From positions 422,474 to 486,473 of the forward strand of contig NZ_KQ948427.1 in assembly GCF_001514065.1 (NCBI RefSeq): a stretch of DNA of 64,000 nt, read 5' to 3'. A program made the position numbers and the translations under genes. The stretch comes from Streptomyces antibioticus (GTDB lineage Bacteria; Actinomycetota; Actinomycetes; Streptomycetales; Streptomycetaceae). Each line of letters opens with the position of its first letter. The stretch's first letter is position 1. The notes under the pieces were generated by a model that made no database searches, was not told the origin of the DNA, and saw only the letters and a list, made by a program, of their open reading frames with translations. Shown in pieces: positions 1 to 64,000 of the stretch.

Positions 1-2
1 GG

Positions 3-278
3 CGGTTCGAGGAACTGGCGGCGGGGGCGGTCGCCGGCCCGGGAACCCAGCTCCTGTGGAGCGTCGACCACTTGGTACGCGGTCTGACCCGGTCCGCCAC
101 CGCGGGCCGCGGGGCGCGGTTGCTGCTGTCCTGGCTCCGCGCTCTGGACCGGCTGGTGCCGCCCGCGTATGCCGAGGACGACGCGACGGCGGTCTTCTTC
201 CTGGGGCGCAAGAACGAGGCGGGGATGCCCCCGATGTCTCCCGGGGAGATCGTCCGGTACTACCGGGGCGCTCAGTAG
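3..278 (+). CDS. C-terminal end of a protein cut by the left edge, possibly a SAM-dependent methyltransferase
   Basis: An open frame enters from the left edge and stops with TAG at 276-278, giving about 91 residues ending in RYYRGAQ. The visible part has a pattern of WLRALDRLVP, then a patch with VFFLGRK, then a short acidic/proline tail. This resembles the C-terminal end of class I methyltransferases found in polysaccharide clusters, where a FLGRK-like strand precedes the end. The SAM-binding part would lie outside the window, so the family is an inference. It converges on the epimerase at 436. No terminator is obvious in the 157-bp gap. Confidence 0.45.
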   Translation, partial: RFEELAAGAVAGPGTQLLWSVDHLVRGLTRSATAGRGARLLLSWLRALDRLVPPAYAEDDATAVFFLGRKNEAGMPPMSPGEIVRYYRGAQ

Positions 279-435
279 GCGGCTGCCGTGCGGGCCGCAC
301 CGGTCACGAAGCCCTGTGCCGCGGGCCGGCCCGGCCGACGTCCGGCGCGGGTGGCGGGGCCAGAAGGGAGCGTCCTGGACCGGTCGACCGTGTCCCGGCC
401 CACGCTCTCCTCGACGATCGTGTCCCGGGCCATGG

Positions 436-1407
436 TCACACCTCGCTTCGGTTCAGCCGGCTGTCGCGGGGCACGGCGGGCGGGGCGGTCACGGCCCGGA
501 CCATCGCGGCCAGTCCCGCGCGGAGGTCCGTCACGGGGCGGTAGCCGAAGGCACGTCGGGCGAGGGTGATGTCGGCGGCGGTGCGCCGGGCATCGCCAGG
601 GCGAGGACCGCCCGGTATCACCCGTACCGGCGCGCCCAGTTCGCTCAGCAGGGCGACGGCCTGGTTCATGGTCACCTCGCAGCCGCCGCCGAGGTTGGCG
701 ACCCCGGTCCACCCGGACAGCGCCGACGCGCGCATGGCCGCCACCACGTCCCCGACGTAGGTGAAGTCCCGGCTCTGCCCGCCGTCGCCGTAGAGCGGGA
801 AGGGGCGGCCCGCGCAGGTGGCCGTGATCAGCCGCGAGAAGGCCATGTCGGGTCGTTGCCGGGGTCCGTAGACGCTGAACAGGCGCAGGGACACCGTGGG
901 GACACCGAAGACGGTGCGATAGGTCTCGCAGAGCTGCTCCGCGGCGAGCTTGGTGACGCCGTACGGGGAGACGGGCCGCGGGCGCACGGTCTCCGGAGTC
1001 GGGTAGGTCTCCGCGTCACCGTAGACCGAGGAGCTGGAGGCGAAGACCAGCCGGGGCAGCCGGGTGTCCCGGGCGGCCTCCAGAACGCGCTGGGTGACCA
1101 GGACGTTCCGTTCGAGGTACAGGGCGAACTCGGTGCCCCACGAGCCGCGGACGCCCGGCTGGCCCGCCAGGTGGTAGACGGCGTCCGCGGTGGCGAACAA
1201 CGGCTCCAGAGGTGTCCGCAGCAGGTCGCCGTGGTGGAAGGCGAACCCGTCGCGGCCCAGCAGAGGGGCGAGGTTGCGGTGCTTTCGCGCGGGGTCGTAG
1301 AAAGTGGTCACGGCGTCGATCCCGACGACCTCGTCCCCGTGGGACAGGAGGAGTTCGCACAGGTGGGAGCCGATGAACCCGGCTGCTCCGGTCACCACGG
1401 CACGCAT
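436..1407 (-). CDS. NAD-dependent nucleotide-sugar epimerase/dehydratase (UDP-glucuronate 4-epimerase-like)
   Basis: A 323-residue extended short-chain dehydrogenase. The NAD-binding GxxGxxG (TGAAGFIGS) is at residues 6-14, the serine-rich SSSVYG at about 125-130 and the catalytic YxxxK at Tyr149-Lys153. A later RPGD segment is typical of nucleotide-sugar epimerases and dehydratases. It should interconvert or oxidise an NDP-sugar in the cytoplasm; a UDP-glucuronate or UDP-GlcNAc epimerase is the closest fit, but the substrate cannot be read from the sequence. The start ATG overlaps the stop of the priming sugar transferase (TGATG), so the two genes are translationally coupled and share the promoter and operator at 2099. 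The frame stays open far upstream of this ATG, but that extension is a shadow of other genes. Confidence 0.88.
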   Translation of the reverse strand: MRAVVTGAAGFIGSHLCELLLSHGDEVVGIDAVTTFYDPARKHRNLAPLLGRDGFAFHHGDLLRTPLEPLFATADAVYHLAGQPGVRGSWGTEFALYLERNVLVTQRVLEAARDTRLPRLVFASSSSVYGDAETYPTPETVRPRPVSPYGVTKLAAEQLCETYRTVFGVPTVSLRLFSVYGPRQRPDMAFSRLITATCAGRPFPLYGDGGQSRDFTYVGDVVAAMRASALSGWTGVANLGGGCEVTMNQAVALLSELGAPVRVIPGGPRPGDARRTAADITLARRAFGYRPVTDLRAGLAAMVRAVTAPPAVPRDSRLNRSEV

Positions 1408-2081
1408 CAGGATCGGCCTCCTCGGCGCCGCAGGGCGGACACGACGTACACGACGGTGCGGGCCGTGAACCGTAGGACGTTGCCGACGGTGGGATGAGCG
1501 AGGAACTCCCTGTCCAGGGCGACGCGTTGCGGCACAAGCACGGTCAGGTAGTACTGCTCGGGGTCGGGGCGCCCGTCGAGCGCCGCGGCGTACGCACGTG
1601 ACCTCAACTGGCACGGGCCGGTGAGCCCCGGTCGGTGCCGGAAGACCCAGCGGTGCTCGGGTGGGTAGCGCTCGGCGAGGTGCGGGACCTCGGGGCGTGG
1701 GCCGACCAGGGTCATGTCCCCGCGCAACACGTTCCACAGTTGGGGCAGTTCGTCGAGGCTGAGGCGGCGCAGCAGCCGCCCGGTCCGTGTCACGCGCGCG
1801 TCGGCGCCGCCGGTGACGCCGGGGCCGGCGCAGCCCGCTCGCATGCTGCGGAACTTGTAGAGGGTGAACTCCGCCGCGCCCTCCCCCACCCTCCGCTGCC
1901 GGAAGACGACCGGCCTGCCGCTCGTGGCACCGACCAGGAGCGCGAGCAAGGTCAGCACGGGGGCGAGGGCGATCAGCAGAGCGAGGGCGACGGTGACGTC
2001 CAGGGTCCGGCGTACCGGGCTCGGCGGCACCGGGCTCGCGGTGCGCAGGGCCTGCTGGGGAGTGCGGTCGACGGTGCTCAT
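1407..2081 (-). CDS. Priming bacterial sugar transferase (monotopic phosphoglycosyl transferase, PglC/WbaP catalytic-domain type)
   Basis: A 224-residue protein with one hydrophobic segment (about 29-55) followed by the Bacterial_transf core. KFRSM is at 76-80, the catalytic Asp-Glu dyad in LSLDELPQLWNVL at about 110-111, and the GDMTLVGPRPE signature at 121-131. The family transfers a phosphosugar from a UDP-sugar to undecaprenyl phosphate and so starts a lipid-linked glycan. The short single-domain form resembles PglC, which primes with diNAc-bacillosamine; this fits the aminotransferase/dehydratase fusion nearby. Start: ATG at 2081 with AAAGG 7 nt upstream. The shared 19-bp operator lies only 18 bp upstream of the start. 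Confidence 0.9.
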   Translation of the reverse strand: MSTVDRTPQQALRTASPVPPSPVRRTLDVTVALALLIALAPVLTLLALLVGATSGRPVVFRQRRVGEGAAEFTLYKFRSMRAGCAGPGVTGGADARVTRTGRLLRRLSLDELPQLWNVLRGDMTLVGPRPEVPHLAERYPPEHRWVFRHRPGLTGPCQLRSRAYAAALDGRPDPEQYYLTVLVPQRVALDREFLAHPTVGNVLRFTARTVVYVVSALRRRGGRS

Positions 2082-2098
2082 GAGATGCCTTTGATGGC

Positions 2099-2117
2099 GT
2101 ACGTTTACATCGTAAAC
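2099..2117. promoter_or_regulatory. Shared operator copy 1 (GTACGTTTACATCGTAAAC)
   Basis: A near-palindrome with perfect inner arms GTTTAC-ATC-GTAAAC. It matches four other intergenic sites in this window. It lies in the 102-bp gap between the glycosyltransferase and the sugar transferase, right upstream of the RBS of the latter. The upstream promoter boxes are weak here (CCGACG about 27 bp upstream on the minus strand). Confidence 0.75.
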
Positions 2118-2183
2118 CCACGACGATGGCAGGTCCACAGAGAGCGTCGGCGGCTCCAAGGACGTGGGTCCGGACGCCGCGCG

Positions 2184-3275
2184 TCACACCCCCGGCCCGA
2201 GTTCGAGAGCGGCCGACCAGCGGGGCAGCCAGGCGTCGTACGAGTACTTCAGGCCGACGATGTCGCGGGCCAGCCGGCCCAGCCACTCCCGGTCGGCAGC
2301 GGACGACCCGATGAGGCCGAGAAGCGCCGAGGTCCAGTCGTCCCGAGAGCGCGGCGCCGGCATGCCGAACTGCGTCAGCAACTCGCCGTTGACGCCGACC
2401 GGGCTGGCGGCGGCGGGCAGTCCCGCGGCGGCGTACTGGAGCAGTTTGTAGCCGCACTTCCCAAGACTGTAGGAGGTCATCGGCACGGGCATCAGGCCGA
2501 CGTCCATGTCGGCCAGCGCGGCCCGCTGACTCTCCGGGCTCCACGCGACACGGTCGATGAAGGACTCCAGCCGGCCCAGGGAGGGTGCGGTCGTACCGAC
2601 GAGGGTCAGCCGCGCCCCGGTGCGCCGGTGGACCTCGGTGAGCGCGTCGGCGATCAGCAGCAGACACGACTCGTTGCCGCGGGAGCCGATCCAGCCGAGC
2701 CGGGGTGGGTCGTGCAGCAGATACGACGTCTTGGGGACGTAGTCCTCCAGGGACACGCAGCTCGGGATCACCACGACGTCGTCATGGTGGTGTGAGGCCC
2801 AGTCCGCGAGAACGGCGTTGCCCGCAACGACCCGGTCCGCGCACCGGACAGCCGTGCGCGCCTTGTCGGCCTTGGGGGCCATTCTGCGGACGAGACCGCC
2901 CTCGCCGTGGTCCCACTGCAAGGCGTCGTCGAAGTCGTAGACCGCGAACTCGGCGCTCGTCAGCAGCCGCCGCTCCCACCAGCCGCGACTGAGCGGGGAG
3001 GCTTCCCGATGCAGCAGAAGCCTGCGGGGCCGGCCGTTGGCGATGGCGGCCAGCCGCAGCTCCGCCCGGGCCAGCGAGACCGGGTGCCGGGCGAGCCGGG
3101 AGGGGGTGGCGTCCGGCAGCGACAGATAGCTGCCGACGGTGAAGTCGGCGCCGACGCGGTCCAGCCAGGCGAAGACCCGGACCCGGGAGCTCCCGGCTCC
3201 CCGGCCGTACGGCGTGACCGCACAGCGGTCGAGGCGACGATCCATGGTGTCGAGTTCCAGTCCGCGGTTCCGCAT
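2184..3275 (-). CDS. Glycosyltransferase, GT4-like
   Basis: About 363 residues. The N-terminal half carries RVRVFAWLDRVG near the start and a DFDDAL stretch; the C-terminal half has the GT-B nucleotide-sugar fold pattern with RLGWIGSRGNE, GLMPVPM and GKCGYKLLQYAAAGLPAAASP, the donor-binding region of GT4 enzymes. It probably adds one sugar to the lipid-linked repeat at the inner membrane face. The start is uncertain. ATG 3275 has a poor RBS; ATG 3245 has GGA about 10 nt upstream and would give 353 residues. A minus-strand promoter (TTGACG 3351-3356, CAGTAT 3328-3333) and the shared operator at 3296 lie just upstream, with the Wzz-like gene on the other side. Confidence 0.85.
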   Translation of the reverse strand: MRNRGLELDTMDRRLDRCAVTPYGRGAGSSRVRVFAWLDRVGADFTVGSYLSLPDATPSRLARHPVSLARAELRLAAIANGRPRRLLLHREASPLSRGWWERRLLTSAEFAVYDFDDALQWDHGEGGLVRRMAPKADKARTAVRCADRVVAGNAVLADWASHHHDDVVVIPSCVSLEDYVPKTSYLLHDPPRLGWIGSRGNESCLLLIADALTEVHRRTGARLTLVGTTAPSLGRLESFIDRVAWSPESQRAALADMDVGLMPVPMTSYSLGKCGYKLLQYAAAGLPAAASPVGVNGELLTQFGMPAPRSRDDWTSALLGLIGSSAADREWLGRLARDIVGLKYSYDAWLPRWSAALELGPGV

Positions 3276-3295
3276 CTCAACCGTATGCTGATATT

Positions 3296-3314
3296 GTACG
3301 TTTACGGCGTAAAT
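3296..3314. promoter_or_regulatory. Shared operator copy 2 (GTACGTTTACGGCGTAAAT)
   Basis: Arms TTTAC-GGC-GTAAA. It lies between the divergent glycosyltransferase (minus) and the Wzz/kinase-like gene (plus), 21 bp from the 3275 start and 77 bp from the 3391 start, so one site could control both directions. Confidence 0.78.
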
Positions 3315-3327
3315 CCGGTGAATCGCC

Positions 3328-3356
3328 ATACTGCTCCCCAAGTCTCAGGACGTCAA
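3328..3356 (-). promoter_or_regulatory. Putative promoter of the glycosyltransferase (TTGACG-N17-CAGTAT)
   Basis: On the minus strand, -35 TTGACG (3351-3356) and -10 CAGTAT (3328-3333) are 17 bp apart. The predicted start of transcription is near 3320, immediately before the operator at 3296-3314. The same TTGACK-N17-CAGKRT arrangement precedes operator copies 3 and 5. Confidence 0.5.
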
Positions 3357-3390
3357 GAGCGGCCCGAACCGCCCCGTGGGAGGAAGCCCC

Positions 3391-4773
3391 ATGGATCTCC
3401 ACGACTACATCGACACCCTGCGCCGACGGTGGCGGTTCGTCACCGTGTGCGTGCTTCTCGGACTCGCCGCCGCCGCCGCGGCGACCGCACTGATGCCCCG
3501 CACCTACACGGCCACTGCGCAGCTGTTCGTCGCCACCAGCGACGAGGACAGCGGCAACGCCTACCAGGGCGGCCTGTTCACCCAGCAGCGCGTGAAGTCG
3601 TACACCCGCATCATCACCAGCCCCGCGGTCCTGGACGGAGTCATCTCCGAACTCGGGCTCAACACCACGCCTGGGCAGCTGGCGGACAAGATGAACGCCC
3701 AGGCGCCACTCGACACGACGCTCATCGACATCCGGGTGAGCGACGGATCACCGCAGCGGGCCCAGGACATCGCCGACCAGACCGCTCTGCAGTTCACCAA
3801 GTACATCGCCGCCATCGAGGCCCCCGCTCCCGGCACCCCACCGCTGATCAAGGCCAGCGTGGTCGGCGGCTCCGAGCCCCCTTCCACCCCGACCAGCCCA
3901 CGCCCGGCCCTGAACCTGGCCATCGGACTGCTCGCCGGAGCCGTGGTGGGCGTCGCGGGCGCGGTGCTGCGCCAGTCGCTCGACACGACCGTCCGCTCGG
4001 TGGACGACCTCGGCGCGAGCCTGGGCGTCACCGTGCTGGGCGCGGTTTCCCCGCCCGGCCGCCCCGGCGCCACCGGACGGGCCGGCACGACACAGCGCGC
4101 CGAGGCACTGACCCAGCTGAGTACACGGCTGCGGTTCAGTACCGACAACGGCATACCGGCCTCGGTCCTGGTGGCCAGCGCGCTCCCCGAGGAGGGGCGC
4201 ACTCGGACCGCCGTCGACCTGGCCACGACCGTCGCCCGTACCGGCCGGCGGGTGATCCTGGTGGAGGCCGATCTGCGTCGGCCGTGTCTGGGCGCGGTTC
4301 TCGGGCTTGGCGACGGTCCCGGGCTGACCGATGTCCTCGCCCGCGACACCCCGCTCTACCAGGCTCTGCGGACCTGGGACGAGGGCGGGCTGCGGGTACT
4401 GCCCGCCGGTCCCGCTGCCGCGGATCCCAGCACGCTGCTGTCCTCGCCGGACCTGCCGCGTGTGCTGCGCGCCCTCAGCTCCGACGCCGATCTGATCGTC
4501 CTCGACAGCCCGCCCTTGCTGACGTTCGCCGACGCTGCCCTGCTCGCCCCTCTCACCGACAGTGTGCTGTTGGTGGCGCGGGCCGGCAAGACACGTTCCG
4601 GTGACGCGCAGCGTGCCCTCGACTCCCTCACTGCGGTGCGCGCACGCGTCCTGGGCGCCGTGCTCACCGGCGCCCGGGCGAAGGGGGCGGCCGACTGGCA
4701 GCCGCCCGCGGAGCCGAAGCGTCCGGCTTCCTCCCCGGTGCCCGACTGGGTGCCGACCGGACGTCATCCGTAG
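3391..4773 (+). CDS. Wzz chain-length determinant fused to a BY-kinase-like domain with a degenerate P-loop
   Basis: A 460-residue membrane protein. It has a TM helix at about 17-36, an extracytoplasmic Wzz region, a second TM at about 173-193, then a cytoplasmic CpsD/Wzc-like ATPase domain. In families of this type the domain controls polymer length and export. The Walker A region here reads LPEEGRTRT (265-273) instead of GEGKS/T-T, so the invariant lysine is arginine. Walker A' is VEADLRRP (291-298) rather than IDADLRRP, and Walker B is LIVLDSPPLL (about 368-377). No C-terminal tyrosine cluster is present. The kinase function may be lost or altered. ATG 3391 has GGGAGGAA 6 nt upstream. It is followed after 13 bp by the polymerase gene, probably as one operon. 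Confidence 0.88.
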   Translation: MDLHDYIDTLRRRWRFVTVCVLLGLAAAAAATALMPRTYTATAQLFVATSDEDSGNAYQGGLFTQQRVKSYTRIITSPAVLDGVISELGLNTTPGQLADKMNAQAPLDTTLIDIRVSDGSPQRAQDIADQTALQFTKYIAAIEAPAPGTPPLIKASVVGGSEPPSTPTSPRPALNLAIGLLAGAVVGVAGAVLRQSLDTTVRSVDDLGASLGVTVLGAVSPPGRPGATGRAGTTQRAEALTQLSTRLRFSTDNGIPASVLVASALPEEGRTRTAVDLATTVARTGRRVILVEADLRRPCLGAVLGLGDGPGLTDVLARDTPLYQALRTWDEGGLRVLPAGPAAADPSTLLSSPDLPRVLRALSSDADLIVLDSPPLLTFADAALLAPLTDSVLLVARAGKTRSGDAQRALDSLTAVRARVLGAVLTGARAKGAADWQPPAEPKRPASSPVPDWVPTGRHP

Positions 4774-4786
4774 GCGGTGAGATCCG

Positions 4787-6163
4787 GTGACACGGGCCCA
4801 GACCGACATGGCGCTGTTCCTGGGGGTGCTGGCACTGCTGTCCCTGGTCCCGTGGGTGGTCGCGCTACGCCGCGCCCACGCCCACGGGGACTGGGACCGT
4901 ACCTCTTGGCTGGTCTTGCTGACCGGTGTCCTGGCCAACCTCCCGACGTTCGCCTACGTCCTGCGCACGGGTCGGCCGCAACGGCTCGACCCCCTGGGTG
5001 AGGTGGTGATCGGATTCCCTGGCTGGGTGCTCCTGGTAGGAATCGCGGCGAACGGTCTGCTGGTGGTCGTCTGCGGGGTGTTCTTTCTGCACCGGCTCCT
5101 AGCCCGGCGTGCCCACATCAACACAGCGCCGCTCGTCGCGCTCGCGCTCGTCGTCCTGGTCGCGCTGTCCGACGGGCTGCACGGGCAACAACCGCTCGCG
5201 CCCCGGCAGATCGTCCTGGTCGCCGTCCTGCTGGCGGCGGCCGTCGCCCGGCCAGGACGCCCCGCACTGCTGGGCGGGGCAGCGGTCGTCATGGTGTGCA
5301 CGGTCCTCGGCGGGATCGAGGCGCTCGTCGAGCCGGGCTCGGTTCTGCGGGAGTGCCGGGCCGACAATCCGTGCGGTTCGCTGGGGGTGCACTACACGGG
5401 CGTCTTCACCAACGAGAACATCTTCAGCCTGCTGCTGATCGTGGGCCTGCCCTTTGTGTGGCTGGGGTTGCGCGGCCCCGTGCGCGTGGTGCTGACCTGC
5501 TACGTCGCGTTCGTGGCGGTCGCCACCGGAAGTCAGTTGGCCGGGGCCACGGCGGTCCTGGCCGTGATCTTCCTCGCGGTGCTGCGCCCTCGGCTCCCGG
5601 ACGAACCGGGTCCACCCCGGTCGCAGTCGCTGTCGAGCCGGATCCTGTTCGGTGTGCCGGTCCTGGGCGCGGTGGCCGCCGTGGGTCTTGCCCTGCCGTT
5701 CGTACGGCCGGAGGCCGACCGGCTCGGCGACCGCGCGACCGTCTGGGAGATAGCCGTGCAGGATCTGCGCGAGTCGCCCTTCATGGGCTTCGGCGCCAAG
5801 GCATGGTCGGCCAAGTACCAGGCCGGCGAGATCCCCGCCGCGCTCTCGCCCTCGCCGCACAACCAGTGGATGGACGTTCTCTATGCGGGCGGCCTGGCCG
5901 GTCTGGTCCTCTTCCTGCTTCTGCTGGTCCACCTGCTGATGCAGGGCGGGGTCCGCGGCTTCCCGGCCGCCGCGAGCGTGCTGCTGCCCGTCCTGCTCGC
6001 CTCGCTCCTGGAACGTCCCTGGTCGTTCGGCATCAGCAACTCGCTCACGTTCACCCTGCTCACCGCCGTTCTCCTGCCCGTGGTGCCCGCCCGCCGCCCG
6101 CACACCCAGTCGCCCGGCTCCTCGATGACCGCAACGAACGTCTCCTCGCGGATGCCGCCCTGA
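4787..6163 (+). CDS. O-antigen ligase/Wzy-type polymerase
   Basis: About 458 residues with roughly ten hydrophobic segments and one large central loop (HYTGVFTNENIFS), followed by a segment with GDRATVWEIA, the shape of Wzy_C/O-antigen ligase proteins. This family joins lipid-linked repeat units outside the membrane. GTG start at 4787 with GGTGAG upstream, 13 bp after the Wzz-like gene. It converges on the flippase at 6196 with only 32 bp between them. The best matches to the family pattern are NENIFS and the HNQWMDVLYAGGLAG stretch near residue 360. Its substrate is unknown. Confidence 0.85.
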   Translation: MTRAQTDMALFLGVLALLSLVPWVVALRRAHAHGDWDRTSWLVLLTGVLANLPTFAYVLRTGRPQRLDPLGEVVIGFPGWVLLVGIAANGLLVVVCGVFFLHRLLARRAHINTAPLVALALVVLVALSDGLHGQQPLAPRQIVLVAVLLAAAVARPGRPALLGGAAVVMVCTVLGGIEALVEPGSVLRECRADNPCGSLGVHYTGVFTNENIFSLLLIVGLPFVWLGLRGPVRVVLTCYVAFVAVATGSQLAGATAVLAVIFLAVLRPRLPDEPGPPRSQSLSSRILFGVPVLGAVAAVGLALPFVRPEADRLGDRATVWEIAVQDLRESPFMGFGAKAWSAKYQAGEIPAALSPSPHNQWMDVLYAGGLAGLVLFLLLLVHLLMQGGVRGFPAAASVLLPVLLASLLERPWSFGISNSLTFTLLTAVLLPVVPARRPHTQSPGSSMTATNVSSRMPP

Positions 6164-6195
6164 CCGTCAGGCACAGCCACCCGGCGCGTCGGGGT

Positions 6196-7734
6196 TCATG
6201 CGGCGTCCTCCTCTTCCGCGGGATGCGGGGCTCGGAGTTCCGGCCGGAGCAGGGCCGCGGCGATCACGAGACCGGCGAGGACGGGAAGCCCGGCCAGCAG
6301 CAGCGGCAGCACCCCGTGCAGACCGAGGCGCAGCACCAGCAGATCGCCGAGCAGGGCCACGGCCGTGGCCGCCGCGGTCGCGCCCGGCCAGCGACGCGGC
6401 AGACGCTGCTCCCGCAGCCCGGCCAGCCGTCGGCACAGCACGACGAAGTACGCGGAGCCGGCCATGATGCCCAACGCGGTCGAGAGCACCACTCCGACCA
6501 CACCGAACAGCAGCGTCAGCGGGACGGTGAGGGCGAGGTTCACCGCCGTCGAGAACCACGAATAGCGCGTCTCGTGTCCCGGCCTGCCGATCGCCCGCAC
6601 GAAGCAGGTCCGGATACCGGTCAGGGCCACCTGTACCGAGTAGCCGGCCAGCAGCACCGCGGCGACCGCTCCGCTGAGGGCGAGGGCCGGGCCGAGCCAG
6701 ACCTGCACCGCGAGACCGACGGCCGCCGTCGTCACCACGCCGTAGGTGAGGACGCAGGGCAGCCAGCGAGCCTGCAGCACGGGAAACTCCCGTGCCGCGC
6801 CCGGAAGTCCGTGCCGGGTGTAGATGTGGGTCATGCGGGTCAGTATCGGCGGGAAGGCGTACAGCGGCAGGCTGCGCAGGGCCGTGGCGGCCTGATAGCC
6901 GGCCGCGTAGATGCCGACGTAGCGCACGGGCAGCAGTGCGGCGATCACCAGGGCGTCGATCTCGCCGTTGAGGAAGACCGTGAAGCCGGACATCTGCATA
7001 CGTGCGGCATAGCCTCCGAACTCACGGCGTTCGGCGCGCGATGGCAGCAATGGCCGCTGGATCCGCAGGTGTTGTGCCCCAATGGCCAGCCCGCCGACCG
7101 TCACCAGCAGATAGCGGCCGGCCGCCAGTACGGCGAGCAGCGGCAGATCCGGCCCGTGGTCGATCAGTACGGTCACCGCGACGGCGTAGGCCAGGCAGGA
7201 GCCCCCGGTGACCGCGGCCAGGCCACGGAAGCGGGCGTTCGCCTGGAGCAGGGCCACCGCTGAGTTGGAGGCCAGCGCCAGGGTCAGCAAGGGGCCCAGG
7301 GCCAGCAGGAGCTGTCGCGCCTCCTCCCGCAGCCGGACCGGTACGTCGAGGGCGGTGACGAGCGCCGGGGTGAGGGCCAGGCACAGACAGGTGACCACGG
7401 CCCCCAGTCCGACGAAGGCCACGAGTGATCCGATCACGAGCCGTCCCGCCCCTTCCTGGTCGCCCCGGGCGGCGTGGTGGGCGTGGAAGCGGGCCAGCGA
7501 GGCTCCGATGCCCCCGTCCAGCACGGTGAGCGTGGCCAGCAGGACCAGGATCAGGGACCAGACACCGAACCGGTCGAGGCCCAGATGGCGGATGAGGTAG
7601 GGAGTGAGGACCAGGTTGGTGAGCAGGGGTGCTCCCTGGGCCAGCGCGCTGAAGCCGACCGCCGGAAGCAGGTGCCGCGAGGGCGTGTCGGTCCCGTGCT
7701 CCGTCAGGTGTGTGGAGTGGTTCCGGGACCACAT
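6196..7734 (-). CDS. Wzx-type polysaccharide flippase (MATE/MVF superfamily)
   Basis: A 512-residue protein that is almost entirely hydrophobic, with about 12-14 predicted TM helices. It has an N-terminal GFSALAQGAPLLTNLVLTPYLIRHLG typical of polysaccharide export transporters (positions about 27-52), then GVWSLILVL. The family moves the lipid-linked repeat unit to the outer face of the membrane. ATG start at 7734; the stop of the LCP gene is 7 bp upstream, so it is the last gene of a three-gene operon driven from the promoter at 11565-11593. Confidence 0.85.
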   Translation of the reverse strand: MWSRNHSTHLTEHGTDTPSRHLLPAVGFSALAQGAPLLTNLVLTPYLIRHLGLDRFGVWSLILVLLATLTVLDGGIGASLARFHAHHAARGDQEGAGRLVIGSLVAFVGLGAVVTCLCLALTPALVTALDVPVRLREEARQLLLALGPLLTLALASNSAVALLQANARFRGLAAVTGGSCLAYAVAVTVLIDHGPDLPLLAVLAAGRYLLVTVGGLAIGAQHLRIQRPLLPSRAERREFGGYAARMQMSGFTVFLNGEIDALVIAALLPVRYVGIYAAGYQAATALRSLPLYAFPPILTRMTHIYTRHGLPGAAREFPVLQARWLPCVLTYGVVTTAAVGLAVQVWLGPALALSGAVAAVLLAGYSVQVALTGIRTCFVRAIGRPGHETRYSWFSTAVNLALTVPLTLLFGVVGVVLSTALGIMAGSAYFVVLCRRLAGLREQRLPRRWPGATAAATAVALLGDLLVLRLGLHGVLPLLLAGLPVLAGLVIAAALLRPELRAPHPAEEEDAA

Positions 7735-7741
7735 GGCGGCC

Positions 7742-8776
7742 TCACTGTCCGCCGGGCGGATGTCCCGTCTCGACCGCCCGCCACTGCGCCCGCAGCTTCT
7801 CCTTGTCCAGGATCAGCGTGTACTGCCCGTCGATCATCTGGGGCCGCACGATGGGTGCGGTGGTGAACGTCGCGTCCGAGGCGTCCAGGTGGCGCAGACC
7901 GAGCACGAGGTTGCGCAGGTCGCCGTTGGACATCCGGTCGTCGACGCTCACCGCACGGGTGATGGCGTCGAGCATGCGGCTGGTGCCCAGCGGGTCGGTG
8001 ATGCTGACCTCGTCGCGCATCTCGCCGACGAGGCTTTGCAGGAACTGCTGCTGCCGCTCGATGCGGTCCAGTTCGCCGCCGGGCAAGCCGTGCCGCTGGC
8101 GGACGTACGCCAGCGCCTCGTCGCCGTGCATGGTCTGGGTGCCCGCGCTGAAGTGCTGGTCCTGTTCCGGGTCGTAGGCATCCGCCGGGACGGTGACCCG
8201 CACGCCGCCGACAGCGTCCGTCAACGCCTTGAAGCCGTGCCAGTCGACGACGCCGAAGTGGTCGATGCGGGTGCCGGTCAGCTGCTCGACGGTACGGATG
8301 AGCAGCGGGGGGCCGCCCCAGGAGAACGCGGCGTTGACCTTCGCGGAGCCGTGGCCCGGGATGGGCACCCAGCTGTCCCGGGGGATCGACATCGTGTAGG
8401 TGTTCTGTTCGTCGGCGCCGAGGTGGACCAGCATGAGGGTGTCGCTGCGCTGGGCGCCGTACCGCCACAGCCGGCCCGTGGCGTCGCTGCCGGTGGTGGG
8501 CTGCTTGGATCGGCTGTCGACGCCGGCCAGAAGGAAGGTCGTACCGCCGTCGTGGGAGGGCGGTTTGGGCGGGCGCGGCTCTGTGGGGAAGGCGTCGGGG
8601 ATGCGGGTGACCTGGTCGCCGTAGTGGTTGGTGCCCCACCAGATCCCGCCGGCGACGACGCCCAGCAGAGCCAGGGCGCCGGCCAGGAGGCACACCACGA
8701 CAAGCCGCAGGAGACGGCGCCGCGAACGGGTGCGTGCCCGGGGTGCCCAGGTCGGCCAGTGGTTTTGTGCGGACAT
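7742..8776 (-). CDS. LytR-CpsA-Psr (LCP) family glycopolymer ligase
   Basis: 344 residues: a basic N-terminus, one TM helix (about 21-46), a proline-rich linker and an extracytoplasmic LCP domain. Landmarks are RSDTLMLVHL, the SIPRDSWV block, KVNAAFSWGGP, and near the end YVRQRHGLPGGELDRIERQQQFL with the conserved arginines (about 225-247). LCP enzymes move glycopolymers from undecaprenyl carriers to peptidoglycan, so the product of this cluster is probably wall-anchored. The ATG overlaps the stop of the aminotransferase/dehydratase fusion (TGATG), so translation is coupled. Confidence 0.92.
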   Translation of the reverse strand: MSAQNHWPTWAPRARTRSRRRLLRLVVVCLLAGALALLGVVAGGIWWGTNHYGDQVTRIPDAFPTEPRPPKPPSHDGGTTFLLAGVDSRSKQPTTGSDATGRLWRYGAQRSDTLMLVHLGADEQNTYTMSIPRDSWVPIPGHGSAKVNAAFSWGGPPLLIRTVEQLTGTRIDHFGVVDWHGFKALTDAVGGVRVTVPADAYDPEQDQHFSAGTQTMHGDEALAYVRQRHGLPGGELDRIERQQQFLQSLVGEMRDEVSITDPLGTSRMLDAITRAVSVDDRMSNGDLRNLVLGLRHLDASDATFTTAPIVRPQMIDGQYTLILDKEKLRAQWRAVETGHPPGGQ

Positions 8777-11478
8777 CAGAAGTCGTCCGGGTACGGGGCG
8801 GCCATGACCGGGGGCTCGGGGGGCCGGGGCACTGTCGAGGGGAACCCGGGGAGGAGTTCGGCGAGCACGCGGCGCACTTCGCCGGTGTCATTGCGCTCGG
8901 CGGCCGCGTACAGCTCGGGCAGGTGTTCGGTGAGGGCGGCGTCGTCGTCCGGGCGGCCGGTGGGGGTCGCCGCGAGGATGCGCGGATGGGCGGTGGGGGT
9001 GTGGTCCTCGCGCACGGAGAACAGGGTCTCGTTGAGTTTCTCGCCCGGCCTGAGACCGGTGAAGCGGATGTCGACGTCCGGCACGTTCAGTGAGCCGGCG
9101 AACTTGCGGACGAGGTCCACGATCCGCACCGGGTCGCTCATGTCCAGGACGAACACCTCACCACCCCGGGCCATCCGCATGGCCTCCAGAACCAGACCCA
9201 CCGCTTCCTCCACGGTCATGAAGAAGCGGGTCACGTCGGGATGGGTGACGGTCACCGGGGATCCGGCTCCCAGTTGTTCGGCCACCACCGACAGCAGCGA
9301 TCCCCGGCTGCCGAGCACATTGCCGAACCGGACGGCGGAGAAGACGGTGCCGGGCGCGGCACTGTTCTGGGCGCGGCGGACGACGAGTTCGGCCAGCCGC
9401 TTCGTGGCACCGAGCATCGAGACCGGGTCGGCAGCCTTGTCGGTGGAGATCAGCACGAACCGCTCGGTGTCGGCCGAGCCGGCGGCCCGCACCAGGTTCT
9501 CGGTCCCCCGGACATTCGTCTTCACGCCTTCGCAGGGGTGGCGTTCGAGAAGCGGGAGGTGTTTGTGCGCGGCGGCGTGTACGACCACTTCGGGCCGCAG
9601 TTCGTGGAAGACCTGGTCGATGCGGGGACGGTCCCGGATGTCCGAGATGACGATGTCGTCACTGCGCAGGGCGTCGCCGTACAGCTCCAGCTGGAGCCGG
9701 TGCAGGTTCGACTCGTCGTGGTCCAGGAGGAACAGGCGGCTCGGGCCGAAGGCCCTGATCTGATGGCAGAGTTCGCTGCCGATCGAGCCGCCCGCGCCGG
9801 TCACCAGCACCCGGCGTCCCGCGACGGTCGAGCGTGTCTCGGGTCCCGCCACATGCAGTTCGGCCCGCCCGATCAGCTCGTGCACGTCCAGGGCCCGCAT
9901 GTCGCTGCCGACGACGTCACGGCGGAGCGCCGCGATGAACGACGGCAGGTAGCGCACGCTCGCGCCCGTCGCCTCGGCTGCCCTCGCCACCCGGCGGAAG
10001 CGGTCCGGGCTCAGCCCGGGGATGGCGACGACCACGGCCTCGATCCGATGAGCGAGGGAGACCTCCCGGGTCTCGTCCAGCTTCCCCAGCACGGGCAGTT
10101 CGGCGATGACCGCGGACCGGTGCTTGACCGGATCGTCGTCCACGAAGCCGACGGGTTCGAGCCCGAACTGCGGCGTCCGCGCGAGATCCCGGGCGAGCGC
10201 CCGCCCCGCCTCGCCGGCCCCGACCACGAGGGTGCGCAGTCCTCCCGGCCGGCGCGCGACGGTGGGCCCCGCCAGCTTCTCGCAGACCTGGTCGACCGCG
10301 GTCTCGGTCAGCCCGGGATACAGCGGCAGCGACAGCAGCTCCGGGAACAGGGCGTCCGCGCCCGGCAGCCCTCCGGGCGGGTTGACGGCCGTGGCCCGGA
10401 AGAGGGGCATCCGGTGCAGCGGAGTGAAGTGGACCGACGTGCCGATGCCGTGCTCGGCCAGGCGGGCGATCAGCTCGTCGCGGGAGGTGCCGTACTCCGC
10501 CAGGACCCGCACGACATACAGGTGCCGGGCGTGTCTGCCCGGGGTGGTGGATTCCAGCCGCCGGAGTCCGGGGACTGCCTTCAGGGCGTCGTCGTAGCGC
10601 TCCGCCAGCTCCTCCCGGCGGCGCTGCCACTCGTCGACATACCGCAGTTGGGCCCGGCCGATGGCGGCCTGGAGGTCGGTCATGTTGGCCTTGAGGCCGG
10701 GCTCGTCGACGGTGTAGTGCCAGGTGCCGCCCGGGAGGTTGCGCCGCCAGGCGTCCACGGACATGCCGTGCAGCCGGGCGCGGCGGAGCCACTCGGCGAG
10801 CTGGGTGTCGTTCGTGGTGACCATGCCGCCCTCGCCAATGGGCAGGTTCTTGGTCGCGTAGAAGCTGAAGCAGGTCGCCCGCGAGAGGCCGCCCACGGGC
10901 CTGTCCCCGACGGTCGCGCCCAGAGCGTGGGCGGCGTCCTCGACGACGTACTCCAGGGGCAGCCGTGCCGCTTCCGCCAGTTCGGCGACGGGGGCCGGGG
11001 CTCCGGCGTAGTGCAGGGCCATCAGCGCGTGGGGGCAGCCGCACGCCCTGGCCGCGCGGGCGACGGTCTGCGGGGTGGGCATCGCGGTCGTGGGGTCCAC
11101 ATCGACCAGGACGGGGCGCAGGCCCGCGTGCAGGACCGCCTCCGCCGCACCGCAGAACGTGACGTCCGGGACCAGGACCGCTCCGCCGGGCGGCAGGCGC
11201 AGGGCGCGCAGGGAGAGTTCGAGGGCTGCCGTGCAGGAACTCACGGCGACCGCGTGCCGCGCCCCGACATGGGCGGCGAACTCGGTCTCGAAGAGCTGCG
11301 TCTCGGGGCCTGTGGTCACCCAGCCGGAGTCGAGCACGCGCCGTGCGGCGCGGCGGGCCTCGGGGCTGATCCAGGTCGCGGCGAACGGCACACCCGCGTC
11401 AGACGGAACGTGGGCCGCGGGTTCGCGGGCGGTGCGGGGCGCCTGCTCCTGTCGGGGCCGCAGCCGGTGGACTGTCAT
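8776..11478 (-). CDS. Fused PLP aminotransferase (DegT/DnrJ/EryC1) and UDP-GlcNAc 4,6-dehydratase (CapD/PglF-like)
   Basis: 900 residues. Residues about 30-405 form a sugar aminotransferase; the PLP lysine is Lys210 in FYATKNLPIGEGG and VEDAAHALGA precedes it. Residues about 408-540 form a CoA-binding-like Rossmann sensor (LVVGAGEAGRAL), as in membrane PglF/CapD, but the PglF membrane helices are missing. From about 545 the dehydratase core follows, with VLVTGAGGSIGSE, VVHAAAHKHLP, the catalytic STDKAADPVSMLGATKR and LRPGEKLNETLF. Together the two halves would convert UDP-GlcNAc to a UDP-4-amino-4,6-dideoxy sugar, as separate PglF and PglE do. ATG 11478 has GGGGAG upstream; a TTG 18 codons earlier lacks support. 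It is the first gene of the minus operon. Confidence 0.9.
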   Translation of the reverse strand: MTVHRLRPRQEQAPRTAREPAAHVPSDAGVPFAATWISPEARRAARRVLDSGWVTTGPETQLFETEFAAHVGARHAVAVSSCTAALELSLRALRLPPGGAVLVPDVTFCGAAEAVLHAGLRPVLVDVDPTTAMPTPQTVARAARACGCPHALMALHYAGAPAPVAELAEAARLPLEYVVEDAAHALGATVGDRPVGGLSRATCFSFYATKNLPIGEGGMVTTNDTQLAEWLRRARLHGMSVDAWRRNLPGGTWHYTVDEPGLKANMTDLQAAIGRAQLRYVDEWQRRREELAERYDDALKAVPGLRRLESTTPGRHARHLYVVRVLAEYGTSRDELIARLAEHGIGTSVHFTPLHRMPLFRATAVNPPGGLPGADALFPELLSLPLYPGLTETAVDQVCEKLAGPTVARRPGGLRTLVVGAGEAGRALARDLARTPQFGLEPVGFVDDDPVKHRSAVIAELPVLGKLDETREVSLAHRIEAVVVAIPGLSPDRFRRVARAAEATGASVRYLPSFIAALRRDVVGSDMRALDVHELIGRAELHVAGPETRSTVAGRRVLVTGAGGSIGSELCHQIRAFGPSRLFLLDHDESNLHRLQLELYGDALRSDDIVISDIRDRPRIDQVFHELRPEVVVHAAAHKHLPLLERHPCEGVKTNVRGTENLVRAAGSADTERFVLISTDKAADPVSMLGATKRLAELVVRRAQNSAAPGTVFSAVRFGNVLGSRGSLLSVVAEQLGAGSPVTVTHPDVTRFFMTVEEAVGLVLEAMRMARGGEVFVLDMSDPVRIVDLVRKFAGSLNVPDVDIRFTGLRPGEKLNETLFSVREDHTPTAHPRILAATPTGRPDDDAALTEHLPELYAAAERNDTGEVRRVLAELLPGFPSTVPRPPEPPVMAAPYPDDF

Positions 11479-11541
11479 CTCTCGCTCCCCGATGTCGGTG
11501 CTCCTGGGGGCATGACGACGCCTGAAATGCAATCGAAAGGC

Positions 11542-11560
11542 GTATATTTACGTCGTATAC
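11542..11560. promoter_or_regulatory. Shared operator copy 3 (GTATATTTACGTCGTATAC)
   Basis: It lies between the divergent fusion gene and the TetR gene. The symmetry extends outward to a 23-bp dyad, GTAnnTnTACG-T-CGTAnAnnTAC, at 11542-11564. It overlaps the predicted transcription start of the minus-strand operon, the classic position for a repressor, and would also allow autoregulation of the TetR gene. Confidence 0.8.
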
Positions 11561-11564
11561 GTAC

Positions 11565-11593
11565 ACCCTGCCCCCGGAGGCGCATAGAGTCAA
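11565..11593 (-). promoter_or_regulatory. Putative promoter of the fusion-LCP-flippase operon (TTGACT-N17-CAGGGT)
   Basis: Minus strand: TTGACT at 11588-11593 and CAGGGT at 11565-11570, 17 bp apart. The distance from TTGACT to the operator (27 bp) is identical at operator copy 5. On the plus strand TAGAGT at 11585-11590 may be a -10 box for the TetR gene. Confidence 0.5.
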
Positions 11594-11627
11594 CAGAAGC
11601 AGGCCGTCGACCGTCTGGAGGCACAGC

Positions 11628-12356
11628 ATGGCCAAGGGCACCCAGGGCAGGGATCCCGGCGAGGCCCCCGCGCGTCGCGCCAGCGACCGTGGCCGTTACG
11701 GCCGTCTCAGCCGTGAGCGCGTGCTCACCAGCGCCCTGGAACTCGTCGACCGTGACGGCCTCTCCGCGCTCAGCATGCGGCGCCTGGGCGCCGAACTCGG
11801 GGTGGAGGCGATGGCTCTCTACCGGTACGCGGCGAGCAAGGACGCCCTGCTGGACGGTCTCGTCGAGGCACTGCATCTGGAGCTGGAGGAACGGCTGACC
11901 GCGGATGCGGTCGCGGCCCGCGAGTGGCGGGCCGAGCTCGGTCGGGTGGCCCGGGCGACGTACGACGTCTGCCTGGCCCACCCCCAGGTCGTGCCGCTGC
12001 TGTCGACCCGCATGCTGGCCGTCCCCCTCGCGCGGCGGCCACTGGCCACCCTGCGGCACCACGAGCGGGTCCTCTCCCTGTTGCAGGAAGCCGCCGGGCT
12101 CGACGCCCAGCGTGCGGCAGCCGTGTTCCGCGCCTTCACCGCCTGGGTGTTGGGCTACGTCTCCGTCGAACTCCAGGCCATGGTCGACAACCCCGACGAG
12201 CCCGACCCCGCTTTCCGGCTCGGCCTGCACCACATGCCGCCCCAGGAGCTGCCCCGGCTGCGCGCGGCCGCTCCCGCCCTCGCCGAACGGGGCGGGCCGG
12301 AGGGGCTGGTGGCGGGACTGGACGCGCTGCTCGACCGTTTCAGCGGGGAGGCGTGA
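11628..12356 (+). CDS. TetR-family regulator, candidate repressor of the polysaccharide regulon
   Basis: 242 residues. The N-terminal HTH (about 25-70) reads RERVLTSALELVDRDGLSALSMRRLGAELGVEAMALYRYAASKDALLDGL, split here by its helices at 24-42 and 45-70; the remainder is a TetR_C-like ligand and dimer domain. ATG 11628 follows TGGAGG by 6 nt. It is transcribed away from the fusion operon, and the shared 19-bp element sits between them, 68 bp upstream of this start. TetR genes are often next to their own operator, so it is the best candidate binder of all five sites; this is inference. The ligand is unknown. Confidence 0.9.
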   Translation: MAKGTQGRDPGEAPARRASDRGRYGRLSRERVLTSALELVDRDGLSALSMRRLGAELGVEAMALYRYAASKDALLDGLVEALHLELEERLTADAVAAREWRAELGRVARATYDVCLAHPQVVPLLSTRMLAVPLARRPLATLRHHERVLSLLQEAAGLDAQRAAAVFRAFTAWVLGYVSVELQAMVDNPDEPDPAFRLGLHHMPPQELPRLRAAAPALAERGGPEGLVAGLDALLDRFSGEA

Positions 12357-12521
12357 ATCTCCGATTCACCCCAGAGATGGGCCGGTTGGGGCGACCGGTG
12401 TGAAAGGCGGGGCGGGTACGCCGTACAACCGTTCGGCGGCCAGGGACGTCTGATCTTCGGGAACACGTTCCCCGAGGTTCACCCACCCGTCACCACCCCC
12501 CACCGCCGCGAAGGACCCTTC

Positions 12522-13811
12522 ATGCGCCACGCCGCACCCGGCATCCGTACGCTCCGACAGGCCACCGGCGCAGTCGGCGCCCTCGCCCTGATGGCACTCG
12601 GCGCCGCGCCCGCCGTAGCCGCCGACGCCGCGCCCACGCCCCACCTGGTGCTGGGCGAGATGGCGCCGAAGGTCGACGGGCTGAAGCCGGGCGGCACCTA
12701 CGACGTCGTCCCGGTCTCCTTCACCAACACCGGCACCGCGGCGCTCGACAAGGTCTACCTCCAGTACTCCGTCACCCGCGGCCTGAGCCACACCGAACTG
12801 CCCTCCAACTGCGTCCGCTACGACGTCGGTTCCTACGACGAGCTGCCGGAGAAGTCCTACGCCATCTGCGAGTTCGACCAGACGGTCGAGCCGGGCGTCG
12901 TCTACGCCCCCGAGAAGGCGCTGACCCTCAACGTCCTCGACTACGCGCTGCACGACGAACTCCGCGTCGTGGTGGACGTCGACGGCTCGCTCCCCGGCGA
13001 CGAGACCGGCCGGCCGGTGCCCGGCACCGGTCCCGCCGTGAAGCTGGTCGAGAAGCCCGACGCGACCCCGGCCGAGCCCGGCAGTGGCGAGCACGAGGGC
13101 TGGGACGACGCCCACATCTCGGTGAACGCGGCGAACACCGCCGACCTCCAGCTGACCGGCAACGAACTGAGCGGCAAGGTCGGCGACACGGTGTCGCTGA
13201 AGGTGACGCTCACCAACGCCGGCCCCGGCTGGGTCCTCGGCGAGCAGGACAACTCCGCCACGAAGATCCGCGTCACCATCCCGGCGGGCACCACCGTCAC
13301 CAAGGAGGCGCCCTGCGCCAAGGTCCGCGCCGGGGTCTACGAGTGCGGCACCGGCCAGCGCTGGCTGAAGGAGAACGCCGTCGAATATCGCACCTTCAAG
13401 CTGCGCATCGACAAGGCCGTCACCGGCGCCAAGGCCACGGCGAAGCTGACGGGGCCGGCCCGGCCGTACGACAAGAACCCGGAGAACGACAGCATCACCC
13501 TCCCGCTCGACGTCACGGACGGCTCGTCCGGCAACGGCGGCGGGTCGGCCGGCACCGATGGCGGCTCGTCGTCCACGGGCGGTGGCTCCGGGACCTCCCC
13601 CTCCGGCGGCTCCGGCTCCGGCGGCGGCTCGACCACGTCCGGCGGCTCCTCGACCTCCGGCACCTCCGGGTCCGCCACGACCGCCGGCGGCGACCTGGCC
13701 AGCACCGGTTCCGGCGCGACCCTGCCCCTGGCGGGCGCGGCCGCGGCGGCGGTCGCCGTGGGCGCGGGCGCGGTGATGGTCGTACGACGTCGCAGGGCGG
13801 CTCAGCAGTAA
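12522..13811 (+). CDS. Secreted, sortase-anchored surface protein with an LAxTG signal
   Basis: 429 residues. A Sec signal peptide ends near Ala-Asp-Ala at about 34, followed by beta-rich extracytoplasmic domains with four cysteines (SNCVRYD, AICEF, APCAKV, YECG) and DUF11/CARDB-like patterns. A Gly/Ser/Thr-rich linker (about 333-390) leads to LASTG at 392-396, a hydrophobic stretch and an RRRR tail. This is the sorting signal of class E sortases, which are common in streptomycetes. It is probably displayed on the wall. ATG 12522 is chosen because it begins the signal peptide. It converges on EamA, with a strong hairpin between them. It lies just after the TetR gene, but no shared operator is seen upstream. 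Confidence 0.85.
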   Translation: MRHAAPGIRTLRQATGAVGALALMALGAAPAVAADAAPTPHLVLGEMAPKVDGLKPGGTYDVVPVSFTNTGTAALDKVYLQYSVTRGLSHTELPSNCVRYDVGSYDELPEKSYAICEFDQTVEPGVVYAPEKALTLNVLDYALHDELRVVVDVDGSLPGDETGRPVPGTGPAVKLVEKPDATPAEPGSGEHEGWDDAHISVNAANTADLQLTGNELSGKVGDTVSLKVTLTNAGPGWVLGEQDNSATKIRVTIPAGTTVTKEAPCAKVRAGVYECGTGQRWLKENAVEYRTFKLRIDKAVTGAKATAKLTGPARPYDKNPENDSITLPLDVTDGSSGNGGGSAGTDGGSSSTGGGSGTSPSGGSGSGGGSTTSGGSSTSGTSGSATTAGGDLASTGSGATLPLAGAAAAAVAVGAGAVMVVRRRRAAQQ

Positions 13812-13825
13812 CCGCCGCAGTCGTC

Positions 13826-13860
13826 GAGAGGGAGCCTGGCCCGACACAGGGCTCCCTCTC
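13826..13860. terminator. Bidirectional terminator hairpin
   Basis: Perfect 11-bp arms GAGAGGGAGCC (13826-13836) and GGCTCCCTCTC (13850-13860) with a 13-nt loop, between the converging LAxTG gene and EamA gene. The right arm directly abuts the EamA stop codon. Confidence 0.75.
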
Positions 13861-14736
13861 TCACCCCCGCACCGCCCCCACACTCGCCCCCACCACCAGC
13901 CCGATCGCCCCGCACTGCACCAGCGACAACCCCTGCCCCAGCACCAGCCACCCCGCCGTCGCCGCGAGGGCCGGCGCCAGGCTCATCAGGACCGCGAACG
14001 TCGCCGCGGGCAGTCGGCGCAGGGCCAGAAGTTCGAGGGTGTACGGCACTCCCGAGCTCAGCACCGCGATGGCGAGCCCGAGGCCCAGCACACCCGGCTC
14101 CAGCAGTGCCGCCCCCGACTCCCCGATGCCCAGCGGCAGGCTCACGAGCGCGGCGACGCCCATCGCGATCGCGAGCCCGTCCAGACGCGGAAAGCGGGCG
14201 CCCGCACGGGCGTTGAACAGGATGTACGCCGCCCACATCGCCCCGGCGCCCAGCGCGAACGCCACTCCGCCCGCGTCGAGGCTCCCGAAGTCTCCGCCGC
14301 TCAGCAGACACACCCCGGCGAGAGCGAGGGCTGCCCACAGGAAGCTCGCCGCGCGCCGCGAGACCAGCACCGACAGCAGGAGCGGGCCGAGGACCTCCAG
14401 AGTGACGGCCGCGCCCAGCGGGATGCGGGCGATGGACTGGTAGAAGAGGAGGTTCATGCCGCCGAGGGCCAGGCCGAAGCCGGTGACCACCACCCAGTCG
14501 GTGCGCGAGTGGCCGCGCAGCCGGGGCCGGGTGACGGTCAGGAGCAGCACCGCGGCGAAGGCGATCCGCAGGCCCACCGTGCCGAGCGCCCCGGCGCGCG
14601 GGAACAGGAGCGCGGCGCAGGCCGATCCGAACTGCACCGACACCGACCCGGCCAGCACGAGGCCGACGCCGGCGAGGCTGCCGCGCCCCGCGGGATGCCG
14701 TACGAGAAGGGGGGAGCTGGTCACCGTAGTGGTCAT
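13861..14736 (-). CDS. EamA/DMT-family transporter
   Basis: About 291 residues with ten hydrophobic segments and an internal two-fold repeat, the normal EamA layout, ending in LVVGASVGAVRG. The family exports metabolites or amino acids; the substrate is not visible. Start ATG 14736 (GTG 14745 is possible); neither has a good RBS. It is divergent from a LysR gene 69 bp away, a usual arrangement in which the LysR protein controls the exporter. Confidence 0.82.
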   Translation of the reverse strand: MTTTVTSSPLLVRHPAGRGSLAGVGLVLAGSVSVQFGSACAALLFPRAGALGTVGLRIAFAAVLLLTVTRPRLRGHSRTDWVVVTGFGLALGGMNLLFYQSIARIPLGAAVTLEVLGPLLLSVLVSRRAASFLWAALALAGVCLLSGGDFGSLDAGGVAFALGAGAMWAAYILFNARAGARFPRLDGLAIAMGVAALVSLPLGIGESGAALLEPGVLGLGLAIAVLSSGVPYTLELLALRRLPAATFAVLMSLAPALAATAGWLVLGQGLSLVQCGAIGLVVGASVGAVRG

Positions 14737-14805
14737 GGCGTTCACGCTAGGCAGCCGACCGCTCCGCGTGAAATGCCGATTTCCCTGCGGTTATGCTCTG
14801 GAAGC

Positions 14806-15669
14806 ATGACCGTGGAACTGCGGCATCTGCGGGCCTTCCTCGTCATCGCCGAGGAGGGCAACATCACCCGTGCCGCCGCCCGCCTGCATGTGAGCCAGCC
14901 CGCGCTGTCGCGCACCCTGCGCCGGCTGGAGGACCATCTCGGCGCCCGTCTCGTCGACCGCTCGACCCATCATCTGGAGCTGACCACGGAGGGCCGCGTC
15001 TTCCGGGACAAGGCCGCCGCCGCGCTGTCCGCCGTGGACACCGCCCTCGATCCGGGTGGGCTGCGGAGCTGGCCGCTGCGCCTCGGCCATCCCTGGGCGG
15101 CGCTCGGCGACCACACCGTCGCGCTGCTGCGCCGCTGGGACGAGACCCACCCGGGCACCCGTCTCGAACTGCTCCGCGTCGACGACCGCACGGCAGGCCT
15201 CACCCAGGGCAAGGTCGACGCGGCCCTGCTGCGCGGGGCCGTCACCGCGCCCGGGCTCCGCACCGAGCTGCTGACCTGGGAGGAGCGCGTGGTCGTCCTC
15301 CCGTCGGACAGCCCGCTGACGGACCTCCGCCGGGTCACCCTGGCCGATCTCGTGGACAGTCCGATCGCCGTCAACGTCGTCTCCGGTACGACGACGATGG
15401 ACCTGTGGCCGCCGACGGCCCGCCCGTCCGCGACCATCGAGGTGAGCAACACCGACGAGTGGCTCATGGCCATCGCCGCGGGCCGCGCGGTCGGCATCTC
15501 GACGACGGCCACCCCCGGCAACCACGCCCACCCCTCCCTGGTCTACCGCCCGCTCACGGACGCCCCGCCCGTCCCCGTCGTCCTCGCCTGGCGGGAGGGC
15601 GCGGGACATCCGGCGCTGCCCGATCTGGTCACCCTCGCCCACGACGTCCTGGCCGGCCCAGGACCCTGA
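14806..15669 (+). CDS. LysR-family transcriptional regulator
   Basis: 287 residues. The winged HTH is at residues 3-60 (LRHLRAFLVIAEEGNITRAA, then LHVSQPALSRTLRRLEDHLGARL), followed by a periplasmic-binding-like ligand domain. TTATGCT lies 9-15 nt upstream of the ATG, so TATGCT at 14792 may be a -10 box and the transcript nearly leaderless. It is divergent from EamA and probably regulates it. The ligand is unknown. Confidence 0.88.
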   Translation: MTVELRHLRAFLVIAEEGNITRAAARLHVSQPALSRTLRRLEDHLGARLVDRSTHHLELTTEGRVFRDKAAAALSAVDTALDPGGLRSWPLRLGHPWAALGDHTVALLRRWDETHPGTRLELLRVDDRTAGLTQGKVDAALLRGAVTAPGLRTELLTWEERVVVLPSDSPLTDLRRVTLADLVDSPIAVNVVSGTTTMDLWPPTARPSATIEVSNTDEWLMAIAAGRAVGISTTATPGNHAHPSLVYRPLTDAPPVPVVLAWREGAGHPALPDLVTLAHDVLAGPGP

Positions 15670-15688
15670 CGGCCGTATTGTTCGGCGC

Positions 15689-16708
15689 GTGGTCGACAAC
15701 ACACTGATGCGGCTGCCCGACATGCCGCTGCACGATCCGTTCGTCGTCGCCGACGAAGAGACCCGCACCTACCACCTCTACACCTCCAACGACCCGTCCG
15801 TGTCCGGCGTCGAGGGCACCGGCACGATGGTCTACCGCAGCCACGACCTGCGGGACTGGACGCCTCCCGTGCCGGTCTTCCTGACCGCCGACCAGAAGAA
15901 CCTCTGGGCCACGGACGGCGGTTGGGCACCGGAGGTGCACAAGTGGGCAGGCAGGTACTACCTGTTCACCACCCTCCACGACGAGAACCGCCCCCTCCCC
16001 GTACCGCCCCCCACCCGATGGGGAACCCCCTTCCAGCTCGGCAACCACCTGCGCGGCACCATCACCGCCGTGTCCGATTCCCTGCTGGGCCCGTTCACCG
16101 TCGTCGACCCCGAACGCCCCACCCCTCCCCCGCACTTGATGACCCTCGACGGCACTCTCCACGTCGACCGGGACGGGCAGCCCTGGATGGTCTACGCGCA
16201 CGAATGGCTCCAGACGATCGACGGCACCATGGAGGCGATCCGGCTGGCCCCGGACCTGACGGAGACCATCGGCGACCCGGTGTTTCTCTTCAAGGCGTCC
16301 GACGCACCCTGGCTCGGCGAGCAGATCCCCGCCGGCGTCCCGGGACAGCTCCCCCCGTACATCACCGACGGCCCCCAGCTGTACCCCACGCCGGACGGCT
16401 CCTTGCTCATGCTGTGGTCGACCTACGAGAAGAACGTCGTCGGCCCGGACGGCACCATCGGTGGCGGTTACGTCCAGACGTACGCCGTCTCCGAGTCGGG
16501 TGACCTCCGGGGCCCATGGCGTCAGCGGCGGCCGCTGGTCCGGGGCGACAGCGGCCACGGCATGCTGTTCCGCACCTTCGAGGGCCGGCTGACGATGATC
16601 CTGCACCGGCCGTTCGAGAACGCCCGGGGGAAGCTGTACGAGATGGAGCTCGACGGCCATGAGCTGCGGGTGCTCCGCCAGTGCACGGACCTCGACGGCG
16701 GCGGCTGA
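15689..16708 (+). CDS. Glycoside hydrolase, GH43-like five-bladed propeller
   Basis: 339 residues without an evident signal peptide, so the protein is probably cytoplasmic. HDPFVVADEETRTYHLYTS (about 15-33) carries the catalytic-base Asp of the GH43/GH62 type, and the repeat pattern W-E-P-W-Y is spread through the chain (DGGWAPEVHKWAGRYYLF, GTMEAIRLAP). This family removes arabinose or xylose from plant polysaccharide oligomers. GTG 15689; TATTGT at 15676-15681 may be a -10 giving a near-leaderless transcript. It lies near a LacI regulator and an oxidoreductase, so it likely belongs to a pentose/oligosaccharide locus. Confidence 0.8.
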   Translation: MVDNTLMRLPDMPLHDPFVVADEETRTYHLYTSNDPSVSGVEGTGTMVYRSHDLRDWTPPVPVFLTADQKNLWATDGGWAPEVHKWAGRYYLFTTLHDENRPLPVPPPTRWGTPFQLGNHLRGTITAVSDSLLGPFTVVDPERPTPPPHLMTLDGTLHVDRDGQPWMVYAHEWLQTIDGTMEAIRLAPDLTETIGDPVFLFKASDAPWLGEQIPAGVPGQLPPYITDGPQLYPTPDGSLLMLWSTYEKNVVGPDGTIGGGYVQTYAVSESGDLRGPWRQRRPLVRGDSGHGMLFRTFEGRLTMILHRPFENARGKLYEMELDGHELRVLRQCTDLDGGG

Positions 16709-16738
16709 CCGTCTGCGGTGAGAGCATGAGCGCGCCGA

Positions 16739-17737
16739 CTAGCGGGGCGGCGCCGTGGTGCCGCGTACCTCCAGGACAGGCGTGGCGAGTTCCACCTCGC
16801 GCGGACGGTCCGGGTCCTCGATCCGGTCGAGCAGCCGCTGGGCCGCGCGCCGGCCCACGTCGCGGCTGGCGTTGTCCACGGTGGTCAGCCACAGGTGGCG
16901 CAGGCGGGACAGATAGGTGTTGTCGTACCCGACGAGGGACAGGTCCCGCGGCACCCGCAGGCCGCTCTCCTCGGCTGCGGACAGCGCGCCCACGCAGGTC
17001 ATGTCGTTGGCGGCGAAGATCGCGGTGGGCCGCTGCGGGCGGCTGAGCAGCCGTACGGTGGCCCGGTAGCCGCCCTCCTCGGTCAGGTCCCCCTGTTCCG
17101 TGACCGTCGTGCCGGCCAGCCCGTGCTCCCGCATCACCGCCTCGAAGCTCCTGCGCCGCAATTCGCCCACGGCTCCCTGGGCGGCGATGTGCGCGATGTG
17201 CCGGTGGCCGAGCGCGATGAGGTGCTCGGTGGCGAGGCGGGCGCCCTGTTCGTCGTCGTTGGCGACGACGTCCACGCCGGGCAGCTCCGGTTCCCGGGCG
17301 CCCGCGACGACGGTGGGCACCCGCCCGGCGGCGGTGCGCAGGGCATCGGGGTCCTGGAGCGTGCCGACCGCGATCAGGCCGTCGACGCGCAGTTCGGTGA
17401 AGGTGCGGGTGAGGTCCTCGCCGAGCCGGCGGTTGAGGTGCCCGTCGGCGAGCAGGGTGTGCAGTCCGCTGTCGTAGAGCCGGGAGTTGAGCCCGTCGAG
17501 GAGTTCCACGAACCAGGGGTTGCGCAGGTCGTTCAGGAGCACGCCGACCGTGCGGGTGCGGCGCTCGCTGAGGCTGCGGGCGGCGGCGTTGGGCCGGTAG
17601 CCGAGTTCCTCGACGGCGGCGAGGACGGCCGCGCGCTTCTCGGGACGTACGCCCTCGGAGCCGCGCAGCACCAGGGAGACCAGCGACTTGGACACGCCGG
17701 CGCGTTCGGCGACGTCACGGATGGTCGGGGTCCTCAT
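16739..17737 (-). CDS. LacI-family transcriptional regulator
   Basis: 332 residues. The HTH occupies about 4-24 (TIRDVAERAGVSKSLVSLVL) with the hinge helix to about 58, followed by a sugar-binding periplasmic fold with GYDNTYLSRLRHLWLTTVDN (about 268-287) and the C-terminal RGTTAPP typical of the family. It is divergent from an oxidoreductase gene, with dyad sites in the gap, so it probably represses that gene and itself in answer to a sugar. The start at 17737 is set by the HTH. Confidence 0.92.
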   Translation of the reverse strand: MRTPTIRDVAERAGVSKSLVSLVLRGSEGVRPEKRAAVLAAVEELGYRPNAAARSLSERRTRTVGVLLNDLRNPWFVELLDGLNSRLYDSGLHTLLADGHLNRRLGEDLTRTFTELRVDGLIAVGTLQDPDALRTAAGRVPTVVAGAREPELPGVDVVANDDEQGARLATEHLIALGHRHIAHIAAQGAVGELRRRSFEAVMREHGLAGTTVTEQGDLTEEGGYRATVRLLSRPQRPTAIFAANDMTCVGALSAAEESGLRVPRDLSLVGYDNTYLSRLRHLWLTTVDNASRDVGRRAAQRLLDRIEDPDRPREVELATPVLEVRGTTAPPR

Positions 17738-17740
17738 GCA

Positions 17741-17750
17741 TGGACCGTTC
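17741..17750. promoter_or_regulatory. LacI-type half operator (GGACCGTTCC)
   Basis: A copy of the GGAMCGKTCC core found in the larger operator at 17820, directly upstream of the lacI-like start codon; probably the autoregulatory site. Confidence 0.5.
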
Positions 17751-17777
17751 CACACCTTCTGTTCGCCTCGCAAGCCC

Positions 17778-17806
17778 TTGACACTCAGCATCGACGGCTC
17801 CATGGT
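17778..17806 (+). promoter_or_regulatory. Putative promoter TTGACA-N17-CATGGT
   Basis: -35 TTGACA (17778-17783) and -10-like CATGGT (17801-17806), 17 bp apart, drive the oxidoreductase. The dyad operator lies 13 bp downstream. Confidence 0.5.
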
Positions 17807-17819
17807 GAGGCCACCGGAG

Positions 17820-17837
17820 CTTTGGAACGGTCCAAAG
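17820..17837. promoter_or_regulatory. LacI-family operator (CTTTGGAACGGTCCAAAG)
   Basis: Perfect arms CTTTGGA/TCCAAAG around ACGG, with a central CG as in most LacI operators. It is placed just downstream of the promoter and upstream of the oxidoreductase. Confidence 0.7.
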
Positions 17838-17869
17838 CTCCAGGACAGGTACGAGGAAGGGCGGTCATC

Positions 17870-19021
17870 GTGGACAGGCTCGGCATCGCCGTGGTGGGTT
17901 TCGGCTGGATGGGGCGGGTGCACACCCAGGCCTACGCCCGGCTGCCGCACCACTTCCCGCAGCTGCCGCTGCGGCCGGAGCTCGTCACGGTCGCCGACGA
18001 GGTGCCCGGCCGCGCCGAGCAGGCCGCGGAGCAGTACGGCTTCGCGTCCGCGACCCGTGACTGGCGCGAGGTGGCCGCCGACCCGCGGGTGCGGGCCGTG
18101 AGCATCACCGCCCCGAACTTCCTGCACCGCGAGATCGGTGTCGCGATGGCCGAGGCGGGCAAGCACATCTGGATCGAGAAGCCGGTCGGCCTGACCGCCC
18201 GCGACGCCGGCGCGGTGGCCGACGCGGTCGCCAAGGCCGGCGTCCAGGGCACGGTCGGCTTCAACTACCGCAACGCGCCCGCCGTCCAGGCCGCCCGGGA
18301 GCTGATCGCCGCCGGCGAGATCGGCACCGTCACGCACATCCGCATCCGCCTCTTCAGCGACTACGCCGCCCACCCCGAGGGGGCCCTGACCTGGCGGTAC
18401 GAGCTGGAGCGCGGCGGCAGCGGAGTGCTGGGCGACCTCGCCTCGCACGGCGTGGACCTCGCGCGCCACCTCCTCGGCGACATCGAGTCGCTCACCGCCG
18501 ACACCGCGATCTTCGTCCCCGAGCGGGCCCGCCCCACCGGCGCCACCGCGGGCCACACCCGCGCGACGGGCGGGGAGCTGGGCCCGGTCGAGAACGACGA
18601 CTACGTCAACTGCCTCCTCCGCTTCTCCTCCGGCGCCCGAGGCGTCCTGGAGGCCTGCCGGGTCTCGGTCGGCGAACAGAACAACTACGGCTTCGAGATC
18701 CACGGCACCACCGGCGCCGTCTTCTGGGACTACCGCCGCATGGGCGAGCTCGGCGTCAGCCGCGGCACGGCCTACCAGGACCAGCCCGTCAGCACGCTCT
18801 ACGTCGGCCCGGGCGCGGGCGAGTTCGGCGCCTTCCAGCCGGGCTCGGCCAACACCATGGGCTACAACGACCTGAAGGTGATCGAGGCGTACGGGTTCCT
18901 CCGGTCGATCGCCGAGGGGGCGCCGTACGGCGCGACGCTCCAGGACGCGGTGGCGAGCGCGGCGGCGCTGGACGCGATGACGCGGTCCGCGGAGCGGCGG
19001 GCTTGGGTGGACCTCATGTGA
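17870..19021 (+). CDS. Gfo/Idh/MocA-family oxidoreductase
   Basis: 383 residues. The N-terminal Rossmann motif is GFGWMGRVH (10-18) and IEKPVGL is the family EKP signature (about 103-109); the C-terminal half is an alpha/beta substrate domain with GDLASHGVDLARHL. These enzymes oxidise or reduce sugars and inositols with NAD(P). GTG 17870 follows AGGAAGG. The stop overlaps the start of the next, damaged oxidoreductase (GTGA), so an operon of related enzymes was once intact here. It is controlled by the LacI sites above. Confidence 0.9.
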   Translation: MDRLGIAVVGFGWMGRVHTQAYARLPHHFPQLPLRPELVTVADEVPGRAEQAAEQYGFASATRDWREVAADPRVRAVSITAPNFLHREIGVAMAEAGKHIWIEKPVGLTARDAGAVADAVAKAGVQGTVGFNYRNAPAVQAARELIAAGEIGTVTHIRIRLFSDYAAHPEGALTWRYELERGGSGVLGDLASHGVDLARHLLGDIESLTADTAIFVPERARPTGATAGHTRATGGELGPVENDDYVNCLLRFSSGARGVLEACRVSVGEQNNYGFEIHGTTGAVFWDYRRMGELGVSRGTAYQDQPVSTLYVGPGAGEFGAFQPGSANTMGYNDLKVIEAYGFLRSIAEGAPYGATLQDAVASAAALDAMTRSAERRAWVDLM

Positions 19022-19905
19022 GCGCGAGCGCGCTGCGCGTCGGGGTGGTCGGTGCGGGCAGCATGGGTGCCGATCACGCCCGTACGCTGCACCGCTGGGC
19101 CTCCGGCGCCGAAGTGGCCTTGGCCGCCGACGTGGACGCGGAGCGGGCAGCCGCGGTGGCCGCCGAGACGGGCGCCCGCGGCACCACCGACGCCCATGAG
19201 CTCATCACCGATCCGGACGTGGACGCCATCGTCATCGCCTCCCACGACTCCACGCACGCCGACCGGGCGATCGCCGCGGTGCGCGCGGGAAGCCACCCGG
19301 CGTACGTCGAGCTGAAGACGGCGCTCGCGTCGGGGACCCACGGAGCGCCCTTGCTGCTGCACTGCGTCAGCCGGGGTGTCGCCTCCGCCCCCGGCTGCAC
19401 CGACGAGTTCAGTGTCACCGGGTCGGCGATCCATGAGTTCGACACCGTTCCGTGGCTGCTGGACTCCCCGGTGGTGGAGGTGAGCTGGCATGCGGGCCGC
19501 AGCACCTCCACGGTGACCGGACTGCGGGACCCGCAGCTCATGCTGCTCCGCACGGCGGACGGCGCCCTGACGACCGTCGAGACCTTCCTCAATGCCGGTT
19601 ACGGCTACGACGTCGGCTGCGAGGTGGTCACCGAACACGGCACCCTCGCCCTGACCGACCCCGCCCGCCTGGTCACCACGCGTCCCGGACCCGCTCCACC
19701 GCCCACCCCGCCGACTGGCGCCCGCGTTTCGCCGACGCCTACCGCCTCGAACTCCAGGCGTGGAGCGACGCGGTGCGGGCCGGCCGCCCGTCGCCGCTGG
19801 CGTCGGCGCACGACGGCCTGGTGGCGGGGGCGGTCTCGGAGGCGGTGATCGCGTCCATGAAGGACGGGGGGCGCGTGGTCGGTGTCGAGGTGCCGCCGTG
19901 TCGTG
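19018..19905 (+). pseudogene. Decayed Gfo/Idh/MocA oxidoreductase (inositol dehydrogenase-like)
   Basis: GTG 19018 overlaps the previous stop. The Rossmann part VGAGSMGADHA is intact, but near 19290 the chain jumps from AVRAGSH directly to PAYVELK. The EKP-containing block of about 50 residues found in relatives is missing, an in-frame deletion. Near 19680-19705 the reading frame shifts: the family-like tail ADWRPRFADAYRLELQAW and AHDGLVAGAVSEAVIASM continue in another frame, while the original frame gives proline/arginine-rich noise. No clean stop follows the true tail. Two independent lesions make a functional product very unlikely. Confidence 0.85.
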
Positions 19906-20001
19906 GAGTCTCGCCGCCCCGCATTGTGCCGTCCCCCTCGCAGGTGACCTCGTATGCCCGCCTTCCCGCTGACCCTCCCGACACCTCGCACCCCACCTTC
20001 C

Positions 20002-20701
20002 ATGGACGCCCCGCCCCTGCGCTGGGGCGTCCTGGGCACCGGCTGGATCGCCGAGCCCTTCGTCGCCTCCGTCCAGCGGCACACCCGGCAGCGCTTCACG
20101 GCCGTCGCCTCCCGCGCCGCCGGCCGCGCCAAGGCCTTCGCCGAACGGCACGGCATCCCGGCCGGCTAAGGGTCGTACGAGGAGCTGGTCGCGGCCTCGG
20201 ACGTCGACGTGGTGTGCGTCGCCACGGAGCACACCGCCCACCTCGCTTGCGCCCGCCTCGCCCTGGAAGCGGGCAAGCACACTCGTGGAGAAGCCGCTTG
20301 CGCTCGACGCGTCCGAGGCGGCGCGGATCGCCGAACTGGCCTCGGCGCGCGGCCTGTTCTGCGCGGAGGCCCTCTGGACTCTCTACCTGCCGAAATTCGA
20401 CGTCGTCCGGCAGTTTCTCGAGTCCGGCGTCCTCGGCGACATCCACACGGTCCTGGCCGAGCCCGGCGATCTGGCGCTGACCCCGTCCGGTGGCGGTACG
20501 ACGCTGGCGTACACGGAACCCCGGACCGCCCATGAGGGCCTGCAGTTCGAGGCCGCCGAGGTCGCCCAGTGCGTCAGCGACGGGCAACTCCAGACGCCGC
20601 TGCGCCCGTTGGCCGACTCCTTGACCATGCTCCAGGCGAAGGACGAGCTCCGCCGGACGGCCGGCATCCGCCGTCCGACCGCTGGGGAAGCAGCGCGATG
20701 A
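20002..20701 (+). pseudogene. Second decayed Gfo/Idh/MocA oxidoreductase
   Basis: The frame starts at ATG 20002 with RWGVLGTGWIAEPFV. It is broken by TAA at 20167-20169 (GIPAG-stop-GSYEEL). The same frame resumes to LALEAGKHT, and a +1 shift near 20280 then puts VEKPLALDASEAARI in another frame (from 20285). After VLGDIHTVLAEPGDLA it jumps to TPSGGGTTLAYTEPR, an apparent further internal deletion. The nonsense codon, frameshift and deletion together show a dead gene. It follows another dead relative, so this stretch is decaying. Confidence 0.87.
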
Positions 20702-20754
20702 GCCATGTCACAGACTCCTCGACGGCGATCGGGACAAGTTACGGAGTAGGTTGA

Positions 20755-20768
20755 GTTCAAATTTGAAC
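20755..20768. promoter_or_regulatory. Perfect palindrome GTTCAAATTTGAAC, MarR-type operator candidate
   Basis: A 14-bp perfect palindrome within TTGAG-TTCAAATTTGAA-CAAC, just downstream of TAGGTT (20747-20752, possible -10) and upstream of the TIGR01777 gene. AT-rich TTCAA/TTGAA dyads are typical of MarR-family sites. No MarR gene is in this window. Confidence 0.55.
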
Positions 20769-20803
20769 AACTAAGGTGCACAACCCCAGCCTGGGAGGAC
20801 GCC

Positions 20804-21718
20804 ATGCGCGTCGCGATCACCGGATCCACCGGACTCATCGGTTCCGCCCTCACCCACTCACTCCTCGCCGACGGCCATGCCGTCGTCCGCCTCGTGCGCG
20901 GCCGATCGGCCGTCACCCTCGGGGGCGGTCACGAGTCGGCCTGGTGGGACCCGGTCGGCGGCGAGGTCCAGCCCGGCGCGCTGGACGGGGTCGACGCGGT
21001 CGTGCACCTGGCGGGCGCCGGAATCGGGGACCAGCGCTGGAACGCCGCGTACAAGGCGGAGATCCGCCGCAGCCGTACCGCCGGGACCGAGACGATCGCG
21101 CTGGCCTGCGCCGAGGCGGCCACACTCCCTCGCGTGCTCGTCTCCGCGTCCGCGACCGGCTACTACGGCGACACCGGTGACCTGGTCATCGCGGAGAGCG
21201 CGCCCGCGGGGGACGACTTCCTGGCGGACGTGTGCGCCGCCTGGGAGGGCGCCGCCGATCCGGCGCGGGAGGCCGGAGTCCGGGTGGTGCATCCGCGCAC
21301 CGGCCTCGTCGTCTCCGCGAAGGGCGGCGCCTTCGGCACGCTCCTGCCGCTGTTCCGCTTCGGCCTCGGGGGCCGGCTCGGCTCGGGCGAGCAGTACTGG
21401 CCGTTCATCTCGCTCACCGACCACGTGGCAGCGCTGCGTTTCGTGATCGCCGCCGAGGATGTGTCCGGTCCGGTCAACTTCACGGCCCCGCAGCCCGTCA
21501 CCAACAGCGAGGTCACTCAGGCGCTGGGCCGCGCACTGCACCGTCCGACGCTCGCCGCCGTTCCCTCCTTCGCACTCAGGGCGGCGCTCGGCGAGTTCGC
21601 CACGAGCATCACGTGCAGCTGCCGCGCGGTTCCGTCGGCACTGCTCAAGGCCGGCTTCGACTTCGCCCGTCCGACGATCGACGAGGCGCTCGGGTCGGTG
21701 TCGCGCGCGCGGAACTGA
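20804..21718 (+). CDS. TIGR01777-family NAD-dependent epimerase/dehydratase-like protein
   Basis: 304 residues. N-terminal ITGSTGLIGSALTHSLL (4-20) is the SDR-type NAD(P) motif, then VVHLAGAGIGDQRWN and SASATGYYGDTG, both hallmarks of the YfcH/TIGR01777 group; GLVVSAKGGAF follows. The exact reaction of this group is not established, so no function is assigned. ATG 20804 has GGGAGGA upstream. It sits under a palindromic site (20755) and stands alone between dead genes and the second half of the polysaccharide cluster. Confidence 0.85.
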   Translation: MRVAITGSTGLIGSALTHSLLADGHAVVRLVRGRSAVTLGGGHESAWWDPVGGEVQPGALDGVDAVVHLAGAGIGDQRWNAAYKAEIRRSRTAGTETIALACAEAATLPRVLVSASATGYYGDTGDLVIAESAPAGDDFLADVCAAWEGAADPAREAGVRVVHPRTGLVVSAKGGAFGTLLPLFRFGLGGRLGSGEQYWPFISLTDHVAALRFVIAAEDVSGPVNFTAPQPVTNSEVTQALGRALHRPTLAAVPSFALRAALGEFATSITCSCRAVPSALLKAGFDFARPTIDEALGSVSRARN

Positions 21719-21825
21719 ACATCGCGGGGTACGGCCCGACACCAGGCGGGTGTACACGCGGGCGCGGCACGATCCGACACGGTACCGACGCCGGTCGCGA
21801 CCCCTTCTCGCCCTGAGATGATATC

Positions 21826-21844
21826 GTATATTTACGATGTAAAC
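21826..21844. promoter_or_regulatory. Shared operator copy 4 (GTATATTTACGATGTAAAC)
   Basis: 48 bp upstream of the oxygenase start. Core ATTTAC-GAT-GTAAAC. It is the first element of polysaccharide part B and the only one whose flanking promoter boxes are unclear (TATCGT at 21823-21828 overlaps it). Confidence 0.78.
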
Positions 21845-21891
21845 AGGAATACGTCTTCACCTGTACCCCTCGACACCAAGGGTGACGAGCA

Positions 21892-22704
21892 ATGTTTGAG
21901 ACATACCGCTTCTCGAACGATCAACTGTTCCCGCTCGCCGACCGGTCTCGCGACCGCTTCCGCAGCGCGGAACCCTTCCCCCATGTCGTCATCGACGACT
22001 TCCTGCCCGAGTGGGTCCTGGACCAGGTCGTGGCGGAGTTCCCCGGACCCGGCGATGCCCCCTGGAAGCAGTTCGACAAGTCCACCTCGAAGAAGCTGGC
22101 CAGCGAAGGGGATGCGCTCTTCGGTGAGTTCAGCCGTCATCTGCTGGCGGAGTTCAACGGTGCGACCTTCCTCGGCTTCCTGGAGCGGCTGACCGGAATC
22201 GACGGTCTCGTACCGGACCCGTACTTCGAGGGCGGGGGCCTGCACCAGATCGAGCGGGGCGGCTTCCTCAAGGTGCACGCCGACTTCAACTGGCAGCCCA
22301 AACTGCGCCTCGACCGACGGCTGAACGTCCTCGTCTACCTGAACCGGAACTGGCAGGAGTCGTACGGGGGTGCTCTGGAACTGTGGGATCGGGAGATGAC
22401 CCACGCGGTTACGGAAGTCTTTCCCGTCTTCAATCGCTTCGTCGTCTTCGCCACGACGGACTTCGCCTACCACGGCCATCCCGAGCCGCTGACCTGCCCG
22501 CCCGATCTGACTCGGCGGTCGCTCGCCCTCTACTACTACAGCAACGGCCGCCCGGCGGAGGAACGCAGCCCCGAGCACAGCACTCTCTACCAGCAGCGCC
22601 CGGGCGAGCGTCAGGGGCGCGCACGCAGGACGGTCGAGCGCGTGACCCCGCCCGTCCTGTTGGACGCCGCACGGAACGCACGGCGTCGGGTGCGGGCCCA
22701 CTAG
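21892..22704 (+). CDS. 2-oxoglutarate/Fe(II)-dependent oxygenase-like protein
   Basis: 270 residues. The double-stranded beta-helix pattern is clear: the Fe ligands fit His129 and Asp131 (VHADF), and the distal His is His194 (YHGHPEPL); RRSLALYYYSNG has the arginine expected to bind 2-oxoglutarate. Such enzymes hydroxylate or epimerise small molecules, sugars or proteins. As the first gene of an operon with a GT2 and a methyltransferase, it probably modifies the glycan or its lipid-linked precursor; the substrate is unknown. ATG 21892, with a weak AGG-like RBS. Confidence 0.85.
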   Translation: MFETYRFSNDQLFPLADRSRDRFRSAEPFPHVVIDDFLPEWVLDQVVAEFPGPGDAPWKQFDKSTSKKLASEGDALFGEFSRHLLAEFNGATFLGFLERLTGIDGLVPDPYFEGGGLHQIERGGFLKVHADFNWQPKLRLDRRLNVLVYLNRNWQESYGGALELWDREMTHAVTEVFPVFNRFVVFATTDFAYHGHPEPLTCPPDLTRRSLALYYYSNGRPAEERSPEHSTLYQQRPGERQGRARRTVERVTPPVLLDAARNARRRVRAH

Positions 22705-22759
22705 CCGCCCCGTCGAACAGGTGCGCCGGAGATCCAGACGACTCCGAGGAGGCGCGGCC

Positions 22760-23812
22760 GTGGTGAAGCAGATACCGGCGAGGAACAGGACGAGCCCTGC
22801 TCCCACGCCATCCGCCGGGGCAACGGAGGCACTGCCCGGCCTCGACATCGTGGTGGTCAACTGGAACACGGGCGAATTTCTGCGGAACTGCCTGCTCTCC
22901 ATCGCGGCCTCCCGGCACACAGCCTTCACGCTGGACTCGGTCATCGTGGTGGACAACTCCTCCAGCGACGGATCCGCAGACCGAACCGACGACGTGCCAC
23001 TGCCACAACTGCACGTCATTCACAATGCCGAGAATCTCGGATTCGCGACCGCTTGCAACCAGGGTGCCAAAGAGGGAACCGCACCCTTCGTGCTGTTCCT
23101 CAACCCGGACACGACGTTGTTTCCGGAGACACTCGATCGGGTGCTCAGTTTCCTTGCGCTTCCCGAGGCGGCACGCGTGGGTATCTGTGGCGGGCAGATG
23201 ATCGGCGACGACGGGAAACTTCAGGCATCATGTGCCCGGTTTCCCCGACTGCCGATGTTCCTGGCAAAGGCGACCGGTGCCGCCCGGCTGCTCCCGTCGC
23301 TCACGCCAAGTCAATGGATTTCGGTCGACGAGATCAAGGAAAGCCAACCGGTGGACCATGTGATCGGCGCCTTTTTCCTTATGCGGCGGCCGTTGTTCGA
23401 AGATCTCGGAGGCTTCGACGAGCGCTTCTTCCTCTACTACGAGGAGATCGAGCTCGCCTACCGGGCCAGAATAGCCGGGTTTCTCAGCTATTTCCTCGCG
23501 GATGCCCCTGTGATCCACAAGGGCAATGTGAGCTCATCACAGATAATCGGCCCCCGCATCTTCTATGTTCTGCACGGCAGGACGGAATTTGCCCGACTGT
23601 ACTGGCCGCGGCGGCAGACGCTGACCCTGACAGCGATGACCCTTCTCATTGAATTCCCCAGCCGACTCGCACTCGCACTGGCAAGGAGAAGGGGACATGA
23701 AGTCCGCGCTGTCGCAGTGGCGTTCCGGCTGTACACAAAATATGTGGCCGCCGTGATACAGCAGAACCACAGCCATCGGCCGAAAAGGTCGAGGAGGCGG
23801 CATGTGCACTAA
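22760..23812 (+). CDS. Family 2 glycosyltransferase (rhamnosyltransferase-like)
   Basis: 350 residues of the GT-A type: VVVNWNTGEFLRNCLLSI near the N-terminus, VVDNSSSDGSAD, then FLNPDTTLF with the DxD-like motif, and GAFFLMRR/FDERFFLYYEEIELAYRARIAG, typical of rhamnosyltransferase-like GT2 proteins. A basic tail follows. GTG 22760 has GAGGAGG upstream (GTG 22763 also fits); 55 bp after the oxygenase. The end overlaps the methyltransferase by 11 bp, so translation is coupled. Confidence 0.88.
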   Translation: MVKQIPARNRTSPAPTPSAGATEALPGLDIVVVNWNTGEFLRNCLLSIAASRHTAFTLDSVIVVDNSSSDGSADRTDDVPLPQLHVIHNAENLGFATACNQGAKEGTAPFVLFLNPDTTLFPETLDRVLSFLALPEAARVGICGGQMIGDDGKLQASCARFPRLPMFLAKATGAARLLPSLTPSQWISVDEIKESQPVDHVIGAFFLMRRPLFEDLGGFDERFFLYYEEIELAYRARIAGFLSYFLADAPVIHKGNVSSSQIIGPRIFYVLHGRTEFARLYWPRRQTLTLTAMTLLIEFPSRLALALARRRGHEVRAVAVAFRLYTKYVAAVIQQNHSHRPKRSRRRHVH

Positions 23813-24512
23813 TGGATGCATCGAATTCGCGCGAACTCACCTGAGCCGGACAGATGTTTCCGGCAAGCCGGTACTGGAAGTCGGTTCGTGCGACGTCAAT
23901 GGAACCATCAGGCGGTTGGTGGAATCACTGGGCCCAGCCAAATACGTCGGCGTCGACATCGTCTCGGGCCCCGGCGTCGACCTGATCTGCCCGGCAGAGA
24001 AGCTCGTCGAGCGATTCGGCAACGAGTCATTCGACGTCGTCGTGACCACCGAAATGCTTGAACATGTCCGCGACTGGCGCACCGTCATTCATAACCTCAA
24101 AAATGTGCTGCGCCCCGGAGGAATCCTACTCATCACCACCAGATCGCGCGGATTCCATTTCCACGGCTATCCCGCAGACTTCTGGAGATACGAAGTATCT
24201 GATATTTCTCGGATACTCGCGGATATGACACTGGAGTCCGTCGAGTCCGATTCCAGCGACTCACCAGGCGTGTTCGTCAGGGCTCGGCGTCCCGAGAATT
24301 TCACGGAGCAGGCAACCGCCGACATTCGCCTGTATTCGGCCGTACGGCATCGCAGAACTCATTCCGCAACGCTGCCCGACGTGATCGTGAGCAGGGGTCT
24401 GAGCCGGGCGAAGTCCGCTGCGTGCCGGTGGCTTCCCCTCTCGCTGCAACGCGGTGCCCGACGGGGGTTCGACTCGCTGGCCTCGGGCTTCGGAGTCAGG
24501 CCTGGCCGCTAG
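23802..24512 (+). CDS. Class I SAM-dependent methyltransferase
   Basis: 236 residues. VLEVGSCDVNG (motif I, about 24-34), YVGVDIVSGPGVDLI, FDVVVTTEMLEHV (about 77-89) and LRPGGILLITT give a clear Rossmann methyltransferase fold. It probably O-methylates a sugar of the glycan. It overlaps the GT2 stop at its start and the convergent GT4 gene (24496) at its end by 17 bp. Confidence 0.85.
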   Translation: MCTNGCIEFARTHLSRTDVSGKPVLEVGSCDVNGTIRRLVESLGPAKYVGVDIVSGPGVDLICPAEKLVERFGNESFDVVVTTEMLEHVRDWRTVIHNLKNVLRPGGILLITTRSRGFHFHGYPADFWRYEVSDISRILADMTLESVESDSSDSPGVFVRARRPENFTEQATADIRLYSAVRHRRTHSATLPDVIVSRGLSRAKSAACRWLPLSLQRGARRGFDSLASGFGVRPGR

Positions 24513-25692
24513 CAGCTCGTGCCGGAATCCGCCCCTTGCCTTCCGACAACCCGTCCAGCAGTTGCCCCAGGGGTTGCAGGGTGCGGTTCCAGTCCAACCG
24601 CCGCGCCTGTTCATACGCCTCGTCACTGATCGCCCGCCACTTCCTCTCATCACTCAGCGCCTCGATCACGGAGACGAAATCGTCCTCGGTATAGGGAACC
24701 GACCCTTGCAGAAGGTCGAGGTTGCGCCGCCAACCGGGGACCAGGGTAGGGAGACCGTACGCCAGGTAGTGCAGATGCTTGGCCGAGAATCCTTCCTCAC
24801 GGATGGGGTCCCGGGTGCAGGTGATCAACCCGAACTGGTAGTCGCGCAGGACCTCGGCGGATGCGTAGCCCCGGTAGTCGAGTCCCAAGGACGGGTCAGG
24901 GGGCGGTCCGCCATATACGTCGATATACGGATACATCCGGGAAAGCCGTGACAGCAGGGGAAGGTTGATGAAATGCCCGGCGAGCGAGCCGAGGTAGGCC
25001 ACGCGCGGCGGACCGGAGAAGCGTGCCCGGTCGGGCGAAGGTGTGCATCCCCAGTTCAGCTGAAGGAAGTTGTTCCCGCTGATCCCGTACCGTGCCTGTG
25101 CGTACCGGCCGTACGTCTCCCAGGAGAACGACAGGTGCTCCATGCTTTCGAGGAAGCCCTTCTCCCAGTTTTGGAACTTCCGATGCTGCCGGGCGGTGAG
25201 CCGGCCCTCGTTGAGCACTTCGTCGGCCCAGGGGTTGGGACAGTCGTAGAGGGTCTTCGCGGAAGTGGCCGTCGTCAGCACTCCCGCGTCATAGGGGGTC
25301 TCACAGATGACGAGGTCGTAGTCATCCAGCGCGAGATCACGACTGAGGATGTGGCGGCGCAGACGGTGGTCTGTCAGCAGCACGTGATGAGAGAGGTGAC
25401 GGCGCCCGAATCCCCACCGGCGGGTGAGCAGTTTGGAGGCGACGTCGTTCACATAGAGCATCAACTTCAGGGGATGCGGGGATCCCGGGAGCATTCGCCC
25501 GAGGGAGCCCGCCGTCCTGGACGCCCGTGCCAGGCAGTAGGTGTCCACCATGTGTACGTCACGACCGTGTTCCCGCAGATACCGCTCAATGGCCAGGGGC
25601 TTGACGCTGTTGGCGTACCCATCGAGCTGAGCCACGATCAGGATGCGCTGGGGCTGGCCGTTGTCGCGCCCCGGCGAGGTCGTCGCGGTCAT
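24496..25692 (-). CDS. Glycosyltransferase, GT-B type
   Basis: 398 residues. N-terminal RILIVAQLDGYANSVK is a GT-B start, followed by a LYDCPNPWADE segment. The C-terminal half has PRVAYLGSLAG, YPYIDVYGG and AKHLHYLAYGLPTLVPGW, the donor-binding region of GT4-like transferases. Probably adds a sugar to the repeat unit. ATG 25692 follows GGAAGGAGG by 6 nt, an excellent RBS. It has its own promoter (TTGACT 25793-25798, CAGTGT 25770-25775) with the shared operator at 25747, and converges on the methyltransferase. Confidence 0.85.
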   Translation of the reverse strand: MTATTSPGRDNGQPQRILIVAQLDGYANSVKPLAIERYLREHGRDVHMVDTYCLARASRTAGSLGRMLPGSPHPLKLMLYVNDVASKLLTRRWGFGRRHLSHHVLLTDHRLRRHILSRDLALDDYDLVICETPYDAGVLTTATSAKTLYDCPNPWADEVLNEGRLTARQHRKFQNWEKGFLESMEHLSFSWETYGRYAQARYGISGNNFLQLNWGCTPSPDRARFSGPPRVAYLGSLAGHFINLPLLSRLSRMYPYIDVYGGPPPDPSLGLDYRGYASAEVLRDYQFGLITCTRDPIREEGFSAKHLHYLAYGLPTLVPGWRRNLDLLQGSVPYTEDDFVSVIEALSDERKWRAISDEAYEQARRLDWNRTLQPLGQLLDGLSEGKGRIPARAASGQA

Positions 25693-25746
25693 GGTGCCTC
25701 CTTCCCAGGGCGGGCATGCAGAGGTGGGCCGAGATCTCCAAGGCCA

Positions 25747-25765
25747 TATATTTACGACGTATACT
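25747..25765. promoter_or_regulatory. Shared operator copy 5 (ATATATTTACGACGTATAC)
   Basis: Overlaps the predicted transcription start of the minus-strand glycosyltransferase, as at copy 3. The distance to TTGACT (27 bp) is the same. It also lies 218 bp upstream of the beta-helix gene on the plus strand. Confidence 0.78.
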
Positions 25766-25769
25766 TACA

Positions 25770-25798
25770 CACTGATCCCGCAATCGCGCAAAGTCAAT
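25770..25798 (-). promoter_or_regulatory. Putative promoter of the GT-B gene (TTGACT-N17-CAGTGT)
   Basis: Minus strand: -35 TTGACT (25793-25798) and -10-like CAGTGT (25770-25775), 17 bp apart. Same boxes, spacing and operator distance as the fusion-operon promoter at 11565-11593. Confidence 0.5.
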
Positions 25799-25982
25799 AC
25801 GATGCGCAGCTAAAAGAGATCACCGTATTCGATGTCACAATTTGAAGATCAATTCAAGGAAAGTCCAGGACGGGCAGCCTGGCCATTCGGCAGATCTGGA
25901 CTAGAGTGCGGCAACCGAGTTTCGTCCGCCGAGGTCGCCTACCGAGGAGTTTTAGGTTTTGTTCCGAGCACAGAGATCACCG

Positions 25983-27074
25983 GTGCGCATATCCACCGGT
26001 TCCCGCCATGTGTCCCGCAGGTCGATGTTCGCCCTGGCGTCCATCCCTCTCCTGGCAGCAGCGCGACGGCCTTCCGACAGCAGTGTTGTGTACGTGGCGG
26101 ACTACTCCACACCTCAGTCGGCCGCCAATGCCGCGGGAGGCAAGCGCCTCGTCTTCCCATCAGGGCGGACGTACACCCTCACGTCGCTGTCGATCCCGGC
26201 GAACTGCCATGTCGAGGGCAACGGATCGACCCTGCGGTTCCCGGACCACTCCACCGCGTCGACCACTCAGAGCGACGAGATCCTCAAGGTGAGCGGTTCG
26301 GGCGTCACGATCGACAATCTCAAGTTCGACGGGCGTGCGGCGAACCAGGGAACCAGCTGGTCCCAGCACCGCCACTGCCTGACGATCTTCGGCAACTTCA
26401 GCAACGTGATCGTGAAGAACTGTGAGTTCAATAACATCATCGGCGACGGTGTCTATGTGAACATCGGCAGTTCGGCCAAGAACATCACCATCGGACCGGA
26501 CAACAGGTTCACATCCGACCACTTCAACCGGAACGGTGTCTCCATCGTCGCAGGTACGAACATCGAGGTGCACGGAAACACCTTTGTCAATTGTTCACGT
26601 TCCGGAATGCCCGGGCCCATCGACCTCGAACCCAACTCGTCCGCCGAGATCCTGTCCGCTGTGTTCGTTCACCACAACATCATCGTCGGCGGTTCCGCAG
26701 CCGGTACGGGTACTCTGCCGGGCATTGTGTACAGCGGCTTCCAGAATGCAGCGGCCGACAACATCAACATCCACGACAACGACATCAGCGGAACCAGATT
26801 CACCGACGGTGTCGCAGTCATCGGGGTCAACGGTGGTCCGTACAACGCCGCCAGAAACCTGAACGTCTACGGCAACCGCATCCATGACCTCGGGTATGCG
26901 GACAAGTTCGGCGTCAGCATCAACTACTGGATCGGCGCGAACGTCTACGACAACGCGTTCGACGGAATGCAGTGGGCCATCTACAACTACAAAGGTGTTC
27001 TGGGTACTTCGAGCGGCAACACGTTCACCGGAGTCACAACACAGATCGCCAGTGACCAGCCGTACTCGGCGTGA
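25983..27074 (+). CDS. Tat-exported parallel beta-helix protein (pectate lyase/right-handed helix fold)
   Basis: About 363 residues. The twin-arginine signal SRRSMFALASIPLLAAA lies just inside the N-terminus. The body repeats short turns such as NVIVKNCEFNNIIGDGVYV, NIEVHGNTFVNC, NINIHDNDISGTRF and LNVYGNRIHDLGY, the pattern of a right-handed beta-helix. Proteins of this fold include polysaccharide lyases, hydrolases, epimerases and phage-type depolymerases. Catalytic residues cannot be assigned, so it may bind, cleave or modify the cluster glycan outside the cell. GTG 25983 chosen for the Tat signal; TTG 25959 with GAGGAG upstream is an alternative. It is probably co-regulated with operator copy 5. 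Confidence 0.78.
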   Translation: MRISTGSRHVSRRSMFALASIPLLAAARRPSDSSVVYVADYSTPQSAANAAGGKRLVFPSGRTYTLTSLSIPANCHVEGNGSTLRFPDHSTASTTQSDEILKVSGSGVTIDNLKFDGRAANQGTSWSQHRHCLTIFGNFSNVIVKNCEFNNIIGDGVYVNIGSSAKNITIGPDNRFTSDHFNRNGVSIVAGTNIEVHGNTFVNCSRSGMPGPIDLEPNSSAEILSAVFVHHNIIVGGSAAGTGTLPGIVYSGFQNAAADNINIHDNDISGTRFTDGVAVIGVNGGPYNAARNLNVYGNRIHDLGYADKFGVSINYWIGANVYDNAFDGMQWAIYNYKGVLGTSSGNTFTGVTTQIASDQPYSA

Positions 27075-27164
27075 GCGCACAGTGTGACGATCGCCGTCCC
27101 GGTCAGCTCGATCCCGTCCGGGCTGTCCCGCTGCACCACCCGGGGGGGTGGTCGGCACAACGAA

Positions 27165-27201
27165 GAAGGGCCCCGCAGGCTCTCGCCTGCGAAGACCCTT
27201 C
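27165..27201. terminator. Terminator hairpin between the beta-helix gene and tRNA-Pro
   Basis: CGCAGGC (27174-27180), loop TCTC, GCCTGCG (27185-27191), inside an outer pairing GAAGGG (27165-27170) with CCCTTC (27196-27201). It can end transcription of tRNA-Pro on the minus strand and of the beta-helix gene on the plus strand. Confidence 0.72.
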
Positions 27202-27207
27202 ACACCG

Positions 27208-27281
<74 letters not shown>

Positions 27282-27362
27282 GTGTCCGTCTGACCTGGGG
27301 TTTCCCCCGGCCGAACGTGCAGTGAAACAATACCGCACTCGGGTCGGTGGTCGCGCACCCGT

Positions 27363-28760
27363 TTATCGGGAAGGCGAAGCCACGGCGTCGGCGCGCACCA
27401 GGTTGCGTATGGCCGGCACCGAGAGCAGGGCAGCGCAGACGACCAGGCTCATCACCCCGGCGACGAGCAGTACATGGTCGGCGCCGAGGGCCGCGGCGGA
27501 CGGGCCCGCGAGCGCCTGGCCGACCGGCATCAGGGCGAGGGAGCCCGCGACGTCGTAGGCGTGGATGCGGTTGAGGGCGTCCGGCGGGACCTGGGTCTGG
27601 ATGCTGGTCGACCACATCACGCTCCAGAACGCCATCCCCGTCCCGGCGACGGCGGCTCCGGCCATCATGGCGGGCAGGCCGAGGCCCGCGCCGACGGCCG
27701 CCGGGAAGGCTCCGAAGCCGAGCAGGGCGATCGACCCGGCCCGCAGCATCCGGTGCGGGCGCAGCCGCAGGGCGAGGAGTCCGCCCACGACGGTGCCCGC
27801 GCCGAGCGCGGAGTTCACCAGGCCGTAGGCGCGCGGGCCGTGGTCCTGGACGACCTCGGTGGCGACGAGCGGGACGGTCGGGCCGGACACGGAGATCATG
27901 TACAGACCCCAGATGGCGATGACTCCCCACAGCCAGGTGCGGGCCCTGAACTCCCGCCAGCCGGTGACCAGATCGGCCCGGAAGGTGCTGGCCGCCCGCG
28001 GCGCCGGTCCGTCGTCCGGGGCGCGCGCAGGCAGCCGCAGCAACAGCAGGCACAGGGCGCTGACCGCGTACATGGCGGCGTCCACGGCGAAGACGCCGCC
28101 GGCCGAGGCGAAGCCGACCAGCAGTCCGGCGAGGGCGGGGCCGGCGAGCTGGGCGCCGGCCTCCGCGATGCGTATCGCGCCGTTCGCGCCCTGCACATCG
28201 CCGGCGAGACGGGGAACCGTGCTGGCGACGCCGGGCTGGAACAGGGCGCCCGCCACGCCGTTGACGAAGCCGATGGCGCAGATCTGCCACAGCACCACAT
28301 GCCCCGAGAAGAAGAGCGCGGCGGCGAGGGTCTGGGTGCCAAGGCGCACCAGGTCGGCGCCGATCATCACCTTGCGGGTGTCGAATCGGTCGGCGATGAC
28401 GCCGCCGAAGACCACGAGCGCGGCGAAGGACGCGGCCGAGGAGGCCATGGCGAGGCCCACCGCGCCCGCGCCGTAGCCGTGCTCCAGCAGACCGGCGGCG
28501 AGGGCGACGGGGAGGATGGTGTGGCCGAGGGCGGCGACGGCCCGCGCGACGAAGAACAGGGCGAAGTCCCGCGACCAGACGGCGGGGACGGCCGCCTGGC
28601 TCGTCGGGCCAGGGGTGACGTCGGCGGCGGACGTCGCCCTCTCGCGCGCCCGACCAGGGGCGACGTCACCAGCGGACCCCACCACCTCGCGCGCCGGAGC
28701 AGGGCTGATGTCGTCGGCGCTCGCACCGTACGCCTCCCCCTTCGACGACACCCCGGTCAT
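27363..28760 (-). CDS. MFS transporter
   Basis: 465 residues with about 12 TM helices after a disordered, acidic/proline N-tail (about 1-55) rich in SADDISPAP-, SAGDVAPG- and SAADVTPG-type degenerate repeats. GVIADRFDTRKVMI fits the MFS loop 2-3 motif. The substrate is unknown; it resembles enterobactin/macrolide-exporter-like MFS proteins with ALVVFGGVIADRFD. ATG 28760 has GGGAGGAGTG 7 nt upstream. The N-terminal part of the longer open frame is not needed. Confidence 0.85.
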   Translation of the reverse strand: MTGVSSKGEAYGASADDISPAPAREVVGSAGDVAPGRARERATSAADVTPGPTSQAAVPAVWSRDFALFFVARAVAALGHTILPVALAAGLLEHGYGAGAVGLAMASSAASFAALVVFGGVIADRFDTRKVMIGADLVRLGTQTLAAALFFSGHVVLWQICAIGFVNGVAGALFQPGVASTVPRLAGDVQGANGAIRIAEAGAQLAGPALAGLLVGFASAGGVFAVDAAMYAVSALCLLLLRLPARAPDDGPAPRAASTFRADLVTGWREFRARTWLWGVIAIWGLYMISVSGPTVPLVATEVVQDHGPRAYGLVNSALGAGTVVGGLLALRLRPHRMLRAGSIALLGFGAFPAAVGAGLGLPAMMAGAAVAGTGMAFWSVMWSTSIQTQVPPDALNRIHAYDVAGSLALMPVGQALAGPSAAALGADHVLLVAGVMSLVVCAALLSVPAIRNLVRADAVASPSR

Positions 28761-28855
28761 CCGCACACTCCTCCCGGCACCACCCGCACCCACAGACGCC
28801 CCACCCGCCACGCCTTCGGATCATGCCACGGGGCACTGACAGCCCCCGGGGAATT

Positions 28856-29215
28856 TCACTCGCCGGCCGGACGCCCCAACTCCGGATAGCTGTCGAGGAG
28901 TCGGGGCGGGGCGGCCTGGCGCCAGGAGTCGGCCAGGATGTCCCGCAGTTCGTCCTCGTCCTCCAGGGCGGCGAGGCGGGCCCGGACCCAGGCGAACTGC
29001 GCCTCGTGGTCGGCGATCCAGAACTTCTCCGGCTCGGCGAGCACCAGTTCGTCCCGCTCCTCCTTGGGGCAGCGGACCGCGAGGGAGGTCTCCTCCTCGG
29101 GCAGCGTGGCGAACATCTTCCCCGCGACCCGGAACGTGGGCATGCTCCAGGCGATCTTCTCCGTGGTGTCCGGCAGGGACAGGGCGATACGGCGTACGTC
29201 TTCGGCATCCGGCAT
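28856..29215 (-). CDS. MmcQ/YjbR-like protein
   Basis: 119 residues of the small YjbR fold: MPDAEDVRRIALSLPDTTEK at the N-terminus, FRVAGKMFATLPEEE, then LRDILADSWRQAAPPRLL near the end. The family binds DNA or is a small regulator in known structures; no specific function is assigned. The start at 29215 is the first ATG before the domain; the RBS is weak. It stands 30 bp from the GNAT gene on the same strand. Confidence 0.75.
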   Translation of the reverse strand: MPDAEDVRRIALSLPDTTEKIAWSMPTFRVAGKMFATLPEEETSLAVRCPKEERDELVLAEPEKFWIADHEAQFAWVRARLAALEDEDELRDILADSWRQAAPPRLLDSYPELGRPAGE

Positions 29216-29245
29216 GACACGCACCGTAGCGGCTGGCACTGACAA

Positions 29246-29779
29246 TCACCTGGTGGGAGCGGTTTTCCCGAGCTTCTTGTAGTAGAGGGTGGTGCCCCGC
29301 AGGACCCCGCCCGGGTCGGCCGCGTAGTCGGGGATCACGCCTGCCCTGGTCCATCCGGCCGAGGTGTAGAGGCGCTCCGCCGGGCTGTCGGTCTCGGTGT
29401 CGAGGTGGAGCAGGGTGATGCCGGCGTCGCCGGCGGCCTGTTCGGCGGTCGTCAGGAGCCTGCGTCCCAGACCGCGTCCTCGTGCGTCCCGGTGGACCAT
29501 CAGCTTGACCAGTTCGGCGCGGTGGCGGCTGTTGGGCTTGTCGGGGAAGGCCAGGCTGACGGTGCCGAGCGTCCGGTCGTCGGCGCGGGCGATCCAGACG
29601 GCGAGTTGTCCCGCCGCCACTCCTGCCGCCCGGCCCTTCCACCAGGCGACGGCCGCCGCACGGTCGAGGGGCGCGAGGAAACCTATGGAGGCGCCGCCGT
29701 CGACGGTGTCGGCCATCAGGTCGGCCAACTCCTCGCCGTACAGCTGCACTTGGTCCGCGTCGAGCCGCGTGACGATCAC
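29246..29779 (-). CDS. GNAT-family N-acetyltransferase
   Basis: 177 residues. The acetyl-CoA-binding motif is VHRDARGRGLGRRLL (about 97-111) with GTVSLAF before it and SPAERLYTSAGW near the end. The substrate is unknown. Its GTG overlaps the stop of the XRE-cupin gene (GTGA), so the two are translationally coupled. Confidence 0.85.
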   Translation of the reverse strand: MIVTRLDADQVQLYGEELADLMADTVDGGASIGFLAPLDRAAAVAWWKGRAAGVAAGQLAVWIARADDRTLGTVSLAFPDKPNSRHRAELVKLMVHRDARGRGLGRRLLTTAEQAAGDAGITLLHLDTETDSPAERLYTSAGWTRAGVIPDYAADPGGVLRGTTLYYKKLGKTAPTR

Positions 29780-30360
29780 GGCAGCACCACCGCCAGCACG
29801 TACCGCACCGGCTCCGGCCCGGCGCACCGGAACCGTGTCGGCCCCCACACCCGCAGCCGCAGACAGTCCCCCGCGTCGAGTCGGTGCTCGACGTCCTGCG
29901 CGGTCATGGCCAGCGCGCCTTCCAACACCCAGATGTGCTGTTCGAGCCCGGGAACGGGCGGCCTGTCGTACGCGATGTCGGAGCCCGGGGCGAGCCGTCC
30001 CTCGACGAGTTCGCCGCGCAGCCCGCTGTGGGGCGGTGACACGGAACGTCGTACGAAACCGGAGATCCGGTCCTCCCACACGGGCTGCTCGGCGGCCCGG
30101 ACCAGGAGCGGGGGTTCGGTCTCGACCTCGCTGAGCAGCTGGGACATGGTCCGTCCGTAGGCCGCGCACAGACGGTTCAGCAGGGAGGCGGTCGGGCTGA
30201 TCTCGGCGCGCTCGGCCCGGGACAGCGTCGACTTGCTCACGCCGGTGCGCTCGGCCAACTCCCCGAGGGACCAGCCGCGTTCGGCGCGCAGCTCGGCCAG
30301 GCGAGCACCCAGTCGGGCGTCGACGGGGTCCGGGGCGGTCTCGGCTTCCGCTTGTTTCAT
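29776..30360 (-). CDS. XRE-family regulator with a cupin domain
   Basis: 194 residues. The HTH is at about 19-58 (LAELRAERGWSLGELAERTG, VSKSTLSRAER), then the cupin (about 110-190) with HIWVLEGALAMT and LDAGDCLRLRVWG. Such proteins sense a small ligand and repress target genes. ATG 30360 (MKQAEAE) is inside a perfect inverted repeat, so the protein may autoregulate by binding it or by a hairpin at the start codon. Coupled downstream to the GNAT gene. Confidence 0.88.
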   Translation of the reverse strand: MKQAEAETAPDPVDARLGARLAELRAERGWSLGELAERTGVSKSTLSRAERAEISPTASLLNRLCAAYGRTMSQLLSEVETEPPLLVRAAEQPVWEDRISGFVRRSVSPPHSGLRGELVEGRLAPGSDIAYDRPPVPGLEQHIWVLEGALAMTAQDVEHRLDAGDCLRLRVWGPTRFRCAGPEPVRYVLAVVLP

Positions 30361-30390
30361 ATCCGGGACGGTATCCCGGATATGAAACAA
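30352..30390. repeat. Perfect inverted repeat spanning the XRE start codon
   Basis: Arms TTGTTTCATATCCGGGA (30352-30368) and TCCCGGATATGAAACAA (30374-30390), 17 bp each, with a 5-nt spacer CGGTA. It covers the ATG and first codons of the XRE-cupin gene and lies in the short gap after the LysR stop. It contains ATATCCGGGA/TCCCGGATAT, a likely HTH operator. Confidence 0.85.
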
Positions 30391-30395
30391 CGAGG

Positions 30396-31304
30396 TTACG
30401 TCCCGCTCTCCGCCGCCCCCGCCAGCGCCTCGATCACCGGCCGGATCAGCGGATGCCCCTCCGCGCCCCGCCGTACCGCCGCGAACACCCGCCGCGTGGG
30501 CGCGACGCCGTCGACCGGTCGCACGACGACGCCCGTGAGGTCCATCCCGATCAGCGCCGAGCGCGGTACGAGCGCCACGCCCGCGCCGGCCGAGGCGAGG
30601 GCGACGACCGCGCGGAAGTCGTCCGAGGAGTGTTCGAGACTGGGCTGGAAGCCCGCGTTCTCGCAGGCCAGGACGACGACCTCGTGGCAGGGGTTGCCCG
30701 GGTACGGGCCGATCCACGGGTCCTTGGCCAGCTCCGCCAGCGGCACCTCGCCCGCGTCCGCCAGCCGGTGGCTCACCGGGACGACCGCGTCGAAGGGCTC
30801 GGCGTACAGGGAGACGTGGGTCAGACGCGGGTCGTCGGCCGGGGGTGCCCCGCGGTACTCGACGGCGACCGCGACATCGACCTGCCGGTCAAGGACCATC
30901 GGCAGGCTGGCGTCGCCCTCGGCGTCCTGGACGCGGATGCGGATGCCGGGGGAGGTCACGGCGAGCCTCGCCACCGCGGGCGCGACGACCAGGGCGATGC
31001 CGGTCGCGAAGGAGGCGACGGTGACCGTGCCCGCCTCGCCCGAGCCGTACGCGGCCAGTTCGGCCTCCGCGCGCTCCAGCTGGGCGAGGACGGCGTTGGT
31101 GTGGTTCAGCAGGATCTCGCCGGCCGCGGTGAGCCGTACGCCCTTCGCGCCGCGTTCGACCAGGCGGTGCCCGGTCTCCTGCTCCAGGGCCGTGAGCTGC
31201 TGGGACACCGCCGAGGGCGTGAGATACAGCGCGGCGGCAGCCGCCGTCACCGTACGGTGGTCGGCCACCGCTCGGAGGATGTGCAGCCGCCGCGCTTCGA
31301 TCAT
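30396..31304 (-). CDS. LysR-family transcriptional regulator
   Basis: 302 residues. The HTH is at about 6-63 (LHILRAVADHRTVTAAAAAL, YLTPSAVSQQLTALEQETGHRL), followed by the usual substrate-binding fold ending GAAESGT. It runs in the same direction as the XRE-cupin gene downstream and lies 37 bp downstream of kbl. The regulated genes and ligand are unknown. ATG 31304 is the first start before the HTH. Confidence 0.9.
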   Translation of the reverse strand: MIEARRLHILRAVADHRTVTAAAAALYLTPSAVSQQLTALEQETGHRLVERGAKGVRLTAAGEILLNHTNAVLAQLERAEAELAAYGSGEAGTVTVASFATGIALVVAPAVARLAVTSPGIRIRVQDAEGDASLPMVLDRQVDVAVAVEYRGAPPADDPRLTHVSLYAEPFDAVVPVSHRLADAGEVPLAELAKDPWIGPYPGNPCHEVVVLACENAGFQPSLEHSSDDFRAVVALASAGAGVALVPRSALIGMDLTGVVVRPVDGVAPTRRVFAAVRRGAEGHPLIRPVIEALAGAAESGT

Positions 31305-31341
31305 GGGATCGATTGTCTCAAATGCCCCCGTGTGCTCCGGC

Positions 31342-32559
31342 TCAGCCCGCCGACTCCGCGGAGGCCGCCGCTTCCAGCTCGGCCCGCGCCGCGACGAAGG
31401 CGTCCACCGCGCGGTTCACGTCCTCCGTGGAGTGCGCCGCGGAGAGCTGGACGCGGATCCGGGCCTGGCCCTGCGGCACCACCGGGTAGGAGAAGCCGAT
31501 CACGTACACGCCGCGCTCCAGGAGCAGCTCCGCGAGGCGGCCCGCCTTGGCCGCGTCGCCGATCATCACGGGGGCGATGGCATGGTCGCCGGGCAGGATC
31601 TCGAAGCCCTCCTCGGTCATCCGGCGGCGGAACAGGGCCGTGTTCTCGTTCAGGCGGACCCGCAGGTCGTCGGCCGACTCCAGCAGGTCGAGGACCTTGA
31701 GGGAGGCGGCGGCGATCACCGGGGCGAGGGTGTTGGAGAACAGGTACGGGCGCGAGCGCTGGCGCAGCAGGGCGACGATCTCCGCGCGGGCCGCGACATA
31801 GCCGCCGGACGCGCCGCCGAGCGCCTTGCCGAGGGTGCCGGTGATGATGTCGACGCGGTCCATGACGCCGTGCAGCTCGGGGGTGCCGCGGCCGCCGGGG
31901 CCGACGAAGCCGACGGCGTGCGAGTCGTCGACCATCACCATGGCGTCGTAGCGGTCGGCGAGGTCGCAGATCTCGGCGAGCGGGGCCACATAGCCGTCCA
32001 TGGAGAACACGCCGTCCGTGACGATCAGTCGGCGGCGCGCGTCGGAGGCGTCCTTCAACTGCCGTTCCAGGTCGGCCATGTCGCGGTTGGCGTAGCGGAG
32101 ACGGCGGGCCTTGGACAGACGGATGCCGTCGATGATCGACGCGTGGTTGAGGGCGTCGGAGATGACCGCGTCCTCGGGGCCGAGGAGGGTCTCGAAGACA
32201 CCGCCGTTGGCGTCGAAGCAGGAGGAGTAGAGGATCGTGTCCTCCTGGCCGAGGAAGGCCGAGAGGCGGGCCTCCAGCTCCTTGTGCACCTCCTGCGTAC
32301 CGCAGATGAAGCGCACGGACGCCATGCCGTAGCCCCAGCGGTCGAGCGCCTCGTGGGCGGCGGCGACGACCTCGGGGTGGTCGGCGAGACCGAGGTAGTT
32401 GTTGGCGCAGAAGTTGAGGACCTCACCGGGACGGCCGCCCGCGGTGACGTTCACGGTCGCGGACTGCGGGGTGCCGATGACGCGCTCGGGCTTGTGCAGA
32501 CCGGCGGCGCGGATCTCGTCGAGGGTGACGCGGAGGTCGTCACGGACAGAGTCGAACAT
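31342..32559 (-). CDS. kbl: Glycine C-acetyltransferase (2-amino-3-ketobutyrate CoA ligase)
   Basis: 405 residues of the alpha-oxoamine synthase family. The PLP lysine is in GTLGKALGG (about 243-251), with [12 protein letters not shown] and [11 protein letters not shown] before it and VDDSHAVGF. It cleaves 2-amino-3-oxobutyrate into glycine and acetyl-CoA after threonine dehydrogenase. It follows tdh by 34 bp, so the two make one operon for threonine breakdown. ATG 32559 with GGAG at 8 nt. Confidence 0.93.
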
Positions 32560-32577
32560 GGGAGGGGCTCCTAAAGG

Positions 32578-32604
32578 GTTACGCAGTCCGGAGTTACGCA
32601 GTCC
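32578..32604. repeat. Short direct repeat at the tdh end (GTTACGCAGTCC x2)
   Basis: The 12-mer occurs at 32578-32589 and again at 32593-32604, where it includes the tdh stop codon. It looks like a small tandem duplication just before kbl. Confidence 0.6.
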
Positions 32605-33622
32605 AGTCGAGGATGACCTTGCCGCCGCGGCCACTGGCGGCGTCCGCGAACGCCGCCTCGTAGTCGCGGTAGCCGTAGCGTCCGGTGATCACGGGGGCGA
32701 GGTCGAGGCCGCCCTCCAGGAGGACCGACATCGCGTACCAGGTCTCGAACATCTCACGGCCGTAGATGCCCTTGATGGTGATCATCGAGGTGACGACGCG
32801 GGCCCAGTCGACCGGGAACTCCTGCGCGGGCAGGCCGAGCATGGCGATCCGGCCGCCGTGCGTCATGTTGGCGATCATGTCGCGCATCGCGGTCGGATTG
32901 CCGGACATCTCCAGGCCGATGTCGAAGCCCTCGCGCAGCCCGAGGGAGCGCTGGCCGTCGGCGATCGAGGACTCGGCGACGTTCAGGGCGAGGCTGACGC
33001 CGATCTTGCGGGCGAGGTCGAGGCGCTCCTCGCTGACGTCGGTGACGACGACGTTGCGGGCCCCGGCGTGCTTGGCCACGGCCGCCGCCATCAGGCCGAT
33101 CGGCCCGGCGCCGGTGATCAGCACGTCCTCGCCGACCAGTGAGAAGGACAGCGCGGTGTGCACGGCGTTGCCGAACGGGTCGAAGATCGCGGCCACGTCG
33201 AGGTCCACGGGAACGCGGTGCACCCACACGTTCGAGGCGGGCAGGGCGACGTACTCCGCGAAGGCCCCGTCGCGTCCGACGCCGAGCCCGACCGTGGCCC
33301 GGCACAGGTGGCGGCGGCCGGCGAGACAGTTGCGGCACTTGCCACAGACGAGGTGCCCCTCGCCGCTGACCCGGTCGCCCACGGCGATGTCGACGACGTC
33401 CCGGCCGGTCTCGACGACCTCGCCGACGAACTCGTGCCCGAGCACCAACGGCGTACTGATCGTCTGCTGCGCCCAGCCGTCCCAGGACCGGATGTGCAGA
33501 TCGGTGCCGCAGATGCCGGTGCGCAGCACCTTGATCAGTACGTCGCCGGGTCCCACGGCGGGCTCGGGGACGTCCGCGAGCCACAGCCCGGGCTCCGCCT
33601 TCTCCTTGACCAGCGCCTTCAC
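32594..33622 (-). CDS. tdh: L-threonine 3-dehydrogenase
   Basis: 342 residues, the usual family length. Zinc ligand Cys38 is in GICGTDLHI, structural-zinc cysteines are in [15 protein letters not shown] (positions about 92-106), and the NAD motif is [11 protein letters not shown] (about 167-177). It oxidises threonine to 2-amino-3-oxobutyrate. GTG 33622 has AGGAG at 9 nt; the longer open frame would add a proline-rich tail not found in the family. First gene of the tdh-kbl operon. Confidence 0.94.
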
Positions 33623-33827
33623 CGCTACGGCTCCTGTGGGTGCGTTCCCGCGCGCGGGCACGCCGAAGAGGCCCGCAGCCGGGAAGAGGGGTGGAATCGC
33701 CTAGCAATCTGCCGTACGACGCCCCCTCAGGTCCATCGAGGTTTTCTTAAGCGCAGCCGCAGATCTTCTTCACGCCGTCCCTGGGTGGGGAACACCGCCG
33801 CCGACCTGGCCGTTGGGAGGGGCGAGG

Positions 33828-34463
33828 ATGCCTGCGACCGATGTGGAGCCGCCGATGAACACCGCACGTGATCTCGCGATCGTCGCCCTGGCGGCGGGCC
33901 CGGACAGACCCGTGGAACAGGGCGATCTGTCCCTCGCGCTCGCGGCCTCCGAGCTGCTCGACCTCGTGGAGGCGGGCGCGCTGGAGGTCGACGGCGACCA
34001 TGTCGTGCCCGGCGCACAGGCGGCGCCGGTCGACCCCCTGCTGACGCAGGCCGCCGCCACCGTCGTACGACAGGAGCCGTACGAGTCGGTCGAGGACTGG
34101 CTGTGGCGCCGGGGCCGCGGGCTCTCCTCCGCGTACGACTCCGCCCTGGAGCAGGAGGGGCTGACCGTCCGCCCGCGCGGGCTGCGGATCGCGCGGCAGG
34201 CCGGACGCGCCGGGCTGGTGGACTCGCCGGAGCGGCACCGCGCCGAGGAGCGCCGGGCCTCGGGCGAGCCGGTGTTCGCCGCCCTGGCCGCCGCGGCCGG
34301 TATCCAGGACGAACCGGCCGGCGACCCGGCGGACTTCACCGACGACACCGTCACGACCGTGCTGGCGGCCGTCGGGGACGCGGTGATGGAGCTGGAGGCG
34401 GTGCGGCAGCGGCGGGCGATCGAGAGCGCCGCGTTCGACAACATCTGGCGGGGCGGAGTGTGA
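33828..34463 (+). CDS. GPP34/GOLPH3-like protein
   Basis: 211 residues. The sequence has LLDLVEAGALEVDGDHV, RRGRGL, DSPERHRAEERRA and AVGDAVMELEAVRQRRAIE, matching the all-helical GPP34 fold common in actinomycetes. The eukaryotic relative binds phosphatidylinositol-4-phosphate; the bacterial role is not known. ATG 33828 has GGGAGG; ATG 33855 is possible. Divergent from tdh; it converges with the conservon. Confidence 0.82.
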   Translation: MPATDVEPPMNTARDLAIVALAAGPDRPVEQGDLSLALAASELLDLVEAGALEVDGDHVVPGAQAAPVDPLLTQAAATVVRQEPYESVEDWLWRRGRGLSSAYDSALEQEGLTVRPRGLRIARQAGRAGLVDSPERHRAEERRASGEPVFAALAAAAGIQDEPAGDPADFTDDTVTTVLAAVGDAVMELEAVRQRRAIESAAFDNIWRGGV

Positions 34464-34503
34464 GGGCCGGCGGGGCGTCAGGGCGTACGGAGTCAGCACA
34501 CGT

Positions 34504-35082
34504 TCACAGGGGCAGGCCGTCCGCCTCCATCTGCTCCACGCGCGCGACGAGTTCAGCGGCCGCCGACTTGATGGTCTCCAGACCGCTCTTTCCCCAGGGC
34601 CGCGGCTCCACATCCGCGACGCACACCGTGCCGAGGACCATGCCGCCCCGGTCGATGAGCGGCGCGCCCAGATAGGAGCGGATGCCGAACTCGTCGACGA
34701 CGGGATTGCCGGCGAACCGCGGATAGTCGCTGACGTCCTCCAGGACCAGCGCCTTGCGCCGCACCACCACATGCGGGCAGAAGCCCTGGTCGCGCGCCAG
34801 CCGGCGGCCGAGCTCCGGCTTGGTCCCGTCCGCGTCGACGAGGACCGGCCGGACGGCGGGGACGTGCAGTCCGGCGAAGAACTGCCCGTACTCGCCAAGG
34901 AAGTTGACCATGGCGTACGGCGCCCCGGTCACCTCGGCGAGCCGGTCGGCGAACGCGTCGAGCGCGGGCTCCGGGCGCTCCCCCAGCCCCAGCCCGTGCA
35001 GGCGGCGGGCCCGGGCGGGGGCCTCCTTGTCCTCGGGGGTGAGCAGCAGACGACCGGCGGGACGCACCGGGTCGTAGCTCAT
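34504..35082 (-). CDS. GAF-domain protein at the end of a conservon
   Basis: 192 residues: a GAF fold with FCPHVVVRRKALVLEDVSDYPRFAGNPVV and SYLGAPLIDRGGMVLGTVCVAD. Small GAF proteins of this type often stand next to conservon GTPase operons in Streptomyces. It lies 93 bp downstream of cvnD, so it is likely the last gene of the cluster. The ligand is unknown. Confidence 0.83.
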   Translation of the reverse strand: MSYDPVRPAGRLLLTPEDKEAPARARRLHGLGLGERPEPALDAFADRLAEVTGAPYAMVNFLGEYGQFFAGLHVPAVRPVLVDADGTKPELGRRLARDQGFCPHVVVRRKALVLEDVSDYPRFAGNPVVDEFGIRSYLGAPLIDRGGMVLGTVCVADVEPRPWGKSGLETIKSAAAELVARVEQMEADGLPL

Positions 35083-35175
35083 CGGCGGGTTCCGGCGCGG
35101 TGGGCGAAGGTCATATGCGGCTCCATGGACTGGTGGACGACAAGGCGAGCAAGGTCGGCAAGGTGGGCAAGGCGA

Positions 35176-35775
35176 TCACATGTGGGCGCCGTGGCTCGGC
35201 GCGGGCGCCGGGGCGTGGGCGATGAGGTGGCGTACGAGGGTCAGCAGGGTCTGGACACCCGAGCTGGAGATCCGGGCGTCGCAGCGGATGACAGGGATGT
35301 CCGGGGCGAGGTCGATGGCGGCGCGGACCTCCTCGGGGTCGTAGCGGTACGAGCCGTCGAACTCGTTGATCGCGACGATGAATCCGAGGCCGCGCTGTTC
35401 GAAGAAGTCGACGGCCGCGAAGCAGTCCTCCAGGCGCCGGGTGTCGGCGAGGATGACCGCGCCGAGCGCGCCCTCCGAGAGCTCGTCCCACATGAACCAG
35501 AACCGCTCCTGCCCGGGCGTGCCGAACAGGTACAGCACATGTTCCGGGTCGAGGGTGATACGGCCGAAGTCCATGGCGACGGTCGTCTCGACCTTGTTCT
35601 CGATGCCGTCGAGGTTGTCGGTCGCGGCGCTGACCGTGGTGAGCAGTTCCTCCGTGCTGAGCGGGGCGATCTCACTGACCGCGCCCACGAAGGTCGTCTT
35701 GCCTACTCCGAAGCCTCCGGCCACCAGGATCTTGAGTGCGGTGGGGAAGGGGTCAGAGCTGTCGTCGTAGTCCAT
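35176..35775 (-). CDS. cvnD: Conservon GTP-binding protein CvnD
   Basis: 199 residues. The P-loop GGFGVGKTT (20-28) is followed by DFGRI and the G3-like GTPGQERFWFMW, the MglA-like GTPase set; NEFDG takes the NKxD place with Glu instead of Lys. It is the G-protein-like output component of conservon switches, usually associated with the membrane through the other Cvn parts. ATG 35775 overlaps the cvnC end by 23 bp. Confidence 0.92.
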   Translation of the reverse strand: MDYDDSSDPFPTALKILVAGGFGVGKTTFVGAVSEIAPLSTEELLTTVSAATDNLDGIENKVETTVAMDFGRITLDPEHVLYLFGTPGQERFWFMWDELSEGALGAVILADTRRLEDCFAAVDFFEQRGLGFIVAINEFDGSYRYDPEEVRAAIDLAPDIPVIRCDARISSSGVQTLLTLVRHLIAHAPAPAPSHGAHM

Positions 35776-36130
35776 CGAGCACTGCCTCCAGAAGGGCCCG
35801 GTCAGTCGGGTTGTGGTGGAACTCCGGGGGTTTGGTGGTGAGCGCCCCGCAGTCGACGAGGTCCGACAGCAGCACCTTGGTGACCGCGGCCGGCAGCTTC
35901 AGATGTGCGGCGACCTCGGCGACCGAGACGGGCGCGCGGCACAGGTCGAGCGCCTGCGTGTGCTCGGGGCCGAGGTAGCCGAGAGGGGTGGCGCCGGTGG
36001 CCATCACCTGCGACAGGAGGTCGAGCGCGACGGTGGGCCGGGTACGGCCGTTGCTGACCGTGAAAGGCCGCACCAGGCGTCCGGCCGCGTCGTCGAGCCA
36101 GGGCCCGTCACCGGCCGCCGCCACGCTCAA
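35753..36130 (-). CDS. cvnC: Conservon protein CvnC (DUF742)
   Basis: 125 residues with GRLVRPFTVSNGRTRPTVALDLLS near the start, SVAEVAAHLKLPAAVTKVLLSDLVDCGAL (winged-helix-like) and the C-terminal ALLEAVLDGLRRQ; standard DUF742. Its TTG at 36130 overlaps the cvnB stop (TTGA); a GTG at 36124 with GAGG 8 nt upstream would start 2 codons later and could be the real start. Confidence 0.9.
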   Translation of the reverse strand: MSVAAAGDGPWLDDAAGRLVRPFTVSNGRTRPTVALDLLSQVMATGATPLGYLGPEHTQALDLCRAPVSVAEVAAHLKLPAAVTKVLLSDLVDCGALTTKPPEFHHNPTDRALLEAVLDGLRRQL

Positions 36131-36570
36131 GGCCTCATCACCGGGGACGCCGGGGACTCGACGGCGTGCTGCCGGGGTGCGGTCACCAGGTAGGGGCGGA
36201 CGCTCTTGACCAGCATGGCCATCTCGTAGCCGAGGACCGCCGCGTCGGCCTCGCGCCCTGCGAGCACGGCGAGACAGGTGCCGGAGCCCGCGGTGGTCAC
36301 GAACAGCAGGGTCGAGTCGAGCTCGACGACCACCTGACGGACGTCTCCGCCGTCACCGAAGCGGACGCCCGCGCTGCGTCCGAGGGAGTACAGGCCGGAG
36401 GCCAGGGCGGCCATGTGGTCGGCGCTGTCGGTGTCGAGCCCGTGGACCGACTTCACGAGCCCGTCGCAGGACAGCAGGACCGCACTGGTGGTGTGCGGTA
36501 CGCGCTGCACGAGGCCGCTCATCAGCCAGTCGAGATCGGATACATGGCCGGTCGGCGCTTCGCTCGCCAT
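36127..36570 (-). CDS. cvnB: Conservon roadblock/LC7 protein CvnB
   Basis: 147 residues of the roadblock/LC7 fold: LDWLMSGLVQRVPHTTSAVLLSCDGL and RSAGVRFGDGGDVRQVVVELDSTLLFVTTAGSGTCLAVLA, split here at residues 13-38 and 66-104. Probable regulatory partner of CvnD. ATG 36570 has AAGGAG 10 nt upstream; 86 bp after cvnA. The longer upstream frame is not needed. Confidence 0.92.
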   Translation of the reverse strand: MASEAPTGHVSDLDWLMSGLVQRVPHTTSAVLLSCDGLVKSVHGLDTDSADHMAALASGLYSLGRSAGVRFGDGGDVRQVVVELDSTLLFVTTAGSGTCLAVLAGREADAAVLGYEMAMLVKSVRPYLVTAPRQHAVESPASPVMRP

Positions 36571-36656
36571 GGTGGATCGACTCCTTGAGGTACGAAGGTC
36601 TGCGGGAGCGCTGGGGGTGGGGGCAGAGGTGGGGGCGTGGGAGGTGGCAGGGGTGA

Positions 36657-39221
36657 TCATCCGGCTGATGCGCTCCCGTCGTGCCGGGTGGGGGTGTGGT
36701 CGGGGCGGGCGTGAGCCGGGCTGGTGTGACCGGGGTCCAGGTGGCTCGGGCCCGTGGGGGACGGACCCGTGTCGGTCAGGCTTCTGTCGGTCAGGCTTCG
36801 GTCCGTCAGGCCCGTGTCCGTCAGGCTGATACGGCTCCGGTCGGTGTCGGTGATCGAGTCCGTGGTCATGTGCAGTGCACCCCTGTGGGGCGGTGTGTCC
36901 GTGTGCGATGCGTCTGTGTGCGATGCGTGTGTGTACGGCGCGTCCAGGTGGGCCGCGTCCATGGGGGACGGCTCCATGTGGGGCGTGCCCATCGGCGGCG
37001 TCTCCATGGGGGACGGCTCCATGTGGGGCGTGCCCATGGGCGTCGCCCCCATCGCGTACGTGCTGAGGTCCGTGCCGCCGGTGGCCTCCGCCTCCATGTG
37101 CTGCTGTGCCTCGGCGAGGCCGATGCCGCGTTGGAAGGCCGCCATGAGCCCCGGGTCGTGCCCGGCGGGGTACTCGGCGTCCGGCCGTGGCGCCGCCGGG
37201 CCGTCGCGGAGCTGGGGTGCGATGTGCTCCTGGGCGCGGCGCCTGGGGAGTTGGGGCTTGCCCATGGTGCCGCGGACGGTGCCGGTGCGCGGGGTGGGCG
37301 GCATGGCGGTGCTCTGGGCGACGAGTCGCCGGTCGTCCGGCCGGATGCCCGGCACGGCCTCCGCCGGGTTGGGCCGCTCCTGCTGACTGCCGCGCACGGG
37401 CAGCGGTACGGCGGGCTCACCCCCGTGCGCCGCCGGTCCCGAGCCGCGCGGAGCGTCGGGCTGCCGAGCGGACCGTACGACGGGACCGGCGCCGGGAACG
37501 ACCCGCTGCGGCCCGGTGTCTCCGAGGGCCTCTGGCCCTGCCCCCTCCTGCGCATACTGCCGCGGCGGCACGGAGGTGCCCGGAGCGCCCGGCACCGGCA
37601 TGGACGGCCGTACGTCTCCCGCCGTACCGCGAGCCGATCGCGGCGCCCCGGCCGACGCCGGACCCACACCCGCTCCCCCGCCACCGGGCCCCGCGGCCCC
37701 CGTCCCGTCCGAGGCCCCGGGGACGACTCCGGGCGCACCCGGTTCAGCGCCCAACAGCCCCTGCGGTACGACGAGTACGGCCTGGACACCGCCGTAGATG
37801 TTGGTCTGAAGACGGACGTGGATGCCGTGCCGCCGGGCCAGCTGCGAGACCACGAACAGTCCGATGCGGCCGTCCGCCAGCAGACTCCCCACGTTGACCT
37901 GGTCGGGGTCGGTGAGCAGGGCGTTCATCTTGTGCTGCTCGGCGACGGGCATGCCGAGGCCGCGGTCCTCGACCTCGACGGCGAGCCCGGAGGTGACGAG
38001 GTTGGCGCGCAGCAGCACTTGGGTGTGCGGGGCGGAGAACACCGTGGCGTTCTCGACGAGTTCGGCGAGCAGGTGGATGACGTCGGCGACGGCGTGCCCG
38101 CGCAGGGTGCCGTCGATGGGCGGCACGAGTTTGACGCGGGAGTACTGCTCGACCTCGGCGATGGCCGAGCGCAGCACCTCGGTCATGGGGACGGGGTGGC
38201 TCCACTGCCGGCGCGAGACGGCGCCGCCGAGCACGGCGAGGTTCTCGGCGTGGCGGCGGATGCGGGTGGCGAGGTGGTCGACGTGGAAGAGGCCCTTGAG
38301 GAGGTCGGGGTCCTCGATCTCGTTCTCCAGCTCGTCGAGGATGGAGATCTCCCGGTGGACCAGCGACTGCAGGCGCCGGGCGAGGTTGAGGAAGACCTCC
38401 AGCTTCTGCTCGCTGCCCGCCTGGCTGGACAGTTGGGCGGCCTGGACGACGGCCGTGACGGCGCCGTCGTGGGCGCGGGCCAGGTCGGCGGCGAGCAGGT
38501 CGAAGTCGTCGGCACCGTCCGGCGGGCCGCCGCGCGGGGTGCGCTGGGGCGGCCCGTCGCCGCGCCGCAACGCCTCGACGAGGGCCCGCAGATCGGCCTC
38601 GCCGCGGGCGGCGGTGCGGCGCAGGGCGCCGATGCGGTCGCTGACGGACTTGGCGGCGCGGTCGGCGGCGACGGCGGCGATGAGGATGGCGGCGAACGCC
38701 ACCGAGACCGCGCCGGCGAGGACGCCCCAGAAGGTGAGGCCGGGCCGGGCGCCGGTGGAGCGGACGGTGAAGAGGACGGCCGCTGAGGCGGCGAGGGCGA
38801 CCGCGATGGGCGGCAGCACGGCGAGCCGCAGCAGCTGAGGCCGTATGTGGGTCTCGGGCAGCGTGGTCGCGGGCCTGGCGGCCGGTTTCCCGTGCCGACC
38901 GCCCTCGCGGCGGTCGGCGCGTGCCGCCGGTGCGCGGAGCTGGGACATCGGTGTCCTCGTGCCGGCCCGTGTACTGGCCCGGTGGGCGGGCTGATCGCCG
39001 GGCGGGCTCACCTGTCCACGGCCGGACTGGCTCATCTGCCCACGGCCGGACTGGCCCGCGGCCCCACGGCCGGCGGGGTTCGCGGCCCCGCGGCCGGGCT
39101 GGTTCGTACCGGACTGGTTCGCGGGCCCACGGCCGGGCTCCCGGGGCCCGGTGCGCGTTCCTGCCGGTTCCCGGGTGCGCTCGCCACGGGTGGCACGCAC
39201 TCCGACGCGGTCGTCGGTCAC
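36657..39221 (-). CDS. cvnA: Conservon sensor kinase-like protein CvnA
   Basis: About 854 residues. The N-terminal ~95 residues are disordered, with Gly-Arg-rich repeats such as GRGAANPA and GRGAAGQS and PPG linkers. Two TM helices (about 135-190) follow, then a dimerisation region and a GHKL ATPase domain with DVIHLLAELVENATVFS (N box), EVEDRGLGM and DGRIGLFVVSQLARRHG. The C-tail (about 590-854) is disordered and holds degenerate Met-Pro-His-rich repeats, MGTPHMEPSPM units and TDTD/SLTDRS units. GTG 39221 has GGGGGAAG; the longer TTG start has no RBS. It heads the cvnA-D operon. Confidence 0.88.
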   Translation of the reverse strand: MTDDRVGVRATRGERTREPAGTRTGPREPGRGPANQSGTNQPGRGAANPAGRGAAGQSGRGQMSQSGRGQVSPPGDQPAHRASTRAGTRTPMSQLRAPAARADRREGGRHGKPAARPATTLPETHIRPQLLRLAVLPPIAVALAASAAVLFTVRSTGARPGLTFWGVLAGAVSVAFAAILIAAVAADRAAKSVSDRIGALRRTAARGEADLRALVEALRRGDGPPQRTPRGGPPDGADDFDLLAADLARAHDGAVTAVVQAAQLSSQAGSEQKLEVFLNLARRLQSLVHREISILDELENEIEDPDLLKGLFHVDHLATRIRRHAENLAVLGGAVSRRQWSHPVPMTEVLRSAIAEVEQYSRVKLVPPIDGTLRGHAVADVIHLLAELVENATVFSAPHTQVLLRANLVTSGLAVEVEDRGLGMPVAEQHKMNALLTDPDQVNVGSLLADGRIGLFVVSQLARRHGIHVRLQTNIYGGVQAVLVVPQGLLGAEPGAPGVVPGASDGTGAAGPGGGGAGVGPASAGAPRSARGTAGDVRPSMPVPGAPGTSVPPRQYAQEGAGPEALGDTGPQRVVPGAGPVVRSARQPDAPRGSGPAAHGGEPAVPLPVRGSQQERPNPAEAVPGIRPDDRRLVAQSTAMPPTPRTGTVRGTMGKPQLPRRRAQEHIAPQLRDGPAAPRPDAEYPAGHDPGLMAAFQRGIGLAEAQQHMEAEATGGTDLSTYAMGATPMGTPHMEPSPMETPPMGTPHMEPSPMDAAHLDAPYTHASHTDASHTDTPPHRGALHMTTDSITDTDRSRISLTDTGLTDRSLTDRSLTDTGPSPTGPSHLDPGHTSPAHARPDHTPTRHDGSASAG

Positions 39222-39797
39222 CGGCTTCCCCCGGCTCCCGGTCGCGGTCGAGCTGGGGGGATCCCCATCGCGTCGACTCCCTCCTCCGGTCTGGTCCTCA
39301 CGACACGGTGTCGGTCGAGAGCGCCGGGGATTTCGGCCCTGCGTCGCCCGACGGCCACTCACAGTAGTCGGCAACGCATCATGTGCGGTGGGCAGTTGAC
39401 AAACTCGTACGGGGAGCGTCCCGCTCTGGTATGAGGGGTCGCACGGGAGCCCGATAAGCCCGCCGACGGGCCGTGCAGTTCACTTCAGGGATCGATCAAC
39501 GCTGGTCAGAGGCGGTCAGAAACGAAGCACCCGAATCTGCGCCTCACGCGCCTCGGCTGCAACCTCCGGCCATGGGGGCGCCACTCCGCGCCGCCTCTCC
39601 GCACGGACGAACACCCCCCTACGCTTCACTCTCCGTAGCGACTCGCGAGGGCACCGGAGGCGGGTCACCTGCCCGCGGGTGAACGTCCAGTGGGGATGGG
39701 ACGGGAAAGAGCCAGGACCACACTACGAGGGGCATCCAGGAGGGCGCCGGCGATCAGAGGCGTGCCGCGGTCCCCTGACCGCGGAGAGCGCACCTCA
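39222..39797. other. 576-bp intergenic region upstream of cvnA
   Basis: No convincing gene. A short open frame at 39473-39682 has no family features or RBS. The region contains the cvnA 5' leader and, on the minus side, the end of the MBL hydrolase gene at 39798. The stretch is less GC-rich around 39360-39560. I see no clear palindrome or terminator. Confidence 0.5.
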
Positions 39798-41063
39798 TCA
39801 GCCCGCCGGAACCACTTCCGGCTCCCCGCTCCCCTCGCTCTTCCCTTCTCCCTCCGGCTCCGCCGCCTCCGCCTGAGCCCGCGCCGCCCCCTCGGACGTC
39901 GTCTTGATCGCGGCCTCCGTGACCAGCTCCCCCGCCGCCCAGCCCCCGGAGGGCTCCGCCGCGACCCCGCGCCACCACGGCTCGACCGGCACGCCCTCCC
40001 CCGTCGGCTCGAACGGCTCGCCCGGCTTCGGCAGGGCGATGCGCGTGCCCTCCGCGCGGGCCGCCGCGATCGTGCCCTCCCCCGGTTCCGCCCACGCGTG
40101 CGTGGCCAGGTTGAAGGTGGCCCAGTGGATCGGCAGCATGAGGCCGGCCGACGGACCGCCCTGGAGGTCGAGGTGGGCGCGCATGCCCTCCGCCGGCGTC
40201 ATGTGGATGTCAGGCCAGAAGTCGCTGTACGCGCCGATCTGGATCATCGTGGCGTCGAACGGGCCGTGCGCGGCGCCGATCTCCTTGAAGCCGTCGAAGT
40301 AGCCGGTGTCGCCGCTGTGGTAGACCCGGTGGGCCTCCCCCTCGACGACCCAGGACGCCCAGAGCGTGTGCTGGGTGTTGCGCAGACCGCGGCCGCAGAA
40401 GTGGCGGGCCGGAGTGGCGGTGAGGGTGAGGCCGCCGACCTTGGTCGCCTCGTGCCAGTCCAGCTCGCGCAGCCGGTCGGCGGAGACGCCCCAGTGTTCG
40501 AGGTGGGCGCCGACGCCGAGCGGCACGGCGAACAGGGTGTCCGTGTCGGCCAGCGCCTTGATCGTGGGCGTGTCGAGGTGGTCGTAGTGGTCGTGGGAGA
40601 TGACGACCACGTCGACCGGGCCCAGCGCGGCCAGCGGCAGCGGCACCGGGTGGAGCCGCTTGGGGCCGACGAACGGGAACGGGGAGCAGCGCTCGCCCCA
40701 GACCGGGTCGAAGAGCACCCGGTGTCCGTCGATCTCGGCGAGCACGCTGGAATGGCCCATCCAGGTCAGCCGCAGCCCGGTGACGGGCGGCTTGGCGATG
40801 TCGGCCAGGGTGGTCGGGTGCACCGGAATCGTGCCCTTGGGCGAGCGGAGCGGCCGCTCTTCCTTGTCGAAGAAGACCTTCGCGAACTCCAGCGTCGAGC
40901 CCGAGGGCCGGATCCGGGCCTCGCCCCCCGGGTTCTGGAAGACCCCGTCCTTGAAGTGGGGCGACCTGCGGATGCGGGCGAGGCGCTCACCGCTCGGGTC
41001 CACGCCGAAGGCATCGGGCTGCAGGCTGCGGAGCCCGGAGCTCAGGGAGCCGAAAACGGACAC
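39798..41063 (-). CDS. MBL-fold metal-dependent hydrolase (NAPE-PLD-like)
   Basis: 421 residues. The metallo-beta-lactamase motif HDHYDHLD (about 157-164) is clear, with TWMGHSSVL, GDTGYF and AHLDLQGG. The length and an SPHFKDGVFQN N-terminal patch match bacterial NAPE-PLD-like phospholipase/lactonase relatives. A charged E/G-rich tail (about 385-421) is unusual. GTG 41063 follows TGGAGG. The substrate is unknown. Confidence 0.85.
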   Translation of the reverse strand: MSVFGSLSSGLRSLQPDAFGVDPSGERLARIRRSPHFKDGVFQNPGGEARIRPSGSTLEFAKVFFDKEERPLRSPKGTIPVHPTTLADIAKPPVTGLRLTWMGHSSVLAEIDGHRVLFDPVWGERCSPFPFVGPKRLHPVPLPLAALGPVDVVVISHDHYDHLDTPTIKALADTDTLFAVPLGVGAHLEHWGVSADRLRELDWHEATKVGGLTLTATPARHFCGRGLRNTQHTLWASWVVEGEAHRVYHSGDTGYFDGFKEIGAAHGPFDATMIQIGAYSDFWPDIHMTPAEGMRAHLDLQGGPSAGLMLPIHWATFNLATHAWAEPGEGTIAAARAEGTRIALPKPGEPFEPTGEGVPVEPWWRGVAAEPSGGWAAGELVTEAAIKTTSEGAARAQAEAAEPEGEGKSEGSGEPEVVPAG

Positions 41064-41135
41064 GGTACCTCCAGGTGGAGTCGGTGAGGTCTTCCATTAT
41101 GGTCGGCCTCTCCGACAATCCCCGGAACACCCTGG

Positions 41136-41975
41136 TCACGGCTGCGTGAACGGCACCTCGGCTTCGCCCCACGCCGTGACGTCCACCTCGTCGCCGACCG
41201 CCACCTTCCCCTGCCGCAGCACGGAGAACTTCACGCCGAACACCGTGCCGGCGGCTGCGCGCCGGTACCCGGCCAGGCTGCGGATGGGTTCGGGGCCGTC
41301 CTTGGCGCCGCGTTCCTGGTCCACCAGGGTGACGGCACAGCGGACGGCGAGCTTCGCGTACGCCAGTTCGGTGTCGCCGATCCGTATGCGATGGGCGCGG
41401 TCCTCGGTGTGCGGGACGTCCCAGCCGCCGATCACGATGTTGGGGCGGAAGCGGTTCATGGCCAGGGGTTCCGCGCCGCGTTCGGCGAGCTTTCCGTTGA
41501 GCAGGTCGAGGCTGGACCGCGACAGGACATGCAGGGCGCCGCTGTCCGCCCAGCCGGCGGTTCCGGGTGTCCGGCCGTCGGTCACCCTGTCGTGCTCCGG
41601 CGGCACCCGCACGAGCCTGCTCGGGGCGCCGAGCACCTCGGAGAGCCACTGTGCGACGGTGTCGCCCTGGTCGATGCCCCGGTACGGCGTCCCGAACAGC
41701 TCGACCGGTCGCCGTACGCCGGTGATGTCGACGTCGACGGCCACCTCCCCGTGGTCCGGCGCCCGCAGGGTGAGCCGCTCCCCGGCCGCGTCGATGCCGG
41801 GCAGGATCAGCGCGAGCCCTGGATCGCGCCGCTGCGTCCGGAACACCCCGTCCTCGCTGACGACCATGAAGGAGCGGTCGTGGGCGAGACCCGCCGGCGT
41901 CACCACGGCCTCGCTCGCCGAGATCCCGGCGCATCCCTTGACCGGGTAGTACGTCAACTCGACGACCTTGACCAT
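41136..41975 (-). CDS. MOSC-domain protein (MOCOS-like)
   Basis: 279 residues: an N-terminal MOSC_N domain (ELTYYPVKGCAGISASEAVV) and MOSC domain with NRFRPNIVIGG and CAVTLVDQERGAKDG; the cysteine in VRCAVTLVDQ (about 225-234) is the expected sulfur-carrier residue. The family acts on molybdenum-cofactor or sulfur transfer. ATG 41975 has GGAGGGGG. Divergent from the dehydrogenase at 42122. Confidence 0.88.
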   Translation of the reverse strand: MVKVVELTYYPVKGCAGISASEAVVTPAGLAHDRSFMVVSEDGVFRTQRRDPGLALILPGIDAAGERLTLRAPDHGEVAVDVDITGVRRPVELFGTPYRGIDQGDTVAQWLSEVLGAPSRLVRVPPEHDRVTDGRTPGTAGWADSGALHVLSRSSLDLLNGKLAERGAEPLAMNRFRPNIVIGGWDVPHTEDRAHRIRIGDTELAYAKLAVRCAVTLVDQERGAKDGPEPIRSLAGYRRAAAGTVFGVKFSVLRQGKVAVGDEVDVTAWGEAEVPFTQP

Positions 41976-42121
41976 GCCCGCCCCCTCCGATGATCGATAC
42001 GCCGAAAGGAACCTATCGAGGGCGACCTGCACCCCGTCAATCGCGTTTCCCGCGAATTGACAGCGACTGATACATGTCAAGAAGATACTGACCCTTCATT
42101 CAGTAATCTCCAGGAGCCCCC

Positions 42122-43300
42122 ATGACCACCCCCCTGCTGTCGCTCACCTGGACCGACCACGTCACCGGCCGCCAGGGCTTCCTGGTCGTCGACCGGCTGG
42201 TGCGCGGCGTCTCCAGCGGCGGGCTGCGGATGCGCGAGGGCTGCACCCTGGAGGAGGTCACCGGGCTCGCCCGCGGCATGACCATGAAGGAGGCGCTGCA
42301 CTACAACCCCCAGGGCCGTTACGTCCCGTTGGGTGGCGCCAAGGGCGGCATCGACTGCGATCCCCGGGACCCGGCGGCGTACGCCCTGCTCGTGCGCTTC
42401 CTGCGCGCGATGCGACCGTACGTCGAGAGCTTCTGGACCACGGGTGAGGACCTCGGTCTGAGCCAGGACCTGGTGGACCGGGCGGCCGCCGAGGCGGGGC
42501 TCGTCTCGTCCGTCCAGGCCGTCTATCCGCTGCTGGACGACGAGAAGGCGGCGCGCAGGCGGCTCGCGGACGCGTTCGCCGTCGAGGTGGACGGCATCGG
42601 GCTCGACGAACTGGTCGGCGGCTGCGGGGTCGCCGAGTCGGTGCTCACGGCCCTGGACCGGGCCGGGGTGCCGTACGCCGGGACGCGGGTCGCCGTACAG
42701 GGGCTCGGCACGATGGGCGGGGCCACGGCGAGGTTCCTCGCGCGCGCGGGCCTGACGATCGTCGCCGTCGCCGACATCAAGGGCACCATCGCCAACCCCG
42801 GGGGCCTGGACGTCGAGGCGCTGCTCGCCGCGCGGGACGCCTACGGCACCGTCGACCGCGCCGCGCTCGGGCCCGGCGACCGCGAACTGCCGGGCGACGC
42901 CTGGCTGTCCGCCGACGCGGAGGTGCTGGTGCCGGCCGCCGTGTCGTACGCGATCGACGTCGCGAACCAGGAGCGCGTCACCGCCCGCTGGATCGTCGAG
43001 GCGGCCAACATGCCCGTCCTGCCCGCGGCCGAGTCACTGCTGGCCGCGCGGGCCGTCACCGTGCTGCCGGACGTGGTCGTGAACTCCGGCACGAACGCCT
43101 GGTGGTGGTGGACCCTGTTCGGCGACATCGGCGCCGACGCGGACGAGGCGTTCACCCACACCCGCCGCTCCATGCGCGCCCTGGTCGAACAGATGCTGGC
43201 CCGCGCGGAGGCCGACGGGACCTCCCCGCGGGCCGCCGCCCACGCGATCGTCGCGGACCGGCTGCCGGTGATCGCCGAGCGGTTCGGGTGGTACCGGTAG
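42122..43300 (+). CDS. Glu/Leu/Phe/Val dehydrogenase family protein
   Basis: 392 residues. The catalytic lysine region is PLGGAKGGIDCDP (about 69-81), and the NAD fold has VAVQGLGTMGGATARFLARAG (about 194-214), the Rossmann nucleotide part. The family deaminates amino acids to 2-oxo acids. The substrate is not obvious; it differs from streptomycete Vdh in its N-terminus. ATG 42122 follows CAGGAG. A short repeat covers its stop codon. Confidence 0.87.
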   Translation: MTTPLLSLTWTDHVTGRQGFLVVDRLVRGVSSGGLRMREGCTLEEVTGLARGMTMKEALHYNPQGRYVPLGGAKGGIDCDPRDPAAYALLVRFLRAMRPYVESFWTTGEDLGLSQDLVDRAAAEAGLVSSVQAVYPLLDDEKAARRRLADAFAVEVDGIGLDELVGGCGVAESVLTALDRAGVPYAGTRVAVQGLGTMGGATARFLARAGLTIVAVADIKGTIANPGGLDVEALLAARDAYGTVDRAALGPGDRELPGDAWLSADAEVLVPAAVSYAIDVANQERVTARWIVEAANMPVLPAAESLLAARAVTVLPDVVVNSGTNAWWWWTLFGDIGADADEAFTHTRRSMRALVEQMLARAEADGTSPRAAAHAIVADRLPVIAERFGWYR

Positions 43301-43390
43301 GGGCGGAGGCCCCGCGGACCGGGACCGGCACCGGTAGGGCGGAGATCTCGCGTGCCCAGGCACCGGCGGTGGTACCGGTAGGCGCGGAGG
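43287..43390. repeat. Imperfect triplicate repeat (GGTACCGGTAGG-type) across the dehydrogenase stop
   Basis: Near-identical 23-mers with core GGTGGTACCGGTAGG occur at 43287-43309 and 43368-43390, and a shorter copy (CACCGGTAGGGCGGAG) at 43329-43344. The first covers the dehydrogenase end. It is probably a local tandem duplication in the spacer before the TetR gene. Confidence 0.7.
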
Positions 43391-43430
43391 TCGCGTCTCC
43401 ACGCGCGCCCGCACGGATTAGGGTGGCCGC

Positions 43431-44051
43431 GTGGCGAGAGTGCGGTTGAGCGTGGCGGAGCGGCGCGAGGAGTTGCTGCGGGCCGCCATCGGGCAGATCG
43501 AGGAGCGGGGCGTCGCGGCGGTCAGGATCGCCGACGTGGCCTCGACGCTCGGGGTGAGCAACGCGCTGGTGCTGTACCACTTCTCGACCAAGGAGAAGCT
43601 GGTAGCCGCCGCGTTCACGTACGCCGCCGAGGACGACCTCGCCCAGCTGCGCAAGCTTCTCGGCCGTCGGACCACGGCGCTGCGACGGCTGCGGTCGGCC
43701 GTGCGCTGGTACGCGCCCACGGGTCAGGCCAAGGGCTGGCGGCTGTGGATCGAGGGCTGGGCGGTCGCCTTGCGCGAGCCGACCCTTCAGGAGGTCACCC
43801 GTGACCTCGACAAGCAGTGGAAGGCGGCGATCGCCGAGGTCATCGCGGAGGGCGTGACCGCGGGCGAGTTCCGGTGCCCGGACCCGGCCGCCTCGGCCCT
43901 GCGGCTGACCGCGCTGCTCGACGGACTCGCCGTCCAGCTGACGTCGTACCCGGGCGCCGTGTCCCGGGCGCGCGCCCAGGAGTGGGCGGACGAGGCACTG
44001 GCCCGGGAACTCGGGCTGGGAGCCGACACGTTGAGCGCCCAGGAGCGCTGA
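43431..44051 (+). CDS. TetR/AcrR-family transcriptional regulator
   Basis: 206 residues. The HTH is RREELLRAAIGQIEERGVAA, IRIADVASTLGVSNALVLYHFSTKEKLVAA at about 11-60; the rest is a TetR_C domain of the BetI-like type ending AQEWADEALARELG. GTG 43431; it lies 130 bp after the dehydrogenase on the same strand but with repeats between, so a shared operon is uncertain. No target sites are seen. Confidence 0.85.
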   Translation: MARVRLSVAERREELLRAAIGQIEERGVAAVRIADVASTLGVSNALVLYHFSTKEKLVAAAFTYAAEDDLAQLRKLLGRRTTALRRLRSAVRWYAPTGQAKGWRLWIEGWAVALREPTLQEVTRDLDKQWKAAIAEVIAEGVTAGEFRCPDPAASALRLTALLDGLAVQLTSYPGAVSRARAQEWADEALARELGLGADTLSAQER

Positions 44052-44080
44052 AGACGACGGCCCGCCGCGGTGGACCTCGC

Positions 44081-44839
44081 TCAGGTCAGTTCGTACACCG
44101 CGGTGACCGTCGCCGTGGCCTTGATCTCCCCGGGCGCCAGCGGTACGGCACCGAAGCCGGCCGGTGCGTCCGCGGAGACCGGCGGGGACGGGGCGAAGTA
44201 GCCGGTGCCGCCCTCGTTCAAGGAGACGAGGCGGCCGAGGTGCAGTCCGGCCAGGCGGGCGTACTGGGCGGCCTTGGCGTGGGCGTCGTCGTGCGCGGCC
44301 TCGCGGGCGCGGGCCTGGAGCGGGCGGCGGTCGTCGAGGTCGAAGACGACGGAGTTGATGCGGCCCGCGTCGCCGGTGGCGTCGGTGACGGCCTGGAGGA
44401 GCGCACCGGTGGCGGCCGGTTCGCGGACCTTGATCGAGAAGGACTGGGCGGCCTGATAGCCCTTCAGCGTGGACTCGCCGTCCGTGTAGTCGTGGACGGG
44501 GCTGAGGGAGACGTTCTCGGTCCGGATGTCCCGGTCGGCGACGCCTTGGGCGCGGACCGCCTGCAACAGCGCGGCGGACGCTGCGTTCTGCGCCTCCAGC
44601 GCGGTCTGCGTCGTCTTGGCGACGGCCTCCATCCCGACGCCGACCAGCGCGATGTCGGGCTCGCCGACCGCGCTGCCCTCGCCGGTCACGGTGACGGTGG
44701 CGGGAGCCGCGGCGACGGCGTTCGCGGGCGCGTGGCCGCCGGAACCGACAGCGAGGGCCGCCGGGGCCGCGACGGTGGACAGGCCCAGGGCCAGCAGGAT
44801 CACGGCGAACGCCGCGACCGGCGTACGGGGAACGGGCAT
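44081..44839 (-). CDS. SIMPL-domain (DUF541) secreted protein
   Basis: 252 residues. A Sec-type signal (FAVILLALGLSTVAAPAALA) is near the N-terminus, followed by the SIMPL domain: VTVTGEGSAVGEPDIA, LEAQNAASAALLQAVRAQGVADRDIRTENVSLSP (split at 71-104) and YQAAQSFSIKV. The family is found in the periplasm or outside the membrane in many bacteria; the role is not defined. ATG 44839 has AAGGAA at 9 nt; it converges on the TetR gene. Confidence 0.83.
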   Translation of the reverse strand: MPVPRTPVAAFAVILLALGLSTVAAPAALAVGSGGHAPANAVAAAPATVTVTGEGSAVGEPDIALVGVGMEAVAKTTQTALEAQNAASAALLQAVRAQGVADRDIRTENVSLSPVHDYTDGESTLKGYQAAQSFSIKVREPAATGALLQAVTDATGDAGRINSVVFDLDDRRPLQARAREAAHDDAHAKAAQYARLAGLHLGRLVSLNEGGTGYFAPSPPVSADAPAGFGAVPLAPGEIKATATVTAVYELT

Positions 44840-44954
44840 GCGCGTCCGGTTCCTTCCGGGGTGGGGCGACAGTGCGGTCATCCCAGCACCACGTCATGGA
44901 CCGGACCGCGCACCACTCCCGGGCGGTCACCTCACTGGTGGATCACGCGCCCGG

Positions 44955-45773
44955 TCAGGCCACCTTGGCGATCCGCATCTTGATGTCGTCCGGCGACAGC
45001 GCGCCCTTGGCCGTCACGTGGTCGCCCGAGGACTCGCCGCGCAACCGCCGCCCGATCCACGGCACCAGGTACTCCCGCGCCCAGTGGACGTCGTCCCGCC
45101 GCACGTCGAGCGTGCCGCGGGGCGGCAGCGGGGGCCACGGCTGGTCGGGGTCAGCGGGGACCTCCAGGCCGAGCACCTGGCCCGCGCGCAGCGCCACGCG
45201 CGTGTGCCCCTCGGGAGAGAGGTGGAGCCGGTCGCCGTCCCAGGCCCGGCGGTCCTGGATGGTCTTCAGCGACCACAGGTCGAGCACGGGACAGCCGTAC
45301 CGGTCGGCGATGGCCCGCACATGTCCGTTGTACGTCGCGATCTTGCCGCGCAGATGCTTGAGCACCGGCACGCCACGGGTGTCGAAGCCGGTCGTCACCA
45401 GGACGGTGCCGGCGACCGCGGTCAGCCGCTCGATCGCCCGCTCGAAGCGCTCGGCGACCTCGTCGGGGTCGGTGCCGGGCCGGATGATGTCGTTGCCGCC
45501 CGCGCAGAAGGAGACCAGGTCGGGAGCGAGTTCCACGGCCTTCGGAAGCTGGTCCTCGACGATCTGGTCGAGGAGCTTCCCGCGCACGGCGAGATTGGTG
45601 TACTGGAAGTCGCCCTCGGGCCGCCGGTCCGCGAGAAGCACCGCGAACCGGTCGGCCCAGCCGACGAACGCCCCGTCGGGGCCGGGATCGCCCACGCCCT
45701 CGGTGAAGCTGTCCCCCACCGCGACGTACGACCCGATCACTGCTCTGCTGTCACTCTTCGAATCGGCTGCCAC
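44955..45773 (-). CDS. SGNH/GDSL-family hydrolase
   Basis: 272 residues, probably cytoplasmic. The catalytic Ser is in VAVGDSFTEGVGD (about 17-29), the N/G block is FCAGGNDI, and the Asp/His dyad is DGDRLHLSPEGH near residue 185. It is an esterase or lipase of unknown substrate. GTG 45773 is used; no other start is better. Confidence 0.87.
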   Translation of the reverse strand: MAADSKSDSRAVIGSYVAVGDSFTEGVGDPGPDGAFVGWADRFAVLLADRRPEGDFQYTNLAVRGKLLDQIVEDQLPKAVELAPDLVSFCAGGNDIIRPGTDPDEVAERFERAIERLTAVAGTVLVTTGFDTRGVPVLKHLRGKIATYNGHVRAIADRYGCPVLDLWSLKTIQDRRAWDGDRLHLSPEGHTRVALRAGQVLGLEVPADPDQPWPPLPPRGTLDVRRDDVHWAREYLVPWIGRRLRGESSGDHVTAKGALSPDDIKMRIAKVA

Positions 45774-45885
45774 ATCGGCCCATGATTCACCTTCGAATGT
45801 GACCTACGCGACCGTAAGGAAGGGTTGACGCTCGGTGAGATAAGCCACTCCTAAAGTGTTGGCCAAGCTCGGAATACCTCCCCGA

Positions 45886-46602
45886 TCAGGGATGTTGTGG
45901 GCTCAATCGCCACACCCGGAAGTCGCTGAAGCGGAAGTGGCTCCATGTGGTGCGGAAGGCGAAATGCCCACGGGTGTACGGCTCCGGGTCGCTGTAGTCG
46001 AAGACGAGCTGCCCATTGACCCACCACCGCTGGGTGGAGCCGTGGGAGACGATCCGGACCCGGTGCGGCTGGTTGGCCACGAGCAGGGGCTGCGTGTAGT
46101 CGTGGATCAGCGGCCGCACCCCGGCCTCGCCGACGTACCGGCGCAGCCGGGTGGTGGTGTTGGTGTTGGCGCCGTAGCCGACGTAGTACGTCTTCAGGAA
46201 GTCGTACTCGGCCAGGGCGCCGCCGCGCTGCGTGCCGAAGAGGTCGTCGGGGGAGCGGACGTCGGTCGCGTTCCAGAAGTTGTTGAGGTCGGAGACCCGG
46301 TCGTTGACGCCGCCCGCGGAGACGGGGGTCGCCGTGTACTCGATGGCGTACGGGCCTTCGAGGCGCTTCCGGAACCAGATCGTCGCGCCGGCCGGGACGT
46401 CGGACTCCAGGACGCCGCGGGAGGCGGTGACGGTACCGCCCTTCTCCAGTTCCACCGCCCACTGGCCGAGGCCGTGGCGGAAGTCGTCGTGGGCGAGGAG
46501 ACGGCGGTGGCGGGGCGTCGCGCTCGCGCCGGCGGCGGGGGCGAGGGCCGCGAGGGCGGCGCCTGCGGCGAGGGCTCCGAAGGCTCTACGGGTGGTGGTC
46601 AT
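45886..46602 (-). CDS. DUF6250-like, Tat-exported protein of a polysaccharide-degrading operon
   Basis: 238 residues. The twin-arginine signal TTTRRAFGALAAGAALAALA is at 2-21; the body (LLAHDDFRHGLGQWAVE, YAIEYTAT, RIVSHGSTQRWWVNGQLVF) is a jelly-roll/lectin-like fold of the DUF6250 type. It probably binds or modifies rhamnogalacturonan-type polymer outside the cell. The start overlaps the GDSL gene by 17 bp; last gene of the operon. Confidence 0.78.
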   Translation of the reverse strand: MTTTRRAFGALAAGAALAALAPAAGASATPRHRRLLAHDDFRHGLGQWAVELEKGGTVTASRGVLESDVPAGATIWFRKRLEGPYAIEYTATPVSAGGVNDRVSDLNNFWNATDVRSPDDLFGTQRGGALAEYDFLKTYYVGYGANTNTTTRLRRYVGEAGVRPLIHDYTQPLLVANQPHRVRIVSHGSTQRWWVNGQLVFDYSDPEPYTRGHFAFRTTWSHFRFSDFRVWRLSPQHP

Positions 46603-47635
46603 GGGAGACGGCTCCTTCCAGAAGGGCGATCAGTCGGTCGGCCACCTTGCGATGGCCTTGGGCGCTGGGGTGGACGTCCCCGTGGAAGTCGCCCTCCGCC
46701 GGGGAGAGCCAGCCGCTGGTGTCGACGAACTCGACGCGCTGGTCCGCGAGTTCGGCCACGACGGCCGCGATGTCGTCGGCGTGTGCCCCGGTGAAGGGCC
46801 GCAGCGCGAGGATGCGCGCGTGCGGTGCGGCGGCCCGCAGCCTGTCCAGGTAGGTGCGGTAGGCGGCGCGGAACTCGGCCGAGCCCCACGCCGTGTCGTT
46901 GGTGCCCTGGTTCACCACGATCACATCGGCGTACCGGTCCGAATCCGCCCTGGAGCCCGCGTAGTTCCAGCCGTAGGCGTCGGACGCCGTCGGCACTCCC
47001 CCGTTGCCCGTCCGCAGCACGCCCTGCCGTCCGAAGCCGACCTGGGTCAGGGAGGCATGCAGGGCGTCGGCGACCAGCGTGGGGTAGGCGGCGGTGCCGT
47101 CGGCACAGTCCGAGGAGTTGACCTCGCACAGGGCCATGACGCCCTGTGTGACGGAGTCGCCGTAGAAGGCCAACCGCGGCTTGTGCACGGGCCGTTGCGG
47201 CAGCAGCCGTCCGCGCACGCCGGTCAGCACGACACCGGTCTCCAGGGGCGGGGTCCACCGGTTCGCGCGGGAGAACACGTCCTTGACCGACAGTTCGACG
47301 CGGTGCGGTCCGCGCCCGGCGGCGGTGATCTCGATGTCCTCGCGGTCGACGACGGTGAGCCGCTTCGGGCCGCCGTCGACCGACACGTAGAGCTGCGCGG
47401 GCACGGTGACCGACGAGACGTCGAACAGGGCGTGGACGCTGTCGCCGGTGAAGCGGAAGCCCAGCCGGGAACCGGAGTTGACGGTGACGGCTGCCTCCGC
47501 GGTGCGACCCCAGTGGCCGTCGTAGGCAAGGCGCCGGTCGTCCGGCCGCACGAGGTCGCCGGAGGCAGCCACGGGCTGTACCGCTCCCATGACCAGGCCC
47601 GCGGCCACTGCCACGATGAGTGCGGCACGTCTCAT
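46586..47635 (-). CDS. Secreted SGNH/GDSL esterase with an N-terminal jelly roll (CE2-like or rhamnogalacturonan acetylesterase-like)
   Basis: 349 residues. A signal peptide is at 1-25; a galactose-binding-like jelly roll follows (about 30-150); then SGNH with LAFYGDSVTQGV (Ser), VNQGTNDTAWGS, and a C-terminal DVHPSAQGH for the Asp/His pair. Enzymes of this type deacetylate plant polysaccharides. ATG 47635 overlaps the stop of the large lyase gene (ATGA), so the two are coupled. Confidence 0.83.
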   Translation of the reverse strand: MRRAALIVAVAAGLVMGAVQPVAASGDLVRPDDRRLAYDGHWGRTAEAAVTVNSGSRLGFRFTGDSVHALFDVSSVTVPAQLYVSVDGGPKRLTVVDREDIEITAAGRGPHRVELSVKDVFSRANRWTPPLETGVVLTGVRGRLLPQRPVHKPRLAFYGDSVTQGVMALCEVNSSDCADGTAAYPTLVADALHASLTQVGFGRQGVLRTGNGGVPTASDAYGWNYAGSRADSDRYADVIVVNQGTNDTAWGSAEFRAAYRTYLDRLRAAAPHARILALRPFTGAHADDIAAVVAELADQRVEFVDTSGWLSPAEGDFHGDVHPSAQGHRKVADRLIALLEGAVSHDHHP

Positions 47636-50355
47636 GACGGGATCCGATCGCCGATCAGGGCGAGGTTCTGGATCGCCGCGAGCGCCCACTGGGCCGAGGA
47701 GTTGGTGGAGATCCAGGGGATCTCGTCGGTCGTCCGCAGCACGGCCGGCGCCTTGATCGTCACGGGGTTCCAGTCGTTGGACGGGAAGTAGGTGTCGCTG
47801 CCGGTGAAGAACTCCTTCCACGCGCGTGTGGCGAGCGTCGGGTCGTTCCTGCGTCGGGCCGCGTAGGCGGTGATCCGCGAGTGTGCGGCGGGCAGGGCCG
47901 ACTTCCAGGCGGAGCCGGTGAGTTGCTTCTTCTGGGCGTCGGTGGCGTTGTAGTACTGCGCGTAGTTCAGCCAGGCGGTGCGGAACGCGGGCTCCTCGTC
48001 GCCGAACAGGGACACGAGTTCGCTGGTGGTCTCGACGAGGCCGAACACGGCACTCAGGTGGGACACGCTCACGGCCGTGCTCGTGGTGATCGCGAACTTG
48101 CCGGTGTCCGCGTCGAGGAGACCCGTGCCGGTGAAGAAGCCGTTGGGCTGGGCGGCGATCGTCCGCAGCGAGTTGACCAGCTTGGCCTTCGCCTTCTCGG
48201 CGTTCGGGCCCCGCCGCTCCCACTCCGTGAGCCAGGCCGCCGAGATGCCGCCCCAGTCGGTGCCGAAGCCGACCGACAGTGCGTGCCGGTCGCCGGGCGT
48301 GTAGCCGTCGGTGCGGACCTTGCGCTGCGGGTCGACTGCCAGGAACGTCCGCTCCACGTCGACGAGTTCGGACAGCAGGTCCCCGGTGCGTTCGTCGCCG
48401 GTGAGGAAGTAGAGGAAGCGGCGGTTGGCGGCCGTGGAGATGCGGACCTGCTTGGCGCTGTCCGCCCAGTGCTGCACGCCGTGCCGGGTGCCGAGGCCCG
48501 CCCACTTGCCGAGGTGGTAGACGTCGACCTCGCCGGTGTGCCGGGTCATCGCCTCCGCGAACCGGAACACCTCGGCGGAGCCGGTGCGCAGGAAGTGGTA
48601 CCAGAGCCACAGGTCGGTGCCCAACTCCGAGTTGTCCCAGGCGTATCCGCCGACGTCGTACCGCCAGACGTGCCGGTCGTTGTCGTAGGTGTGCTGGACG
48701 TCGCCGTAGTCGAGGAAGCCGTACCAGCGGTGCTGTTCACGCTGGTCTCGGTAGTAGGCGAACAGGTCGTCGAGGCGGTCCTCGATCGCCGAACGCGCCG
48801 CACTGGAGCGGTCGACGGGCGCCCAGTCGCCGAACACCCCGGCAGCGTGCAGCCGTTGGGGCGTCGCGGTGAGCAGCGGCGGGGTGGCGACGGCGGCGGC
48901 CTGCGCGGCGAGAACACCGGCGGAGGGGGTCTTCTCGGCGGCCCAGAAGGTCAGTTCACTCGTTCGCGCGATGCCGTGCGGGGTGCCGAAGCCCGGCTCG
49001 TAGTCCTCGTACGTGATCTCCAGGCCGCCGTCGGACTGCTCCTCGTACGTGTCCTGACCCAACCCGTCGTGGTAGAAGCGCAGGTCGAGTGGCTGGGCCT
49101 CCGGCGAGTACAGCCATACGGTGGCCTCGGCGGCGTCTCCCGCGGCTCCGCGCACGTCCAGCTGGGCCGGGTGGCGCTGCCAGAAGTCCCGTAGCCCGAA
49201 GGAGAGTCCACCGCTCGCGCCGCCGACGTAACCGAGGCCTCCGGCACGGCGGCCGGCCGCGGCGTGGATCCAGCCGTAGCCCGCCTTGGTGCGCTTGCGG
49301 ACGGTGTAGCCGTCGGCGTTGGGCTGAGTCAGGGTGTAGTCGCCCCAGGTCGGGATGTAGGCGAGGCGGTCGGCGACCCGGGTGTCCCAGGTCGAGGTGT
49401 CGGGCAGCCGTTCACCGGCGATCTGGGCCGCGCGGACCGCCGCCCCGGGGTCGCGGCGCAGTCCGGTGATGCCCTGGACGGCCTCGCCGAAGAGACCGCC
49501 GCCGGAGTCGGCGAACCGCACATGCCGGTCGTAGGACCGGTCGCTCAGCGGCACGGTGAAGCGGACACCCAGACCGCGCAGGAAGTCCCCTTGGTCCGAG
49601 CCCGGCGTCTGCTCGCCGTCCCAGACGAAGGTGTGCACCAGCCGGAAGGAGTCGGCACCGGCGTAGAAGGAGAAGCGCAGGGTGTACGGCAGCCAGTCCC
49701 GCCCGCCGTCGCGGTGCCGGCCCTCGACGCGGACGACGGCCCGCACCGGACCGTCCTGCTCCACCTCGACCTTCTCGACCCGGCCGGCGAAGTGCGAGAT
49801 GTCCGCGCCTTCCCGCACCGACTCCTGCCGCAGAGCGACCAGCTTGCCGTTGCGGGCGATCTCGGTCGGCCCGCGACGCACACTGCGTACGACGGTGTCG
49901 GAACCCTTGGCGCCGAACACGGCCGTGATCACGCCGGTCGACACCGCGACGCGGCCCGCGGACCGGGTGACCGTGACCCGCTGCTCCGGCACGGCCGGGG
50001 TGCCCGCCGCCAGCTTGTAGGCGGCGGCCTTCGGTGCGCCCGGCGCGAGGGCGTGCGCCGTCCACTTCACCGAGCCGTCGGGCCAGTGGCCGGTGACCCA
50101 GCTCTGGACGGGGACGTCGTCGCCCGCGGCGGTCGTCAGCCGGAAGGACTGCTCGGGCCGGTACGCCCCGCGCGCCCACGGCACGCCCCAGGTGGCACCG
50201 GCGTGGACGTCGGGCGCCGAGCCCTCCAGCCAGTGCAGTTCGGTGTCGTCGGAGTCCGCCGCGGCGGCGGTGCGGGACAGCGCCCAGGAGAACTGGGCCG
50301 CGGCAGCCGCGGCTGCGGCGCCCTTGATGACGGTGCGTCGGTCGACGCCGGGCAC
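47632..50355 (-). CDS. Exo-rhamnogalacturonan lyase-like secreted protein
   Basis: 907 residues. The Tat signal DRRTVIKGAAAAAAAAQFSW is at the N-terminus; then a beta-rich region and a large alpha/alpha-barrel-like domain from about 560 with W/Y-rich stretches (YGFLDYGDVQHTYDND, YDVGGYAWDNSELG). This fits bacterial PL-type exo-lyases acting on rhamnogalacturonan. GTG 50355 follows GGAGG; the longer open frame would bury the Tat signal. An AAGCGCTT site lies 42 bp upstream, likely for LacI-type or catabolite control. First gene of the operon. Confidence 0.8.
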   Translation of the reverse strand: MPGVDRRTVIKGAAAAAAAAQFSWALSRTAAAADSDDTELHWLEGSAPDVHAGATWGVPWARGAYRPEQSFRLTTAAGDDVPVQSWVTGHWPDGSVKWTAHALAPGAPKAAAYKLAAGTPAVPEQRVTVTRSAGRVAVSTGVITAVFGAKGSDTVVRSVRRGPTEIARNGKLVALRQESVREGADISHFAGRVEKVEVEQDGPVRAVVRVEGRHRDGGRDWLPYTLRFSFYAGADSFRLVHTFVWDGEQTPGSDQGDFLRGLGVRFTVPLSDRSYDRHVRFADSGGGLFGEAVQGITGLRRDPGAAVRAAQIAGERLPDTSTWDTRVADRLAYIPTWGDYTLTQPNADGYTVRKRTKAGYGWIHAAAGRRAGGLGYVGGASGGLSFGLRDFWQRHPAQLDVRGAAGDAAEATVWLYSPEAQPLDLRFYHDGLGQDTYEEQSDGGLEITYEDYEPGFGTPHGIARTSELTFWAAEKTPSAGVLAAQAAAVATPPLLTATPQRLHAAGVFGDWAPVDRSSAARSAIEDRLDDLFAYYRDQREQHRWYGFLDYGDVQHTYDNDRHVWRYDVGGYAWDNSELGTDLWLWYHFLRTGSAEVFRFAEAMTRHTGEVDVYHLGKWAGLGTRHGVQHWADSAKQVRISTAANRRFLYFLTGDERTGDLLSELVDVERTFLAVDPQRKVRTDGYTPGDRHALSVGFGTDWGGISAAWLTEWERRGPNAEKAKAKLVNSLRTIAAQPNGFFTGTGLLDADTGKFAITTSTAVSVSHLSAVFGLVETTSELVSLFGDEEPAFRTAWLNYAQYYNATDAQKKQLTGSAWKSALPAAHSRITAYAARRRNDPTLATRAWKEFFTGSDTYFPSNDWNPVTIKAPAVLRTTDEIPWISTNSSAQWALAAIQNLALIGDRIPS

Positions 50356-50396
50356 GGGGACCTCCGGATGCGGGTGCTGATGCCATGACGGACAGA

Positions 50397-50404
50397 AAGC
50401 GCTT
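50397..50404. promoter_or_regulatory. LacI/CRE-type operator core (AAGCGCTT)
   Basis: A perfect 8-bp palindrome within AGAAAGCGCTTGCA, about 42 bp upstream of the lyase gene. LacI-family operators with a central CG are of this type. The cognate regulator is not in the window. Confidence 0.5.
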
Positions 50405-50512
50405 GCATCGCTTCGGAGATCACTGTGGTCCCACCCTCCCCTCCCTGTCGACGCTTTGGACGGCCGTGCCACGAGACCGCAATGAACCGATCATGAAACC
50501 GCAAGACCCGAC

Positions 50513-50552
50513 ACCGAAGGCCGGACCCGGGGATCGGGGTCCGGCCTTCGGT
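50513..50552. terminator. Strong hairpin terminator downstream of the M23 gene
   Basis: Perfect 16-bp arms ACCGAAGGCCGGACCC (50513-50528) and GGGTCCGGCCTTCGGT (50537-50552) with an 8-nt loop, 17 bp past the M23 stop on the minus strand; it isolates the lyase operon promoter. Confidence 0.85.
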
Positions 50553-50568
50553 GGCATCGGGGGGAGCG

Positions 50569-51513
50569 TCAGCCGACGGCGACGCCCTTCGAGCGGAGGT
50601 ACCCGACCGGGTCGATGTCGGAGCCGTAGTCCGGCGTCGTCCGGATCTCGAAGTGGAGGTGCGGACCGGTCACGTTGCCGGTGGCACCGGAGAGGCCGAC
50701 CTGCTGGCCCTCGGTGACGGTCTGGCCGGCCGAGACCGAGAGCGCGGACAGGTGGGCGTACTGCGCGTAGTAGCCGTCGGCGAGCCTGATGACGACCTGG
50801 TTGCCGTACGCGCCGCCCCAGCCGGCGGAGACGACGGTGCCCGCACCCACGGCCTTCAGCGAGGTGCCGGTCGGGACGACGAAGTCGACGCCCGTGTGGT
50901 AGCCGCTGGACCACATGCTGCCGGCCACGTGGTAGCCGGTACCGACGGTGGCGCCGGAGACGGGCAGGGTGAAGCCGCTGGAACTGCTGCTGCCGGCCGA
51001 CTCGCTGCTCTGGGTGGCGGTCGTGGCGTTCGAGGAGGACGAGGACTTCTCGGAGCTCGTGGACTTCTCGGAGCTCTTCGACTTCTCGGAGGTCTTGGAC
51101 CTGTCCGTGCTCGCCGCCGCCTTCTTGCCCAGCGTGAGCTTCAGACCCGGGTGGATGAGCGAGGGGTCGGACCCGACGGCCTCGCGGTTGTCCGAGTACA
51201 GCTTCTTCCAGCCGCCGGTCACATTCTGCTCGTCGGCGATCTTCGAGAGGTAGTCGCCGGCCCTCACCGAATAGGTGCGCACGGTCGCGGTGTTCGCGGC
51301 GCCCTTCTTCTGCGTGGCCTTCTCGCCGGCCGTCTTCGCGGCGACCGGAACGGACTGGACGGCCTTTTCCGAAACCGACTGCCCGGTGGCCGCGTGGGCG
51401 CCGGCGGCACCCATCAGGGGCAGGGCGAGTGCGGCGCCACCGGTTCCGGCGACGGCGATCGAGCGGGTGAAGCGCTGGGACTTCGGGCGACGGTGCTTAC
51501 CCTTCGCGGGCAT
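50569..51513 (-). CDS. Secreted M23 (LytM) endopeptidase with LysM domain
   Basis: 314 residues. Signal peptide to about residue 42; LysM at about 78-128 (TYSVRAGDYLSKIADEQNV); a long Ser/Lys/Glu linker of repeats (SEKSKSSEKSTSSEKSS); then the M23 domain with SGYHTGVDF (zinc His/Asp), YAHLS and GPHLHFEIR. It cuts peptidoglycan cross-links at the cell wall. ATG 51513 (MPAKGKHRR) has GAGAGGA upstream. The leader carries a c-di-AMP riboswitch. Confidence 0.93.
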   Translation of the reverse strand: MPAKGKHRRPKSQRFTRSIAVAGTGGAALALPLMGAAGAHAATGQSVSEKAVQSVPVAAKTAGEKATQKKGAANTATVRTYSVRAGDYLSKIADEQNVTGGWKKLYSDNREAVGSDPSLIHPGLKLTLGKKAAASTDRSKTSEKSKSSEKSTSSEKSSSSSNATTATQSSESAGSSSSSGFTLPVSGATVGTGYHVAGSMWSSGYHTGVDFVVPTGTSLKAVGAGTVVSAGWGGAYGNQVVIRLADGYYAQYAHLSALSVSAGQTVTEGQQVGLSGATGNVTGPHLHFEIRTTPDYGSDIDPVGYLRSKGVAVG

Positions 51514-51579
51514 GGCGAATTCCTCTCCGGCGCCTACGAGGTGAGCTGTCGGGTGCGGACTGGAGATGTCCGGACGCAC

Positions 51580-51715
51580 CGAGGTGCGGCTTAACCCCAA
51601 GCCTGTTCCGGAAGACCGGCCCAGGCAGTTGTACCTGTGGGTCCCCCGCTCCTGCCGTTCACGGGTGAGTTGTGCGGATTCCGGTCGGCGGCAGGATTGG
51701 GCGTCCGTCCGGATT
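51580..51715 (-). promoter_or_regulatory. ydaO/yuaA-type c-di-AMP riboswitch in the LysM-M23 leader
   Basis: On the minus strand the leader reads CGTGAACGGCAGGAGCGG, then GGGGGACCCACAGGT, and later CTTGGGGTTAAGCCGCACC, the landmark blocks of the ydaO riboswitch as found upstream of streptomycete rpfA-type and LysM/M23 wall-hydrolase genes. High c-di-AMP would lower expression. Boundaries are approximate. The remaining 51716-51992 holds its promoter region and no gene. Confidence 0.8.
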
Positions 51716-51992
51716 GGTGGCGAACGTAAGCGAGGAAGACGCAAAGGGACAAGTAAGAGGTTCCCGGGTGATTGCGTTCCTCTTGATCCGCCGCGAAATC
51801 CACGGTCACCCTCCGTGTTCTGGCGGCCTTCCCGGAACGCAATCACCCAGTTTTTGACGGCGAATTACGTGAACATGACGGACGACTCAGGGTCACCGAT
51901 ATGACCCTGCTCACGTGCCGTTTTCACAGCTCCCCGTATTCCAGAGCGAGTTGGAATGAAGGCTACGGAAGCTACCAATTCGGACAGAAAGT

Positions 51993-54074
51993 TCAGATGC
52001 GACGCAGCCGCAGAACCGTCGCATCCAGATCGCCCCGCAATCCGACGCGCAGTCCGTGATGCAGCAATACGGCCCCTCTGTGAATTTCGCCCGTTTCACG
52101 GCATTCATACGAGGCGGTGGGGTCGAGGCCGCGCAGACGCAGCGCCGGAACGGGCTCCCCGAAGTGCTGCGCCGGCAGCCAGGCCAGGACGACGGTCTCG
52201 TCCCCGAGGACGTACTGCACGGCGCTCAGGCCGTCGCCCTGCGGCGCCCGCAGCCGGTACTGGTCGCCGCGCTGCACGAGCGGCCGGATGTCCTTGTAGA
52301 GCTCCACCCACTCGCGGGCCTCGGCGAGCTCCTCCTCGGTCCACTCCGCGAGGTCCCCGCCCACCCCGAGCACGCCGGCCATGGCGCTGACGAACCGGAA
52401 GCGCAGCGGGCTGACCCGCCCGTTGAGCTGGGTGTTGGGGCTGTCGGTGACCCAGGCCGCCATCACGCGCGCGGGGTGGATCTGGCTGAAGCCGTGCTGG
52501 ATGGCGAGCCGGTCGAGGGGGTCGGTGTTGTCCGAGGTCCACACCTGGTCCGTGCGGCTCATCACACCGAGGTCGATCCGGCCGCCGCCGCCCGAGCAGG
52601 ACTCGAAGGCGACGCCGGGGTGGGCGGCCCGCAGCCGGTCCAGCAGGGCGTAGAAGGCGCGCACGTGGTCGACCCAGAGTCGCTGCGGATAGGCCTCGCC
52701 GGGCCAGCCCGCGTCGGTGAAGCAGCGGTTGAAGTCCCACTTCACGTAGTCGATCGGGGCGCTGGACAGCAGGGCGTCGAGCTGCCCCCAGAGGTACTCC
52801 TGGACGTCCTCGAGCGCGAGGTTGAGTACGAGCTGATTGCGCAGTTCCGTCCGCTTTCGTCCCGGCTGGAACTGCACCCAGTCGGGGTGCGCCCGGTACA
52901 GGTCGCTGTCGGGGTTGACCATCTCGGGCTCGACCCAGATGCCGAACTGCATGCCGAGCGCGTGCACGTGGTCGGCGAGGGGCTTCAGGCCGTCCGGGAA
53001 GCGGTCGCGGTTGACCGTCCAGTCGCCGAGTCCGGCGCGGTCGCTGGTGCGGGTGCCGAACCAGCCGTCGTCGACGACGAACAGCTCGACGCCGATGGCC
53101 GCGGCCCGCCGCGCGAGGCTCTCCTGCTGCTGCTCGGAGATGTCGAAATTGGTGGCCTCCCAGGAGTTGAACAGCACCGGCCGGTCCTGCTCGGCGTCCG
53201 GGATGACGTACGTCCGCTGGTAGGCGTGCCACGCGCGGCTGGCGCCGCCGAAGCCGCCGTCGCTCCACAGCCCGGCGAAGACGGGGGTCGTGAACGACTC
53301 TCCCGCCGCCAGGCTCAGCAGCCCCGACTCGTCGTACCCGGCACCGCCGGTGATCTGCACGCGCGCGTCGGGGAGCTGGGCCACCGCGATCCGCCAGGAA
53401 CCCGACCAGCCGAGCGCGCAGGCGTAGACCTCGCCGCGCTCCTCGCCGGCGTCGGTGTCGAGGGCCACCCAGGGCAGGTGCTGGTGGCTGGTGTGGCCGC
53501 GGCGGCTGCCGATGACCTTCTCACCGTAGGTGAGAGGGGCGCGCACGAGCCGGGACTCGGCGGCCCAGCGGCCGTGCAGCTGGGAGAGTCGCCACTCGTC
53601 GCGGTCGGGCAGCGTCCAGGTGGCGGAGTCGGCGCGCAGCAGCTCCAGGGCGTCGTCGCCCTGGTTCTCCAGGGTGGTCCAGCGCTCCACCACGTCGCCG
53701 CGCATCCGGTAGTGCAGCGTGACGACGAGCCCGCCGTCCCGGAACCGCAGCCGCAGCTCGTCCGCGTCGGCGTCGGTCTCGTACGTCTCGAAGCTCCACT
53801 CGGTGCCGCGGCGCTCGTCGGTGCGCACCGAAAGGGCGGGCCGGACGAAGCGGGAGCCGCCCTCGACCGGGTACTCCTCGCGTCCGTCGAGCGGGGACTC
53901 GAAGGGCCAGTAGTCGGGCAGCGGACGGACCGCGAGCGCCTCGGCGTCGGCCAGGGCGATGGTGGGGCCCCAGTGCAGATGCAGCAGCTCGTCGCCCTCG
54001 GTGAGGTGGACGGCGTAGCTGCTGGCGGGCCCGGTCAGGAGCCAGGTGCGGCCGTTGGGGGCGATCTCCAGCAT
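51993..54074 (-). CDS. GH36-family alpha-galactosidase
   Basis: 693 residues, cytoplasmic. The nucleophile Asp is in YVKWDFNRCF (about 455-464); the acid/base Asp is in SRTDQVWTSDNTD (about 518-530); NSWEATNF and DDGWFG mark the GH36 beta/alpha-barrel. It hydrolyses alpha-galactosides such as melibiose or raffinose. ATG 54074 has GAGG at 4 nt. It is divergent from the phosphatase gene and lies downstream of the M23 leader. Confidence 0.93.
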   Translation of the reverse strand: MLEIAPNGRTWLLTGPASSYAVHLTEGDELLHLHWGPTIALADAEALAVRPLPDYWPFESPLDGREEYPVEGGSRFVRPALSVRTDERRGTEWSFETYETDADADELRLRFRDGGLVVTLHYRMRGDVVERWTTLENQGDDALELLRADSATWTLPDRDEWRLSQLHGRWAAESRLVRAPLTYGEKVIGSRRGHTSHQHLPWVALDTDAGEERGEVYACALGWSGSWRIAVAQLPDARVQITGGAGYDESGLLSLAAGESFTTPVFAGLWSDGGFGGASRAWHAYQRTYVIPDAEQDRPVLFNSWEATNFDISEQQQESLARRAAAIGVELFVVDDGWFGTRTSDRAGLGDWTVNRDRFPDGLKPLADHVHALGMQFGIWVEPEMVNPDSDLYRAHPDWVQFQPGRKRTELRNQLVLNLALEDVQEYLWGQLDALLSSAPIDYVKWDFNRCFTDAGWPGEAYPQRLWVDHVRAFYALLDRLRAAHPGVAFESCSGGGGRIDLGVMSRTDQVWTSDNTDPLDRLAIQHGFSQIHPARVMAAWVTDSPNTQLNGRVSPLRFRFVSAMAGVLGVGGDLAEWTEEELAEAREWVELYKDIRPLVQRGDQYRLRAPQGDGLSAVQYVLGDETVVLAWLPAQHFGEPVPALRLRGLDPTASYECRETGEIHRGAVLLHHGLRVGLRGDLDATVLRLRRI

Positions 54075-54254
54075 GGAACCTCACAGATACGAACAGGGGC
54101 GAACAGTGGTACTCAAGTGTCAACATCATCGAGGCCTGAGGTGCCCGGACGCAAACGCCTGTGGACAACTCATTGCCCCAGGAACCCATGTCGTATCGTC
54201 GAGGGCGTGCCCGTCGGCGAGCCGCGACGACGGGGCCGGCTGGGAGGAGCCCCC

Positions 54255-55052
54255 GTGACGCAGCAGATCCCGTCGACCGAGCCCGAGCTGGCCGGAGTCC
54301 GCAACTTCCGTGACGTGGGCGGCCTGCCGACCGAGGACGGCCGGCGGGTGCGGTACGGAGTGCTGTTCCGCAGCGGCCATCTCGCGCACGCGACCGACGA
54401 GGACGCCGCGTTCCTGGACTCCCTGGGGCTGCACACGATCTTCGACTTCCGCAACGCCTCGGACCAGAAGCTGGAGGGTCCGGACGTCGAGCTGTCGGGG
54501 GTGCGCAATGTGAACCTGCCGCTGAGCGACCCGGCGGACGGTGCGGAGTTCTGGAAGATGGTCCGGGACGGCGAGATCGAGCAGCTGCGCGAGATCCTCG
54601 GCGGCACCAAGGGGGCGGACCGGATGATCGCCTCGTACCGGAAGATCGTGAAGGAGCGCACCGCGGAGCACGCGCGGGTGCTGCACTCCCTCGCCGAGGA
54701 CAGCGTCCCGGCGCTGATGCACTGCGCGGCGGGCAAGGACCGCGCGGGCCTGTCGATAGCGGTGACGCTGCTGGCGCTCGGTGTGGAGCGGGAGGCGATC
54801 GTCGCCGACTACCTGGAGTCCAACGCCAAGCACCGCCGCTACAAGGTGAAGCGCAGCAGCAGCTCGGCCGCCGCCTACTCCCCCGAGGTCATGGAGCTGC
54901 TCGCGCCGCTCTTCGACGCGCGCGCGGAGTATCTGGAGGCCGCCTTCGAGACCATCGAGGAGACCTGGGGCGGCGTCGACGCCTACCTGGAGCAGGGGCT
55001 CGGCATCACGCCGGAGATCCGGGAGCGGCTGCGCGAGCGCCTGCTCGACTGA
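54255..55052 (+). CDS. Tyrosine-protein phosphatase (Y_phosphatase3, PF13350 type)
   Basis: 265 residues. The P-loop HCAAGKDRAGLS (about 156-167) is CX5R with Cys and Arg in place; the N-terminal GVRNFRDVGGLPTEDG is the family signature. It removes phosphate from Tyr proteins or lipids; targets are not visible. GTG 54255 has GGGAGGAG at 5 nt; a longer GTG at 54207 is less likely. It converges with the hopanoid-operon end. Confidence 0.9.
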   Translation: MTQQIPSTEPELAGVRNFRDVGGLPTEDGRRVRYGVLFRSGHLAHATDEDAAFLDSLGLHTIFDFRNASDQKLEGPDVELSGVRNVNLPLSDPADGAEFWKMVRDGEIEQLREILGGTKGADRMIASYRKIVKERTAEHARVLHSLAEDSVPALMHCAAGKDRAGLSIAVTLLALGVEREAIVADYLESNAKHRRYKVKRSSSSAAAYSPEVMELLAPLFDARAEYLEAAFETIEETWGGVDAYLEQGLGITPEIRERLRERLLD

Positions 55053-55069
55053 CGGCCCGGTGCACGGGC

Positions 55070-55192
55070 TTACTGCCCGGCGCCCACCTCGAACAGCAGG
55101 TAGATGAAGGCCGCGAACAGATGGCCTACGGCGATGTAGATGATCAGCCGTACCCACAGGGCCCGCGGGAACTTCTCCTCCATGTCGGTCAT
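55070..55192 (-). CDS. DUF6126-like small membrane protein (40 aa)
   Basis: 40 residues: MTDMEEKFPRALWVR, then one TM helix (LIIYIAVGHLFAAFIYLLF) and a short end. Its ATG overlaps the stop of the XRE-cupin gene (ATGA), so it is translationally coupled to it. Such tiny proteins regularly follow XRE-cupin genes in Streptomyces. The function is unknown; a membrane partner of the regulator is possible. Confidence 0.8.
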   Translation of the reverse strand: MTDMEEKFPRALWVRLIIYIAVGHLFAAFIYLLFEVGAGQ

Positions 55193-55830
55193 GGCATCTC
55201 TCCAGGGTTCGGGCCCAGGCACAGGGTGGCCGTGGGGCTCTGCAACAGGGTGTGGACGAACAGCAGCTCGGTCCCGTCGGGGTCCTGGGCCGCGATGCGG
55301 TGCGGGGTGAGCGAGTCGAAGTGCGCGCTGTCGCCGGGGCCGAGCCGGTGCGTGGTGTCCCCGAGCCGCAGCCGGAGGCGGCCTCGCAGCACGTACAGCC
55401 ACTCCTCGCCGGGATGCACGCGCACGATGTCGCCCTGGGAGCCGTACGGCACCTCTACGCGCAGCGCCTGCATGCCGCGTCCGGCCGCGCCGGCCTGCCA
55501 GTAGGTCCAGCCTCCGGCCGCGGTCGGTTCCATGTCGGCGGCGCGCACCACGGCGTCCCGTTCGGTGACCGTCTCGCCGAGCAGTTCGGAGACCGTCGTA
55601 CCGTAGATACGGGCGAGCGCGAGCAGCATCGGCAGCGAGGGCTGGCGCTGCCCGGTCTCCAGCCGGGAGAGGTGCGCGGGCGAGAGCCCGGCGCTGCGGG
55701 CGGCGGCCTCCAGCGTCAGGGAGGCGCGGCGGCGCAGCGCCCGCAGCTGTGGCGCGACGGCGGGCAGGACGTCGGCAGACGGGGCGTCGGCCGGGCCCGG
55801 CTCGGATTCCGGAGAGCTCATGCTCTCCAT
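55189..55830 (-). CDS. XRE-family regulator with a cupin domain, hopanoid cluster
   Basis: 213 residues. The HTH (about 27-85) has LRALRRRASLTLEAAARSAGLSPAHLSRLETGQRQPSLPML, with positions about 30-70; the cupin (about 135-195) has VHPGEEWLYVLRGRLRLRLG and LGPGDSAHFDSLTPHR. It is probably a repressor of its own operon or of nearby genes. ATG 55830 (55821 is also possible). Two TTGCC/GGCAA palindromes lie directly upstream, consistent with autoregulation. Confidence 0.9.
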   Translation of the reverse strand: MESMSSPESEPGPADAPSADVLPAVAPQLRALRRRASLTLEAAARSAGLSPAHLSRLETGQRQPSLPMLLALARIYGTTVSELLGETVTERDAVVRAADMEPTAAGGWTYWQAGAAGRGMQALRVEVPYGSQGDIVRVHPGEEWLYVLRGRLRLRLGDTTHRLGPGDSAHFDSLTPHRIAAQDPDGTELLFVHTLLQSPTATLCLGPNPGEMP

Positions 55831-55841
55831 TCAGCCGGAGG

Positions 55842-55877
55842 TTTGCCTCTGCGGCAAATTTCTTGCCTCAGAGGCAA
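55842..55877. promoter_or_regulatory. Twin palindromes upstream of the XRE-cupin gene
   Basis: TTTGCCTCTGCGGCAAA (55842-55858) and TTGCCTCAGAGGCAA (55863-55877), centres 20 bp apart (about two helical turns), in the 66-bp gap between the aminotransferase stop and the XRE-cupin start. They look like sites for two dimers of the XRE protein. Confidence 0.75.
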
Positions 55878-55896
55878 AAGCCTTCTGGGCGGGCGG

Positions 55897-57282
55897 CTAC
55901 CTGTTGGCCACCGCCTGCTTCACTAGCGTCTTGCCGAAGTCCCACATCAGCCCGCCCCCGCCGTGCGCGTCGTCCATGATCTCCGTGAAGGCGTCGACGA
56001 AGCGGTCCACTTCCGGCTCCCCCACCGTCAGCGGCGGAATCAGCTTGATCACCTCCAGGTGGTCGCCGGAGACCTGCGTCAGGATCCGGTGCCGCTGGAG
56101 CAGCGGTACGACGACCATCTGGGCGAACAGCCCCTTGCGCGCGGCCTGGAGCATCGTCCAACGGCTGCGCAGCGCCAGCGACTTGGGCCGCCCGAACTCG
56201 ATGCCGACCATCAGGCCCCGGCCCCGCACGTCGGCGAGCAGCTCGTACTTGTCGACGAGCGCCCCGAGCCGGGACTTCAGCAGCTCGCCCGTCGCCCGGG
56301 CGTTGGCGACGATCTGCTCGTTCTCCATGACGGACAGGACCGCGAGGCCGGCGGCCATGGCCTGTGCGTTGGACCCGAAGCTCGCCGAGTGGACCAGGAC
56401 GCGGTCGATCGACGAGTAGACCTTCTTGAAGATCCAGTCCTTGCCGAGCGTGGCGCCCACGGGCACGTACCCGCCGGACAGCGCCTTCGCCACGCACACC
56501 AGGTCGGGTTCGACGCCCTCCTCGTGCTGGTAGGCGTAGAAGTCGCCGGTGCGCCCGAGCCCGGTCTGCACCTCGTCCGCGATGAGCAGTGCCTTGTGCT
56601 TGTGCAGCAGCTCCTGGGCGGCCCGCAGATAGCCGGGCGGTGCCTCGTGGACGCCCTTGCCCTGGATCGGTTCGACGATCAGGGCGGCGACGTCGCCCTT
56701 CTTCAACTCCCTGGCCAGGGCGTCGAGATCACCGAGGGGTACGGCGGTGTCGGGCAGCAGCGGGGCGAAGCCGTCCCGGAAGCCGTCCTCGCCGTTGACC
56801 GACAGGGAGCCGGTGGTCAGGCCGTGGAAGGCGTGGTCGCAGTACAGGATCCGCGGCTTGCCGGTGGCGCGGCGGGCGAACTTCAGCGCGGTCTCGACCG
56901 CCTCGGTGCCGCTGTTGCCGAAGAACACCCGGTCCAGGTGCGGACTGTGGGTGAGCAGCTTCTCGGCCAGCAGCCCGGGCAGCGGCTGGCAGTCGAAGCG
57001 GGTGAGGTCGGCGAGCTGAGCGTCCAGGACGTCGTGCAGCGCCTTGCGGACGACGGGGTGATGGCGCCCCAGGCCCATCACCCCGAACCCGGCGAGCATG
57101 TCCAGGTAGTCGTTGCCGTCCGCGTCCCAGAAGTAGGCGCCCTCGGCCCGCTCGTAGACCTTGTCGAAGCCGATGGTGTGCAGCATGCGCGGGAGCTGGT
57201 GGTTGAGGTACTTGGTGTGCAGCTCGTAGCGCTCGGCTCCGCGCTCCGCGAGGAGTCTGCCGAGGTCGAACTCGGTGGTCAT
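55897..57282 (-). CDS. Class III PLP aminotransferase of the hopanoid cluster
   Basis: 461 residues. [19 protein letters not shown] binds PLP; the Schiff-base lysine is in [26 protein letters not shown] (about 240-251) marks family III. Its place after dxs matches the S. coelicolor hopanoid locus. HpnO-like formation of aminobacteriohopanetriol is a reasonable inference, not proven. The ATG overlaps dxs by 4 bp (ATGA). Confidence 0.88.
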
Positions 57283-59210
57283 TCAGCCTTCTCCTTCATG
57301 GGGCCGTCGGTCTGCTCCTCGACGGCCAGGGTCTCCTCGGCCTCCTTGACGGTCAGGCTCGCGCTGATCCGTCCGGCGATCTCGACCGGCGTGAGGCCGA
57401 TGTCGGCGAGCACCTCGCCGCGCTTGGCATGCGCGAGGAACTGCTCCGGGATGCCGAACCGCCGTACCGGTACGTCGACTTCGGCATCCCCCAGGGCGAG
57501 CGCGACCGCCGCACCGACACCCGCCGCCCGGCTGTTGTCCTCGACGACCGCGACCAACCGGTGCTCGGCGGCCAGGCCGGGCAGCGACGGGTCCACCGGC
57601 TTGACCCAACGGGGGTCCACGACCGTGCAGTTGATGCCCCGCGCCTCCAGCAGCTCGGCGGCCTGGAGACAGACGGGCGCCATGACACCGACGGCGACCA
57701 TGAGCACCTCGGGCCGTTCCCCGCGGCGCAGTACGTCCATGCCGCCCACACGGTCCACCGCGGGGACCGCGGGGCCGACCGACTCCTTCGGGAACCGCAC
57801 CAGCGTCGGCGCGTCGTCCACCGCGACGGCCTCCCGGAGCTGTGCCCGCAACTGGTCGGCGTCGCGGGGCGCGGCGATCCGCAGGCCGGGGACGACCTGG
57901 AGGATCGACAGGTCCCACATGCCGTTGTGGGAGGCCCCGTCGACGCCCGTGACCCCGGCCCGGTCCAGGACGAAGGTGACTCCGCAGCGGTGCAGGGCGA
58001 CATCCATCAGCAACTGGTCGAAAGCGCGGTTCAGGAAGGTGGCGTACACGGCGACGACGGGATGCAGCCCGCCGGTCGCGAGGCCGGCCGCCGACACGGC
58101 CGCGTGCTGCTCGGCGATGCCGACGTCCCACACCCGGTCCGGGAAGCGTTCGGCGAACTTGCCGAGGCCCACCGGGTGCAGCATGGCCGCCGTGATGGCC
58201 ACGACGTCCTCGCGCTCCTCCCCGATCCTGACGATCTCGTCGCCGAACACCGAGGTCCAGGAAGGCCCGTTGGACGGTGAGAGGGGCTCGCAGGTGAGCG
58301 GGTCCATCACGCCGACGGTGTGGAAGTGGTCCTCCTCGTGGGCGAGGGCGGGTTCGTAACCGCGCCCCTTCTCGGTGAGGCAGTGGATGAGGACGGGCCC
58401 GTGGAAGCGTTTCGCGCGCCGCAGCGCAGACTCGACGGCCCCGATGTCGTGTCCGTCGATGGGGCCGACGTACTTCAGCCCCAGGTCCTCGAAGAGCCCC
58501 TGCGGCGCGAAGGCGTCCTTGAAGCCCTTCTTCGCCCCGTGCAGCGCCTCGTACACCGTCATGCCGACGACGGGGGTGCGCTGGAGGACGTCCTTGCCCC
58601 AGGCCAGCACCTTCTCGTAGCTGTCGGTCGTGCGCAGAGTGGCCAGGTGGTTGGCGAGACCGCCGATGGTCGGCGCGTAGGACCGCTCGTTGTCGTTGAC
58701 GACGATGATCAGCGGCCGGTCCTTGGCGGCCGCGATGTTGTTCAGCGCCTCCCAGGCCATTCCGCCGGTGAGCGCGCCGTCGCCGATGACCGCGACCACG
58801 TGCCCCTTCTCGCCCTGCACCTGACGGGCCTTGGCGAGTCCGTCGGCCCAGCCGAGCGCGGTGGAGGCGTGGCTGTTCTCGACGATGTCGTGCTCGGACT
58901 CCTCGCGCGAGGGGTAGCCGGACAGGCCGCCCTTGCCGCGCAGCTTGGAGAAGTCCTGACGTCCCGTCAGGATCTTGTGGACGTAGCTCTGATGGCCGGT
59001 GTCCCACACGATGCGGTCGACGGGCGACTCGAAGACCCGGTGGAGGGCGATGGAGAGTTCCACCACCCCCAGGTTGGGCCCGAGGTGTCCGCCGGTCCTG
59101 GCGACCGAGTGCACCAGGAACTCTCTGATCTCTTCGGACAGTTCGCCGAGTTCCGGCTCGGACAGCGCCTTAAGGTCGCGTGGTCCCCGGATGTTCTCCA
59201 GAATGGTCAC
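57279..59210 (-). CDS. dxs: 1-deoxy-D-xylulose-5-phosphate synthase
   Basis: 643 residues, the usual length. [35 protein letters not shown] (TPP/Mg region), VAEQHA-like [13 protein letters not shown] and [18 protein letters not shown] are all intact. It makes DXP from pyruvate and G3P, the first MEP-pathway step. A second, cluster-specific copy may serve hopanoid supply. GTG 59210. It sits 27 bp after ispG. Confidence 0.96.
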
Positions 59211-59237
59211 GCTCGGGCCCCCTTCGGTCCGTGCTGT

Positions 59238-60395
59238 TCAACTCACGGTGACGGCCGGCTCCCCCGACGCGACGCCGTCCTGCTCCATCTGTTCGGCGAT
59301 CTTCATCGCCTCCTCGATGAGGGTCTCCACGATCTTCGACTCGGGGACGGTCTTGATGACCTCGCCCTTCACGAAGATCTGCCCCTTGCCGTTGCCGGAG
59401 GCGACCCCGAGGTCGGCCTCCCGCGCCTCTCCGGGGCCGTTGACCACACAACCCATCACGGCTACCCGCAGGGGCACTTCCATGCCCTCCAGGCCCGCCG
59501 TGACCTCGTCGGCCAGCTTGTAGACGTCGACCTGGGCGCGCCCGCAGGACGGGCACGACACGATCTCCAGCCGGCGTTGCCTGAGGCCCAGGGACTCCAG
59601 GATCTGGATGCCGACCTTGACCTCCTCGGCGGGCGGCGCGGACAGCGACACCCGGATGGTGTCGCCGATCCCCCTGCTGAGGAGGGCCCCGAAGGCCACC
59701 GCCGACTTGATCGTCCCCTGGAACGCGGGACCGGCCTCGGTGACGCCCAGATGCAGCGGGTAGTCGCACTGCTCGGCGAGCAGTTGGTACGCCCGCACCA
59801 TCACCACGGGGTCGTTGTGCTTCACGGAGATCTTGATGTCCCGGAACCCGTGCTCCTCGAACAACGACGCCTCCCACAGCGCCGATTCGACCAGCGCCTC
59901 GGGCGTCGCCCGGCCGTACTTCTGGAGCAACCGCCGGTCCAGAGAACCGGCGTTGACCCCGATCCGGATCGGCGTGCCGTGATCCTTCGCGGCCCGCGCG
60001 ATCTCCTTCACCTTGTCGTCGAACTGCTTGATGTTCCCGGGATTGACGCGTACGGCCGCGCAGCCGGCCTCGATCGCCGCGAACACGTACTTGGGCTGGA
60101 AGTGGATGTCCGCGATCACCGGGATCTGGGACTTGCGGGCGATGGTGGCCAGCGCGTCCGCGTCGTCCTGCGTGGGGCAGGCGACGCGGACGATCTGGCA
60201 GCCGGACGCAGTGAGTTCGGCGATCTGCTGGAGCGTGGCGCCGATGTCGGAGGTGCGGGTCGTCGTCATCGACTGCACCGACACCGGGGCCCCGCCCCCG
60301 ACCGCCACCGGCCCGACCTGGATCTGCCGCGACACCCGTCGCTCGGCGATCGGCCGGACCGGCAGCTCGGGGACGCCGAGGGAGACGGCGGTCAT
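59238..60395 (-). CDS. ispG: 4-hydroxy-3-methylbut-2-enyl diphosphate synthase (IspG/GcpE)
   Basis: 385 residues. [37 protein letters not shown] and the [4Fe-4S] cysteines in SCPSCGR and [11 protein letters not shown] are all present. It is the sixth MEP step, making HMBPP. ATG 60395; only 4 bp after hpnH, so it is cotranscribed and probably coupled. Confidence 0.96.
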
Positions 60396-60399
60396 GACC

Positions 60400-61422
60400 T
60401 CACTCCCGGTTCCCGGAGACCGTCTCGCGCATCGCGCGCAGCGACTCCTTGAGCGAGCCCATGGTGGCGAGGACGGCGGTGGGCTCGTAGCCGCAGTGCG
60501 CCATGCAGTTGGCGCAGCGCGGGTCCTTGCCGCGGCCGTACTTGTCCCAGTCGGTCTCCTCGATGAGTTCGCGGTACGTCGGGACGTAGCCGTCGCTCAT
60601 CAGGTAGCAGGGGCGCTGCCAGCCGAACAGGGAGTAGTTCGGGATCGCCCACGCGGTGCACGGGAAGTCGACCTTGCCTTCCAGGAAGTCCAGGAAGAGC
60701 GGGGAGTGGTTGAGCCGCCACTTGCGGCGGTTACCGCCCGCGAAGGCCTTCTTGAACAGCTCACGGGTCTGCTCCACGCCCAGGAAGTGCTCCTGGTCGG
60801 GGGCCTTCTCGTAGGCGTAGGCAGGCGAGATCATCATCTCGTCGACCTTGAGGTCGTCGTTGAGGAAGTTGAGCACCTCGATGATGGTCTGCGGGGTGTC
60901 GGTGTTGAAGAAGGTCGAGTTGGTGGTGACCCGGAAGCCGCGCTTCTTGGCCTCCTTGATCGCCTCCACGGCCTCGTCGAACACACCCTCCTTGGCCACC
61001 GACTCGTCGTGCCGCTCGCGCAGCCCGTCGATGTGCACGGCGAAGGCGAAGTAGGGCGAGGGCGTGAACTTGTCCATCTTCTTGCGCAGCAGCATGGCGT
61101 TGGTGCAGAGAAAGACGTACTTCTTCTTCGCCACCAACTGGCGCACGATCTCGTCGATCTGAGGGTGCATCAGCGGCTCACCGCCGGCGATGGACACCAT
61201 CGGCGCACCGGACTCAAGGACCGCCCCGACGGCCTGCGCCACCGGCATGCGCTGCTTGAGCACACCCGCCGGATGCTGGATCTTGCCGCAGCCCTCGCAC
61301 TTCAGGTTGCACGCGAAGAGGGGTTCCAGCTCCACGATCAGCGGGAACTTGTCCCGCTTGCGGAGCTTCTGTTCGGCCAAGTATGTAGCGACCTTGATGG
61401 ACTGACGCAGCGGCATGGCCAT
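60400..61422 (-). CDS. hpnH: Adenosyl-hopene transferase HpnH (radical SAM)
   Basis: 340 residues. The radical-SAM cysteines are in [13 protein letters not shown] (about 36-48), GGEPLMHPQ follows, and the C-terminal region has [14 protein letters not shown]. HpnH adds the adenosyl group to diploptene, the first step of hopanoid side-chain synthesis. ATG 61422 has AGGAGGTGA at 6 nt, which rejects the longer start at 61461. Placed 5 bp after hpnG. Confidence 0.95.
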
Positions 61423-61427
61423 CTGGC

Positions 61428-62069
61428 TCACCTCCTGGGGAGCAGCAAGGAACGGTGCCATTCGTAGAAAGCGGGAAGGACGGAACGAAGGACGCGGAAG
61501 GCTGATATTCCACCGCGCACCGTGCCGATCCGGACGAGTTCATGTTCTGGAGCGTCCACGACCACCCGGACGGCCGCAACGGGGCGTGGGCCCGTGCCCA
61601 CGGCGCTGTGGAGCGTGGCCGCGGACTCCATGTCGACGGCGATCGCGCCGGTCGCGAGCAGATCGGAGCGTTCATGACCGCGCACGACGTGATCGGAGCC
61701 GGTGAGCGGTCCGGTGTGGACGGTGCGTCCGGGCAGGGCCCGCACCAGCTCCTTGACGAGTAGGTCGGTCCCCACGCACGGAACGGTTCCCGCCGCATCC
61801 CGGGTCTCCTCGGCGACGACGAGGTCGCCCGGGTGCATGCCGGGCGCGAGCCCGGCGCAGAAGCCGGTGGCGAGCACGGCGGCGTCTGCGAGCGCCGGCT
61901 CCGCGAGGGCCCGAGTGACGGCCCGCTGGGCCGCCTTGGGGCCCATGCCCGTGCGGAGCACGGTGACCGGCCCGTCGGCGCCGCCGCGGTCGCCGCTGCG
62001 CAGGGCCAGGTGCTCGATGCCGAGCGCGCAGGCGATCAGCAGCGGGGCCGGGGCGGGCGGGGTGCTCAT
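61428..62069 (-). CDS. hpnG: Adenosylhopane nucleosidase HpnG
   Basis: 213 residues of the MTA/SAH nucleosidase-like fold: LIACALGIEHLALRSGD, GMGPKAAQRAVTRAL, TGFCAGLAPGMHPGDLVVAEE, and AVDMESAA (positions about 142-149), the last being the purine/ribose-binding patch. It removes adenine from adenosylhopane. ATG 62069, two bases before the shc stop, so translation is likely coupled. Confidence 0.92.
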   Translation of the reverse strand: MSTPPAPAPLLIACALGIEHLALRSGDRGGADGPVTVLRTGMGPKAAQRAVTRALAEPALADAAVLATGFCAGLAPGMHPGDLVVAEETRDAAGTVPCVGTDLLVKELVRALPGRTVHTGPLTGSDHVVRGHERSDLLATGAIAVDMESAATLHSAVGTGPRPVAAVRVVVDAPEHELVRIGTVRGGISAFRVLRSVLPAFYEWHRSLLLPRR

Positions 62070-62070
62070 C

Positions 62071-64000
62071 TCATCCCTCCCCCGCCGGTGCGAACGGCTC
62101 TCCGTGGACGTACCGGCCGAGTGCCGTGAGCGGGAAGACCTGCCGGTAGAGGTGGTAGTTGATGGAGAAGTCCCAGGGGAAGCCGGTCCCGGTGAAGTAG
62201 GGCTCGTCCCAGGAGCCGTCCTCGCGCTGGGTGGCGGCGAGCCACTCGACGCCCCGCTCGACGGCCTTGGAGTCCTTCTCGCCGGCGGCCAGCAGGGCCA
62301 TCAGCGCCCAGGCCGTCTGCGAGGCGGTGGAGGCGCCGCGGCCGCTCCACTCCTTGGAGTCCCGGTAGGAGCGCAGGTCCTCGCCCCAGCCGCCGTCGTC
62401 GTTCTGGACGGACTCCAGCCAGATCACGGCCCGGCGGATCGCCGGGTGCGCGGCGGGGATGCCGGCAGCGACGAGAGCGGGGACCACCGACCCCGTCCCG
62501 TAGATGTAGTTGACGCCCCAGCGTCCGAACCACGAGCCGTTCGGCTCCTGTTCGGCGAGCAGCCACTCGATGCCGCGCCGGGTGCGCGGGTCGTGGGCCA
62601 GTCCCTCGACGGCCAGCATCTCCACCACATGGGCGGTGACGTCGGCGGACGGCGGGTCGATGACCTCGCCGAAGTCGCAGAACGGCAGCCGGTTGGGGAA
62701 GGGGCTGGTGTTGTCGACGTCGAAGGCGCCCCAGGCCCCGTTCCTGGACTGCATGCCGAGGTTCCAGCGCACCCCGCGCCCGATGGCGTTCTCCACCCGC
62801 TCCGGGTCGTGGTGCCGGACCCGGCGCAGCGCGAGGACCACCTCGGCGGTGTCGTCGATGTCGGGGTAGTTGTCGTTGTGGAACTCGAACGCCCAGCCGC
62901 CCGGCGGCAGTTGGGGACGCTTCACGGACCAGTCGCCGGGCCGGACGATCTCCTCGCCCAGCATCCAGTCCGCGGCCTTGACGAGCTGCGGATGATCGGG
63001 GGCCACGCCGGCGTCGACGAGGGCGATGGTCGCGAGGCAGGTGTCCCACACCGGCGACTGACAGGCCTCGATCATCCGGGCCCCGTCCTCGCGCCAGACG
63101 GCGAAGCGGTCCAGGGACGCCAGCCCCTCGCGCATCACGGGGTGTTCGAGGTCGTAGCCGAGCAGGTGCAGGGCGATGACCGAGTACACGGCCGGCGGCT
63201 GGATACCGCCCCAGCAGCCGTCGTTCTCCTGCCGCTCGATGATCCAGCGGGCGGCCGTGTTCATGGCCGCCCTCCGCAGTCTGCGCGGGGCGACCTTGCG
63301 CAGCTGGTGCAGCGCCTTGTCGAGCCGCTGGAAGGCCCCGTCCCAACTCGCCACCGGAGCAAGCGGCTTGGCCGGGTTGGGATCGTTCGGATCGGTGTGC
63401 AGCTCGTCCAGCGGGAAGGGCGCGGGCCGCACCGGCCGCTTGGCGGAGACGATCGTCAGCGGGACGATGGTCTGCCGGGCCCAGCAGCCGAAGTCGTAGA
63501 TGTTGAGCGGCATCCACTTCGGGAAGTAGATGAGCTCGGGCGGGAGTTCGGGCAGGTCCTCCCACTTCCACCAGCCGAACAGGGCGAGCCAGATCCGGGT
63601 GAAGACCCGCGCCGAGGCGATGCCGCCCCGCTCACGGATCCATGCCGACGCCTTCGCCATGTGCGGCGCGTCGGGGGCGTCCCCGGCCAGCCGCAGGGCG
63701 ACGTACGCCTCGATGGTGGTGGACAGTTCACCGGGTCCGCCGTAGAAGGAGGCCCAGGTGCCGTCCTCGCGCTGCTCGCCGCGGATGAAGAGTCCGGCGG
63801 CGCGGGTGGTCGACTCGTCGCGGATGCCCAGGAACTGACGGAGCAGCAGGTCCTCGGCGTCCATCGTGACGTTGGTCTCGAGGGTGCCCTTCCACCAGCC
63901 TTCGGCGTCCTGCCGCGCCAGCAGGTGGTCGGTGGCGCGCCGGACGGCGGACGCGGCGGCTTCGCGCACCCCGGCCGCCACGGGGGTGTTGATGTCGGTT
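62071..64000 (-). CDS. shc: Squalene-hopene cyclase, 5' end cut by the right edge
   Basis: More than 640 residues are in the window. The catalytic acid motif DIDDTAEV, several QW repeats such as QREDGTWASFYGG, QNDDGGWGEDL and QREDGSWDEPYF, and the WGVNYIYGTGSVVPAL block mark a class II triterpene cyclase that turns squalene into hopene. The frame remains open past 63981 (TDINTP before the first GTG), so the true start lies beyond the window. First known gene of this part of the hopanoid operon. Confidence 0.96.
   Translation of the reverse strand, partial: TDINTPVAAGVREAAASAVRRATDHLLARQDAEGWWKGTLETNVTMDAEDLLLRQFLGIRDESTTRAAGLFIRGEQREDGTWASFYGGPGELSTTIEAYVALRLAGDAPDAPHMAKASAWIRERGGIASARVFTRIWLALFGWWKWEDLPELPPELIYFPKWMPLNIYDFGCWARQTIVPLTIVSAKRPVRPAPFPLDELHTDPNDPNPAKPLAPVASWDGAFQRLDKALHQLRKVAPRRLRRAAMNTAARWIIERQENDGCWGGIQPPAVYSVIALHLLGYDLEHPVMREGLASLDRFAVWREDGARMIEACQSPVWDTCLATIALVDAGVAPDHPQLVKAADWMLGEEIVRPGDWSVKRPQLPPGGWAFEFHNDNYPDIDDTAEVVLALRRVRHHDPERVENAIGRGVRWNLGMQSRNGAWGAFDVDNTSPFPNRLPFCDFGEVIDPPSADVTAHVVEMLAVEGLAHDPRTRRGIEWLLAEQEPNGSWFGRWGVNYIYGTGSVVPALVAAGIPAAHPAIRRAVIWLESVQNDDGGWGEDLRSYRDSKEWSGRGASTASQTAWALMALLAAGEKDSKAVERGVEWLAATQREDGSWDEPYFTGTGFPWDFSINYHLYRQVFPLTALGRYVHGEPFAPAGEG

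Follow-up and report, generated by a model that had tools for sequence, protein, structure and literature searches.

Control of surface polysaccharides in Streptomyces seems to be little studied, and the sole dedicated repressor met in the literature searched is Ste1, a protein of the GntR/DasR family that represses the Ebosin exopolysaccharide cluster of Streptomyces sp. 139 (PMC8902715). According to the available part of this source, Ste1 binds two promoter regions of its cluster, which resembles the situation proposed here, but it belongs to another regulator family than the TetR-type protein of the present locus, and this part shows no operator sequence for it (PMC8902715). Within the TetR family, the available part of the report on SimR and simX of Streptomyces describes the same layout of divergent regulator and target, intergenic operators and repression; SimR represses one efflux pump gene there (PMC5812520), whereas many promoters of a polysaccharide locus seem to be under the control of the present TetR. 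Comparable in its operators is the TetR-family protein SCO7222 from Streptomyces coelicolor, for which the accessible text gives TGGAACGNCGTTCCA. These operators have the same length as the 15-bp core found here and the same ACGNCGT centre, and likewise there is a divergent enzyme gene and repression. However, the outer half-site is TGGAACG instead of GTTTACG, three operators lie in one intergenic region instead of one at each of seven promoters, and the target is a monooxygenase instead of a glycan locus (PMC3511530); the comparison of the two systems covers operators and arrangement. SGR6912 of S. griseus, whose gene diverges from one for a glycosyl hydrolase, was considered as a known member and rejected, its putative operator being unrelated as far as the source presents it. 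The literature searched (on the regulator, the operator strings, Ebosin and SimR) gave no description of the present system, in line with its having been called apparently undescribed; subscription papers lay mostly outside this search, so that absence from print is unproven. The system is likely a further case of the known TetR repressor-operator arrangement, set on a polysaccharide locus.

The window, a stretch of 64,000 nucleotides of Streptomyces antibioticus, contains the components of a Wzx/Wzy-type locus: priming transferase, Wzx, Wzy, Wzz/autokinase and glycosyltransferases all score above cut-off. The gene calls come from our own script, so start codons are possibly off.

1407..2081, minus strand: priming sugar-phosphate transferase (Bac_transf, Pfam)
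2184..3275, minus strand: glycosyltransferase (Glyco_trans_1_4, 31 bits, cut-off 27)
3391..4773, plus strand: Wzz domain plus tyrosine-autokinase-like domain (PF02706; TIGR01007 109.6 bits, cut-off 108.05)
4787..6163, plus strand: Wzy-like polymerase/ligase (Wzy_C)
6196..7734, minus strand: Wzx-like flippase (Polysacc_synt)
7742..8698, minus strand: LytR-CpsA-Psr protein (profile match)
8776..11478, minus strand: fusion of DegT aminotransferase and Polysacc_synt_2 dehydratase, 900 aa (profile matches)
11628..12356, plus strand: TetR-family regulator, 242 aa, proposed repressor for all sites (PF00440, PF02909; orthologues adjoin sites)
21892..22704, plus strand: 2OG-Fe(II) oxygenase, part B (profile match)
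22721..23812, plus strand: GT2 glycosyltransferase, part B (profile match)
23802..24512, plus strand: methyltransferase, part B (profile match)
24496..25692, minus strand: GT-B-like protein, part B (label from the original prediction)
25959..27074, plus strand: beta-helix protein, part B (Pfam match under cut-off)

At E 0.001 neither Pfam nor NCBIfam has a family that matches the GT-B-like protein, so its label is that of the original prediction alone.

Upstream of several of these genes lies a 23-bp palindrome, GTAYRTWTACRNYGTAWAYRTAC, within which the 19-mer RTAYRTTTACRNYGTAWAY occurs without mismatch at 2099, 3296, 11542, 21826 and 25746.

2099..2121, no strand: operator 1, 2 mismatches to the 23-bp palindrome, 18 bp upstream of the priming sugar-phosphate transferase gene
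3296..3318, no strand: operator 2, 0 mismatches to the 19-mer and 4 to the 23-mer, between the glycosyltransferase (minus) and the Wzz/tyrosine-autokinase-like gene (plus)
11542..11564, no strand: operator 3, perfect 23-mer, between the aminotransferase-dehydratase fusion gene (minus) and tetR (plus)
21826..21848, no strand: operator 4, 0 mismatches to the 19-mer and 3 to the 23-mer, upstream of the 2OG-Fe(II) oxygenase gene
25746..25768, no strand: operator 5, 0 mismatches to the 19-mer and 2 to the 23-mer, between the GT-B-like gene (minus) and the beta-helix gene (plus)
just left of the window: sixth and seventh sites, one upstream of galE, one between a GT4-type gene and a methyltransferase gene

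The original prediction had put forward five 19-mers in the window, and these are genuine, with the last one starting at 25746 instead of 25747. It also held that the window contains no other copy, and a scan with up to 4 mismatches returned, beyond the five sites, only their own reverse readings. Five is not the full number: the set comprises seven sites and extends 9.3 kb to the left of the window, as far as galE. The shared plus-strand orientation carries no meaning, since the element is palindromic and the promoters that it overlaps point both ways. The claimed distance of about 20-80 bp to a start codon stands for most genes (18-76 bp from the 19-mer to the called start), but the beta-helix gene lies 323 bp away, or about 190 bp if the TTG start of a longer ORF is taken. 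Between 6 and 9 of the 11 arm pairs are symmetric in the seven sites, and the 23-mers have a GC content of 26-52% against 70.9% for the window.

In the whole genome (10.1 Mb), the 19-mer with up to 2 mismatches gives 14 matches (8 forward, 6 reverse), compared with 1 for the reversed pattern. Twelve of them are readings of seven places within C6:413133-448241, which makes the set one of seven sites, and the remaining two come from a single weak place on C7, read both ways. With at most 1 mismatch, all matches are confined to a single 35-kb stretch, so equally good copies are clustered and not scattered over the genome. With 2 mismatches a 15-mer scan was not strict enough, since it gave 44 places and the control 14; with the limit lowered to 1 mismatch, eight places were left, namely the seven sites and C7:600139. 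The latter lies about 100 bp upstream of the gene for a 593-aa product and was omitted from the set, although it might be a further regulon member.

The same element is found across the genus. The 23-mer with up to 2 mismatches, a setting that picks up only five of the seven own sites because operator 2 differs from it at 4 positions and operator 4 at 3, is present in 63 of 392 genomes, compared with 1 of 392 for the reversed pattern; this control match is a single place in G304. Among the 63 site-bearing genomes, 57 belong to the 331 genomes that played no part in shaping the pattern. Orthologues of the TetR protein are encoded in 71 of the 392 genomes: 59 genomes have both site and TetR, 4 the site only, 12 TetR only and 317 neither (Fisher p=9e-53, relatedness not corrected for). 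In 55 of 78 fetched loci a site (up to 3 mismatches) lies at -400..+60 of the TetR gene, where the reversed pattern never comes below 5 mismatches. No site with up to 4 mismatches was seen at TetR in 18 of the 78 loci: in 9 of these a site occurs at another place in the locus, 6 are devoid of sites, and Nocardia or Mycobacterium account for the other 3. When the 14 TetR places of the 12 TetR-only genomes were re-read, 7 turned out to have a 3-mismatch site and 7 did not. Two of the four site-only genomes possess a split or remnant TetR gene within 1 kb of the site, one has a 38% homologue 1.3 kb off, and in the fourth, G099, both sites are without a close TetR in the assembly (best 36%). The site in G272, with other genes nearby and a TetR homologue of only 38%, probably belongs to a separate related system.

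The protein encoded at 11628..12356 has an N-terminal TetR_N helix-turn-helix (PF00440, 35.9 bits, cut-off 24) and a TetR-type C-terminal domain (PF02909, 34.3 bits, cut-off 21). Its profile matches solved chains of the TetR family, the second-best being SimReg2 (2y2z, E 1.6e-14), which we take to be SimR. Six models of named NCBIfam subfamilies (TetR, MftR2, KstR and others) match, all below cut-off, the best with 55.9 bits against 265. Operator 3 lies between tetR and the divergent fusion gene, as expected for a TetR repressor and its operator. Co-occurrence in the 392 genomes, sites at the TetR gene and glycan-type direct targets all support the assignment of TetR as the likely regulator. 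We put the probability that the sites are operators of this protein, which would block initiation at the polysaccharide promoters until a ligand releases it, at about 87%.

It is improbable that the sites bind another regulator and that TetR is a mere passenger of the locus. Its position inside the locus could produce co-occurrence by hitchhiking, 12 genomes carry TetR without the site, and 4 of 30 small loci have a GntR-like gene (assigned by eye) next to galE sites (L126, L131, L141 and L143, L141 being without a called galE). Against this, TetR stays beside the site while its divergent partner differs, with at least 26 changes (59 labelled rows, 18 labels, 17 changes forced) on a quickly built TetR tree of 81 rows, many forks of which are open. 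Pieces of TetR adjoin the sites in G224 and G197, and no other regulator was noticed among the commonest neighbour families, most of which are named by eye only.

The promoter geometry bears on the mode of action. Of 119 unique sites, 87 are preceded by a TTGAC box at a distance of 28-30 bp, where the background of the loci would predict about 0.3; the remaining 32 have none at -30..-28. In the 56 flanks whose box sits at exactly -29, position 2 of the -10 hexamer is always A and position 6 always T. The box faces 63 of 97 non-TetR neighbours in the 78 loci but 0 of 55 TetR genes, whose own promoter was not recognised; after removal of duplicates it faces 61 of 88 targets, in 20 of 26 families. 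In the window, two predicted promoters have this geometry:

11565..11593, minus strand: predicted fusion-gene promoter TTGACT-N17-CAGGGT, directly upstream of operator 3, same geometry in relatives
25769..25797, minus strand: predicted promoter TTGACT-N17-CAGTGT, directly upstream of operator 5

Operators 1 and 2 deviate from it. The former has a promoter-like TGGACC-N17-TACGAT with the -10 within the site, the latter TTGACG-N17-CAGTAT on the minus strand with the -35 at -38 and the -10 at -15, and no convincing -35 was found at operator 4. Some TetR-family proteins do activate, as the available part of one source states (PMC3511530), but an activator role of the present TetR is very unlikely, since an operator placed directly behind the -10 box, over the expected start, is suited to blockage rather than to recruitment. 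Least credible is that the 23-mer, AT-rich and upstream of genes as it is, forms an alternative sigma factor promoter or part of a repeat element, since it is two-fold symmetric and at most sites lies outside an ordinary -35/-10 pair, and since the differing spacers of the own promoters argue against recent repeat copies.

We infer for the TetR-operator system that a dimer of the protein would bind the 23-bp palindrome, which at most target promoters directly follows a predicted housekeeping-type -10 box. Because the operator covers the expected transcription start, binding would block initiation of the polysaccharide genes, and through the operator between tetR and the fusion gene the repressor may also control itself. 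A ligand, plausibly a pathway intermediate or an envelope signal, would release TetR, and the genes for galE, priming, polymerisation, flipping and tailoring would be switched on together, including the presumably late-acquired part B. This provides a candidate repressor, a 23-bp operator and a list of likely direct targets.

A gene start is located within 400 bp of 118 of 127 sites, and one site lies inside a gene. Most prominent among the 88 deduplicated targets are glycan families. None of these appears in the families listed for 68 control genes, a list that shows 25 of 97 families, so that a single glycan member could be hidden among the rest. Part B, a low-GC block in the source genome, had been tied to part A by the shared sites, and this is supported by three of its genes, orthologues of which are found in TetR loci of relatives. 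The 2OG-Fe(II) oxygenase has relatives of 87% and 91%, cut by the edge of L067 and L062, the beta-helix protein has relatives of 75-76% in G009 and L055, and the GT-B-like protein has relatives in 10 TetR loci or regions, the best nine with 59-81%. The other two are without close relatives in the loci searched: those of GT2 reach just 46-47%, in 3 loci, and the methyltransferase has none. The original prediction further assigned the circuit to one glycan, which is inferred, since the same operator heads other glycan genes in other species.

Other Streptomyces carry the same pair of switch and repressor next to sugar-coat genes of other kinds; the labels rmlA, rmlB, epimerase and UGDH in the loci of relatives, as well as several family names of the small loci and of the TetR tree, were given by eye. 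Tentatively, and with the odds somewhat against it, one could regard the TetR-operator pair as a portable regulatory address for Streptomyces surface glycans, in which repressor and phased operator-promoter stay, glycan genes are swapped and newcomers like the low-GC part B enter the regulon by bringing the same operator-promoter unit with them. The ligand would then be common to different glycans, for instance a shared precursor state, and not one end product. An address kept through a change of glycan genes would be a clear case of modular rewiring. As a DNA marker, the operator can also help to locate such glycan loci in Streptomyces genomes.

A first scan of the genus with the 19-mer (up to 1 mismatch) gave matches in 8 of 61 genomes, and in 2 of 61 with the reversed pattern. 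The weak matches in G056 and G017 were lost under the 23-mer. One of the G056 matches is not plainly due to chance: only 69 bp separate it from the called start of the gene for a 35% TetR homologue, which may be a related regulator whose operator resembles the present one.

The original prediction described five copies of a 19-bp operator. All five 19-mers match its consensus exactly; four lie where they had been placed and the fifth lies one base to the left. When equally good copies were sought at scattered places in the whole genome, 14 matches were obtained (both strands, up to two mismatches) against one for the reversed pattern used as control; only seven places, all within one 35-kb stretch of C6, the contig that holds the window, account for 12 of the 14. 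The sites and the genes around them are listed here; gene calls and the promoter scoring used below are our own procedures.

C6:413133: additional site, 9.3 kb before the first base of the window, upstream of galE
Left of the window: galE (TIGR01179, 398.6 bits; cut-off 262.3)
Left of the window: gene for a GH15 protein
C6:421717: additional site, 0.76 kb before the window, flanked by a GT4-type gene and a methyltransferase gene
Window 2099, 3296, 11542, 21826 and 25746: operators 1 to 5
Window ~1407-11478: part A, with a priming transferase, a glycosyltransferase, Wzz/autokinase, Wzy-like, Wzx-like flippase and LytR-CpsA-Psr proteins, and an aminotransferase-dehydratase fusion
Window 8776-11478: the fusion gene of part A (900 aa; DegT aminotransferase and 4,6-dehydratase-like domain; in NCBIfam the two halves match PseC and PseB best, each with a score below the cut-off)
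Window 11628-12356, plus strand: TetR-family regulator gene, divergent from the fusion gene; in the NCBIfam scan the protein exceeds the cut-off of no model
Window 21892-27074: part B, with a 2OG oxygenase, a GT2, a methyltransferase, a GT-B-like protein (no Pfam match) and a beta-helix protein (Pfam score below cut-off)

Sites of this genome and those of a first genus scan together gave the full element, a 23-bp palindrome (GTAYRTWTACRNYGTAWAYRTAC); in that scan the 19-mer had matches in 8 of 61 genomes and the reversed pattern in 2. At up to two mismatches, a threshold that counts only five of the seven sites in the own genome, the 23-mer occurs in 63 of 392 genomes of the genus (own genome included; reversed pattern 1/392), and in 57 of the 331 genomes that were not used for shaping the pattern. 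TetR orthologues (E ≤1e-45) are present in 71 of the 392. Site and TetR occur together in 59 genomes, the site only in 4, TetR only in 12 and neither in 317 (Fisher p=9e-53, ignoring the kinship of the genomes). In the family-level scan (up to one mismatch), 6 of 150 genomes have a site, all 6 among the 38 of the same genus and none among 112 from 16 other genera.

Within 78 loci fetched by similarity to TetR, the best site near TetR has at most three mismatches in 55 and at most four in 60; the reversed pattern never has fewer than five. The other 18 comprise nine loci with a site elsewhere in the locus, six without any and three from Nocardia or Mycobacterium. Among the site-only genomes, G224 has a TetR broken into two separate matches some 0.2 kb away from the site, and G272 a 38% homologue at a distance of 1.3 kb; G099, with its sites on a 17.6-kb contig, has no close TetR in the assembly (best 36%). 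The fourth, G197, retains a perfect operator (position 5201 of its locus) with no galE called beside it and, about 0.6 kb away, a TetR remnant with an internal stop; this copy of the system may be in decay. The 12 TetR-only genomes contain 14 TetR places, seven of them with a three-mismatch site and seven with none.

Alignment of 60 unique TetR-promoter sites revealed a second conserved block, which on the opposite strand reads TTGACt-N17-nAnnnT, a housekeeping-type promoter. The operator starts where the -10 box ends and therefore covers the expected transcription start. TTGAC lies at -30 to -28 on at least one side of 87 of 119 unique sites (about 0.3 expected from the background of the loci), and other offsets have 0-2 occurrences each, save 6 at -27. 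In all 56 flanks with TTGAC at -29, the -10 box carries A in second and T in sixth place, a uniformity that is partly due to shared ancestry. In the 78 loci, this promoter points towards 63 of 97 non-TetR neighbours and towards none of 55 TetR genes. After deduplication it faces 61 of 88 targets from 20 of 26 gene families, and is therefore not one inherited promoter. In the own genome, operators 3 and 5 and the two sites left of the window show the common geometry; the promoters are shifted at operators 1 and 2, and promoter scoring gave no convincing promoter at operator 4. A dimer bound at the operator would block the transcription start, and the position of the operator fits such a blockage. 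Since no promoter of TetR itself was recognised, we infer its autoregulation from position alone. Judged from sequence, the sites are very probably (roughly 0.87) operators of a start-blocking TetR repressor of glycan genes.

Across the genomes compared, a gene start lies within 400 bp of 118 of 127 partly redundant sites, and one site is inside a gene. The 88 deduplicated direct targets include Glyco_tranf_2_3 (29), Glycos_transf_2 (21), Epimerase (20), Polysacc_synt_2 (19), DegT (12), GH15 (6) and Bac_transf (6), families that overlap. None of these families is among the 25 listed of the 97 families in 68 control genes, which were taken beyond TetR, one from each locus; the families listed last have one member each, so that any of the target families above could have at most one control member. 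In several small loci galE-type genes head the sites; the contig concerned in G095 carries no TetR. The divergent partner of TetR changed at least 26 times (59 labelled rows, 18 labels, 17 changes forced) on a quick 81-row TetR tree with many open forks; the switch thus appears to be kept while the adjacent glycan genes vary.

TetR loci contain close relatives of three of the five part B genes: the GT-B-like gene is represented in 10 loci or regions (best nine 59-81%), the beta-helix gene in two (75-76%) and the 2OG oxygenase in two (87-91%, both clipped by the locus edge). Relatives of the GT2 reach only 46-47% (three loci), and the methyltransferase has none in the TetR loci compared. The cluster in G009 itself includes relatives of the GT-B-like and beta-helix genes. 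The part B genes have a GC content of 0.60-0.66 and a GC3 of 0.71-0.86, compared to 0.69-0.75 and 0.88-0.98 in the other window genes measured, and this low-GC block between high-GC neighbours was probably acquired horizontally. In the own genome, gene families 83 and 89 are separated by a few oxidoreductase or epimerase genes and remnants and then by part B; in the related locus L045 these families are adjacent and the stretch matching part B is empty. In our reading, part B is a later insert and would have brought the operator along, although a deletion in L045 instead of an insertion here is also conceivable. Short ORFs of 55 and 138 aa at window 20002-20701 occupy the place of a 349-aa gene in the relative L044 and may be what is left of a broken oxidoreductase.

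Literature searches yielded no description of the present operator or circuit. The nearest published operators found, those of SCO7222 (TGGAACGNCGTTCCA), have the ACGNCGT centre in common with our element (PMC3511530). Ste1, a Streptomyces exopolysaccharide repressor of the Ebosin cluster, belongs to the GntR/DasR family (PMC8902715). A TetR repressor with its operator is of a known kind; the unusual feature here is its reach across many promoters within a single surface-glycan locus.

Four loci (L114, L121, L162 and L163) have a variant palindrome, GTACGTCTACGYKTTAAACATAC, upstream of TetR orthologues that have diverged further (63-69%); there, regulator and operator may be co-evolving. At position 1501 of L170, a perfect palindrome, GTACATGTACGCCGTACATGTAC, accompanies different genes and may mark a sister regulon; a TetR homologue of 38% lies 1.3 kb away. 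Another related regulator-operator pair may exist in G056, where a weak site (L041, position 10325) and the called start of a TetR homologue of 35% are 69 bp apart. Genes of the GH15 type (trehalase/glucoamylase-like) are present in 18 loci or regions (for instance L010, 11209-13053) and adjoin nine sites. The family of a 1059-aa PAS-GGDEF-EAL protein (L058, 11050-14229) is represented in 12 loci or regions and possibly links these glycan loci to c-di-GMP.
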